DNA from: Trebouxia sp. TZW2008
Lineage: Eukaryota > Chlorophyta > Trebouxiophyceae > Trebouxiales > Trebouxiaceae
Assembly (NCBI GenBank): GCA_002118135.1
Contig: BDIU01000416.1
Location: 62,001 to 126,000 of the forward strand
Length of the DNA stretch: 64,000 bases
Reading direction: 5' to 3'
In this document: positions 1 through 64,000 of the stretch, one piece after another
How the letters are laid out: each line of letters starts with the position of its first letter
How positions within the stretch are numbered: position 1 is the stretch's first letter
Made by a program: the position numbers and the translations under genes
Notes under the pieces: generated by a model
Database searches by the model: none
Told to the model about the DNA's origin: nothing
What the model saw: only the letters and a program-made list of their open reading frames with translations

Positions 1-374
1 AATTCATCAAAGATACTGCATGCTTGCTCAGGTATGTCTTTACAGATTGATGCCATTGGGATCATTCCAAAGGTTTGTCTACCAGAGGCTGTTCAGTTGC
101 TCTTAGAAATGACGCGTGCCTCTGCATGTCACTCACAATCTGCCTAGCAGAAAGTTTGCGACATAAAACTGGCAGCATTGCTGCTGAGTGATGCTCCAAA
201 ACACTCAGCCAACAATGTGGTATGGTTGTTCAAATGTGCTTTGTATCACGAGCTAAGTAGATGTGCCTTAGATCGTTGCAGGTGTGTCTTACACATCTGT
301 CTCAACCCAGGCCTGTCTCTCCTCATCATGCAGACCCCAATCATGACACCTGTCAGCTGAAGACTTGCATCACA

Positions 375-415
375 CTTGCCCACAAGGAGTTAGCAGCATC
401 ACTACCAAGCATCTG
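375..415 (-). repeat. 3' echo of the last exon of the Q/G/Y-rich gene
   Basis: On the minus strand this reads LGSDAANSLWASV, against LGSDAANSLWHSFF at the real C-terminus. It lies downstream of the intact exon and lacks its stop codon. Confidence 0.7.
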
Positions 416-447
416 AGGTCAAGCCTCTTCACAGGTGAAGCATCTAT

Positions 448-2153
448 CTAGAAGAAGCTATGCCATAAGGAGTTAGCAGCATCACTGCCAAGCGTTGCTC
501 CAAAGCCTCCAGCCATGCTACCCACCATGATGTTGCCCATTCTAGATGCAAAGTTGCCCATGCTGCCGTGCTGCTGCTGGCCCCCTCCACTAACGGGACC
601 TGCAGTGCACGCACAAGCATGCTCATACTGCAACAGTAGGTGAATCCTGATCTCTGGAACTGTGCAAAGCTTGCTTGTCAATGCAATTAACAGCATGCGT
701 TCTGACCAGTAGCTCAGTACACATTATGGTGGTATACAGCGGTCTAGTTGTTTGTCAATGCAATCAACAGCGTGGGTCCTGACCAGTAGCTCAGTACACA
801 TCACGGTGGTATACAGCGATCCAGAAACCCACCAGAGTCAACTGTACTGTAATGAGCACTGTAATGGCCGCCTGAGCTGTGGTTTTGACCATCAGAACAA
901 GATGCGCTGGGGACAAGCAAGAACATGAGCGGCTTAGGGCGGCAACAGGCTGCGTCACATGCATTCATGCCGTTGAAATACCATGGCAGCATCAACACAG
1001 GTGTGAACAGTCCAGCCGCATCCAAATGACAAGTGCAAGGCATAAACAAACAGGGGACAGAGCATTCAGCTTACCCAGGATTGGGGTTGATGACAGGTAT
1101 GGGCCAGGTATCATCTGCTGCTGGGCCTGCATCAAACATGTGTTTCTAAGCAGCAGGTGAGTATCTCACAATGTTCTTGCAGCAATGCAGCAGATGTATG
1201 TTGCAGATTCAGCACCACAAATGCATTTCTGCAGCAAAGTCATGGGGTAAAATTGACTCCTGCTGCAGAAGGCTGCACATGATGTGAAATAGGCATGCTG
1301 TATGAGCAGAATCAAGCTTTGCAGCAGTGGGTGAGTAAGCCCCTTGCTGCAATAAGCTGCATGGCATTAGGAAAGGAATGCTACATGCAGGGTTGATGAC
1401 CGCAGCAGGAAATCTGCCTGACTGAGCAATGATCAGCTGACATGGACAATGCTTTCAAGGCAGTAAGAAGTGCAGCGTTTCACAGAAGAATGCTTTAAGG
1501 GAATGAATAGAAGCAGCAACTCACTGGATAGGACTGCTGGTAGCCGCCTTGAGGATAGCCACCTTGAGAGTAGTTCTGCTGTTGGAAACCTGTCTGCGGG
1601 TATCCTTGATACTGTTGCTGTTGATAGCCCATCTGACCGCCACCGTAGTACCCAGGGTTGCCATAGTATCCCTGCTGCTGATGATGGTGGTGATGACCAA
1701 ACCTGCAACAAACACATGAACAGCAGTTTGAGACGAGGCCGGCGTCGAAGGTACTGGCTTGCATGGCCTGCCACTGGGTGTTGCACGCTTGAGATGAGCT
1801 CACCCTCTGGCGCCGTCGCCTGATGCGTCGTCGCCCAGACCTCTGCTCTGAGTCTGGTTCTGTGAAGTGTTGCTTGACATTTGGACGCTAGGAGGCGGGT
1901 TGGGTGGAATCTGCGCCTGGGCACGACTCTGAATTGCACTGATCACCTCCTGCTCGGACTGCAAGGGACGGTTGTCCAGCTCTTGCTCGAGAATGGCACA
2001 GATTGATTTGTAGCTGGCTTGACTAATAGCGTTGTTGTTCAACAGCTTCTGCAGGGGGACGAAAGCCGCAACAAAGGTCTGAAAGCGTGGGTCTTGCGGC
2101 TGCTCGCTTGTCTGCTGACCTTGCTGCATGCCTGCCTGCTGTGGGTTCATCAC
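448..2153 (-). CDS. Gln/Gly/Tyr-rich low-complexity protein, 4 exons, 243 aa
   Basis: Exons 2153-1804, 1702-1525, 1126-1075 and 599-448 join in phases 2, 0 and 1 with GT-AG borders and end in TAG, giving 243 aa. Residues 1-116 are polar and Gln-rich and start MMNPQQAGMQQGQQ. Residues 117-176 hold a His run (GHHHHHQQQG) and then repeated YYG, YQG and GGY units like a prion-like or RNA-binding low-complexity tail. The C-terminus is Gly/Met/Ala-rich (SMAGGFGATLGSDAANSLW). I do not recognise the family; such composition is common in condensate-forming or membrane-associated glycine-rich proteins, which is inference only. A truncated copy of the last exon lies just downstream at 375-415. An open stretch at 832-912 with plausible splice sites was left out because its phase does not fit. 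Confidence 0.72.
673..822. repeat. Intronic tandem duplication, about 79 bp x2
   Basis: Two adjacent copies of one segment (673-742 and 752-822) share a stretch beginning ctgaccagtagctcagtaca, with a few substitutions. They sit in the last intron of the Q/G/Y-rich gene and have no coding signal. Confidence 0.75.
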
Positions 2154-3970
2154 GAACGTCGTGCGACTGTGGTAAGAAAGGGAAGCGAGAGAGCTCTGAC
2201 TGCAATTCTATGCGGTGAAATGCTCGATAGAATCTGCTCGTCTGTGACTTTAGCTGCTGGTCGGAATTGAGGTAGAAGCCGAGAAGGGCGATCGCCAGCT
2301 GTCCAGAATGAAATAGGTCAAAACCCTTTTCTGCCAATGGCAAGAGCTCTCATGCCGCAGTGATCACAAAAGAGCTCATGGAATGGCTTCGACGTATGCT
2401 AAAACCAGTCAAGCGATTTGCGCGCTTTCACCATTCTGTCAAGGTGTTGCACGCAATTCCAGAGCAGCGATGCATCGTGCAGGCAAGAAAAGGATTGTAG
2501 GGTTAGAACAGCTGCAACCCTAGATATCGGCAACCCATAGTCGACCAATTTCTTGGCCAAGCCTTGATACTCGTATACACTGCAAAACTGAGCTTAGACA
2601 AAATTTTGTTGTGGTTTGCAGGCCAATAGCTTCCAGCGAAATGTAGCTAGCGAGCAGGCGATCAGAGCGTGGAGCCGGCTAACGCCAAACACAAGGTCCG
2701 TAGAAAGGGACCGTGTTCACATAAACACGCCCAATTCGGAATAAAACTTTCGTGCGATCGTGTTATCTCAACACGCCCAATTGGAAATACTACTCTTGAA
2801 CAAACTAACCTTGCAATGCATTGGAAATGCGACACTACAAATCATACATGATCATTTTGACAATCAATTAACTAATCAGCCTCCAGGCAGCTTTTTGCTA
2901 CAACCGCTTGTGTCAGAACGCCTCAGCCGCTTGCGGTTGCTGCTCAATTGTAGAAGGGGATTAGATTCAGCTCAACACCCTTGATTTGGAATATATATAT
3001 GTACTTGAAAGTCTTAGTCTGATCATGAAGACCAATAATCAAACAGACATTGCCCAATGCAAAATCTTTTTGCGTCATTGTGACTGCATCGAAAGCTGCA
3101 TCAGCCAGGTGAGCTTGTAAACAGACTGAAAAACAATATAGACACAATTGTAAGCTACCATAGATATGTTGAGTGCATCAAAAAGGCTTTGACATGCCCT
3201 CGGAGTGATGGCCACAAGCTGTCGCATGTACAGAATAGCACATTGCTAAACTGTGCTGTCAGATTTACATCAATTCGGTCAAGCCATTCATGAACACTTT
3301 AGCACAGTATGTTTGCTGCACATATGAGTAAGCTGACGCTGCCTTTACTACCCCGCTGCAGTTTAGTAATCGCAATAGTCAGGCCTCAGCGGCCTCTCGA
3401 GTACACTATAAATAGGTCACAATCCTGTTGATTGAACACTGTTCGCTAAGTCCTCCGCATGTAAATACAACCGCTGTGTCATCAAACAAGTCTTGCACAG
3501 TCTTGTTTAGCACACATAATCATGCAAAGACCGCACTGGCTATGAGCCATCATATCAGTTGTGTATCTTACATTGTAATCGCAGTAGATAAATAGCTGCA
3601 AAGCTTGTGACGCGGCATTGACTTTTTGATTCTGTTGCATACTGCATCATGCTCCAGCAGAAAATTACTGCTAGATGGTCAGCAATGTGCAACCCTAGGT
3701 CACAGCTGATCAAGTCTGCCCGCCAAAGTTCAAGAGACGAAAACATGTATATCTCCAAACAAGTTTGCCTGGAAAAATGCAAAAGGCAAAGCATAATGTA
3801 TGCATAAGGTATCTAGTCTGTACCTCACATGGCGCAACAAAGCTGAAAGTGCACACAGTAGCACATACACACACCAAGATCATAATTTTCATAAAGCAGT
3901 ATGCAAATACCATAAGCAGTCTGTATATGGGGAAACCAGCAAGACCATTTCCAAAGCTGCACGCAAAGCT
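2154..3970. other. Intergenic region, no gene seen
   Basis: This lies between the start of the Q/G/Y-rich gene and the stop of the PhoD-like gene, both on the minus strand. It should hold the promoter of the first and the 3' UTR of the second. A TATA-like ctataaatag sits near 3407. I see no convincing coding exon or RNA gene; the short ORFs here lack splice partners or conserved motifs. Confidence 0.5.
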
Positions 3971-6900
3971 CTACAGCTCTTCTGAGGTATCTACCTTTGA
4001 GCGCAAACAGGTGACGCGCAAAGCCATAGACTTGCTGCGGGGCCTTGCACCAGTCTTGGACGGGACCAGCACAGGCACCACTGCAGCGTAAGACAGTGCG
4101 GTCTCAAGCAATGGTCTGATTTTGAAGTGATTGCCGCATCACAGTTTAGCAGCTGTTAGGGCAGAAAAGCAGTCTTTTCCTTGCCAATGAAAATGCACAA
4201 ACAGGGAGTGGCATACAATTGCTCACACAAGGAAGCTGCATACATGGCAGCTATAGGCATCAGAACACCATAGCTTAACAGCAGTGAGAGTCTATGACCT
4301 GCTGACTAGCTACACACAAAATCTGGTCCAACAATGTGTGTACCGCACGACATAACAGACATCCAGGCGCACGTGATTAGCCAGGAATCCGCTCTTCCAC
4401 TGCACTGACGCATTAGCCAATGTGGGTGCCTCAAGTAGGTTCAGTTGAAGGACATGCTTCAAAGCAAAATTCAAGGAGACTCTGAAATGGCTGTGACGCA
4501 CCTGTGTCGTACTGGGTCATGACTGGCATGTCATTGCCAGCTGCTCTTACTCCAGGGTCACTTTCTTCAATCCTCAGAGAATACACCAGGCAGCCAGGCG
4601 TGTCAGCTGCAGTCACCAAAACAAAACTTGCAGAATCTTGTGACTCCAAAATGTGCTGTGCTTTCAGCGTAGTCCAGGGTCACTTTCCTCAATCCTCAGA
4701 GAGTACACGAGGCGGCCAGGCGTGTCAGCTGCAGCCATAAAGCAGCACATCAAATGTTTGTAAGCCAAAACAGCACCTTGATAAGAATGAAAGCCAAAAA
4801 TGTACTGTGTCAACTTGCAGTGGGCTCAATAGGCGTGTGAGCTGCAGCCACCACCACAACAAGGTTATGGCAAGCAGTTAGAACTATGCTGTTACATGTC
4901 ATTGCATAAACCAGGCAGCTGGCGTGTGACAGCTGCAACATTCACAACGTTTCTGACAGCAGGCTCCCGGCAACTGCTTAGTCCTGTGCGACCAAAATAT
5001 GTAATGACCAGGCATGTCGACTGCAAACACCAAAACGGCAAGCGCATGGCAATAGAGAGGCTTAGCAGCCTGCTGTGACAGTTCAGAGCATACTGCAGCA
5101 GCTTGATTGCAGTCATCCCTACAGCACGTCCATGACACTAGCTCAGGAGGCTGTTGTGTTCAAACAGTGCACACACGATGCGTATTGCTTGCTCGCATCA
5201 TACAATGAACAATCATGCCAACAAGCTCATGGCAAAAGCTTGCTTGCATGCTGTGGTGGGACAGTTCATATACCAGGCATGTCATTGCTGTTGTTGCTCA
5301 GTGAACAGTGCATCAGCACTTGCATATGCAGCAAGCAAATGCTGTTCGCAGACTGGGAGAGGCTGACAAGGACAAGCTGGGCAGACAAGCGCTGCATGAG
5401 TAGATAGTGGGCGGCTTGGCTTCAACTTGACCGCAATGAGGGTGTGAAGCAGAGAGCTATGATCACTAGGTCATTTGAGTTTGCAGGCGTGCCGATCCTG
5501 ACACTTGCAATCAGCCAAACAAGCTACCTACACCATGCAACATCCTTGTGTTTAACGTGACGGTGACAATGGAGGCACAGGAACAGACCTGTGATCACCA
5601 GATTGTCATCATCTTGCAGGTGTGCCAGCTGAGCCTGGGTGGCTGCCACCTCCCGCACCTCACACCAGTTCCTGCACTCAAACCCCTTCTGTGTTGACGC
5701 TTTTAACGCTCTTTAGCACTTTCAGCCTTGCATTGTTCACAAAGCTTGTAGTCTCTGTCAAAAAAGTCTGCTTTGAAGTTTCTGCTTGTGCACCAGCTGG
5801 GCCTGAGTGGCCGCCACCTCCCTTAGCTCACACCAGTTCCTGCACACAGATGCTTGTATTTGCCGATTGATGGTGGTCACAGGACTGCAGTCAAAGCCTT
5901 GAAAATGCAGCTACAGCAGTGAGGGGTATCTTGAAGTTTGTGACTGACGTAGTATTGTTTCCTGCACCCACACATCATTTTTGAACATTTGACACTGCTT
6001 GGCAATTGAGACCTTGCAGTCATGACTGTTCAACAAGAACCTGCTTTCGTCAACTTGCAGTTTTGCCGACTGGGCCTGAGTGGCCGCCACCTTCCTTACC
6101 TCACACCAGTTCCTGCACACACCCTATTTTTTTGACATTATTCATGTTGCAAGTATCGTCACCCCTGCAGTGCCAATTGAGCCCTTATGGGTTTATTCCA
6201 GGTCTCGGTCTAGCGCGCAGCTCGCATCAGTTCCTGCACCGAACCTGTTGCAGCACTCTTGACACTGCTGAGCAGTTTCAGCCTTGCAATCAAAATCATT
6301 GACTGAGGGTTTGCTGCAACTATCCCGCACTTCACATCTGTCTCTGCAGCCAAGGCCATATTATGTAGCAAGTTGACAAGAATGGCCTTAACGGACGGCA
6401 GCACACCACTGAGTGGCTCAACAAGATCACTGAATTAAACACAGTCTGTGTGGAAACGAAAAAGATCACAAATTGTCGTAAACAACATGCCATTGTACCT
6501 TTGGCGCAAGCGCTTGTCTGCTGTAGGCCAATCTTTGAAGATGCGCATCATCTTGTCCCGTGTCCTATCTGGTATGCATCTCATGCCAACAAGTCTCCAA
6601 ACAACATAAAAACAGAAGACTACATAACATTTTACCTAATCACAGAAAACAGGTAGAAATATGAATTGAGTCATATGGTGACAACTCACCTTTGTGCCAG
6701 GAGCTTGTCTCCAGTGGGGCGGTCCTTGAAGATGCGCACCATCTTTTCACGGGTCTGTGGCTTGACCACGAGGTCAGACCGGTTGGTCTTGTGCATGAGG
6801 TTAATGAAGGTGGGCGGCGGTGGGGCGTTCACTATGGCTGACGACACTATCTGCAAGCACAGGTACCTCGGTAAGGCACAGCTGCCTGCATGGGGTTGCT

Positions 6901-9900
6901 GTCTGCTGGCAAGCGTCTGCATGCCAAGCTGTATGATGACATTTGATGTCGTGCAGCAAGTTAATGAAAGTCGGCGGCGGAGGGGCGTTCACTATTGCTG
7001 ATGACACTATCTGCATGCACAGCATCACTGGCTGTAGGATTGAGCTGCACAAACAAAATGCTGCTTGTGTGCATGCATGCATGCATGCGTGCGCTGTATG
7101 TGTTGACGCATATTCACATTTTGAAATGCAGGTCAGGTGTGAGCTTGTGTTTTCTGTGCTGCTCAAGAGTATGGCATTGCTGTGCAGTTTTGTGGGTTTT
7201 GTCATGTTTGCTGTCAATGTGTATGAAGCATCAAGCAGGGGTCACATCCCAGCCTCTGCACCCAAGGCTTCAGCATACAAAAAGAAAGGGCTGTTTTGGG
7301 GTCAGGGGGGGGGGAGGGGGGTGGGACGGGGTTTGTCTTTGACGTGAAGCGGTGGTTGTGTCTGACACTGTGCACCTTGGTGTGCTTCAGCAATGTGTGC
7401 AAGATCACTGGTTGTGTGTGTGTCTCTCGCAAAGGTCACAACCTATGTGACACAATGTCTTTGTGTGCATGCATGTTGATGCTTACCGGTGGCATGAAGC
7501 AGTGGTCATGTCTGAGCCTATGCACTGTGGGTTGGGTGTAGAGGCGGCCCACTGCAGCCATATGCACAGACATGAGGTGCTGGGAGGGGTGGGATGGAGG
7601 GGGGTTTGGGCGTGAGGGTTTGTGATGTCTGAAGATCTGGGAGGGTGCGGGCTTGCTCACCTGAGGCATGAAGCGGTGGTCATGTCTGAGCCTGTGCACT
7701 TTGGGTTGGGTGTAGAGGCGCCCCACTGCAGCCACATGCACATCGCCCCCCACAAAGCTGATGCGCACATTCTTGGCGCGGGCCAAATTCTGCAGACGTG
7801 CTATCAGATTGTGTCTCTCACCATGATGCTGGCCTGCAAGGACAGACTTTGGAAGAAGATACAAGTACAGCAGGAAACTTAGAGCGCAACAGGTTCTGCA
7901 GACCCGCCATCCACTTGTGTCTCTCACCATGATGCTGACCTGTATCAGCACAGAACCTGTACACCTTCAGCTCTTTTGTGGGATAAGCAGCAGGAACAAC
8001 CATCACTGGTGGATGCATTTGCACATGCCACTGAGAACTGATGTCAACACGCATCAAGCCAACGGAAGCAATGCATGCACTTTGATGCAGGTGATGCAAA
8101 GACTGTCTCTTGCATGCTTGCGAGATTGATGCAATGTTGTGCCATTTGCAGCATGGGCTTTGGAGCAGATGCTGCAACAAAACAACATGAGCACCCAAAA
8201 TACTTGGGGACAGGACCCAGGCAGCAAGCTGTGCTTGAATGCAGCAGAGCTTCTCACAAGAGTGCAGCCACGTCCACACACAATGCAGACAATGAGCCTA
8301 TGCAAAAAGAATTTGACTTGCCTGCATCCCAGTGGTCAATGATGTCGTCCAGCAGCTTGGCCTCTCCAAAGTTGTCTGTGATTTTCTGACCCAGCCCTAC
8401 ACAGCAATTGGACCCAGGATCACCTTTGTACCTTTGCAAAAAGCAAACAGTTTATCACAAGAGCAGTTGCGCAAGGCCAAAAAGCTGTCTGTGATCCTTT
8501 CACTCAAGCCTCAGTATCAATCATATGAGCAATAATGCAAGGTCATACAGTTGAAGCCCTGATGTTCTGAGCCTTCTTTTTGCACAACAAGCAAACCCCA
8601 CAGTAGAAGTCATGAGCATTTCTGACACGTCACATGCTCTGGTCTGCACAGCAGTGGGGTGCAACCATTGCTGATGACAGCACGATCACAGTTGTCAGCA
8701 GAGATAGTGCTTGATACGATTGGTCAGACGGAAACACAGCGTTCTGTTCCATTTTCTGAGCAACAGGTCACTGCATGACTGGCCTGTTACTGGCTAAAGT
8801 GTACCCAGTATGCATTTTGATTTCGTACTTGAACTTTGACATGAAACAATGACCACCCAGCTGGTATGTCTTGTGACATCAAAGCATGCAAACATGTCAG
8901 AAGCCACATTCATGCTAGGCAACATGTCTGTTGAGGTAATGCTCATCATCCTGAGTTGGAGCTTGTCTTCATTGTCAAGATGATGCCACTCCTGGCACAT
9001 CAAATGTTCTGACATGCCAATGCTATTAGGAGGCAACAGGCTGACCTGTCTTGGACATGATGTGGCCAACTTTGGCATTGTCTAGGATGCGCCAAACCCG
9101 CTCTTGCCCGGGCAGAGCTGCAAACACAAGTCTCATGGTTTAATGTTATTGTGCGTACTGCTTTTGCCTGCATGTCGGGGTTGCATCAGCAGCTTCACTG
9201 TAGCATCATGACAATGATCAGCAAGGGCCTGGTGAGACTATCATGCAACAGCCGCAAAAGTATGCATAGTGCCTTGCATGCTTGTTTGACTTGCATTGAC
9301 AACTTGATTGGACCAGCCTAGTACGACCAGAAACTGTTGTGAGGTTGATGCAACAGCTGTACAGCTAAACAGACTGCATGCATGCAACCAGCTACCAGCA
9401 GCAGTTGCATCACTTCCAAGTCTCAAGTCATGTCATCTCCCTGTGCTTTTCCCGATAAAAATATGATGTGCACATTGCATGCTGCTTCACGGTAACATCA
9501 GTGCTGCCTGGCGTGTTGTGCAGGTGAAGCGAGGGATAGGAATGCACCTGGAAACACGATTGGCACAGCAAGCAGGACAACCACGTGATGGCAGGAGTCC
9601 GGCAGCTTGTGCAGCAGCTGAAACACTGTTGTAAAGACTGTTAGACAGCACAGGAAGACATGGAATCGACAGCAGGCTTCAGGCGGATTATGGAATCAGG
9701 CCTTTGATAAGCACTCACCTGGAAACACTATGGGCACAGTAAGAAGGACAACCACATGGCGGCAGGACTCTGGCAGCTTATGAAGCAGTTGGAACATCTG
9801 ATTGTAGGTCGCCTCAGAAATGATCTCCTTCTTAGTGCGCTCTGCAGGACACAACAATGGTGCTGACGACATCGTGTATTATGCAACTTGCACCTGGAAA

Positions 9901-12900
9901 AAAGCTTTGCAGAGGGCCAGAGGCGGCATGTATTGGAATGTTGACACAGCTGTGATGAATTCCAAAGAAGGTAGATCATGCATACACTGTCAGCTTGCCC
10001 ATCAGCCATACTCAGCAAAGTGAGTGACAACATGATGTCACTACAAGGATCATCAAGCTGCAGCACCACACCCGAGATCCTTGACGCAGACTCATGATTG
10101 CAACATGCCAGCAGGCACTTTAAGTGTACCCATTTGCTCTAGGTGCAGTCACTGCAAGGACTGTCACGCAGCATCGACAAACGCTATATTTTCAGCCCTG
10201 ACCCATGCTGTGATGTGATGCGCAACACCGACCTGCTCTGAAGTTTGGAGCCACCATGCAAGTAGTAGGCCCAAACATGGCGTCATCTCAGACAGGCGGC
10301 AGCAGCAAACCTTGAAGTCAATCAGGGTTTGACCCTCAGTCGCAGGATGACCAGCAGGCAAAAGACTTGTGCTGACTCGCTCTGGAGTCTAGAGCCACCA
10401 GGCAGGTGGTGGGCCCAGACATGCGCAGCAGGGAGAACGCCTTGCGACAGTTGCATCAGACCCTAGACCCTTCGCACTCAACCCATATGTGCAATCATAT
10501 TCTGCAAGCAGAGGGCATATACTGACCTGCTCTGGAGTCTGGAGCCACCATGCAGGTGGTTGGGCCAAACATGCGCAGCAGAGAGAAGGCCTTGAGGCAG
10601 TTGGGGTTCTCATCGTCAGAGGGTCCCCACATATTGTTGTCTGTAGCTGCCCTATCTATGGTGGTCTGCTGCTGGAACAAAAGGTACATCTGGCGGGCAA
10701 TCTTGAACAGGCCTGCAGCACCAAAGTGATCTTCTGATCAAAACGACAGGGAGAAGGCCTTGAGGCAGTTGGCGTCCCCTTCTAGAGAGCGTCCGCACAT
10801 GCTGTGGTCTATGGCAGCTCTCTCTCTATTGTGGTATGCTGCTGGAACAGCAAGTACATCTGGCGAGCAATCTTGAACAACCCTGCCACAGCACCATCGT
10901 CTGTGATGCTGCTGCAAAGAGAAGGCTTTGAGGTAGTTGAGAACCCCGCTTCTGAGTTGGGTTTCCACATGTTGCTGCCTGTGGCAACTCTCTCTATTGT
11001 AGTCTGCTGCTGGAAAAGCAGGCATATCTGGCTTGCAATCTTGAACGAGCGTGCAGCACCACAACATCGTCTGTGACGCTGCTGCTGCAAAAAGAAGGCT
11101 TTAAGGTAATTGGGGTCTTTTCTGAATTCGGTTTCCACATGTTGTTGCCTATGGCAGCCCTCTCTACTGTGGGCTGCTGCTGCTACAGCAGGCACATCTG
11201 GCTTGCAATCTTGAACGATCCTGCAGCACCACACTAATCTGTGACTTGATGGCCTTGAGGAGACATTTCTTGACAAACTGCAGTGTGGGCAAAGCCCTTT
11301 TCCTCGGTTTGCAAATTTTAGCAATATCCCTGATCTTTTGGTGTAACAGCACTGCAACATCACAAGAGGCAGTCGCCATGCATGCTGCTTGGTAACAGTG
11401 CCAACATGTATGCTGTGATGGTGTCAAATGCTGCTGTAAACGACTGGGGGATAGCATGTCTTTGCATTTGTGTAGCAACAGCAAGGGATAGAATACAAAC
11501 AGAAGACAGCATTGATGGCAGCAGCAGCAAGAAGAGCAAGAACGCCTAAAGCTGATGAGGGATATCAGGCTTGTTTTTGCTGCTACAACCAATGCTGCTC
11601 TATTCCAATCATCTTCTGCCCTATGCATGGGGCACCAGACTGAGTTGTAATAGAGAGCATGGTTGCTTGCAAGATGTTTGAGAGAAGTCATGCCCACAGA
11701 AAGAGATCAGCCAAAACATTGCAAGAGGGAAGACTGATGGGATTCACACAGAGCACACACCTCATCATTATACTTGTTACACAATGCATGCATCTTGGAG
11801 CAGGATACAAAACCTGTGTTACAGTCACCTTGAAAGACACTGCAGGTGAGCAGGCCATGAGGATAGCTGCCCCATCCATCAAAGATGTCATGGTCATCAC
11901 ACACCATCATCTGAGGTATGCATTTCCCTGCCAATCTTTGCTGGGGCAAAGACTGCACGCACTTGATAGCTGCTGCAAGTGGAATTCATCAAGCAGAAAG
12001 AATGTGACAGTCCCTTTGAAAGACATTGCAGGTGAGCAAGCCCTGAGGATAGCTGCCCCACCCATCAAAGATGTCATGGTCATCCCACACCATCATCTGA
12101 GGTACGCATTTCCCTGCCAATCTTTGCTGGGGCAAAGACTGCACGCACTTAATAGCTGCTGCAAGTGGAATTCATCAAGCAGAAAGAATGTGACAGTCCC
12201 TTTGGAAGACATTGCAGGTGAGCAAGCCCTGAGGATAGCTGCCCCACCCATCAAAGATGTCATGGTCATCTCACACCATAATCTGAGGAATGCATTCCCC
12301 TGCAAAGCTTTGCTAGGGCAAAGACTGCACGCACTTAATAGCCGCTGCAAAGGGAGTTCACCAAGCAGAAAGAATGCGACAGTCACCTTGAAAGACGCTG
12401 CAGCTCAGCAGGCCATGTGGGTAGCTGACCCATCCATCAAAGATGCCCTGGCCAGCCCACATCGTGACCAGTTTCAAACGCGCTCATGCAATCTCCTTAT
12501 AAGACAAGTACACCAAAGAATGTGTCACTCGCCTTGGAATACACTGCAGGTCAGCAGACCATGTGGATAGCTTCCCCACCCATCAAAGATGTCATGGTCA
12601 TCCCACATCATGACCTGAGGAATACACGCCAGGGCATCTGATAGGTGCTTACTGCACCAGTGCTGCCTATAGTGGGTGAAGTAGAAGAATGTTGCCTCAT
12701 TGGCCATCTCTTGTGACCAGTTGTATGTGCTGAGCCCCTGCACCAAACAGGAATTGGAGCTTCAAAGCGACCATGCTGCTGACAATGCATGGGGTAGCAG
12801 AATGTCTGCTGGTAGAACAATGCCTCATCAGCCATCTCTTGTGACCAGTTGTACGTGCTGATGCCTTGCACTCAAAGGCAGTGTTGTTTGAAGTAGAAGC

Positions 12901-15900
12901 ATGGCGCACCAGTGCTGGCGGTACTTGGTGAAGTAGAAGAACGTTGCCTCATCCGCCGTCTCTTGGGACCAGTTATATGAGCTCAGGCCCTGCAATGGAA
13001 CATAAAATCAGCTGAAGTAGAAGAACTGGTTCAGTAGTGCTCAGACAGGATGCTGCAACAGTGTTGGCGGTAGTGGGTGAAGTAGAAGAAGGTTGCCTCA
13101 TCCGCCATCTGCTGAGACCAGTTATCTTTGCTCAGGCCCTGCATTACCGCAAACATGTGTTTCAGAAGTATGGTTTCACTTGTGCCGTTGTAAGTGCTTG
13201 AACCCTGCAATGTAGTGAGCATAGTACGGAAATGGAAGTATGCTGCACAAGTGCTGGCGGTAGTGCGTGAAGTAGAAGAACGGTGCCTCATTGGCCATCT
13301 CCTGGGACCAATTGTATGAGCTCAGGCCCTGCAAAGAAGTCGTCAAGCTGGCTGACAAGCTGACAGGCCCTCACAATATGCCACAGTCATTTGAGCCTTG
13401 ATCAACAGGTCCATGCAGATATAGAGTAGGGAGTGGCCTGACAACAGGGTGGTGGACAGACGCTAGGATTGTGGGTCTGACCTTGCTGCCAGACTCAAGC
13501 CATTCCGGGACAGGTTTGCCCAAGAAAAGCTCAGAATGTACACACTGTTGTCTGAGTGGAGCCTCAACCATTAGACGTACAGTCAACAGGGTAGAGCAGA
13601 CAGTAAGGTGAAGGGTCTCACCTCTCTGCCAGACTTGAGCCACTCCTGGACATGTTTGCCTGAGAAAACCTCATCATTGTAGATCTGATCCCCACCCCCC
13701 ACCATGGCATGTAGGGGCGCTTGGGCATGCTGTCGCAGCACATCCCTCCATAGCACAAACTGCACAAAGCGCTAAACTTAGATTTTGACGACTGAAAACA
13801 GATATCAGTTGCTTGTTGTTGCTCAAACGTTGATCATTGTAGATCTGGTGCCCATTCCCCATCATGGCATGCAGGTGGGCCTTGCTATGGCGACTCAACA
13901 CATCCCTCCACAGCACAAACTGCAGCAACAACAAACTGCCATATGTGAATTTGTGGACTGCAATCCCCATTAGACAAGCAACAGCAGTCAGCAGCTAGTT
14001 CTTGATGCGCAAACATCGCTTGTTTTATCCCCGCCCCTCATCCCGGCATGCAGGCCCCCCCTCCCCTTGATTGGGGTCTTGCTATGCTGACTCAGCACAC
14101 ACCTTCACAGAGTAAACTGCAAAGAGCACAGCATGTGAGAACCAAGGCTGACCACCGTGCTGTCCAACGAGTGAACATCAAACAAGCATCCTGTGACATG
14201 AGCATAGGGGTCACTAACAGCTGCCTCTGATTGCTGTCAAAAGATCATTGTCAGCACGGGTGATCTGTATACATGGAGCAACATGGGTACAGCCAGCTTT
14301 GAGTTTGCATGAGGGTCAATAGGGTGACTCATATGGGCCACCCAACTTGTCATGATTACCATCTCATAGTGCTGCAAAGACAAAGTCAGCATATATGATT
14401 TGCTCACATGCACCCAAATGGCAATGGACGACACAGAAAGCTAGCCTTGTGCTTGCTGCACAGTGTGAAATGTACCTCGTATGGGCCGCCCCATTTGTCA
14501 TGATCACCATCAGCTGAGAGGCCATTACAGGAGTGGAAGCCCCAATGCCAGGTTTGGCTTGCCCCTGCCACAAAGAAGCTCCACCTGCAAAGGTACAGAT
14601 AATGTTGCGAGCTAACGCTTGTGTGTTCTGAGACAACAAGAAAATCACTTGCAGAAGATGTCTGTACAGTAATCTTTGGATATGATAACTGCATTGGTCA
14701 CCAAGAAAACTGTCCTTACATCAAATTATGATTACTCAGAAGTACCACTGTAGTCAGAATGCAGTGCTTGATTCCCAGTTGCATTGTCCTTCCATAGAGA
14801 ATGTCCTTATGTCAAATGTCCTGATATTGAGATATTGCTGTACATACAGATGTTTACATATCTACGCACCAGGTTGGACTTGCCCCTTTGATAATTAGAT
14901 CCCAATAGCAATGAGATATAGCTGGACTCAGATGTCTATCATTGCAGTTAGCTGACAATATCCGTGCTGAGATACATCTCTATATCCAGCCATATCTACC
15001 AATATATCTCACGGTGGATACCTAGTGAATTATATCTGCAGCTACAGCAACTTCACAAGTATTCAAGCTGTGAATTTGCACTGTCATGCCTCTGGAATAT
15101 GTGTACCTGTGGCCTCTAGAATCTACATTGATGGTGTAAAACACCTCCTGCTTGTGCTGCTGCACTTGGACTGCAACGTCAACAGGATTGCAGATTTAGC
15201 ATTGTCCCAAACCTGTGGCCTCTAGGGTCTATATTCATGATGTAGAGGGACCCCTGATCCTGTTGCTTTTGGATTGCTGTTGTAAACATGCTTAGGCCAA
15301 ATCCAAGCAGCTCTCTTGTACCTGTGGCCTCTAGGGTCCACATTGATTGTGTAGAAGACCTCCTGCTTGTACTGCTGCACTTGGACTGCAATGTTAACAG
15401 GGTTACAGATTTAGCATTGTCCCAAACCTGTGGCCTCTAGGGTCTATGTTGAAGGTGTAGAGGGTCCCCTGATCCTGCTGTTGCTTTTGGATTGCTGTTG
15501 TAAACATGCTCAGGTCAAGTCCAAGCAGCTCTATTATAACTGTGGCCTCTAGGGTCTACATTGATGGTAAAAAACACCTCCTGCTTCTGCTGCTGCACTT
15601 GGACTGCAATGTTAACAGGGTTGCAGATTTATCATTGTCCTAAACCTGTGGCCTCTAGGGTCTATATGCATGGTGTAGAGGGACCCCTGATCCTGTTGCT
15701 TTTGAATTGCTGTTGTAAACATGCTTAGGCCAAATCCAAGCAGCTCTCTTGTACCTGTGGCCTCTAGGGTCCACATTGATTGTGTAGAAGACCTCCTGCT
15801 CCTGCTGCTGCACTTGCACTGCAATGTTGAAGCGCCAGCAGGACCAGCCAAACATCTCTGCCAGCAGTATGGGCTGTATCACATCCAGCCTGCCATCCTG

Positions 15901-16912
15901 CAGCAAAGATGGCGAAGCGATTTGATGAGCAGGACACGACGTCACTGCAACTATTGAGGGTAGGCTGAGGTCAGGATGAACCTGCGGTGTGGCCTGCAGC
16001 AGCCTGCCATCCTAGCATGTGGTAATGAGAATTATCAATGCAATCAGTGCAGCAATGGCACACTGAAGGTTTTGACTGAGGGCATGGAGAAACATCTCTG
16101 CCAACAGTATGGGCTGCACCACATTCAGCCTGCCATCCTAGCATGCACCAAATGTGGATGAATGAGTGAAACAAAGGGTCAATGGTACATCCTGCAAATT
16201 TCCATGCAATGAGCATGGGACTGGTTCAGCCTCTTGCTGTAGCATGCAGCAGGCATAATACGTCGAGGTAAGGGTGATTTTTCAGCATAGGCTGACCACC
16301 ATACAGCCTGCCATCCTAGCATGCACCAGAGATGCCTTAATCAGGACAGCAGTTACTCAAATCACTAATCAGAGCGGGTGAAACCTTAGCAAGCAGTGTT
16401 TTGTGGCAGCGACGTGTGTGCCAGCATGCAGAACACGTGACACACAAGTTGAGAGTAAGAATAGGCTTGGCGCAAACGCTCTAGTGCTGGCAGCGTGCGC
16501 AGCGTGTGATGCAACAAACAGCACAGTGTTTCAGGCAAGCTCCAAAGCTAGCTCTTGATTAAGCTCTGTAATGCCTATTCACACCAAAAATGCCTGTTTA
16601 CACTGATTGAAAGTTGATCAGGCGGTTTTGTCAGCTTACCACAGTCTGAAGTTGAAGCAAGGGACTTTGCATGCCCTGCTTTGTCAGGTACAAGACCGAG
16701 CCTTGCCAGATGCCAGCTTCTATGTCATAGCTATTGAGCTGCAAGGCTGGTCCAGCAACACCAAGGGCATCTGAGTCATCCTCCCCCCTTGTGAGAGTCC
16801 CCCCAACTTCTGCAGGGTGTTTGCCTTGAGCTTCAGCTTTTTGCTGCTGTGCTTGTACAGTGGGAGAGTCATCAGCAAAGTCTTGAGGGGTTTCTGCTCC
16901 AGCCACGACCAT
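3971..16912 (-). CDS. PhoD-like metallophosphatase, 14 exons, 651 aa
   Basis: Exons: 16912-16640, 15897-15755, 14584-14476, 13759-13622, 12737-12533, 10712-10527, 9841-9719, 9117-9046, 8396-8322, 7833-7661, 6850-6690, 5671-5589, 4606-4502, 4080-3971. All 13 junctions agree in phase and total 1956 nt. Family signatures come in order: GGGDQIYND (about 196-204), MMWDDHDIFDGWGSYP (about 264-279), LFQQQTT, FGPTTCMVAPDSRA, HVVVLLTVPIVFP, NFGEAKLLDDIIDHW, SFVGGDVHVAAVGRLY (about 468-483). The Asp/His residues in these motifs match the metal-binding positions expected of PhoD-like phosphatases, which are phosphomono- or diesterases. No signal peptide is evident; the N-terminus is acidic and Gln-rich, so a cytosolic enzyme seems likely. 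Introns after exons 5 and 9 begin with GC. Almost every intron carries partial copies of a flanking exon. The substrate is unknown. Confidence 0.93.
4660..4737 (-). repeat. 5' echo of PhoD exon 13
   Basis: It begins with the same gcag acceptor as exon 13 and reads ADTPGRLVYSLRIEESDPG, against ADTPGCLVYSLRIEESDPG in the true exon just downstream. Weaker relics of the same head occur near 4830-4855 and 4895-4935. Confidence 0.85.
5790..6345 (-). repeat. Four 5' echoes of PhoD exon 12
   Basis: Copies near 5795-5850, 6065-6120, 6205-6245 and 6310-6345 all follow tgcag. They read RNWCELREVAATQAQL, RNWCEVRKVAATQAQS, a version with an internal stop, and RDRCEVRDSC. The intact exon (RNWCEVREVAATQAQL and onward) is the most downstream copy at 5671-5589. 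Confidence 0.85.
6488..6560 (-). repeat. 3' echo of PhoD exon 11
   Basis: Reads RTRDKMMRIFKDWPTADKR, then its last codons and a GT donor (gtacaa). The true exon tail is TREKMVRIFKDRPTGDK. It lies downstream of the intact exon. Confidence 0.85.
6954..7012 (-). repeat. 5' echo of PhoD exon 11
   Basis: Reads IVSSAIVNAPPPPTFINLLH after a tgcag acceptor, nearly identical to the head of exon 11. The rest of the exon is missing. It lies upstream of the intact exon. Confidence 0.87.
7340..7560 (-). repeat. Two 3' echoes of PhoD exon 10
   Basis: The copy at 7486-7560 reads AAVGRLYTQPTVHRLRHDHC and keeps a gtaagc donor. A shorter copy near 7340-7380 reads KVHSVRHNHRF. Both lie downstream of the intact exon and contain only its second half. 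Confidence 0.85.
7890..7947 (-). repeat. 5' echo of PhoD exon 10
   Basis: Reads QHHGERHKWMAGLQNLLRS, against QHHGERHNLIARLQNLARA in the true exon. Only the first third is present, upstream of the intact exon. Confidence 0.83.
8455..8512 (-). repeat. 5' echo of PhoD exon 9
   Basis: A short relic reading RITDSF, against KITDNFGE in the true exon. It lies upstream of exon 9 and is diverged. Confidence 0.5.
9548..9632 (-). repeat. 3' echo of PhoD exon 7
   Basis: Reads VFQLLHKLPDSCHHVVVLL and then AVPIVFP followed by a GT donor; the true exon reads MFQLLHKLPESCRHVVVLL. The open frame and donor are kept, but the first part of the exon is missing. Confidence 0.88.
10235..10450 (-). repeat. Two 3' echoes of PhoD exon 6
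   Basis: Copies near 10385-10450 (KAFSLLRMSGPTTCLVALDS) and 10237-10290 (MFGPTTCMVAPNFRA, with a gtcggt donor) match the tail of exon 6. Both are downstream of it. Confidence 0.82.
10742..11220 (-). repeat. Three 5' echoes of PhoD exon 6
   Basis: Copies near 10742-10880, 10905-11050 and 11085-11215 start FKIARQMYLLFQQHTTI, FKIASQICLLFQQQTTI and FKIASQMCLL followed by a stop. The first has a 2-nt frameshift and the third a TAG. All are upstream of the intact exon at 10712-10527. Confidence 0.87.
11830..12465 (-). repeat. 186-bp tandem array: four 3' echoes of the PhoD catalytic exon
   Basis: The anchor word aaagatg recurs at 11881, 12067, 12253 and 12439, exactly 186 bp apart, then at 12585 in the intact exon (146 bp). 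On the minus strand each copy carries the WDDHD segment and the exon tail. Differences from the real exon are VCDDHD (copy 1), VWDDHD with the GT donor lost (copy 2), a stop in place of Trp (copy 3), and AGQG in place of DDHD (copy 4). Since 186 is divisible by 3, the opposite strand stays open for about 300 codons. Confidence 0.92.
12800..13335 (-). repeat. Array of 5' echoes of the PhoD catalytic exon (exon 5)
   Basis: Copies near 12800-12864, 12908-12992, 13058-13143 and 13245-13333, plus a fragment at 13180-13207, start after tgcag. They read GISTYNWSQEMADEA, GLSSYNWSQETADEATFFYF, GLSKDNWSQQMADEATFFYF and GLSSYNWSQEMANEAPFFYF. Three are open over the whole shared segment. None contains the WDDHD half of the exon. 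All lie upstream of the intact exon (12737-12533). Confidence 0.9.
13478..13522 (-). repeat. 3' echo of PhoD exon 4
   Basis: Reads LGKPVPEWLESGSK with a gtcaga donor, against SGKHVQEWLKSGRE in exon 4. It lies downstream of exon 4. Confidence 0.82.
13835..14125 (-). repeat. Two 5' echoes of PhoD exon 4
   Basis: The copy at 13838-13922 reads FVLWRDVLSRHSKAHLHAMM and then NGHQIYND, so the metal-site GGGDQ has become GNGHQ. The copy at 14040-14125 is degenerate with an internal stop. Both are upstream of exon 4. Confidence 0.85.
14333..14376 (-). repeat. 3' echo of PhoD exon 3
   Basis: Reads DGNHDKLGGPYE, against DGDHDKWGGPYE in exon 3. It lies downstream of exon 3. Confidence 0.75.
14667..14840. 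mobile_element. MITE copy 1, 174 bp, TA-flanked
   Basis: It starts cagtaatctttggat and ends atattgctg, with imperfect inverted ends beginning CAG, and is flanked on both sides by TA (14665-14666 and 14841-14842). The interior shares the words gcattggtcaccaagaaa, tgtccttac and ctcagaagtaccactg with copies at 51718 and 52474. TA target sites and CAG ends fit Tc1/mariner- or pogo-derived MITEs. It has no coding capacity. It lies in a PhoD intron. Confidence 0.75.
15106..15753 (-). repeat. Nested 107/215/433-bp array: six 3' echoes of PhoD exon 2
   Basis: The word cctgtggcctctag starts at 15106, 15212, 15321, 15427, about 15539 and 15645, then at 15754 in the real exon. Two types alternate. Type A reads VQVQQYKQEVFYTINVDPRG and type B reads IQKQQDQGSLYIMNIDPRG. 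A1-A3, B1-B3 and A2-A4 are each exactly 433 bp apart, so a block was duplicated after the dimer had formed. All six copies keep an open frame and five keep the CAG|GT donor; A3 has a changed donor. Each also has a tgcag or acaacag acceptor-like site. Confidence 0.92.
15990..16322 (-). repeat. 5' echoes of PhoD exon 2
   Basis: A good copy near 16088-16142 reads DGRLNVVQPILLAEMF after a tag acceptor (the true exon reads DGRLDVIQPILLAEMF). Shorter copies of the same head occur at 15995-16020 and 16290-16320. All are upstream of exon 2 and none contains its second half. Confidence 0.83.
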
Positions 16913-18536
16913 GACGTCTGCTGTATCGCGTCACAAACTCCTCGCTGCCAGTATTGCTGTGCACAAGTATTGAGCGAGCAGCTGCGGCGTCCACTGACGA
17001 GCCCGTGATGCGTATCAGTGATCACCAGACCTGACGGCAGTGGGCTGCTCGTCAAGAAAGTTGATTCCCGGAAGACATATTGCAGTGATCAGAGAGACAT
17101 GAAAGATCAAGTTATGTCAGCCAGGATCTTGCTTTCATATGCTGAAACGCCTCGACACCAAGGATCAAGATGCCGAGGGAGGCGGCGACGCAGCACCGGT
17201 GGAACTGCGCACTGCCCGGACAGCTGCAAGTCAGCAGCTGCGCAAATCACGCACGCTCAGTCGCGCTGGCGAGCCGCTGCACCGAGGTCAGCATCCTCGA
17301 CGCGATCCCGTTGACTTATGCTTGGAATCATACACGGTCACGCACACATGCACGTTCAGGTGGTAACGATTCATGATGCTTCGCTGACGATCATGATGCA
17401 TCATTTTGTGATGGTGGCCCCTCAACTTGCATTATGTGACGCAAACAGCAGGTGGCCAAACAGATCCTGCGTTCTGTTCTCAGCGTATGCATCAGCTCAG
17501 GTTTGAACGGTATTACAGGGACTCCAAGTTGGATGCCCAGGTGACCTAGGACCTGTCCGACGTAAATACTGCAGCAAGTAGCAACTTTGTTGACCGTGAC
17601 AACAAAAGTAGCAGAAGCGGCTGTGGCCTTTACAGTGCCACTGGAATGAGCAAGCATTATAGTATTGGTATTGTGTCTGGTTCAACACAGTTTCATGTAA
17701 GTAGGAGATGCCGAAGGGCAGATGGCAGTGAACATTGTTTCCAATGCAACTCAACATCAGAATTGGAGTGCAGACCGTCAACAGCTTCAGAAGCAGTGTG
17801 GGGGTTGGCAGAAGTGCCTGCAAGCAGAGATGACTATTGGGTGGCCTGACACTTGTCCTCCAACTTGCAAAAAATGGGGAATTGCCTGTTGCTTAGATGA
17901 AGCATTTGGCAACGAGCTCGTCTATATTGAGCAACATGAAACCAACCATTCAGCAGCTTCCGAGACTAGTAAAAACCCATTACCTACATACTAAGACAAC
18001 ACCCCACCACGACTTGCAAATTCTGTTCAAATAATATGCCATGTGGCCAAAAGTCATAAAAAGAAAGGGCGTAGACTTTTCAAAAGTGTGTCACAACCAT
18101 AACTCAGACTGCGCATCAGTCTCACAGATGAGCAAGCTTGCTGAGTGCTCCTCAGGTTGCTCAACAGCTGTGAGTTGCCTTTCAGAATAAGTGTTTCAGA
18201 ATTTATGCCTGATGCCGAAGCTTCTCAACCATAGCAAATCCACTGCTCTTTTCTCACACCAAGACTCTCATCAACATATTTCTGAATCTCAGTCTCTCAA
18301 CTTGTTGCTTGTCTGCGTCTGGCTCAAAAAATCTTGTACCACTTGTCAGCTGTTGAGAGGTTTGTTTGCAGCAAAAACGCACGGCAGTGTGCATCAATGC
18401 ACTCACAAAAAATGATCTGCCTGGGGTGGATCAGCTGCGCCCATAACAGGATGATCAGCCTGATTTGATGAGCTGCACGCACGAGACGATGATCTGCCTG
18501 GTACGGACCAGCTGTACTTAGAAGAGGGTGATCTGC
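16913..18536. other. Intergenic region, no gene seen
   Basis: This lies between the start of the PhoD-like gene and the stop of the CCT gene. It should hold the PhoD promoter and the CCT 3' UTR. The plus-strand ORF near 17139-17366 has an Ala/Arg-rich composition but no splice partner or recognisable motif. I see no RNA gene or mobile element. Confidence 0.5.
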
Positions 18537-20811
18537 TCAGCTGCACTCAGAAGAGGATGATCTGCCAGAGGTGTTAGGGCTTTCAGGATCATCACCATTG
18601 TCGTTGAGCATTGCATCGACTTGCAGCTCAGCCAATCTAGTTGGTGCCACATTGCAGCCCTGTACATCATCATGACCGTGATTACCATCAACATCAGTGT
18701 TCCCCAACATGAATTCAATTGCCGTGGATGGACATTGATAGTACTCAACCAAGTCAGCTATTGCAACACAGTCTGAGATAGATAGTCCAGTGATCTCCAA
18801 AAAGAATCTGAACTGATCAATACGCAGGCTGGTTTGCGTAGCCCAGGCAGGGCTGCCTAAACGCAAATGCAAATGCAACGGCAAAGAGTATGTATGGTGT
18901 GCATTGTGTCGCTCATCTGGTCTGTGTCCAATGACAGACTGGGCAGGCCAACACACACAAAGCTTTGGTGCAGGACCCAAAGGGAGTGTGCTGCTATTGA
19001 CTGTGATGCAGAAGGGTTGCTGAAGCAGCAGCAATGATGCGCTGGGCGTACCTTCAAACGCGGCCTGTGATTTGTGGTCGTCTTGCGTATTTGGCAACGG
19101 ATTTTTGGGCCTGCTGTCCTGGTAGCCGTTTTCTCCCAATACCGCTCCAGACTAGCTGCATGCAAAAAATGCACAGCGTGAGACAACAACATCAGCGCAA
19201 AACGGTGTCTACTGGTCTCGCGTATTTGGCAACGGATCTTTGGACCTGCTGTCCTGGTGGCCTTTTTCTCCCAATATCGCTCCAGACTAGCTGCATGCAG
19301 AAGATGTACAGCCTGAGACAACATCAGCGCAAAGCGCGGTTTCTAGTGGTTAGATTGGCAGTAACAATGACCCTCATAATTTTGAGCTCATGTGCAAGGT
19401 CTTCATAGCTCAAGCATTGTTTTGCCAGGCTAGCTGATTCGCGGCGTCCCAAACAGGATGTTGCTGTGCAGCTTCTAAGATCCAGACAAGGCAAAGTCAT
19501 CCCAAGTTGTGACAGCAAGCAAGCAGCATACCTGTCTTTCCAGCAGCTGTATGCGGTGCGCAGGGCTGCTGCATAGAAGCGCCTTGCCCAGAAATCCCAA
19601 CAGCCCATTTCGACTGCACGGGAGCAAACTCGGAGGCAGTCATGGACGATCTGGGAGACACTGCAAAAACTGGATTTGCTGCTGGAATTGCACTGAGTAT
19701 TGGTAGCGAAGGTTGTGGTACAGTGTGCACTGATGTCTGTAGGGTGGTGAGTTGGTTGGGGTGGCTGTTGTTATGAAGAGAGCTGTCGATGGGATGCCTT
19801 TGATCAGATGACATCTCCTCCCACGCACTGCAGTGGCAATCAAATGTGTCGGCGGTCTTGATCAGAGCATGACATGCAGAAATGCACTCTCCTGTCATGA
19901 GTGTCTTGCATGGGCTGGCACATGACTGAATTACACTTTGCCATCAAAAGACCCGAAGGCTGTCGCTGTTCCTCCTCTGGGCTTCATACACACAGGCAAC
20001 ATCCACGATGTCAGTGTAATGCAAGAACGGCATGGTCATGTAGTACCTGATGACATCACCATAGTCTAGCTGCAACATCAACGATGTTGGGTTGACTGGG
20101 ACATTTAGGCATGGTACCTGCACAAACATGCAAGCCTCATGCATGCTGAATGGACATTCTGAACGCTGCAAGTGAATACCAGCATATTTGAACTCACAGC
20201 AGGCATTAGCCACTCACCAGATTGCTGCTGTGCTGAAGTGTGACGCTGTCAGCGCCCCAATCTCCAAACCTGCAACAGAATGTCGCTCACTTCACCAAAC
20301 TTAGGAAAGCGAGGAAGTGATCCTGGTAGCATAGCAAAATCAGGCTGTAGGAGCTTACGTCGTGGATACGTCAGACAACACGGTATAATCTCCTGAACTC
20401 TCAGCATTGTCATCCGTGAAGAGGTGCACTGGCTGCACCGCGGCGTCCTGCAAAGACGTCGAATTCGAAGTAGGGACACGCGTGCTGTATCAACCACGAA
20501 CAGTCTTGCAACCGCACTTTCAAGCACCCGCCGTAGCATACCTGGGTTGCAAGCAAGCTGCTAATGAAATCAGACTCCTGCTCGGAAAATGACTCGCAAG
20601 CGTCGTGCATGCTGGCACCTACAAAGCGGGAGACAAGCGTCGGCAGGTTTCCTTCCAAAGACGACGGCCTTCGGTCTGTCGCAGCTTTGAGACACGCCAA
20701 ACGAATGCTATACTCACATGAGCTCATCTGCAGGTTGCTTTGGTTTGAACAGTCATAAGCAGTAGGCGCGGTGACACAGGCCCCGGCAGCTGAGGCTGCT
20801 GAGCTGGACAT
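18537..20811 (-). CDS. CCT-domain protein, 7 exons, 427 aa
   Basis: Exons 20811-20542, 20447-20359, 20269-20218, 20117-20047, 19827-19532, 19155-19052 and 18938-18537 join in consistent phase (1284 nt) and end SSSSECS-stop. The CCT motif spans exon 6: ASLERYWEKTATRTAGPKIR continuing CQIRKTTTNHRPRLK, matching the R-Y-x-E-K, K-I-R, R-K and R-P-R-x-K positions of CONSTANS-type CCT domains. The final G-R-F part of the motif is not obvious in exon 7, so the domain may be shortened. CCT proteins act as nuclear cofactors, often binding NF-Y, in light, clock or stress control; that role is inferred from the family. No B-box, GATA or response-regulator domain was seen. The C-terminus is acidic and Ser-rich. 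A partial copy of the CCT exon lies upstream of it. Confidence 0.75.
19208..19289 (-). repeat. 5' echo of the CCT exon
   Basis: After a gcatgcag acceptor it reads ASLERYWEKKATRTAGPKIR, nearly identical to the head of exon 6, then diverges before the R-P-R-x-K end of the motif. It lies upstream of the intact exon. Confidence 0.88.
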
Positions 20812-22336
20812 GGATGACCTCAGGGATCTTGCTTTTACAAGCTGACGATAGGAGCCACGACAACTGCTGAGTCAGCCGCAACGAGGGCATAGCCCGAATG
20901 CCATCTGGAACTGGCCCAATGAACTGCGCATCAGCGTTGCGCTTGCAAAGGAGGCCAAGGTGGGCACAGAAACAGATTTTTGTCGTGGATTATCTCGGAT
21001 CATCTTCGAAAACAGGCCCACATGGGTCCATGTGTTTTTGCACTGTACTGTAAGTACTGCTGGTGCCGTGGTCGTTGAGCGATGACTAAGCTCGCACGCC
21101 CACGCAACTGGCTCGCAAAGCAGTAGACCTGCTCTCAATCACAGTCAGCATTGATGGATCTCCCGCACCCAACACCCAGCCACGTTATAAGCAAACCTGC
21201 ATTCATGCATCTTCATGACTGCGCCTTCATCTTGACTGCCGGCACAGCCAGATCAAGGGACACTGTAGTTTAGTTTGACGAGGCAAGCTAGGAATCATGA
21301 TGTCTGGAGGCAGCCTTGATGAGGCTAGCTTGGACTTTCCATCTTCAGACTACCTAAGACATTACACCAGCAGTTTCACAACCCTACAGATGAGATACAA
21401 AGCTGAATTGCACAGTTCACAGTTTGGACATGAAGTGACGTCATCGTCGTCGACAATGAAAATTCAATTTTAAAAGGTCTAGCAAACTTAGGTCAATCGA
21501 GCAACTGGTCAAATAACCTGATGTGCCAGCAACATCATCAATGGCATAGTACTCGTGTGCAGTACAAGGATAACAGAAAAATCAGAATGTGCAGGCTTGC
21601 ACCTTTGTAACATGCTGTTCTACAATCAGCCCACACTGCCTGAAGCCTTTTTTTTCCATTTCTTGCCCAGCAAGCACTATGTAAGGCTGGTGTCAACTTA
21701 ATCAGGAATACTGTTATGAAGCGCAGAAGAGCTGCATCTCCAGTTGCAATTGATCCTGGTGGCAAAACGCCTTCATTTTACCTAATCCCCAAATTTGTCA
21801 TGTGCAGGCCAAAGAGCTGAGCTGCAACTGGCTTTGTCCATGTTGTCCCACCTTGCAACGGGCTGGAGGTCCCTGTACAGTCCTGCATTCCTACAAGACA
21901 AAATCCAGTCATGAAGTTCCTACACGACAAAGTCCAGTGATGAAAGCTTAAAATTTTCTTGCACGATCCTGCAAGGCAGCAGGTGATCTGCACTTCCTGA
22001 AACCCTGGACACCTTTGCAGATACACTCGACCTATGCACGCCATAACATGCATTTGCAAGCTAGCCAGAGTCAGTGAAAAAGCCATTTTTAACACTCTCA
22101 TTGCCTCTTTCTCGGTATGTTTGTCAATATTTCACCAGCAATGCATGTGAGAGCTACTTTGTTCAGCTTCAGACATGGCTCTGACAGGGCTTAGTTCACT
22201 GTTGTTAGACTGCCTGTTGTTAGACTGCCTGAATCTCATGGACATATAGTCATTGCCACAGTGTGGCACATGTGATCAGCCTTGTTGACTGGCTAAAGCA
22301 TGTAAAATTACTCTCTCTCTCTCTTATAGCTTACCA
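20812..22336. other. Intergenic region, no gene seen
   Basis: This lies between the CCT gene start and the 2OG oxygenase stop, both on the minus strand. A (CT)n tract near 22312-22324 follows the oxygenase stop. The ORFs here have no recognisable motif and no coherent splice chain. Confidence 0.5.
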
Positions 22337-25300
22337 TCAGTCAACAGCATTCAGTACGGCAGTCTCTGGTGTCTTGGTGGCCTTGATGATGCTTGCATTG
22401 TCGCCGTTCTGTGCTCCTGAATCTTGGTTTAGGTAGATTGCCGCCAGGGACTCACGTACGAAGTCTGCAGCTGTAACAGGCGGGTAATGGCCCTCCTTGC
22501 CGGCGATTACGGCTGACTTATTTGCCTGAACAGCAAATGCATCTTAGTAGATCTGAGCGTTTTGAACAACAAAGGAATTTTGGACATAAGGAAGCTGAAG
22601 AGCACCTGACTGAAGTAGGCAATGCTGTAGCAGGAGCCTTGATCCTCATTCACTTTGGGCATTCAAAAATGCACAAGAGCAACCAAGCAACCTTGGACAG
22701 ATAGAGTGTAATGTCAACAAAGGACTACTGGTGAGAGTACCTGATTGAAGTAAGCGATGCTGTAGCGAGAGCCTTGGTACTCACCCAATCTGGGCATTCT
22801 GACCCTGTGGTAGTTGGACTTCAGCCTGTCATCACTCCACCTCATCAATGCGTCTCCGATATTCACTGCACATGCCAAAATAGAACTGCAGTGTGTGTTC
22901 TGCATAGCATGACAGAAGCCCAACTTGGTCAATTGACCCTAGCCTGTCATCAATTGAACTTATCAGGCCGTCACCAATGTTCACTGCATGAGCGCATGTG
23001 AGGAAGTGGGTGGTGTTGTGGGGAAGGGGGGGGGGGAGTGCGTGGTTGGGTCAGTGAGTGACAGAGAGGGTCAGCATAGCAAGGTCATCCTTGATAGCTC
23101 CAGCAATCCACGGCAAAGCGTGCACTCACTGCCCGTAGCATGCTGATGCAGGAAGAATTCAATGCCAAATTGTGCAATGACAGCAGGCGCATCTGTGACA
23201 GCGTCAGGGACTGCAGGGCAAGGTGTCTGCTCACTGCAAATGGCGTGCTGATGTAGTGACAACTCGACGCAACAACTTGTGATCGAAGCAGGCTGACCCC
23301 AGGAAGGAGGAATTGCAGGGCAAGGCGTCGGCTCACTGCTCATGACGTGCAGATGTCAAAGCAACTCCATGAAACAAGATGCAACTGCAGCAAGCTGACC
23401 TGTGATGGCTCCAGGAATGGCAGGGCAAGGTGTCCACTCACTGCCCATGGCGTGCTCGGACACTGCCTCCCTGCAACACCATATCATGCCTTGACTGAAC
23501 GACTTAGACAGACGCCATACACCCTGAAACTGATGCGCCTTGTCAGAGCAGTGCAAAGCGCATCATAGCACAGCTCAACACAGCAGAGCTCACTATGGTG
23601 TGTCACAGCACGGCATGGCTGAGCACGGCACAGCACAGCATGGCTGAGCACAGCATGGCAAGGCTGCGCACAGCACAGCACAGCACAGCACAGCACAGCA
23701 CAGCACAGCACAGCACGGCACGGCACGTACCTGCCAGGGCACACCTCAAGCCCAGCTCCTTTGGCAAACAGCAGAGTGATAGTTTCAAAGTCACAGTGAG
23801 CGCCAGCCTGCAATGCAACAACGCAAGAAGTGACAACAGCTTTGGACAGGATTGTTTGAAGGGATGTCGCTGCTTCTGTGTGTACCTGGCATATTCATGG
23901 AGCCTCACTGACAAGCAATCCCAGGATCACAGACATCATGAGTTGACTCACCTGCAACCTCTTGACAGCAGTAGTAACAAGGACATCAAAGCAACTGGCG
24001 CCTAGTCACTGCTTGTGCAGTATCGCTCGTGACCGACAGCAGCAGCACAGCAGACAGCACAGTTCAGACAGAGCGATCTCAGCTGCAGACTATCTCAGCT
24101 TTACTTCACTCAACTCTATAGCTGAGGCGTGATTGGCTCGCGTCTCACGTCACAGGACACCAACATGCCTAGATGGTGCTCTTGTAAGCAATCCATGCTA
24201 TGCACCTTGTGCCATGAATGATATGCCAGGAAATTTCTTCAACATCAGCGTTGCCAATACTGTCAAGCAGATCAATTAGCAGCTGGGACACATGGTCAAC
24301 ATGACCATCAGAAACATGGTACTGATTTTGCGAAATCACTGCCATGTAGGATACTGTCATGTACTGCAGTGCCATCATGCAAGTTGCTGCACAATGAATA
24401 TGTATGATGCATGTTTGGAAACAGGGATGACATTGAGCTCAAGCATCAAAGCATGTTTGCCGTCTTGTTGTGCCCTTTCATTAGTGCACTACTGACGATC
24501 GCTTGCAAAGATCTTCGGGCTGCGTTCATGTTTTCTGTGCAGACCTGTATCTTTAGATGGATACAAATCAAGAGCTCCTCAGTTCAAAACTGCATCAGCA
24601 GGGCTTGATAATACAGTGAACATACAGTGAACATACAGTGAATACACAATGAATATACAGTGCAACAACAGTGAACATACAGTGCACACTCTCTGTCAAG
24701 GAGGACTCACGAGTCTGAGCATGCATTAAGGGATGAGATTCAAACCAAGTCACAGCTGTTGGGCTTACCCTAGGGAAGTCTTCAGGGAACTCTTTGCCTT
24801 CTACTGAGAAGTAATGCATCAAGCGGAAGGTCTGCTGGGCATCCGGTTTTGTCACGTCATGGTTCTGCAGCAAGACCAAGGAATGCTAAATGCAATAATA
24901 ATAATGTCATGGACTCTGCACCAAGTCACACGAGCATTATGACTCATGTCTGCAGTGCTTTGTTGCATCATGGTTCTGCAAAAAGGTGAACACACGTTTG
25001 AATTGCACAAGGCAGCCATGTCAGAGATGACATTCAGCTATCAAGAAGATTATGACCAGTGGCCTATGATTTGGATGATGAATGCGGCATGCAGAATGTA
25101 AATTTAGAGGCAATTCCCACTTGGTTCTGAGTGGGTGTTATCAGTGCTCAGAACACTAAAATGAGCTTGGTGGGCGTTTTAGTCTCCCATCAGTGCCGGA
25201 AAAGTAATGGAGATCAAACGCACCGTTGGTGCAGCCCCGTCGGCTTCTGCAGACTAACAGCGCTCACAGGCATGTGGACCCCATATATTTTGCTGTTAGT

Positions 25301-27321
25301 GCCCCGCTAGCGACACAACTTTGATGAGTCAACAAGCACCAAGAACACTCACAATCCCCCAAGTGTGGTGCAGCAAATACAGCTTCAGCTACAGACCAAA
25401 CCAAAAACATATTACATTGTAATGAGTGTGGACATTTGCACAACCCTGGGGTCAGTGTTATGTCGCAGACGTTGCTACATCAGGGGAACCCATATGTTGA
25501 ATTCCCCAAAGGTGAATTGCCTCTTACCTTGATGAAGAAGTCTGCCTCAAAGCCCAGGCCAATGGCACACGGCATACGTTTAGGATGAATTGAATTAAAC
25601 ATGTAGGTGCAGTTGGCTCTGATCATGGACGTGGCAGTATGACATAGCATTTGTCATTTAGACTGTCATTTAGATGCAGAATGTACATTCAACTTGGTAA
25701 AAAAGTCTCCCTCAAACCCAAGGCCACTGTCTATAGTTTTCATCATTGAGTATTCATGCTTAGTACAGATTTGCAAAGTACTGCGTTTTAGAGTATAGTG
25801 TTACAGAGCGCAGTGCTACCTTGGTGAAAAAGTTCTCCTCAAAGCCCAGGCCAATGGCAAAACAGGACAACACCTGGAAGGAGATGTTCTGGCATTTCTG
25901 CATGAAGCTCTGCAGTCAAGCAAAGAATTGATCGATTGATTGATTTGACACCCGTGCCCGCGCAAAACCCAGGTAGGTAACAGCATTTCAGAGAATTGCT
26001 GTTGATGCCATCACAATGTGTTGCTTTCATAGAAGCAGTACTGTGGACACGACTGCTGCTGCTGGGTCATGGACAGACAGATGTCTGCATTTCTGCATGA
26101 AGCTCTGCAGCCAAACAAACAGTTGCTGTTTAGACTTTCTGGTGTTTGTATCATGCGTTTTGGCAAAGGACTTAGACTTGGTTTACAGTGTACAAACAGT
26201 TTGACTGCAGCTGCTAGGGTGTAGCTAGTTACATGAGTATATTTCTGCATCAAGCGAAGGGATGCTGTTGAAGCAAGCAAAGACGTGGTACAGCAGTCAT
26301 GACTGCTGATGCTGGCCAAACAAAGAGTTGCTCTTTGAAATCTCTTCACACTGTAGGGCGTTACTTGCGCTTTGCTGCATGGAATTTACCAAGGTCTGTA
26401 ATTGTGATTAGGCTACAGTGTAGACACAGTGTGACTGCAGCTGGCAGGTAATAAATAGATGCATGACTGTATTGCTGCGTCAAGCAGAGAGGCAAAATTG
26501 TAGCATTTGCTGATATGTTGCTTTCACGTGAATGATCCTCAGGGTTTTGAGTGACAATGACTGCAGCTGCTAGGATATGAGTTGAGTGATGCCTTTATTT
26601 GTGCTCTCAGTCCTACTTGCTCATAACGTCGACAGCATGCATTTTGCATGTGATGAAAGCAAGTTTTGTATACAAATCGCCATATATGTGACCTTGATGC
26701 AGGGGCCAGATGATGTCGCACAATCAGAAGTGCATGCTTTTAATGAGGATTGCTTGCCTTGGAGTAGCTTTCAAAGTCTGCCACGTAGTCATCAGTGGGC
26801 CATTTTCCCTCCATGTCATGCCACTTTAGCTGCAACGACTCCTTCAGCTCTGGCACATTTGCAGATGCACGCTTCTGCTGTCCACTTTCCCAGCCAATAT
26901 TCTTCTTCTGCACTTCAGATACCAGGTGTGATGACTCCATATGAGCAATTTTGGTGCGGGAATGGGGATGCGGCCAGATGAGTGTTGTTTGACTGCTAGC
27001 TTTGGCATGCACGCTTACCAGGTCAAATTTGAAATTGGCCTTTTTGTCAGAGGGCAGGCTGAAAAACCGCTCTGACAAGCTCAGCATATGCTCCATTTCC
27101 GCCTACGTACGGTTCATCGCACTTCTCAAATCCATGAAAGGGCCTTATCTGACGGTGAAGCTGGCGCTGCACACACTGATCAACTGGCTTACCGCAGTCA
27201 AGTCGTGGTCCTTGAGATAGAAAAAGCCGATCTCGGTTGCTGCCTTCCATAGCTCAGCAGCAATCGCCTCCTTACGTGCATCGAAGTCCTTCAAAGAGAT
27301 CTGCACAATTGGTCGGCCCAT
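22337..27321 (-). CDS. 2-oxoglutarate/Fe(II)-dependent oxygenase, 9 exons, 326 aa
   Basis: Exons 27321-27193, 27102-27019, 26907-26758, 25909-25820, 24864-24769, 23807-23731, 23440-23400, 22865-22741 and 22525-22337 total 981 nt with matching phases. The N-terminal part (PIVQISLKDF, GFFYLKDHDL, LSLSERFFSLPSDKK) is that of the isopenicillin N synthase-like plant family. The iron ligands are HCD (about H187/D189) and the His in SNYHRV (about 243). The 2-oxoglutarate-binding R-x-S is RYS. The link GLEVCPGSEWTPCPAIPGAI followed by TVNIGDAL confirms the exon 6-7-8 order. The family includes flavonoid and hormone oxidases as well as general small-molecule hydroxylases; the substrate cannot be called. 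The intron after exon 3 starts with GC. Several introns hold exon echoes. Confidence 0.92.
22600..22662 (-). repeat. 3' echo of oxygenase exon 8
   Basis: Reads DQGSCYSIAYFSQ with a gtgctc donor, against YQGSRYSIAYFNQ in the true exon. It lies downstream of it. Confidence 0.85.
22922..22995 (-). repeat. 5' echo of oxygenase exon 8
   Basis: Reads VNIGDGLISSIDDRLGSIDQ, against VNIGDALMRWSDDRLKSNYH. It lies upstream of the intact exon; the catalytic His is missing. Confidence 0.85.
23080..23340 (-). repeat. Three tandem copies of the short oxygenase exon 7
   Basis: About 105 bp apart, each begins with an AG|TGAG acceptor: SEPTPCPAIPPSW (23290-23335), SEQTPCPAVPDAVT (23190-23240) and SECTLCRGLLELS (23085-23135). 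The used exon reads SEWTPCPAIPGAIT (23440-23400). Because this exon is only 41 nt, whole-exon copies arise. Donors are altered or lost in at least one copy. Confidence 0.85.
23590..23728. repeat. AGCAC-type microsatellite
   Basis: Degenerate and then near-perfect repeats of the 5-mer AGCAC (CAGCACAGCACAGC) sit directly beside the donor of oxygenase exon 6. This low-complexity tract produces spurious open frames on both strands. Confidence 0.9.
24608..24690. repeat. Short tandem repeat, about 11-bp unit
   Basis: Repeated acatacagtga units with variation, in the intron between oxygenase exons 5 and 6. It has no coding potential. Confidence 0.8.
24955..24985 (-). repeat. 5' echo of oxygenase exon 5
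   Basis: After tgcag it reads NHDATK, against NHDVTK in exon 5 just downstream. It is short but preserves the acceptor. Confidence 0.55.
25525..25730 (-). repeat. Two 3' echoes of oxygenase exon 4
   Basis: The copy at 25528-25575 reads AIGLGFEADFFIK with an intact gtaaga donor. The copy at 25690-25725 reads GLGFEGDFFTK with the donor changed to tt. The true tail is AIGLGFEENFFTK. Both are downstream of the intact exon. Confidence 0.87.
26075..26250 (-). repeat. 5' echoes of oxygenase exon 4
   Basis: The copy at 26078-26108 reads SFMQKCRH after a tgcag acceptor (true head SFMQKCQN). A weaker relic, RLMQKY, is near 26232-26252. Both are upstream of the intact exon. Confidence 0.7.
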
Positions 27322-28032
27322 CGTTGCTATACAACAGCTGCGGTCACCGTTAGGTTTTCGGGGTGCGCAGTTCCTGAGCGGCTTTCTGAGTACCCGACTG
27401 GACGGGCTCGTCAGATGTGGTTGCAGCTGATCAGGTAGATCAAAACCAAACAAGGTAGTTGCGTTTTCAATCGCGCTGTGCGGACTCTGCCTTTTTCGAA
27501 GGGGCCTTTCTGCAGGAAACTCGCAAAATGTTGAGTCATTCGATCCACACGTGACACCCCAGGTGACAGTGCCGAGCAAGGAGTTTGTACGTACGGTATA
27601 CAGTGCATGCATTGCAACAAACACTGAAACCAGCGGACTCATGATTCGAATAACAGCTTTCACCTCTCATGCACAACTGACACAAGCTGCGATATATCGG
27701 GGTATTGAAGCATCAACTGCTGATCATAAAATTCGTCGAGCAACTGCCAGCAGCAGCAATTATTATATTATATCTGTGCACTCTAGATTGCAACTTTAGT
27801 TGTCTTAATTCAAATAGAGACAAGATGTACTTCACAGTCTCTGAAAGTTCAACTAGATGCCTTTATTGCCTGTAGGCAGCTTCTCCCAAACCAAAAGGTC
27901 TCAATCAGTTGCAGTGACAGAAATCATCCATTGAACTGCAGATTCAACGCCACAAATACACTGAAGGGTTCTCCCTGCAAGCCTTGGCTAACTATAGACT
28001 AGCAGAATGCTTTGTCCATTAACGTCCACATG
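27322..28032. other. Intergenic region, no gene seen
   Basis: This lies between the oxygenase start codon and the SixA-like stop codon. It likely contains the oxygenase promoter. No coding exon or RNA gene is evident. Confidence 0.5.
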
Positions 28033-29898
28033 TCACGGCACCAGCAATTCCACAAGCTTCCAGTCTGAGCCGGCAGCAAATGCATCATTCCATGTATCTC
28101 CTGAGCCCTCTAGCAAGGCTGCATTTGCTGTTTCTAATCTGATGGGACGGCCCTGCAAGCATCAAGCATATCAGCTTGAGCGTTTGGAATCAGCGTTCTT
28201 GAAAGACAGCACATAGACTGCGCTTGATCATGTCACTAAAGCACTGATGGTTGCAAGTACTTTGTACCAGTTCGCCTCAAGGCTGCTTGAGCAAGGCAGA
28301 TCTAAGGGCAATTATGCGATCAAAGCATGTCAAGCATGACAGTGTGGGACCAGGAATGAGCTGGAGATGCAGTTACTCACGGCGAAGTCTGTAGCAGCTT
28401 CTTCCCAGCCCTTATTGTGTCCTAGGCATAGCACACAGTCATGCATGGATTGCCGACACGCATCCACTATCACATTTTGCAGGTGCTTTCTGGTCATGCC
28501 ATCCAAGGCTGCAATTGTGTACAGGCTGCCTCTAAAGTGTGTCTTGGCTTGCCTGCAGACAGGAACAAAACAAATACAGATGGTGTAGAACAAGGTGTTG
28601 GGAATGTTTTCAAGCCTGGTCAAAATTGCCCATCTATCTTGGAGAAAGAAGGGTCAACACAACGTTCTGGAGATGACTGACCTCACGATGGAGGCTGCAG
28701 TCTCAAAGAGATGGCAGCTATAGATGCATCTATTGCGTATCATGAGGCTGCACGCAGATACAGACTGCCATGACAAAAACACTTCACTGCTTCTGTATGC
28801 AGCTAGCATGGTCACAGAACCTCACTAGCAAGCAATATATTACTAACGATGGTGATGGTGATGATGATGGTGATGACAATTGAGGTTGTTTGCCTGAATG
28901 CATCACGATAGACACCCTTTGGTAGTCTACTAAGTCAAATCTGTGACCTGAATGCACCCACAGCGTCTCGCATGGCGTCCAGCGTCTGCCTAGTTCTTGC
29001 GCTGTTGCTGCTCATGACCACTTCCGGGAGCCATCCCTTCTCGCGTAGCATTTGTGCTGTCTGCACATCAATCAGGGCTGGTCAGCTGCTGCCTGCCTTT
29101 GTGCTTGTCCGTAGAAATGCATGCCATCATTTGTGTCTGTATGCAATGCTTTCCTTGATGGGGAGACCTTCAATGCAGGCTGAGACAGGGGCCTCTACAC
29201 TTTGCTGTAAATGGCTGACTATGACTACAGATCGACTTGAAAGCAAAAGCGCACATGCTGAATGGTCTGTATTGCAGCAAAAATCCAATTCAATGTGGCA
29301 AGGCATCTGACAAGGGTCAACTGTTTGGCATTTTGCACCTGAGCAGCTGCTTTTCGGCCATTTTCAGTGATAGTGCGTTCACTGTCTTTCATTGCAGGAT
29401 CATTCCTTTCAATGCTTTCTGCGTGTCTCATGATGATGAGTCGCCTGAAATGTCAAGCACAAGTTTGATGACCAAAGAGAGACTGCTGATGAATCCAGGC
29501 AGCAGGTGCATCAAATTCAGGGGCTGATTGCAGCAGATGACATTTGGCAGTGACCCAATGAAACACCTTCTCTTTGGTGTTGGCAGGATTGCGCTTTCTA
29601 GTGGGGCGTCTGCCACTTGGCTTGCACATTGGCACTGCAAAGCTGCACGAGACTGCCGCCTCGATGCGCCAACGTTCTGTTTCCGAAGTCTGGCTGGCTG
29701 CAGAGAAGTTCACGTCGTCTTCATATCAGAACCTCACAAACCTTTGATGCACTGATTCAGGTCAGCCAGAGGCCATACCGGTGACCATCCCCGACACAGA
29801 GCATTTGGCGTGTGGTGGCTGTGTGCCTGGCAAAGTGTGCTATCGCTGATACCCCGCTGCGGTGGAAGCAAGTTTGCTTTTTGAAGGGAGCCTAGCAT
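28033..29898 (-). CDS. SixA-like histidine phosphatase, 6 exons, 232 aa
   Basis: Exons 29898-29779, 29634-29567, 29444-29339, 29060-28948, 28552-28381 and 28152-28033 join in phase (699 nt). The catalytic motif RLIIMRHAES (RH at about 68-69) is followed by the SixA pattern: DSERTITENGRKAA, LPEVVMSSNSARTRQT, and the second catalytic His in CLGHNKGWEEAA (about 183). Bacterial SixA acts on phosphohistidine of phosphotransfer proteins; plant and algal relatives are poorly characterised phosphatases, so the substrate is open. The first exon (MLGSLQKANLLPPQRG...) lacks acidic residues early and could be an organelle transit peptide. I saw no exon echoes in this gene, unlike its neighbours. Confidence 0.88.
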
Positions 29899-30233
29899 GA
29901 CCTGATAAACCGTCCTTCAGCTTGTGAGAACCTGTCTTTCCTCTGTGATGTCGAGTTAACGTCAGTTGATGTATCAACCACGAGTTGGTGCAATCAGGTC
30001 GATCCAGTGAAACAGGAATTGAACAAGTAGAGTACTGAACTTGGCTGAACGACGTCAGAACTGTATAAGCGACGTTTTATCTCCTGACTATTGCTACAGG
30101 CTAAGCAATTTAGTCTACCATGAGCCAGAACGCCCCTCCTCCTCTGTTGCAGCAGTGGTGTGATAAGTGTCACTGACGCAATTGTGAAGTTTGACAGAAG
30201 GTAGCTTTGAGTCCTGACGCTGCGATCCCTGGC
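29899..30233. promoter_or_regulatory. Divergent intergenic region between the SixA-like and TM-protein genes
   Basis: Only 335 bp separate two start codons on opposite strands, so it must carry both promoters and 5' UTRs. No clear TATA box was identified. Confidence 0.5.
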
Positions 30234-30991
30234 ATGCAGTGCAGTTGCATGCAACCTTCAGCTGGAGCTTTTCAGACTGGCAGAGCTGCGCACGTTCACA
30301 CGCGATATAGTTGTCGGCAAACAACATCTACAAAACTAGTTTTCCGGTATTCGAGGAGCAGCGTACAGACACAACAACCAGCACCTTGCAGCTCAAAGCA
30401 GACAAGGCTCAATCGGCACTCACAGCATATCTGCAAAGCACAGCAGCAGGAGGAAGAAGAGACGGCGAAGGAGAAGGACATAGTTGGAGGTTTTGATGTC
30501 AATGCGCCCGACGGCTTTTTGGAAAGTGAAGCAGTTGGAGTAGCTGTCAGGGTGAGCACAAAACAGTCAGGACAGATCTTTGAGCTATTGATCACATGGC
30601 CGCGAACATGCTCATGCATTGATGTCTCTCATGCTGCTTCAACAGTGATTGTGGCTGGTGTGCTGTGAGTGTGATTCACAGCATTCAATGCCAACACAGC
30701 ACTGATGTGCTTATGAACCAAGCATGCTGTTGCTGGCTTGATGACAGAGGTATAGGCATCCAACAAGCAGTGTCCTGATTCTTTGCTCTGAACCTGGTGC
30801 AGGTTGGCTTCTTCTTGTTGATCTCTGGTGGAATTGCTGCAATACTGTTGCTGGCAAAGCCAGTCATTGACAATACAATACAATCATTTCCATATCGATC
30901 ACCTGGAGTTACGGACCAAGCTGGCTCTTCTGAACCATCTCTCATTCCTGGGCTTGACGACAAAGCGCCTGAAGGAGAATCTATTTTCTGA
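30234..30991 (+). CDS. Predicted plastid protein with one membrane span, 2 exons, 168 aa
   Basis: Exons 30234-30551 and 30803-30991 join in phase 0. The N-terminal 60-70 residues are rich in Ser, Thr, Arg and Gln with few acids, as expected of a chloroplast transit peptide. A stretch with GGFDVNAPDGFLESEAVGVA precedes one hydrophobic segment, VGFFLLISGGIAAILLLAKP (residues 107-126), then a polar acidic tail ending EGESIF. I do not recognise the family; thylakoid or envelope location is inference. The exon border falls exactly before the membrane segment. Confidence 0.72.
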
Positions 30992-31679
30992 TTAGCACAG
31001 TGGTTCATTCTGTGTGGCGTTTGCCCAAGTGAAACTTAATGTTTATCAGTGGTGTGATGAGAATCTATTCAGACCTGGAGTGGCAGCAGTGGAAGTATAA
31101 TATTGTCGCTGACTGGTCTCAGTCAAATGGCTGTTGCCACGTACAAGCAGACTGTCTGGGTGCAGGTTGAGAATGCTGATGCATGAGTCACAGTGTGCAT
31201 AGCGGTTTTCAGTCTGTATCTGCGTAAGCATGCCCAACTAGCTGTTTGCTCAGCTCAGTCTCACAATCAGTTGTCAATTTACTGAGTTGGATTTCAGGCA
31301 CTGACTATAGTCGCCATCAATGTACGCGCATCAGACCCATTTGCACTTGTCAGTCGAGTATAGTACTTCAGTCACCTGCATGAATCTCTGACAGCCTATG
31401 CAATGATCTGACCAGCCTCCGCACAGACGAACGTACTGCAAATCTGCTATATGCAGTCATATGCAAGCCATGCCGCTGTCTTGGTTTAAGGACTGTGCAA
31501 TATGCTGACCCTCACTCATGACTGGATGTCCGAACAAGACCTCAACAGGACTGCTCGGGACTGCACTGACCGACACCAACCAACTCTCTGCGAATGCCTA
31601 ATTGCTATACCACTACATGCCAGCCGAAATTAAGTGCGGAGACGATGCCAGTCATTCCCAACACCCAAAATAACAGGTC
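30992..31679. other. Convergent intergenic region, no gene seen
   Basis: This lies between the stop codons of the TM protein (plus) and Miro (minus), so it should contain both 3' UTRs. Nothing else is evident. Confidence 0.5.
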
Positions 31680-39423
<7,744 letters not shown>

Positions 39424-40590
39424 AGCGTATGTGTACAAGCTGCAGGGACAGGGCCTCAAGCAGCTGCCGGCGCCCCAACATTCACTTCGCTGACTCTACT
39501 TTCGAAATGTTGTTACGGAAAGTTGGAGAGGTCAGCAATGAAGGTATGGGAGACAATCACAATGTCAAATGGCATCATCTGCCTGGCGTCTTGCTGCATT
39601 GTGCAGATGCATGCAAACAAGATCGCTGATCGCTCAATGTTACACAAGTGGTAAAGAGGCAGTGTTCAGGCAGTGTCATTTAGTCAAAATGAATGCCTGA
39701 CCAGAAAGTTTTAAAGCTCCACTTGCCAGCTGATTGCGCATGGTAGTGGTGAAATGTGATTCAAATAGCTATTGCAGTGCTTAATTAGCTTTTCTGGAGT
39801 GTGTATGGCATGACTGATGTGGCTGGTTCTGCTCAGGATTGTGTGTCATGGCAGACCGCCATGCAAGCAATTGCGTGATGTGAAGTGAAGGTTGCTTGAG
39901 CTATTTGCAGCCAAAGGCACGTTGCGTGTCACACACCTTCTGCAGTATACCTAGAGGGAAAAAACTTGCTGCATGTGCTGGCTGTGTGGTTAAATGTTGG
40001 CTTTCTCCCAGGCTGTGATGGCATCAACTGATGATTGACCGTTGCAACCTAGACTGATCTATTGTGCTCAGCAGATGTCACCTTGCAGCCAGGCAACGCT
40101 TCAGCACAAAGCATCTGGTTCACGCACAATGCTGCCTACATTACAAGGCGTTTCCGAGGAGAGTGGGCATCGCCGTCATGCACACTATAATGCTTCTGCT
40201 GTGCACTTAGCCAATCGTGTGGCAATCTGGCCAAGACAGCAAAGCTGCTGCAAAACCACTTGATGAGCTTTGACTACAGCTGTGAAGACGCATGTGTACA
40301 GCCAATTCCACATACACAAGATCAGCTGCAAGGGCTTTAACGCTGCAAAATTGGTCTCAATGAAATAAATAAAATTAGCAATGCAATTGCACAATGTGCT
40401 TGCTGAGGGCACTGGTCTTTTCTGAGCAGCCAACTGACTCACTCTACAGTGAACAACATGCCATCTGGACCCGACTCCTGACCCCTTGATGCTTTGGACT
40501 AACTCGTCTTCATCTGTGCGCTGAGAAGCTGCCTGTTTAGGTCACAGGGTCTCCCTGGCTGCCTCTACTGACAAAGGCACCTTATGATGC
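39424..40590. other. Intergenic region, no gene seen
   Basis: Upstream of the Miro start codon, so it should contain the Miro promoter. No convincing exon, RNA gene or mobile element was seen. Confidence 0.5.
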
Positions 40591-41724
40591 CTAGCGGCAT
40601 GAACCTGTTTCATTTTCAACAGAGCCACCATGCATAGTCATTGCGGAGGCACAGGCTTGTCTGATGTTGATCGCCTCAAATGTGCACTGCACAGACATAT
40701 ACAGCAAGTTGTACCAGTGCAGCCTCGATAAGCATTGCACAAACATGTGCAGTAGCTTGCAGCAAAGCAACAGCCTGATGTTTCCAGCTCCAGATGTGCA
40801 TTGCACACACAGGTACAGCAGATGTAGCAGCGCAACATACTGATAGTTGCGCCCCCAAATTGGCATTGCATACACACAGGTACAGCAGCTTGCAAGAGCC
40901 AAATAGTCTGAAACGCAACATGCTAATTACCAGGAGAAAGCAGTCACCTTGCAATAGGAGGTCCCAAAGATCCTGATCTACCTAGAGAGCTGCGCCTTTG
41001 CAGCGTGTGAGCTTTGCTTGCTCTTTGTGAAGATCCTCGACTATGCAGCCTCTGCAGAAGCGTCAACTCAATCAGATGGTCACACGTGTGAGGCATGCTG
41101 CTTGCTACTTGTACTACCATACAGGGATCATGTGAGGCGCATACTGCTTGACAAGCTGTTTGGTATCCTTTGACAGCTACAAGGACCCAACTGCCACAGC
41201 AGCAGCAGAATCAGGTTGCTCACCCTGAGCTCTTCGATTTGGCTCTGTATCTGCTGCTGATTTTGTTTCTTTGGGGGTCTGCAGGTTGACAGAGTGCTGC
41301 TTGCCATACAGGCTGTTCCTGAGCAGCAGGGTTGCGACAAGACAGCTTGAAGGTTGATGCAGCATTCCCGATGTGCTTACCCTTTATCCACTATGTCCCT
41401 AAAGAATTTAAACTGAATCAAGGTTGTGCGGAAGAGTAGCCACGCTCCTGCACAGCCAACCCCCAGCGTTCAACACATGCTGACGCTATTCTCGGCTGTG
41501 CCGTATGAGTTGCCTCATTTGTGCTGCTCACCAAGTGCCATGGCGCCAAACAGTAGACCAAACGCGCCAAGCAGCGCAGCGGCTCCCACAAAATGCTCTG
41601 CATAGCGTGGAGCGAGACCAACAGGTAGTTGATCTTCGCTGCTGTTCAGCTGACCACTCACATTGGCCAGCACTAGGCCAATGCTGTGCATCGTTTCGTC
41701 GTCATGCACGAGTCGCGTACGCAA
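40591..41724 (-). CDS. Possible membrane protein, partial and uncertain model
   Basis: Candidate exons: near 41724-41560 (GLVLANVSGQLNSSEDQLPV, then a hydrophobic VGAAALLGAFGLLFGAMALG followed by a gtgagc donor); near 41290-41237 (Gln-rich PKKQNQQQIQSQIEEL with a gtgagc donor); and a last exon near 40700-40593 (CTFEAINIRQACASAMTMHG to a stop). Further open pieces upstream (MPDEFVLRESLLKQ; EEEQVADVLLKSGKNLLHRM) may belong to it, but one junction would need a frameshift. Repeats before the last exon look like its 5' echoes (CTSGAGNIR), which supports it as a real exon. I do not recognise the family. Confidence 0.3.
40680..40895 (-). repeat. Tandem repeat before the candidate last exon
   Basis: Four related units of about 50-66 bp, each containing attgcacacacaggtacagc or a variant. 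On the minus strand they resemble repeated acceptor plus exon-head segments of the exon ending at 40593. Confidence 0.65.
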
Positions 41725-42498
41725 GCATGCCCATGCGGTGTAGCAAGTTCTTCCCCGACTTCAGCAGGACGTCAGCAACCTGTTCCTCTTCAGCTTGACA
41801 GTGATCTCATGCTTAAGATCGAAATGCAAGCCCATTTTGTGTTTGGACTGGCGTTGATGCACGATTCCGGCATGCAGGCTTGCTTCAGAAGGCTTTCGCG
41901 GAGGACGAACTCATCTGGCATGTCCCGAAGCAACCAATAAATTGGTGCTGTGCAAGCCCACTCATGTAATCATGCTGATAGTGTCATAGTGATAGTGTGC
42001 ACACAAATGTGAGATGTGTGACATGTCATGCACGTTTCGGATCCTGCTCAATGTTAAGCTCAAGTGCAAAAGCATTCTGCTTTGTCTCCAACACGTCTTG
42101 CAACCGCTTTGAGGAACAGCTGCATTGCCAGCGCCAGCCCTATCCAAGTTTCTTGCATCAGACCCACAAAAATGCTTTACATTAAGGTTTATGTAACACA
42201 GAATTAGTAACTTTGCCAGGGCTATATCGGTTTCAAGAGCTGCAGCGCAAGCTTGTGCTACAAGAAAAGGCACCCGGCTTTAGGCTGAGAGAGGTGATTT
42301 TAGTGTCTTTTGTCTGCACGCTATGACGTGCACAGGTTTCACGTTGAGTGGACGGCCGAGTCGCAGTCTTTCCGGCCGGTCTAGCAGTTGCCGATCAGTT
42401 GTCCGCGTGCGTATCTGTCAATTGCCCGATGTAAGTTTCGCAGGCCGTCGCCTTGAGTGCGAACACTGCTGAGCGTCCTTACGAATACTGGCGACGCT

Positions 42499-45484
42499 AT
42501 GGACCCTGCTTCAGCTTTTTTGGAACCTCCCTATATCATGCCTGGACAGCTGGACATTTTGTACAGAGGCATGCTCAACATGCCAGATCCGTCCGGAGGG
42601 GCTCCATTATCTGACCTGATGGCAGATCAGCCGTATGCCGGGGTGTCAAGTGTTGCTGACCTTGACAGCATGGGCTTCCAAGAGGCCTTGCCCCCTGTCA
42701 TAGACTTCAGTGTTCTCCAGGCAGCACAGCAAGCACAGAAAGCACAGCAGGCACAGCAGACGCAGCAGCAGCGTTCAGGCGGCTTTGTTCCACAAAGTGA
42801 CAGTCCGTCCCAAAACCACCCTGGTGCCGTTTCTGGCTCCAATACACGCCCAAGGAGTGTGCGACGCACAGCTCAGGCATCACCTGCACAACGGCCCTCA
42901 GGTGCTCAACATGCTGTGCTAGTTTACACAAGAAGCAGTTTTTGTTTGCTCCTGCCGTCAAGCTTGTCAAGGCATGCTGCTGGCACGCAATCGCTTTTGA
43001 CACAATTGTTATAAGGTAGTTTCACTGCTTTAGCATGCACCTAGCAGGGCCACAAAATTCATCAGACAGCATGTAAACTGTGATGATGCTGATGCTCATG
43101 CTGTTGATGATGCTGCTTCTGATGATGAAACACAATCTTTGATGGTATTCAGGCCATGCTTTCATTGCAGGCACCAGACAGACAGCCAGAAGCCAGCGTG
43201 CGTCTGAAGCCACACAGTCACGCACATGGTCGTCTGCACTGTCCACAGAGCTACTCAGTCACTCACCAGAAGGCTCAAGTCACTCAGACAGTGATCCTGA
43301 GTATGAGGACAAGGTGCAAGGGGATCCCGACTTTGCCCCTGCTGCTAAGGAGGGCACAGTCTCAGTTCCCAAGGATAGCAAAGCCAAGCTCAGGGAAAAG
43401 AACAAGCGGGCGCAAAAGCGGTTCAGGGCCAGACAAAAGGTGCGCAGGCTTTGATCATGACAACAGGCTTTGATTGCCGAGATCAGCCTTCATGATTGAG
43501 TGACTGTCATTGACTTGTACATGGAGTAAGCGTCATGTTGTTGGTGAACTTCTGATTGTGAAGTTGGGGCTGTACAGCGTTTGCAGGTCACATCGTATAC
43601 ATCGTATTAGGCTGCATGCACATCGACTGTGCAATGCTAGGCATGCAGTGTCAAGCCTTGATGCATACAAATTTCATGCCAGAATGATTCGCTGACAAAG
43701 TTGTCCACATAAAACTTGATCGAATACAAAGTAGCAGCAGTCTGAGTGGGTGACAGCACAGATGACCATTCAAATGCAGCAGCTGCAGCTGGGGAGGGCC
43801 TGCTGCATGATACCACAGCTCTACACCTTGTTTGCATCCGAAACTGAGACAGAGGCAGCTTTCATGCAGGACAAAGCATGGCAGTCTGAGCGCATGCTGG
43901 CAGAGATGTCAGTTCAAGTGCAGCAGCTGCAGGTGGAGAAGAAAGACTCTCAGGTTCTTGAACTTGAGTCCTGCAATGCTGCAGCTCCACTGCAGGACAG
44001 TTCATCCCAAGCCTTGACGCACAGACCCTCATAGTTCAGCCATTGTACTTTGTTGTTGACTGCAGGACAAGGCACAGCAGTCAGAGCGTATGCTAGCGGA
44101 GATGGCGGCTCAGATGCAGCAGCTGCGCGTAGAAAAGGAAGAGTTGCAGGGGCGCAATAACCTGCTGGAGGCGTTGCTCAAGGTGCAACAGCAGCAACAG
44201 CAGGACACTCAAGGCGGCAGGCGGCTGGATGCTTCTCAGGTATGCGTTGATGATTGGTCAGATTGGCTCTGGTCAGTGCTGCAGCAACAGCAATCTATGG
44301 CTGTAGCAGGGCCATCAGTCGTGCTTTGGCTGCAAGCAAATCAAATTCAACCCATCACCCAACATAGCAGCTAATCATAGACTGTCAGTCCTCTCTTCAC
44401 CATGTCCCGCAGTTCGGCAAGACATGGCTATGCAGTCTGCTGCAGTTTCAAATCTGGCATGCATTACATGAGAAGCTTCCATCTGTCATTTCTGTTTGAT
44501 GTTGTTCAGCATTTTGGCCCTTGTCACTGAGGGTTGTTTAAATTAGAATTGATGCTAACACCATGATGTTTGAGATGGAGGCAATGTTGGCAGGCGCCGC
44601 CCCCTCTGCCAAAGTCCCTCCCCATGATGACCCCTACCCAACCCCCCCCTCCCCCCCTCACACACATCCTCTCCTCTTCTGTGAATGGAGATTTATGTCA
44701 AAATTGCTGTGCAGGAGATGGAGGCAATGATGGCAGGCACCGGCCCCTTGTCAGATTCCCTGCGTCGTGACGACCCCTACCACCCCCCCACCCTCCCCTC
44801 CCCCTCCCTCTCTGGCCCAAGCCTAGCCCAGCAGCAGCAACCCCAGCAGCAGGGGCGGCCGTCGCAGGGGCAGGCCTCAGAAGAGCCCCAGCAGCCCATT
44901 AGGGTCTCGCTGCTACCTGGGCCCACCAAGCTGCTGAGTGCAAAGCAGGTCAAGGAGCTGTCATGGCAGAATCACCTCAAACTGTACAAGGTGAGCATGG
45001 CATGTATTGTCAGCCACAGCCAGGTTGCAATGACAACACGTGACACGCAATGTTGCCCCGAAGTACCAGGTGATGAACAGGCAGCACAACAGCATCACAA
45101 GCACACACCGCTACGTCCAAACCTCACAACACATGAAAAATTCAAGATCAATATATTAGCATTGCAGCATTCATGCACCCAGAATACCATCTGCCCACAA
45201 GCGACGTGTGGCTTATCTCAGTCTGCCTTGAGCTGAACAATATGCCAGGTTTGCAGGAAGTGGGATTTGTTGATGCAGGTCTGTCTGTCAGCTGCATGTT
45301 AATTGTAGTATGTGTGGCTCCTGCAGATGTCCAATGGGCATGTTGACTCCTGGCCAGCAAGCAGGGTAAGGCACTGGTGTCAGGATACTCGCACCAAAAT
45401 TACTGTTTGCCCATCAGCTGCTGCTGGGCTTTTGTATGCACCAGGCAGGGTCATGAATCTCACTTGTAATTATGCAAATGCTGC

Positions 45485-45516
<32 letters not shown>

Positions 45517-48500
45517 ACACTGGTGGGTTGCAGGCGTATGTGTCGCGCATGGCAGGCCTGCTGCAGCTGTTTGACGGTCATGAAGAGTCGCAAGCTGGCA
45601 AGCAGGTGGAGGCACTGGTGATCAAGTCAGTGCAAGCATATCATCTCCTGTCCACTAGCTGCTTGTGTGCTGCAAGCATTGCAACAGCTAAGGCGCAACA
45701 GTCATGCAAACACAACATTAGTGCGACCACAGCATGAGTCTTCCATCAGCTAACTGTGCATTGCAGGCATATGTATCGCGCATGGCAGGCCTACTGCAGC
45801 TGTCTAACGGTCATGAGGAGTCGCAAGCTGGCAAGCAGGTTGAGGCGCTTGTGATAGAGTCGGTACGGCTTGCAGCAGCCAAGTCATTGCTGGACCCTGT
45901 AGGCTTGCAGCAGGTATTCCAGGCGCGCATGCGGGAATGCAGGCTGCTTACGCAGCGGTCGGAGCCTGTTGCTGAGATGTGGCCAAATATCCTGGTATGC
46001 CAGTTCAAAACTCTACTGCAGCTTCAGCTCTTGTTGTGCTGATTAGCTGATGCATGCAGTACAGAAAACAAAAAACTGCTTGTGATTCAGCGCTCAGATC
46101 CTGCCGCCTGGATGTGGCCCAGTACTGAAATATGCTGAGCCTTTGACCATATGCACATGAAAGGTCAAGGATGCTTTGCCAGTGGTTGCAAAACAAGTAC
46201 CCTGATGCTTTGACTTCTTTGAACGTATGTTTATTTCTATAGGTCTGAGCAGCGGGGATGATGGTGCTGATATGAGCCCACCATCTCACAGTACTCTGCA
46301 CTGAGATGCACATCACTTGCTGGGAGCTTGCACAGACAGTTTGCACGGCCTGCTTCAATGTTCTGCAGGACGCCTTGCACTTGAGCCAGCACAAGCACAC
46401 TATTTGTCTGGTTGCTTGCCTTACTTCATACCAAGCCTGATCTCAGTTAGCTACCATGCATTGAGGCCAATTTCATAAAGTTCATAAAGTAAAGGTTTCA
46501 TGTAGCTACAGCCAATGTTTGGCAATACAATGCAATGCGAGTACAAAATCTGTAGACACATTCAAACATATCATTGTGCACAGCTAAATCATTACAACAG
46601 ATACAACACCCATATTGGATGCTCAATTCAAGAGGGTGCTCAAAGAGTTCTGCGAGAGTAATTGCCTTTGTTTGAAGGAAATGGCAATCATTACATGCTG
46701 TAGAATGCATTGCACTTGAGCCAGCAGCAGGAAGGTGTTTGCTCGCCTCAATAGGCTAATGGTGCCTGCGCAAAGTCCACCAACAAACTGCTTCAATGTC
46801 TTCAATCTGCTACAGGATGCTTTGCACTTGGGCCGGCAGCAGATACAGGAGCTGATGGCACTGCGGCGCGTCTCTCTGCGCAAGATGGCTCAGCTGCACA
46901 CTACCACTCATGTTGCTTGCATCACTCCATACTCCAAATATCTTGCATATCACAAGAGCACTAATCGATCAACCTAGATTTTCCCTTTCTGTTGATGCAG
47001 GATGCATTGCACTTGAGTCGGCAGCAGATACAGGAGCTGATGGCTTTGCGGCGTGTTTTCCTGCCAAAGATGGGCCAGCTGCTGCGTAACAGACAGCGCA
47101 TCAGCAGAGCTCTGCAGGAGTCTCAGTTGTGCGTGGGTGAGGACATTGATCCTGATGGGCCGACGACGCAGTACACTGAGGCTAACGATGTGCTGCGGGA
47201 CCTCAAGTCCAACCTGAGGGATGATAAGCTGCTGCTCATGCAAGTCCTGGCATCCGTCTGGCGCAAGGTGTGTCTGTGACAGTCAATCCTTGAACTACTG
47301 AGGCCAGATCTGTTACAACTTGAAAACTTGAGTAGCTGATGCACACCCAAACCCTGGTCTCTGTCTGGCACAAGGTAGAGTTGCAGCATTCGCGCTCCCT
47401 GGGGTCTGATCTGTTACCCCTGATAGGTGCAGTAAGTGCTGCTCATGCAAGTCCTGGCATCTGTCTGCAAAAGGTAGCACTGTTTCATGCACCCCTCCAC
47501 CCCCTTGGGCTTTATTTGTTAACCCCAAGGGATTCAGTAGCTGCTGCTTCTGCAAGTCTTGGCATCTGTCTGGTGCAAGGTAATTTTACACTTGACCACC
47601 TTGAGCCTGACTTCCAAACTGCAAAACTCTGGGAACTGCAGGCTTCATTGCCAACGCCACTGACTTGAAACGTTCATGTGAACATAACTCATCACCTGAG
47701 ACACTCAGCCTTGTGGTTCACCTTGAATTGGGTCAGCGGCTGCTGGCTTCACTATCAACGCCACAACTTGACATGGCACATCCATGACAAGGTGAACACA
47801 TATGCTTGATGTCCTTGAGCCTTCTCGTTTGCCTCAAGCAGATATAAGCTGCCGACCTGTTGGCACAACCTCTGATGGAAATACTGCTGCAAGCACAGCG
47901 TGCCTCTGTTGCAATACGTTAAGCCGGCCCCAATGATCTCTAAAATAATACCAGGACATGCAAAATGTCACAACGGCCCAACCCTCAAGCAAACATGGCA
48001 GCTGTTAGCATCTGTGCTGCTAATCACACGTCACCTGGTGATACTGCTTCAACAAACACCATGTTCTGCCGTGCTGGCATAACTCTGAAGGTAAATATGT
48101 ACTGTAGATCATGAGACCCTATCAGCTGGCCACAGTTGTAGTCATGGCTCACCCGTGGGTGCCAGACACTGGCCCGGTCCTGGATTTAGTGGCCCAGGCA
48201 GAGGGGGAACCCCGTGCAGAGGCGCTTATGGGGATTGATAGGGTACCTGGGACCAGGGGCATAGGCTCTTGGACGCTGGAGTGGACTGGCACATTTGCTA
48301 GCTCTCTTACTACAGGCCCTGACGGTAACTACTGCTGTGACATGTCAGGTCTCTTACTTCAGCGCAGCATAGCTGCTGACGGTGAGAGTCAGAGAAATCA
48401 CTAGGCAGGTTTTGAGATCATGCAGCATCTTGCCTGTTCTTTGCACTGCAGAGGCTGGTGTTTTGCTTGTGCTTTTCTGTAACTCGCGCTTCTGGAGACG

Positions 48501-48636
48501 ATTGTGAATGTTGGAGACAACAGAGGTGACAAGTCTAGTTCATGAAAGGTGACAGTCGCATGCATTTGTGCAGGGGACTAAGCAGATTCGTGGGCACAGC
48601 TTTACTGTTCAGAGTACTCGTGGCCTCTGGGGTTGA
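42499..48636 (+). CDS. bZIP transcription factor, at least 6 exons, at least 539 aa
   Basis: Exons 42499-42901, 43171-43439, 44066-44239, 44715-44990, 45767-45994 and 47001-47267 join in phase (1617 nt). The basic region KAKLREKNKRAQKRFRARQK (residues 205-224) has the N-x7-R signature. The zipper continues in exon 3 (SERMLAEMAAQMQQLRVEKE, then LQGRNNLLEALL) and is followed by Gln-rich, Pro/Ser-rich and long helical C-terminal regions (QQIQELMALRRVFLPKMGQL). The N-terminus is acidic with Ala/Gln runs, a plausible activation domain. It is expected to be a nuclear DNA-binding dimer; targets are unknown. The last exon is uncertain: 48574-48636 (GTKQIRGHSFTVQSTRGLWG then stop) fits in phase but has no independent support. 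All introns from the second onward contain exon echoes. Confidence 0.82.
43755..43955 (+). repeat. Two 5' echoes of the bZIP zipper exon (exon 3)
   Basis: The copy at 43870-43953 reads DKAWQSERMLAEMSVQVQQL after a tgcag acceptor; the true exon reads DKAQQSERMLAEMAAQMQQL. A shorter relic near 43759-43795 reads MTIQMQQLQLG. Both are upstream of exon 3. The longer copy is open but ends in gttctt. Confidence 0.9.
44573..44680 (+). repeat. 5' echo of bZIP exon 4
   Basis: Reads EMEAMLAGAAPSAKVPPHDD and then PYPTPP, against EMEAMMAGTGPLSDSLRRDD and PYHPPT in exon 4. The acceptor is weak here. Confidence 0.83.
45310..45632 (+). repeat. Two 5' echoes of bZIP exon 5 with a (GCT)n tract
   Basis: The copy at 45533-45628 reads AYVSRMAGLLQLFDGHEESQ, against AYVSRMAGLLQLSNGHEESQ, and is open. 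The copy at 45320-45365 is degenerate (LQMSNGHVDSWPASR). A run of GCT/GAT triplets at about 45480-45516 precedes the better copy. Both are upstream of exon 5. Confidence 0.88.
46075..46132 (+). repeat. 3' echo of bZIP exon 5
   Basis: Reads LVIQRSDPAAWMWPS, against LLTQRSEPVAEMWPN at the end of exon 5. It lies downstream of it, and the donor is lost. Confidence 0.75.
46362..46898 (+). repeat. Three 5' echoes of bZIP exon 6
   Basis: The copy at 46816-46895 reads DALHLGRQQIQELMALRRVS, against DALHLSRQQIQELMALRRVF. Shorter copies occur at 46705-46738 (NALHLSQQQ) and 46366-46398 (DALHLSQHK). All are upstream of the intact exon. Confidence 0.87.
47335..47582 (+). repeat. Three 3' echoes of bZIP exon 6
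   Basis: Near 47338-47374, 47436-47475 and 47540-47580 the exon end is repeated: TLVSVWHK, QVLASVCK and QVLASVWCK, against QVLASVWRK. Each is followed by an intact GTA donor (gtagag, gtagca, gtaatt). All are downstream of exon 6. Confidence 0.87.
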
Positions 48637-50230
48637 GCATAGGGGTGTGTGGGGGATTCTGGGGGAAGGGGAAAATTGCGAGTCCACTTGCATGGTAGAC
48701 ATGGAAGGACTTGCAGCCAGCACACAGAAGCATCCGTCAAGAACCAAGTGTATATGAAGGTTGTTGCAACACGTATAACATCATTCAGCTGAGATGCAAG
48801 CCTTGCATGTTGCCTTTTGAGATGAAAAACTACTGCTGCCAAGCTGTGCAGCACGCATTTCATACATTCTGCTGCCTCCCCTTTTTTTTTCGATTGCCAG
48901 GCTTTTTGGCACCATACGCAGCCTGTCCAGGTTACGGCATTACTGGGCAGTGTTGCAAATTCTGTGTCACTCAAGGCAATCATGACATGCCTCACTTACT
49001 ACAGCTCGATTGGGGTTGGACTCGGCCAAAATAAGGGCTGCGAGTACTTTTTCTGGATCAAATATGGTTGCAAGTTCCTGCCAGATGCAGTGAGCTTGCT
49101 TGTTATTTCTTATGAGGCCACAAAACTGACATGCACAACACTGGGTACCCCCAATTGAGATCACCTGAGGTCATGACTGCATCTGTGGGCGTTAGTGTTT
49201 ATGACGCAACTGCCAATCCTGAATGTGTTTATATACACTCCTAGAGTGATCACTGTTCTGCAATTTGGCTGCAGAGGCAGTCAAGCACGTTTGTTTGCAG
49301 CTTTTCACAGTGCGAACTTTCTGTAGCTTGCGTTTGGTTAGCAATAGTACACTGAGTGCTGTCTTTCCCTTGTATTGCCAAAATGTGTAGTTAGCCATAG
49401 ATCTGAAGACAGTTACATTGCTATACGCTTCATGTTGTGCTGACAGAGGTCATTTATTTTATGTATGACTCATGATGTCACTGCTCAGCTGACAAATTGT
49501 CAGTCACTGCTTGAAGTATGGGACATTCACAGAGGACATCGTCAGCATGTACAGGCTGCCTCGATACCAGCTAGACTAAGTTGTGTGAACTAATAGGTCA
49601 CCGTCTGTCTTCATAAAGGTGCTTCACATGGTCATTCAGTTTGTAATGTATTGCTGTTTGGGCTCTCAAGTCATGCACGTAACAATTTTGCAGTATGCAG
49701 ATGATGCAAAATGACAGAAATGACTTAGCTGAGACACGTCACAAAGCATCAAGACGCAGCAAGAAAGGTGATTCAAAACTGACCAGTTATTCTATGGCAG
49801 CTGCATGCAAGCTTCAAATAGGCAATGCTTGCATGCGCTGGGGGATCAAACTATTTGAGGCCTGTGGGACACACTCAATGCTTCGTGTCTGAGGTCTGTG
49901 TACAAGAAATGTGTCCACTGCAATTTCCTAGGTGATGAAGCTGTAAGTTTGCTGACTACTGCCCCAACCCCTGCCTTGACCCCTGCCATTGGGTTGACTC
50001 ATTGATTGACTCTCCCATTGTGCAGTCACGACTGTGCTTTGCGACGTCGTAACCTTCAAGCTCAGCGCCGGGAGCACGACGCTGTGGCACATTGTACCCC
50101 GCAATCGAGTTGCAACATCGCGCTGCTCGTCTGCCTGCAGCTTGCTGCTTACCAGCCAAGTCAGAACAGACCCTCCTGACCAGATCGCTTGTGCACCCGC
50201 AACAAGCACTGCGCTACAACAAGCTCCGTG
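48637..50230. other. Region without a recognised gene
   Basis: This lies between the possible bZIP end and the STI1-like start, both on the plus strand. Small ORFs exist (for example 48711-49158) but have no motifs or splice partners I can support. Confidence 0.45.
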
Positions 50231-53200
50231 ATGCAGGCGCTCTGCCTTGAGCGTGTGCCGTGCTGTCTGGCTAGTTCGAGCCGCGTGCGACCCCAGACTC
50301 GCTGCCAGCACTCAGTTGTGAGAAGCGCACTAACAAACCAGCGAGTAAGGCCTACTGTAAAGCATAGTTGATACCGCAAGTCGTCAACCGTCGAGCGATC
50401 CTCGTCTGCGCTTCTCCGAATCGTGGTAGCAGAGATCTGCCAAGCACAGCTGAGTACTCGACCTGTGAGTGCATGCTTGGTCTTGCAGGTGCAGGCAGCA
50501 GGGTTTTGGAGCCACCACAGTTGCAGAAGGCCTTCAAGTGCTGTGCATTCTCAATCTGAGGGCAACAAGGGTGGTGCAGTGGACCGTGCAATGTATATGG
50601 CTCAGTTAGCATTGATGGTCAGCTTTGATATCTTCTGGCCTGCTCACTACCAACTTACTGCAGCCCTGTACTAATGTTGGATCTTGGTGCAATCTGAAAA
50701 ACATTGACCTTTGCATTTGCGAGACTCTGAGCACTTGTCATGTTTGCCGCAATTGCAGTCAGCGAGTCACGATACTTAATACCAACATGCAACATGTAAT
50801 TTCTGCACACTGTGCAGCAGCTGCTAGTGAAGGCATGTCTTGCCCAGTGTCTAAGGATATGGGCAGCCTTGACATGCTGCAGGAAATGATGGACCCTGAC
50901 ATGAAACCTCTGGTCAAGCAGCACTGTACCAGATTTTCTGATACTCAATTTGCAGCTTACTCAGACTTGTGTGCATTGTTGCAGGATCCAGAAGTCTTGA
51001 AGTTTCTCAGTGAGGATATGCCCAAGGATTTTGCCAATCCTGAAATGATGAAGGAAATGATGGAAGACCCTGACATGAAACCCATGGTGGAGGAACATTT
51101 GAGGAGTCTCAACAATGTAAGCAGCATGGGCATAAAATGCGTGTAGATGCATCAAAAGTACTACTTACCATGCATGAGCTTCAGGCTTTCTTGCAGAACG
51201 TTGTTGCCATGTCTCTATGTACGCATCTTGATCAGTAGAAAATGTCTCACATTATGAGAACAAAGTCATCTTGCTGCTCTTAGAGATGAGCAAGCCTGGC
51301 GAGACAGAACTTGGGCCCACACACAGCTAGCACGTGAGCTTGAATGCGTAATTGATGTTGTTGTTATTGATTATTAGCGTCAACCAGTGACTGTTGCATC
51401 TTCAAATTGCAAGTGAACTTGTTCAATGTCAAGAGCGCTTGGTCACTAGGGGAAGAAGGAGAACAGGGTCTTCAATTGTCACAAATCAGCAAGTCATAGA
51501 CATGTTTAGCTTTGCAGAAATTCAGCTCATCACATGCATTGCAGCACACTTGACTTGCAACAGGAGCTGCTGCATTTGTCATGCAAAAGTTTGGAGGTTG
51601 TGCAGAGGTGTGGAACCCATGCAGGCATTAGCTTGCAAGAGTTTGGAGTTCATGCACAGCACTGAGAATTGCAATTGGGTCAGGTTGCAAGAATTTGAAA
51701 GTTGCATGAGCCTCATACAGGGACTTCTTTCTGTTACGACTGCTTTGATTCCCAAGAAAGCTGTCATCAAATTGTCCTTACTCAGAGGTGCCACTGCACT
51801 TAGAACGCAGTGTCCTTACAAAGCGAACTTACTGTACAAGCACCACTTTGAAAGGGTGTTTCCTGTTGTGCAAAACCTCCAGAGAAAGAGAGAACAATAA
51901 GGAGCAGCACCTCAGTTGTTGTCCAAAGTGTTGAGAGTCACACAAGCATTGATCTGTTTGTTGATGTCCCGTGATGCAAATTGCAATCAATCTAAGCCTC
52001 CGCATCAGGAGCCAATTGTTTGAATGTGCAGAACTTTGAAAAGGGCATGTATGACAACACCACAAGCCGCATGACGGGACAAGCATCAGTCTAAGCCGTT
52101 TGGTTCATTTTGCAGAACCTTGAAAAGGGCATGTTTGACGATATCACAAGCCGTATGACCGGACAAGCTGCAGAGAAGTTCCAAGATTTCAACTTTGACA
52201 AAATGTATGAAGATGTTGGCGTGAGCCGTGGGAAGCTGCTGGACTACGTCAGAGATATGTCCGCAAACCCTGAGTTGGCCAAGGTAAGGGACAGTTTCTA
52301 GCATGTGTAGTTGCGGCTGACGAAACTTGTGCCCCTAAACTGCCAAACCCTGCCTGGTTTCATGGAGTGGCTCATGGTGAGGGCCGAGGGGAGAAACAGT
52401 TTCTAGCATCTGCATTTGAGATTGACATGTCTGCCAATCCTGAGCTGGCCAAGGTAAGGGACAGTTTCTACAACAGTGACCTCTCTTTGTAACGACTGCA
52501 TTGGTCACCAAGAAATGTGTCCTTACATTGAATTGCCCTTATTCGGAGGTACCGCTGCAGTCAGACTGCAGATTGGTCCCCAACGGCGTTGTCCTTACAT
52601 TGAGATTGTCCTTCAATTGAGTGTCTTTTCAATGAGAGTGATTTGAATCTGCTTTTGGCATTGACATGTCTGCAAATCTTGGGATGGTTCAAAGGAGGCA
52701 CACCTAGCATTTGCAATCAAAGCGGATACACCGTCAAACCCTCAGATGGCTCAGGTAAGAAATGCTCTCTACCAGCTCTGTTTGAGATTGTTTTCCTTGC
52801 TGCTACAACTGTGTGAGTGAGGAGTCAATCTTGTTCTCATGCGCTCTACACACAGGTGGCATTACCACAGTAACGTTAAGGGTTGCTTGTAACATCCTGA
52901 TACTGATAGAGACCATGTTGCACAGCCAATGGGTTTGTGAGTTGTAGTCTTGCTCTGCGCCTTCTGATGTGTATTCACATCAGCACTGACCTGAGCAATG
53001 TGCGTCTAATTTGCGAATGCAATATCGGCGTTACCATTTTCAAAATGGTGTTCTCTTGGTCCCTGGTGGGTGTCTGAGTAGATGTTGTATCCAAATTTCA
53101 ATAAAGTTATAAACAAGAATGTATTGAGATGTGCATGATTTGCAGTGGAAGTAACAATTGACATCAACATGCACTCAAATATATTCAATGAAGGCCTAGA

Positions 53201-54140
53201 TGGCTGGGGGACACAGGACGCATGTCAAAGGACAGATTGCCTTTTTCAGTCTTCATTGGACAGTCATCAGGTATAAAGGCTAGAGGCAAACCCAGAGACA
53301 ATTTGGCAGACCCCATTTTCCAGGACCTTCTCTTCCCTCCATCCTCAATACACATGGTTAGCACAGGACTGAAGTGGTTGGGAACAGTTGGCTGCTCCTG
53401 CACGTACCTAGCTGGGCCTGCTGAGCCTGTCTCAGCACACACTTTGAACGCATGAATACACTCAAATTGCAATTTGCCAATGCAGGTTGTGACCAGCCCA
53501 AGAGTCATGGCAGCCATTGAGGAAATCCTGCAGTTTGAGAATGAAACCCAGATGGAAAAGTACAGAGATGACTTTGAAGTCATGGCGGCAAGTGCTCGAT
53601 TTCTGAACCACTCACTTCATGCATTGCAGATGTCATATTGTTGCTTACAGTTGCATAGCTGGCTGCAATGCAATTGCTATAAGGCTAGCACGTGCATGAC
53701 AGTATGCATTGATATGGTCTTTGACCCAAGAATATGTGTGGTCATGTTACGACGCTGCATTCACAATATGCCAATTTCCAAACCTGTTTTGTCCCTGCTT
53801 GTCATTCATTTTGTTTCTTCACGCTTAGCAGATTCAATAGTGGCGAGTCGGCGAGCTATGAGTGAGCTAAGCGTTGTTGCTCACTACGCTACATGAGCTA
53901 CGCACACGACCACGCGGAATGTGCAACGTACAAACATCATCATGATCACCATCAGTATCAAAATTGCCGTCATTGTCATGGTCATCAACATCACTCCTGT
54001 CATCTTTTTCATTCGCACTATTAGCGTCATCTTTCACGTCCATTATTGTTGTTGACGATGGGTTCAGTATGCAGGCGTTGGATCTAGTGATGGACTTCAT
54101 GGAGGACGACGAAAAAGAACAAGAAGAAGAGATACTGTGA
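50231..54140 (+). CDS. Organelle-targeted STI1-like protein, 6 exons, 236 aa
   Basis: Exons 50231-50344, 50489-50617, 50985-51116, 52116-52283, 53486-53587 and 54075-54140 all join in phase 0 (711 nt). The first 70 residues (MQALCLERVPCCLASSSRVR and onward) are rich in Arg, Ser, Cys and Val and nearly acid-free, as in a plastid or mitochondrial transit peptide. The mature part has helical Asn-Pro and Asp-Pro repeats: DPEVLKFLSEDMPKDFANPE, EDPDMKPMVEEHLRSLNN, FDDITSRMTGQAAEKFQDFN and RDMSANPELAKVVTSPRVMA. These resemble STI1/Hop-type modules of co-chaperones such as TIC40. The C-terminus is very acidic (FMEDDEKEQEEEIL). A chaperone or import-related role is inferred. The last intron starts GC (gcaagt). 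Confidence 0.7.
50850..50945 (+). repeat. Upstream copy of the STI1-like exon 3 tail
   Basis: Reads MLQEMMDPDMKPLVKQH, against MMKEMMEDPDMKPMVEEH in exon 3. It resembles the second half of the exon yet lies upstream, the one clear exception to the polarity of the other echoes. It may descend from a whole-exon copy whose head has decayed. Confidence 0.75.
51718..51834. mobile_element. MITE copy 2, 117 bp, TA-flanked
   Basis: It starts cagggacttctttctgttac and ends cgaacttactg, with inverted CAG ends and TA on both sides (51716-51717 and 51835-51836). It shares gcttt(g)attcccaagaaa, tgtccttac and tcagaggtgccactg-type words with the other copies. It lies in an STI1-like gene intron. Confidence 0.75.
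52025..52092 (+). repeat. 5' echo of STI1-like exon 4
   Basis: After tgcag it reads NFEKGMYDNTTSRMTGQAS, against NLEKGMFDDITSRMTGQAA. It lies upstream of the intact exon. Confidence 0.88.
52418..52757 (+). repeat. Three 3' echoes of STI1-like exon 4
   Basis: The copy near 52420-52455 reads DMSANPELAK with a gtaagg donor identical to that of exon 4. Copies near 52663-52692 (DMSANLGMVQ) and 52727-52757 (TPSNPQMAQ, with gtaaga) are weaker. All are downstream of exon 4. Confidence 0.85.
52474..52645. mobile_element. MITE copy 3, decayed
   Basis: It starts cagtgacctctctttgtaac and contains gcattggtcaccaagaaa, tgtccttaca, cttattcggaggtacc and a second tgtccttacattgag. The far end (near 52640) is degraded. 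Its first 20 bases match the reverse-complemented end of copy 2, which identifies the terminal repeat. Confidence 0.7.
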
Positions 54141-55469
54141 AGGATACCCCTGTGCTCAATGTTATGCTTACATCTCGAAGCTTAGACCGCTGAATGATCA
54201 ACATTTTGATGCCTTCCAAAATCCTTATTTTTTTCTCAGCCATCTGGACTTCTCCCCAGCCATGAGAAAAGGAGCTTGCATGAGAAAAGAGCAGACAAAG
54301 GTCTATGCTGTGAGGCATCATAACAGGAGCCTCTGTCTATTCAGGCAGCCTCAGGACTTGCATGGTTCAGCATCAGTGCTGCTGGGGGTTTGCATGCTTC
54401 ATGACTCTTTTCTCAGCAATCTGAACTTAGAAGAGATTGCCTGCCTTCAGTGTCACATCACTGAGGCTTTCCAGCAACTTCATTATGCAGTCTGTTTGTG
54501 CTTCATCTGTGGTTTTGCTTCCATTCGAAATCAAGAGATAATCATTGCAGTCGAACTGCTCAAGCTCAGTCACCTGAGTCCTTATGTCAATCAGTTGGTT
54601 GCAATTTTGGTTGTAAGGCATGCTAAGCAGCCAAGGCTTTGTACTTGCGTGCAAGCAGTGCAGTCTTGACAAAGTGCACAAGCAGGTTTGTAGCAAGAAA
54701 AGAAAAGAAAAGAAAAGAAAAATCTACTCCGTTAGGCGTCATAGATTTGTAACACTATGAACATCAGGTGCTTGCTTTGGATCAATACGCTGGGAGTCAC
54801 AACAACTTCAGCTAGGTGCATTGCCCCAATCGCATCTGTGAATAATTATTGCAGCAACACCGTGTTCTGTATTAATGTATGCGACACTGGGCAAAGGATG
54901 TTGCGCTTGAAAGGGACGCTCTCATGTCTGGCGTATCATCTGATGCCAAGACGTGTGCAGGATGTAGCAAGGTACTGCAGCACAGAACGCACGCTCCTAT
55001 AGTATGCATAGCATTGATTTTACACCGCCATGACACAATACATGTCTGGGATGTGGTCTCTGATACAATTGCTTCAAGTTGGCTGCTGCCAGCCCAGTAC
55101 ACCGCGGGAACGAATTAGCAGGATCTAGCATTTGCTGAAAACAATGTCTTGAAGCAGCACAAACAAAACGACAAGCAGGCCTCTGCAGCTGCCATACTGT
55201 ACACAGGTGCATGGTACAAAATTTGAGCCTAGAAGACCTACATGCATAGCTGCTATGCTGGGGCACACAGCTGTTTTGCTGTGACTTCAGACCTCAACTA
55301 AATGAAGCACAAACATCACAAAATTGGCCAATAGCAGCAGACAATTTGCTGAAGCAGTGAAACGATTGAGCAAATCAGGGCTCAGGCTGAGTCAGTAAAT
55401 CAAGGCTGAGGCTGAGTCAGCAGATTCTGGCTTGCTGAATCTACAATCAAAGCTCAGGCTTTCACAGCT
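54141..55469. other. Region without a recognised gene; (AAAAG)n tract
   Basis: This is downstream of the STI1-like stop. A short AAAAG repeat lies at about 54698-54722. The other ORFs have no supportable function. Confidence 0.45.
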
Positions 55470-55590
55470 CCTTGTAGTTGCGGTATGGCCCTTAGGGTTC
55501 ATTACGAACTCTCCCTCAAAGTACTTCTTGTTGTCTAGGGTTTCGTAGTCCTCCTTTGACAAGGCCCAGCCCCACAGATCCTTGATGTTG
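55470..55590 (-). pseudogene. Orphan, frameshifted last exon of an aldo/keto reductase
   Basis: After a cttcag acceptor it reads DNIKDLWGWALSKEDYETLD and then KKYFEGEFVMNPKG, typical of the C-terminal end of aldo/keto reductases. A one-base loss then shifts the frame: the family-like ending PYRNYKEL-stop is present in the next frame. No other aldo/keto reductase exon was found at higher coordinates on this strand before the LEA gene. It is either a pseudogene fragment or an assembly error plus a duplicated exon. Confidence 0.65.
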
Positions 55591-55599
55591 TCCTGAAGC

Positions 55600-56700
55600 A
55601 TATCACAGGTGTGACTCAGTCACTCAGCATGGTTGCGATAAAGCATGTGACTCAATCAGGATCAGACTGATACCGCTCTTAATGAGCTGTGCAGATGTCC
55701 AGCACATTGAGCTTTCTGTATTAGACAGCTGCCAGCTTTGTATATTAGCTCAACACAGGCTGGACTTGCAAACTCGTTCAATATCTTAATTGCTGTGCTT
55801 GCAAAATGAAGTGATCATGGGACCATAGACCGATGCTTCTGTCAATACTTGAGCCTGCAAGCACTATTCCAAATCTTGCAGACTTGCATTCCCTTGTGCA
55901 GGAATTTTGTACTTGTGCCGAGGATCTGCGCACAGACATTGGGGAGCAAACCAGCCCAGCCTGAACCTCGATAAAGAGCCTTGAATGGCTGTGTCATTCC
56001 GCCACAAGCTTTCATGCAAGGCTCAGGTTGTGAACGAGTTGACCCACTCTGTTGACTCTGCGTTTCTTTCGCAGACTGTTGCCGTCTGCCCCGTGATCGC
56101 GGCTGTTCCCCCCTTGTCGTCTTGCGAGTGAGTTGCATGATTGCTTTGCCGAGTGAATACGAGGTGTGATCGCCAGCCTTCCAACCAGCAAAAACACCGC
56201 TGCACTTCGCCGCGCGATCAAGTCATCGACGCGTCAGAGGGCGGCTGAGGGAAGCGCACAAAGTTGCTAGTGCAGCATCTTACCTTCTGTGGAGACCGCG
56301 GCTTTGCGCGCTGCAGTAGCAAAGTGCAAGGGCCAATGCAGGTACGGTTGATGTTTCACGGCTTGCGTGTGCAACAGCCGGCGAGCGTAACACGCACCGA
56401 CACACAGCTGCAGTATTGCTTCACCAATCCGATGCACTACACAAGTCGTACGCAGTGCGAAGCGAAGATGCTGGACGGGCGTGAAGCTCACAGGAGCAAC
56501 ATCTGACAGCACCGACTTGTGCGACTCGCACGCACGGAGTGCCTTGCTTATAGCAGTACCAGATCTGATTACCGCTGCTGACTCGGCCCGTAGCCTAGGC
56601 CTGCCAATAGCGAATCGTCGCCTTCTGCATTGACCAGTGCTGTCGATAGCAGTCGCGCTGCAGACATCTGAAGACCTTCATTTGCAGCCAGCAGTCATCG
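55600..56700. other. Promoter-containing region upstream of the LEA-like gene
   Basis: Minus-strand ORFs around 55842-56221 are Arg/Gln-rich and have no recognisable domain. The stretch before 56701 should hold the LEA gene promoter. Confidence 0.4.
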
Positions 56701-59700
56701 ATGGCCACGCAGCAACCTGATCAAGCGCAGCAGTCCCATCCAGAGCCAACGGAAGACCCGACTGGACGTGGCACACTTGGCCAATTCGCCAAGAGAGGTG
56801 CTGAAGGCGTGCAAGTGCTAGCAGAGAAAGTGACCGGCGACACTGGCAAAAGGTATCGTCGACAGCAGCCAGAAATGCCTAAATTTACAGCACATGCCAA
56901 GGTTTCCCTTGTTCATGGCCCTCACGACAGCGCTTGGTCACACATTTGCCAGTGTTAATTCATGTTTTGCTGCGCAGCACTGATGTTGAGGCTCCCAAGC
57001 AGCCAGAAACCAAAAGCAGGTACATCAGTTTGCTTGTTCTGTCCATGCAAGTGCCAGTTCCCTTTGCCATTGCGTGAACTGCCAAAATGCACATCTGTGG
57101 GGTGACATGCCTGTAGTGTGTAACATCTCCACAGCTTTGGCCGTACAACACACCACCAAATAAGTAGTGGCTTCAAATGCCTGCAGTGTGAATCACATCC
57201 ACATTCCTGCTGTGGTGCCATCCAGAAATGTCAGAATGCACATTGCAATGACTGTGTCAAAGCGCTTCTGATTAGCAAACGCGGACATGCCTGAGCCTGT
57301 ACAGCCCCTACAGCCCCTACAGAGGCAGCTGCCTCTGCACACCATGTTTTTTGACATGCCTGCGATTGTATGCATCCACCAAATAACAAGTGTGTCAACA
57401 TGCCTGCAGTGTAAACCATGCCCACAGCCCTGCGGAGGACAGCTGGAAACCGTACCAACGTGAGTATGGCTACAAACAAACTGGGTATGGCTCTCACAGC
57501 CCTCCAGATCCTCGCCAGCCTAAGACTAGCATTTTTGGTGGTCTCAAGGACGCTGCAGGTCAGCTCATTGCTGCTTGATTGCAAGGAAGTCAAAAAGAAT
57601 AGACAAGTCTAGTCTTTCATAACACAAGCTCCTGTGAGCAGAAGCAGCCCAGGATTGCTGCTGCTGCAACTGGCAGCAAGTTGACCTCTGGAAGTCAGCT
57701 CATTGCTGTCATGTCAAGTCTGTCTATTCCTCCTGCCTGTACTTTTGATTGCACTCTGTCACATAAGGCACATGCGTCATGCTGATATTGATTTGCCATG
57801 TGCCAGCCAAAGACAAGCATCTTTGGTGGTCTCAAGGATGCTGCTGGTCAGTTGCTTAGCTGCCGTGTCAACTTTGTGGGCGACTCCTACCTGTGCACCT
57901 GCTTGCATTTCCAAAAGCAAATATCACAAAGAAAGTCAGTTTTCCGTGAGGACCTTGAATTGATGACTCCGCCATGTTCACTAGATATGTACGTACGTAA
58001 AGAAACTCCATTTTCCTCTATTTCAGTCAGCAAACTCAGTCAGCAAACTCAGTCAGCAAACTCAATCAGCAATCGTGTGGTGCAGTTGATGCCAAGGATG
58101 CTGTTACTGGGGCAGCATCCAAAGCTGCAGCTGGTGCACAGCGCATGGCTGGATTGCAACCCAAACAAGGTTAGACAGCAAACATTGTTTACAGGCCTCA
58201 AGCTGATTCTCGACATGCGCTACTATGCTCAGCGTTGCCAGCACTGCTTGAAGATCACTGCAGCAAAACCAGATCTGAATTGTTGACTGGACTGGCTACT
58301 GTGCAGTGCACCTTTGTATACAACACGCCACCTTATGTACTGTACATTTCCAGTGTGAACTGTAACATGACTTGCCTCGGTAATTAAGATTAATACTTAG
58401 GGTAGTTAGGGAAGGTTGAGATAAAGTACACCCTCTACTGCAGAACAGGTTGTTGAGCTTCACACAGCACGTTGGAATGCAGCAGCTGACATGAAAATTT
58501 TGGCATTCAGTTTGCCTGATTGTTGCAGAGTCTCTTATTTGATTATGTACTTGTCTTGCAGATAGCTTTTGGCAAGACGATGACGATGATGAAGATGTAG
58601 ATGATGAAGAATGGTGAGGCAAATTCTACCACACGGCAGCTCAAATGCATTACGCTGCACATCTGCTTGAAGCAATTGCGCCATGATGCCAAAGACACGA
58701 GCTTTCTGCCAGCTTACTGAAAGGCATCTCCTGCATAATCAGAGGCATAGCGTATGTCAAAGACTGTGCCATGACTTGGTGGGCGACAGGGCAACTGCCT
58801 TGTGTTCCCAACAGGAGAAAGCACAACACCTTGCAGCAACACAACATGGTGCTCATGCTATCATGATGACACCACCTTGCGCTCGATTCACAGGAGCCGC
58901 AGGGCCATTGAGGAGGCAACTCAGCGCCTGTCCAGAGCTATGGACAGAGCAGATGCCCAATTGGACACAAGGAGAGGCAGCAGATATGCTGAGAATGGTC
59001 ACTATGGGGACAACAGAAGAGGCAGCCCAGATGCTGCTAATGGTGATGGAGTTCACCAAATTGGTCGTATGGCTGAGCATGACTTTGACAGGTACACAGC
59101 TGCATTCACACCAGCGCTGTGCATGCTGTTGTGTGACTTGTCATGCAGTCAATGGCAATGATATGCATGGCAGGCAGACGATGAAGTGAATCAAACAAGT
59201 CGCACAGCTGAGCATGTCTTTAACAGGTGGCCAGCTGCATTTACATTTGTGCTGCACCTGCTGCTTTGGCAGAGCATCAGCAGAAACCGCCAGCAACATG
59301 TGGTCTGTACAGTCTTGCAATGCTGTGGATATGTCATGCTGCCAAGGCTGATAGTGACTCGACGTATGTGCTGGAAGCAACATATGTTATAGCCCAGAAA
59401 TACTGAGCAAATGGATGGCCAGGCAAGCAGCAATGCTTTTGACTGAAGCAGAATTGTCATTTTCTATTGCTGGTGTTTGTCAGGCAATCTTTTTTGGCTT
59501 TTTGGCGTGACAAGTGGACTGTTGTGCAGGTTCAAGGGTGGTGAGCAGCGCGTTGTGGACAAGGAGCGACAGTTTGCAAACACAGCTGAACACGACTATG
59601 ACAGGTCAGCGTTTTATTGTCATCATTGACATCATCATTGACACCATCACTGACATCATCATTGATGTCATCACTGACATGCTTGCTGGTGAGGCTTTGC

Positions 59701-62700
59701 CCCCCTGCTAGGTGCATACAAAACAGTCGACTCCCTCCAACAATTCTGGCCAAGTTGGTTGGCATTTTGATGTTGCTGACAAAAAACAGCAGCTTGCTGC
59801 AAAACTGTAAGGGCTACATGCTGTCCAGCGTGTTCAATGCATGTGAGCTGAGCACATTTGCAGCACAAGTGCGATAATCTTGCCATTGTGCAACACTTCA
59901 GCTGTCCATGAAAATAGACAGCATTCAAGCTGTGCAATTGCAGCTGCATATTGGGTTCTGGGTGCACAGAATTGTGCTCAAAGGTTGTAACACAGCCAGT
60001 AGGCACCATGCTTGAGCAACAGCCATTTGGTGATCTCAATCGAGGGACACTAGGATGTTGCTTTTGCATGCACTGATGTTGATGGCTTTGCTGGGCCTGA
60101 ATTTCACTGCAAAGTCGGATTTGCAGGTTCAAGGACGGTAAGCAGAGAATCTACGACAAGGAAAAGCAGATTGCCGGCAAAGTCAAAGAGGGCGCTCGCC
60201 ATGCTGGGGAAACAGCTGAGCACGATTTTGACAGGTACAACACTGTTGCACACAATACTGCTTTGAGCCCCAACAGCATGCATAATCACGTGTCTACATG
60301 CTTTGTCTGTGCGGCCTCAAGCGAGCTTCATGTTTGGGCCCTTCAGCCAGCACACTGACCCAATAACACTGAACCAGGCAAAACACTGATCAGCTGCCTT
60401 TCATTGCCAGACACATTCACCTGTGCTTTCAAGCCAGGAAGTCCGATGAGTCACATCTGGCTCCCTACCCTGGACTGTAAATTCTATTGACTGATTGATA
60501 ACATCTTTTGCTTGTGCAGCAGTGACTTGGCGATACGTCTTGCTCCTTGCTATGGGCCCTGTTAAGCTCAAAATCTAGACGAGATATGCCAGCCTTCCTG
60601 AATGTGTGCTTGGGGCGAATGGGTATACTGACTGTAGGTTCAAGGACGGCGAGAAGAAGTTGGTTGATGGCGCCAAGCACATCAAAGATGATGTCAAAGA
60701 AAGCTTTGGAGGTGCTGGGCATGATGCAGACAGGTGAGCCACCAGCATTCGTTCATTCAATCACTAAATATAGTTGCAAAACCCAGGCTTCAAAACCCAG
60801 CAACCAAGTACACGTCAGCGCAATCAGCTGCTTTCGCTGCCAGCATTGCCTGGTGCTACTCCAGCATTGCCTTGTGTCAGCATGTTGTTTGCAGGGGCTT
60901 GAGTCCTGCAAGAGCCCTCGCTGCATCTGAGCATGGCTCTCCCTGTCGTCGCACCCTATGCTTGCATGTTCACTCGGCCAAGCTGTTTATAGGTTCTGCT
61001 CCTGCCACCTATGCTTACACAGTTGCTTGGCCAAGCTACTTGTCCTGTTGACCAATTCATGGTGTCACTTGCTGCAGGCAGGAGCCTTGTGCTTGCATGT
61101 TTGTTTGGCCGAGCTGCTTGTCATCTTGAGCTCAACAGAGTGCTAGCGACTGCACATATCACCCTTAGAGTGCTGTTGATTGCAGAGGTCACCCATTCAC
61201 AGTGCCATTGACTACAGAGATTATCCAATCACAGTGCTGTTGACTGTAGGAACCACTCAGTAAGACTGCTGTTGACTGCAGGTACCATTCCAGGCATCAG
61301 CAATACAGAGATCACAGCTCAGCTGCCAGGGATAAGGCCTCTACAGCAGCAGACAACACAGGCAGGGCCTTTCAGCATGCTGGTAGGCACGCTGCAAACA
61401 GGGCAGAAGAAGATGCGCAGTGGGCAGCTGACAGAGCATCAGACAGAGCCCATCAAGGCACCAGATACGCTGCTGACAATACTGCAGAAGGCGCTCAATG
61501 GGCAAGGGAAAACGCTGACAGAGCTGGTGACTCACTGGGTCGCGCAGCAGCACAGACAGAGGGCTACGCCAGGGACAAGGGCAGAAGGGCTGCACGCTAC
61601 ACTGCTGACTCAGCCAGGTGGGCAGCTGAGGAGGCGCATGATGGCGCTGAGTCAGCAGGCCACAAAGCAGGCAAAGCAGCGGTGGCCACTGAGGAGTACG
61701 CTGAGGCAGCCAAAACAAAGCTGGCCAGAGGCACTGCATCAGGCATCAGGCGTACAGCAGAAGCAGCCCATGACAGTGCAGAGACTGTAGGTGAGTACGC
61801 TGGGGATGCTGCGGCAGCCACGGAAGAGTATGCGCAGGCAGCCAAGACCCAGCTTGCAAGGGGCACAGCCAAAACGGCCAAGTGGGCAGCAGAGTCAGCC
61901 CATGACAGTGCAGAAGCTGTTGGTGAGTACGCTGGTGAAGCTGCTGCAGCAACTGAAGAGTATGCCGAGGCAGCTAAAACCAAGCTTGCCAGAGGTACAG
62001 CCAAAACAGCCAAATGGGCAGCGGAGACAGCTCATGACAATGCAGAGAGCATTGGTGAGTACGCTGGAGAGGCTCTGCACGCTACAGAGGAGGCTGCGTC
62101 AGAAGCTGCTCATAGCACTGCACGCGGCACAGCACATGCTGCGCAATGGACTGCCCACAAGCTGCATGACAGTGCTGAGAGCACTGGCGAGAAAGCAGGC
62201 AAGGCTGTGGCGGCTACCGAGGAAGCTGCTGTTGATGCTTCCATAGCAGCTGCTGATACTGCTGAGTGGGCAGCCAAGAAGAGTGTGTCTGGGGGTGCAC
62301 ATGCAACTGAATGGGCCGCCACAAAGGTGAGTCATGCACAATGCTTGTGTCTTCCAATCATTGGCATGCAGTATATGCTGCACAGCTTGCAGAGTGCCTT
62401 TTGCAATATGTTGATCCAGCTTGAGTCCTGTGCCAGCTTGCTCTCGCCACCATGCAACTGCATTGTGCATACTCCAGAAAGCCTTTTTGTTTGCATGTGT
62501 TATGTTTGATGCAGCTCATGGACAACAAACTGTTGAGATGCACGTGCAGATGTGCAAAAGCATCTGCATTCCTGCTTCAACCATTCGTTCTGTACAGAAG
62601 AGTGTGCTTTGCAATTGTCATGCTTGTCTTGGGAGCTGTTATAGGATGCTCAAAAGGGTCAAATTCTGCTGCATCTCTGTTGATTACCTGTCATCCTATG

Positions 62701-63854
62701 CTGTTGCCAATGGCAAGGAGCTACGTCACTTCTCCAATCAGTCTTTCGTCACGTGCATGAAACCCTTCAACCTATACTAGCTCAAGCTCTGTTGTGATGC
62801 ATTGCAGGTGCATGACAATGCCGGAGGCATTGGGCATGCTTTGGGTAGCCTTGCTGGCAAAGCAGTGGCAGCTGCTCAGGGCACAACAGCTGCCGTAAGC
62901 CACAAGGTATGTCCTTTCACAAAGCAATGCCTTGCTGTTGCATGCACTTCACTGTGAAGTGTGACAGGCGCATGTCCTTGCTGGGGGATCAAGCACGCCT
63001 TAGGCAACCTTGCCGGCAAATCTGTGGCAGCTGCTCAGGGCACAACAGCTGCAGTCACCCGTAAGGTACATGCTGTTGGCATGAGTGCTGTGCTGTTGCA
63101 TGCACTGCATTGAGGTGCCACAATGTCTGTGCATTGCGCACTGCCTGTTGTGATGATGTTTCATGTGGACAGCTGGCACTTCACCTGGTCCAAACCTCGC
63201 TCAGAAAGTCATACAGCAGAGCTTGCACAGTCAGCACAGTAAGGCATGCTCTTTGGTGTGTCTAATGACACAAGCGCATCTGTGCCTTTTTAGCAACATC
63301 ACATCTCACTGTAGCCTTCTGTTGATAGGCTTTCATCCGTCTTTGTTGGCAGTATCAGTGGCTGCATTCAATATGATGCTCTGGGCTGTTCATCAAAGGC
63401 TGCTTCATTGGTTTACCTGATTACAGCCTGGCTCGAGGTCATCGCCTGCATGTGTAGGCTCGTGACTTCCTCTCAGATGCAGAGGAATTTGCTGAGGATG
63501 CTCAGGAGGCAGTCAAGGATGAAGCTGGCAGACTCAGACGCACTGACCCTGCTGCCAGGCTCAGAGGCAGAGACCCAATTCCAAGCAACACTGAGGATGT
63601 CACATCTTGGCGCAAGACCCACCCCCACCACAGCAGGGACCCCAGGGGTTCAGACGCAGACACCTACAGACAGACAGCAGAAGGCTCCTGGCAGTCTGCT
63701 AAGAAGCAAGCAAGCGATGTTGCTGATGACATGAAGAGGAAGTATGATGACACTGCTGAGCAAGTGAAGGGCAAGAGCCAACAGGCAGCTGATGATGTGA
63801 AGGGCACTGCAGATGCAGCTGCTGATGAAGCCAAAGGATGGGGTAGCTGGTTTG
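56701..63854 (+). CDS. Large LEA-like (late embryogenesis abundant) protein, 12 exons seen, at least 826 aa, open at window edge
   Basis: Exons 56701-56852, 56978-57019, 57428-57558, 58086-58169, 58562-58613, 58894-59091, 59530-59604, 60127-60234, 60638-60733, 61282-62326, 62808-62906 and 63458-63854 join in consistent phase. The gene continues past the edge after ...GWGSWFG and a gtaagt donor. It has an acidic run (QDDDDDEDVDDEEW), three related exons beginning RFKGGEQR, RFKDGKQR and RFKDGEKK, and a long Ala/Lys/Glu/Thr-rich part with three 42-residue repeats (ATEEYAEAAKTKLARGTA) and further relatives. The last exon has SAKKQASDVADDMKRKYDDT and QAADDVKGTADAAADEAKG, like LEA group 3 helices. 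Such proteins are disordered in water and fold into amphipathic helices on drying, protecting membranes or enzymes. The role in desiccation tolerance is inferred. No signal peptide was seen. Confidence 0.87.
57798..57850 (+). repeat. 3' echo of LEA exon 3
   Basis: Reads QPKTSIFGGLKDAAG with the same gtcag donor as exon 3. The first two thirds of the exon are missing. It lies downstream of exon 3. Confidence 0.9.
58020..58076. repeat. Short tandem repeat, 13-bp unit
   Basis: Three to four tcagtcagcaaac units directly before LEA exon 4. Confidence 0.85.
59168..59230 (+). repeat. 3' echo of LEA exon 6
   Basis: Reads SRTAEHVFNR with a gtggcc donor, against GRMAEHDFDR at the end of exon 6. It lies downstream of it. 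Its phase at the donor matches, so in-frame use cannot be excluded. Confidence 0.75.
59612..59682. repeat. Short ATCATTGAC-type repeat
   Basis: Degenerate repeats of catcattgac and catcactgac in the intron after LEA exon 7, creating low-complexity ORFs on both strands. Confidence 0.8.
60945..61281. repeat. Repeated acceptor segments before LEA exon 10
   Basis: Between 61150 and 61281 four units of about 38 bp each end in an acceptor-like gattgcag, gactacag, gactgtag or gactgcag; only the last is joined to the exon. Just upstream (60950-61135) a unit of about 65 bp with cggccaagctg is repeated three times. Confidence 0.8.
61688..62066 (+). repeat. 126-bp (42-residue) coding repeat in LEA exon 10
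   Basis: ATEEYAEAAKTKLARGTA-type units start near 61682, 61808 and 61934, exactly 126 bp apart, each ending in VGEYAGDA, VGEYAGEA or IGEYAGEA. They are in frame within one exon, so this is a true protein repeat. Confidence 0.92.
62980..63068 (+). repeat. 3' echo of LEA exon 11
   Basis: Reads HALGNLAGKSVAAAQGTTAA followed by TRK and a gtacat donor; the true exon reads HALGSLAGKAVAAAQGTTAA. The exon head is eroded. It lies downstream of exon 11. Confidence 0.88.
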
Positions 63855-64000
63855 GTAAGTGCAGCCCTCATGCTGTTATGTGCTGTGCTTTGCTGCTATA
63901 ACAATTAGACATGCTGGGATCGGATCAGGGACCTTGATTTGGTTTTGCCAGCTTGTTGTTGTATCATCAAAGCTGGAGGGGCATGTCATCAGGGCCTAAA

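Follow-up and report, generated by a model that had tools for sequence, protein, structure and literature searches.

The window analysed here is a stretch of 64,000 nucleotides from Trebouxia sp. TZW2008 (positions 62,001 to 126,000 of contig BDIU01000416.1 in GCA_002118135.1, a draft assembly of 527 contigs). Three of its genes were defined by homology. The gene for Miro, a mitochondrial Rho GTPase, lies on the reverse strand at 31680-39423; its 10 exons encode 695 amino acids, which are 66% identical to P0001 over 100% of the query and 67% identical to P0003 over 94%. A PhoD-like phosphatase gene, also on the reverse strand, has 13 located exons at 4502-16912, with the 3' end of the gene beyond them, and is 68% identical to P0121 from Trebouxia sp. 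C0004. The third gene, on the forward strand at 42499-48329, has seven exons, and both of its outer ends are approximate. It is 65% identical to P0241 and is called bZIP-like after a basic motif; its named homologues are all from Trebouxia, and P0241 has no listed Pfam domain. These 30 exons (10, 13 and 7, respectively) were obtained by spliced alignment to Trebouxia homologues and hand correction. The corrected set contains no internal stop codon, and its introns are all GT-AG except for two that are GC-AG. Each exon was searched against its two introns, and matches scoring at least 17 were counted as copies.

In the PhoD-like gene (all features on the reverse strand), exon 5 is intact at 12533-12737, contiguous in P0121-P0123, and has a GC donor (CAAG/GCGAGT) and copies on both sides: four of its 5' part upstream (12812-13328) and four of its 3' part downstream (11829-12494), the latter mostly spaced by 186 bp. 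Exon 2 (15755-15897) has six downstream copies of its 3' part at 15107-15700, in a 215-bp array with two copies per unit where one pair is 94% identical over 292 nt at an offset of 433, and two upstream copies of its 5' part at 16090-16315, the farther one weak. Upstream copies of the 5' part and downstream copies of the 3' part also accompany exon 4 (13622-13759; one copy each, at 13833-13919 and 13486-13533), exon 6 (10527-10712; three at 10747-11216 and two at 10233-10453), exon 10 (7661-7833; one at 7878-7937 upstream, and downstream a 94% copy at 7491-7568 with two weaker ones at 7345-7380 and 7224-7261) and exon 11 (6690-6850; one each, at 6943-7010 and 6499-6564). Single downstream copies of the 3' part follow exon 3 (14476-14584; copy at 14328-14363) and exon 7 (9719-9841; copy at 9548-9633). 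Upstream of exon 12 (5589-5671) lie two copies of its 5' part, at 5783-5839 and 6039-6112, the second comprising 75 of 83 nt, and upstream of exon 13 (4502-4606) there is a 92% copy of its 5' part at 4670-4728.

In Miro, the exon-versus-intron search found a downstream copy of the 3' part of exon 4 (36561-36737) at 36422-36551 and an upstream copy of the 5' part of exon 8 (32973-33211) at 33231-33275, both on the reverse strand. The intact, homologue-defined exon 6 (34112-34361) is preceded by six copies of its 5' part at 34416-35431, an array with a period of about 183 bp whose farthest member starts at exon position 24. In the bZIP-like gene (forward strand), copies of 5' parts lie upstream of exon 3 (44066-44239; two at 43726-43954), exon 4 (44715-44990; one at 44572-44673), exon 5 (45767-45994; two at 45318-45631, the farther starting at exon position 25) and exon 6 (47001-47267; two at 46705-46897). 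Exon 5 also has a weak downstream copy at 46088-46124, and exon 6 has three downstream copies of its 3' part at 47329-47579.

Altogether, 53 copies of the 30 exons were found in adjoining introns, 29 upstream and 24 downstream. At the same threshold, matches appeared in three of 540 shuffled introns and in two of 522 introns of other genes, the kind of mismatched exon-intron pairing that the first-pass annotation had proposed as a check; at a score of at least 19 the counts were 0 of 540 and 1 of 522. That annotation had claimed that upstream introns hold the 5' end of the exon and downstream introns its 3' end, and this polarity is borne out. Upstream, 27 of 29 copies start within 4 nt of the exon's 5' border, the other two at exon positions 24 and 25; downstream, all 24 end within 8 nt of the 3' border and none reaches the 5' border. 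No reversed copy occurs among the 53, and none fully reaches both borders, with one upstream copy also coming within 8 nt of the 3' border. Copies were found for 17 of 30 exons, so that the claim of copies at most exons holds for the PhoD-like (10/13) and bZIP-like (4/7) genes but not for Miro (3/10). The nearest offsets are mostly 107-240 bp, and the spacer between copy and exon has a median of 85 nt. The existence of one-sided exon copies in introns is confirmed.

Outside these genes, exons were taken from a gene finder, which fuses neighbouring same-strand genes; from its predictions the exons alone were used. Pfam searches with six predicted pieces returned a 2OG-Fe(II) oxygenase as the sole named domain. 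In the rest of the window, 25 predicted exons of at least 40 nt yielded 10 copies, of which eight obey the rule, one is internal and one matches almost a whole exon. On the forward strand, an upstream copy at 52032-52089 corresponds to the 5' part of predicted exon 52116-52283, and a near whole-exon copy of predicted exon 62808-62906, at 62970-63065, breaks the one-border rule. The exception that the first-pass annotation had placed at 50850-50945 reflects a true match, between 50853-50914 and 51024-51088, at which exon borders are putative. It had reported the pattern in nine genes; homology confirms the rule in three, and in the others the exons are gene-finder predictions.

In 18 stretches elsewhere in the genome (165,883 bases), predicted exons gave 80 copies. 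Of these, 66 obey the rule and 14 are internal, with no reversed copy; the pattern is therefore not limited to the window, as the annotation had expected. Recognised copies occupy 4,138 of 20,213 intron bases in the three genes (about one fifth) and 5,109 of 68,499 in the outside sample (about 7%), both lower bounds. The suggestion that introns grow mainly from their borders is supported to the extent of these minimum shares.

The repeats are almost exclusively direct. The window contains 103 direct pairs of at least 35 bits no more than 3 kb apart and no inverted pair, and each of three window shuffles gave no direct pair. The outside stretches contain 213 direct versus four inverted pairs, with at least one direct pair in 15 of 18 stretches and none after one shuffle of each. 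At distances above 3 kb, the window holds five direct pairs and one inverted pair of 35 bits (shuffles: no direct, 0-1 inverted), and a whole-genome search with one exon probe matched the probe itself and its copy, and nothing else. Misassembly is conceivable in a draft, where young identical repeats could be collapsed. However, divergence between copy and exon is about 17%, and many copies are frame-shifted and mutually unlike, which misassembly of one sequence cannot yield; an artefact is almost certainly not the explanation.

The copies are old. Copy-exon identity is unimodal near 0.83, with exon parts about 83-85% identical, and young copies are absent: none of 69 nearest copies is at least 95% identical to its own exon, whereas constant birth predicts about 15%. 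The very high present rate of duplication proposed earlier is not supported by these values. Differences by codon position amount to 0.138/0.116/0.274 in the three genes and to 0.153/0.123/0.242 over 133 copies, the pattern given by drift in a single lineage together with synonymous changes in the exon. Where amino acids differ, a homologue agrees with the exon at 231 sites and with the copy at 25, and 25 of 27 small indels in copies have lengths not divisible by three. Evolution of the copies is close to neutral, without clear coding constraint.

It is very unlikely that the copies are maintained as decoy splice sites or alternative exon parts. This reading draws on the retention of AG in 29 of 31 nearest upstream copies and of GT in 9 of 11 nearest downstream copies of the three genes, as well as on stop codons in the exon's frame, which are rarer than expected (6 versus 24 in one simulation; 10 versus about 24 in a finer count). 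Over both exon sets, however, 19 of 28 nearest downstream copies retain GT (one border being read 6 nt off), frame-shifting indels are common, and missense changes build up in the copy. A coding function is disfavoured by the frameshifts and missense changes despite the low stop count. Cryptic splice sites at the exon-internal ends of copies, seemingly present in two cases, show no enrichment over 59 borders.

An origin of the copies from a diverged homologue, such as a hybrid or introgressed allele, would account for conserved exon next to unalignable intron. A few copies differ almost solely at third positions (e.g., 2/0/12 and 1/1/11), and the third-position share varies among borders slightly beyond chance (P 0.026). 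Against this, a significant excess occurs at 3 of 57 borders with at least six differences, which is chance level, and the overall share is 0.47, not above 0.5. We consider this origin highly improbable.

The polarity itself is a geometric consequence of one-border duplication: a tandem duplication that spans a single exon border yields it automatically, as the first-pass annotation had reasoned, and no new rule is needed. What is unusual is how widespread the pattern is and how sharply similarity drops at the border. In the averaged upstream profile, similarity is 0.89 immediately within the exon, 0.48 at -6 to -10 and 0.2-0.4, the control level, thereafter; averaged copy-exon similarity is at background about 15 nt into the intron. 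The intron part adjoining the border exceeds the 95th percentile of the control in 26 of 105 copy-exon pairs, compared with 100 of 105 simulated neutral tandem copies. Among copy-copy pairs, 39 of 92 have flank similarity above that percentile.

The model of the first-pass annotation, in which a border is duplicated in plain tandem and the copy then decays neutrally with nothing else involved, accounts for the polarity, the arrays and the neutral decay. In several plain arrays, exon part and intron part match about equally (e.g., 0.97/0.97 and 0.95/1.0), and unit length equals offset with the intron part duplicated; most other pairs stop near the border with weak residual homology. As a full account the model is not supported by the flanks, nor by the finding that none of 21 repeat pairs with at least 90% identity at offsets up to 400 is full-unit. 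None of eight equal-rate simulation settings yields about 96% retained borders together with about 25% recognisable flanks, and the third-position excess between copies, described below, is also against it; this model is unlikely to suffice. Across 16 settings, retained borders and lost flanks fit together only with native intron changing 2.5-3 times faster and with small indels. Larger indels that scramble introns were rejected as the cause of the lost flanks since they would remove the copies' borders too. Either native intron decays 2.5-3 times faster than exon-derived copies, which gene conversion from the exon might, for instance, preserve, or the copying process begins at the splice borders.

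The second option would have repair synthesis prime at the core of a splice site, either the acceptor TGCAG or the donor, and copy only the exon end with 5-12 nt of intron, without the flank. The sharp step at the border and the missing full-unit pairs speak for it, as do some copies of 26-48 nt with 0.92-0.97 identity (PhoD-like exon 2 upstream, bZIP-like exon 6 on both sides) in which anchored extension into the flank is at control level. Repeats between introns that are free of an exon copy number only two in the three genes, although rapid intron decay would by an arithmetic estimate leave only about six such duplicates visible anyway. The matching intron flank in several arrays and the widespread weak residual flank homology argue against it; in addition, exon-internal ends are shared above chance, and the 0.94 copy of PhoD-like exon 10 has some flank similarity if the alignment may shift. 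Priming at borders is improbable as the mechanism. The broader proposition is rather doubtful that such copying occurred in a past burst across many multi-exon genes, with introns enlarged from their borders and not by random tandem duplication or transposons.

The explanation favoured here, to which we give slightly less than an even chance, is that the copies are remnants of short tandem duplications across one exon border, mainly past, filtered by splicing and with the exon part kept by conversion. Duplications spanning exactly one border would have arisen mostly long ago. Those covering both borders or lying within an exon would mostly have been purged by selection because they alter the mRNA. 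A truncated exon end with a single splice site may be passed over by exon-definition splicing, itself putative, and would therefore drift. As the least certain step, the constrained exon may re-template the copy repeatedly by gene conversion, so that the exon-derived part would stay recognisable longer than the duplicated intron part and most copies today would resemble an exon end cut at the splice-site core.

Several counts bear on these steps. Of 27 multi-copy borders, 15 have two copies whose exon-internal ends coincide to within 5 nt (random draws: 7.7, sd 2.0), as expected from one founding duplication; at the other 12 the ends differ, which counts against the favoured explanation. The correlation between copied length and spacer, only weakly negative (r -0.23, P 0.08), counts against it as well, since a fixed unit length predicts a strong one. 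Random placement predicts, per 61 one-border events, about six whole-exon and about 14 exon-internal events. Whole-exon copies are absent from the 53 on a strict count (one comes within 8 nt) and from the 80 outside, and number 1 of 10 in the rest of the window; exon-internal repeats are absent from the three genes and occur in 3 of the 131 exons predicted in the outside stretches, so that purging of such events was not wholly complete. As to conversion, mismatches between neighbouring copies are most frequent at third positions (0.218/0.167/0.258, where composition predicts 0.142/0.134/0.144). This excess has P 4e-6 with sites taken as independent; by family it is present in 20 of 30, with P 0.10 in a sign test. 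Permutations give shorter runs of identity than those observed (z 3.65). Conversion tracts were not seen directly: the clustering of close mismatches reaches only z 1.6, and no rise in mismatches, as tract ends might predict, was found at the border edge. Random-age conversion would not by itself give unimodal identity without young copies; further assumptions are needed.

Many introns of this lichen-alga-like genome carry old, decaying copies of the nearest exon end, and their one-sidedness suggests that small tandem duplications once arose across exon borders and could be ignored by splicing. Of the first-pass interpretation, the one-border geometry and the reach beyond the window are supported; the high present rate and plain tandem duplication as a full account are not. 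In this genome, the short duplications that splicing tolerates, and the way in which exon sequence becomes intron, can be followed one exon at a time. Exon definition in green algae can be tested on it in a natural setting, as can the idea that gene conversion from exons keeps their intronic copies alive. For annotators there is a caution, since intronic exon copies can be called exons by gene finders; here this happened at no fewer than three places (43870-43953, 45534-45617 and 12910-12989).

No account of one-sided exon copies was found among the literature matches listed, and the accessible parts of PMC6652019, PMC12712428, PMC11523091 and PMC3446292 hold nothing resembling the pattern. 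Introners, in the available text of PMC9860276, likewise place repeated sequence in introns genome-wide, but they are self-copying elements in many genes, whereas each copy here matches its own exon. The duplicated alternative exons of Dscam, as presented in the accessible part of PMC3236188, are also tandem exon copies within one gene; those exons are used and mutually exclusive, while the copies here are one-bordered and drifting. None of the 53 is a full exon under coding constraint with a splice site at each end; they have frameshifts and a neutral codon pattern. Small tandem duplications at break ends (Schimmel 2021, PMC8355091) are a class of mechanism that gives short direct tandem copies; its abstract describes no splice-border bias, and here only old survivors filtered by splicing would be seen. 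Intron gain by tandem genomic duplication, in which duplication of an AGGT-containing exonic segment creates a new intron, is described in the accessible text of PMC3443670. Introns that are a duplicated exonic segment between two AGGT sites were not found here; the copies sit within introns, behind spacers of the median length given above, and consist of a splice core and an exon end. The likeness to that route lies in short tandem duplication within a gene, mRNA restored by splicing and exon sequence that lands in introns.

Three genes of the window, which occupies bases 62001-126000 of contig C392 in a 68.5 Mb genome assembled in 527 contigs, were defined by homology. The Miro (mitochondrial Rho GTPase) protein matches Trebouxia sp. 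at 67%, the best among named matches, with two unnamed proteins scoring slightly higher at 66%. The PhoD-like phosphatase matches Trebouxia sp. at 68%, again the best among named matches, and the protein of the third gene (42499-48329, outer ends approximate), labelled bZIP-like, reaches 65% at best; all four of its named matches are from Trebouxia, and two further matches are nameless. These matches point to a green alga belonging or close to the lichen genus Trebouxia. Hand splicing of Miro agrees exon for exon with the spliced alignment of its homologue P0001, except for the last nine bases. For the PhoD-like exons the homologues P0121 and P0122 were used, and for the third gene P0241 and P0242. 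Three PhoD-like exons were corrected by hand: exon 5 (12533-12737) is taken as a single exon with a GC donor, because P0121-P0123 are contiguous at that point; exon 9 ends at 8322, also with a GC donor; and exon 10 starts at 7833. This gene has two GC-AG introns, with the donor CAAG|GCGAGT at exon 5 (12533-12737) and CAG|GCAAGT at exon 9 (8322-8396), one of which directly adjoins a copy array where some copies have GT donors.

When each of the 30 exons was compared with its own adjacent introns (after correction, 27 introns totalling 20,213 bases), 53 partial copies were found, 29 upstream and 24 downstream. The first-pass annotation had proposed that upstream copies hold only the 5' end of the exon and downstream copies only its 3' end, and this polarity is borne out. 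Twenty-seven upstream copies start at most 4 nt from the exon start, and the remaining two at position 24 or 25; downstream, every one of the 24 copies finishes at most 8 nt from the exon end, and none of the 53 is reversed. This is well above the controls, in which the threshold was reached in 3/540 cases with shuffled introns and 2/522 with introns of other genes. The clearest example is PhoD-like exon 5, which has four copies of its 5' end on the upstream side and four of its 3' end on the downstream side.

The polarity also extends beyond the window. In 18 stretches sampled elsewhere in the genome, 133 predicted exons yielded 80 copies, of which 66 conform, 14 are internal and none is reversed: the 5' end is held by 36 of 46 upstream copies (10 internal), and the 3' end by 30 of 34 downstream copies (4 internal). 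Controls gave 0/234 for shuffles and 2/842 for non-adjacent introns of the same gene. The densest stretch, L017 (G000:C370:30001-40000), has 43 direct repeat pairs over 51% of its 10 kb; among them is an array, of about 227 bp, in which the 5' end of a single predicted exon is copied.

When a tandemly duplicated unit spans one border, the truncated copy comes to lie on the side of that border. Given the unit and exon lengths measured, about 6 whole-exon and 14 exon-internal events would be expected alongside 61 one-border ones. Whole-exon copies number 0/53 (counted strictly) in the three genes, 0/80 outside and 1/10 among the copies of predicted exons in the rest of the window. Exon-internal repeats are absent from the three genes, which contribute 25 of the 61 borders, and occur in 3/131 predicted exons outside. 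The latter (792, 468 and 268 nt, in stretches L004 and L005) could be genuine coding repeats, or else intronic copies that were retained. Most whole-exon and exon-internal duplications would have been purged by selection on mRNA, while one-border copies would be harmless, since exon definition requires two nearby splice sites. Within the window, a long predicted exon carries an in-frame 132-bp (44-codon) tandem repeat at 61623-62150, with the frame preserved, in what we take to be an LEA-like protein. The one exception to polarity in the first-pass annotation, 50853-50914 against 51024-51088, is an internal-looking match within a single open frame, and may represent a repeat in coding sequence instead of a copy in an intron.

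Copies differ from their exons by 0.138, 0.116 and 0.274 at the three codon positions in the three genes, and by 0.153, 0.123 and 0.242 across all 133 copies. The three-gene pattern is that of a copy drifting free of constraint, with synonymous changes added on the exon's side. Of 27 small indels, 25 disrupt the frame, and at sites of amino-acid difference between the two the homologue matches the exon 231 times, the copy 25 times and neither 87 times (6 unaligned). Opposite to this trend, in-frame stops in the Miro, PhoD-like and bZIP-like copies are rarer than neutrally expected, though frameshifts are not avoided. Mismatch across the 133 copies is lowest, at 0.12, over the 10 nt nearest the border; between 30 and 60 nt it is about 0.18-0.19. 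In the third gene, conservation against the Trebouxia homologue is 0.87 for 148 codons with an intronic copy and 0.65 for 444 without; elsewhere there is little or no difference (PhoD-like, 0.86 and 0.81; Miro, 0.67 for both).

Plain tandem duplication, the origin first suggested, explains the polarity through its one-border unit, but leaves unexplained the lost flanks, the lack of young copies, the absence of full-unit pairs among the most similar ones and the scarcity of repeats between introns alone. When averaged over 13 upstream borders and 10 downstream ones, with two arrays set aside, identity inside the exon is near 0.9 upstream and 0.7-0.9 downstream; some 15 nt into the intron it has dropped to background, except for one noisy value of 0.50 in the downstream bin at +20. 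Aligned globally, flanks are 0.55 identical, compared with 0.50 when unrelated flanks are paired, and 26/105 flanks exceed the control's 95th percentile; simulated neutral duplicates give 0.78 and 100/105. Where there is a true array, as at Miro exon 6, PhoD-like exon 2 and exon 4 of stretch L013, the flanks do match. Nearest copies have a mean identity of 0.83, and 0/69 are at least 0.95 identical, where constant birth predicts about 15%. None of the 21 pairs at least 90% identical at an offset up to 400 is a full-unit pair; one 94% pair of 292 nt falls just beyond that limit. Only two intron-intron repeats without any exon copy occur in the three genes, though few would be expected if introns decay fast. 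Among the window's few clearly young repeats is a 29-bp tandem repeat in a Miro intron (33962..34073; 98% matches).

Eight simulations in which all parts changed at one rate, with indels either smaller or larger, never gave both retained borders and lost flanks (0/8), whereas small indels reproduced both when native intron changed 2.5-3 times as fast as the exon-derived part. Gene conversion from the exon would keep the exon-derived part slower-changing in this way. It is favoured by a third-position excess between neighbouring copies, by longer identical runs and by exon-internal ends common to copies at 15/27 multi-copy borders (7.7 by chance), despite differing spacers. One copy in stretch L015, at offset 428, shares 94% identity with its exon; its flank matches that of a sister copy (0.90) but not the exon's flank (<0.65). 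Against conversion, clustering is modest and age is unimodal. The main alternative, a burst of copying anchored at the borders, we consider rather improbable. The best explanation is short one-border tandem duplications, mainly past, with the exon part perhaps re-templated by gene conversion; it is tentative, falling slightly short of an even chance, a rating lowered a little by the three predicted exons that hold internal repeats and by the unshared ends at 12/27 borders.

A full-text literature search, in which subscription papers are incompletely covered, found no such rule among the matches listed, which is not proof of absence; nor did term searches within two Trebouxia genome papers, an Asterochloris paper and a Coccomyxa paper find such a pattern. 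The kind of event is already known, and what appears to be new is its extent, its strict polarity and the border-sharp decay.
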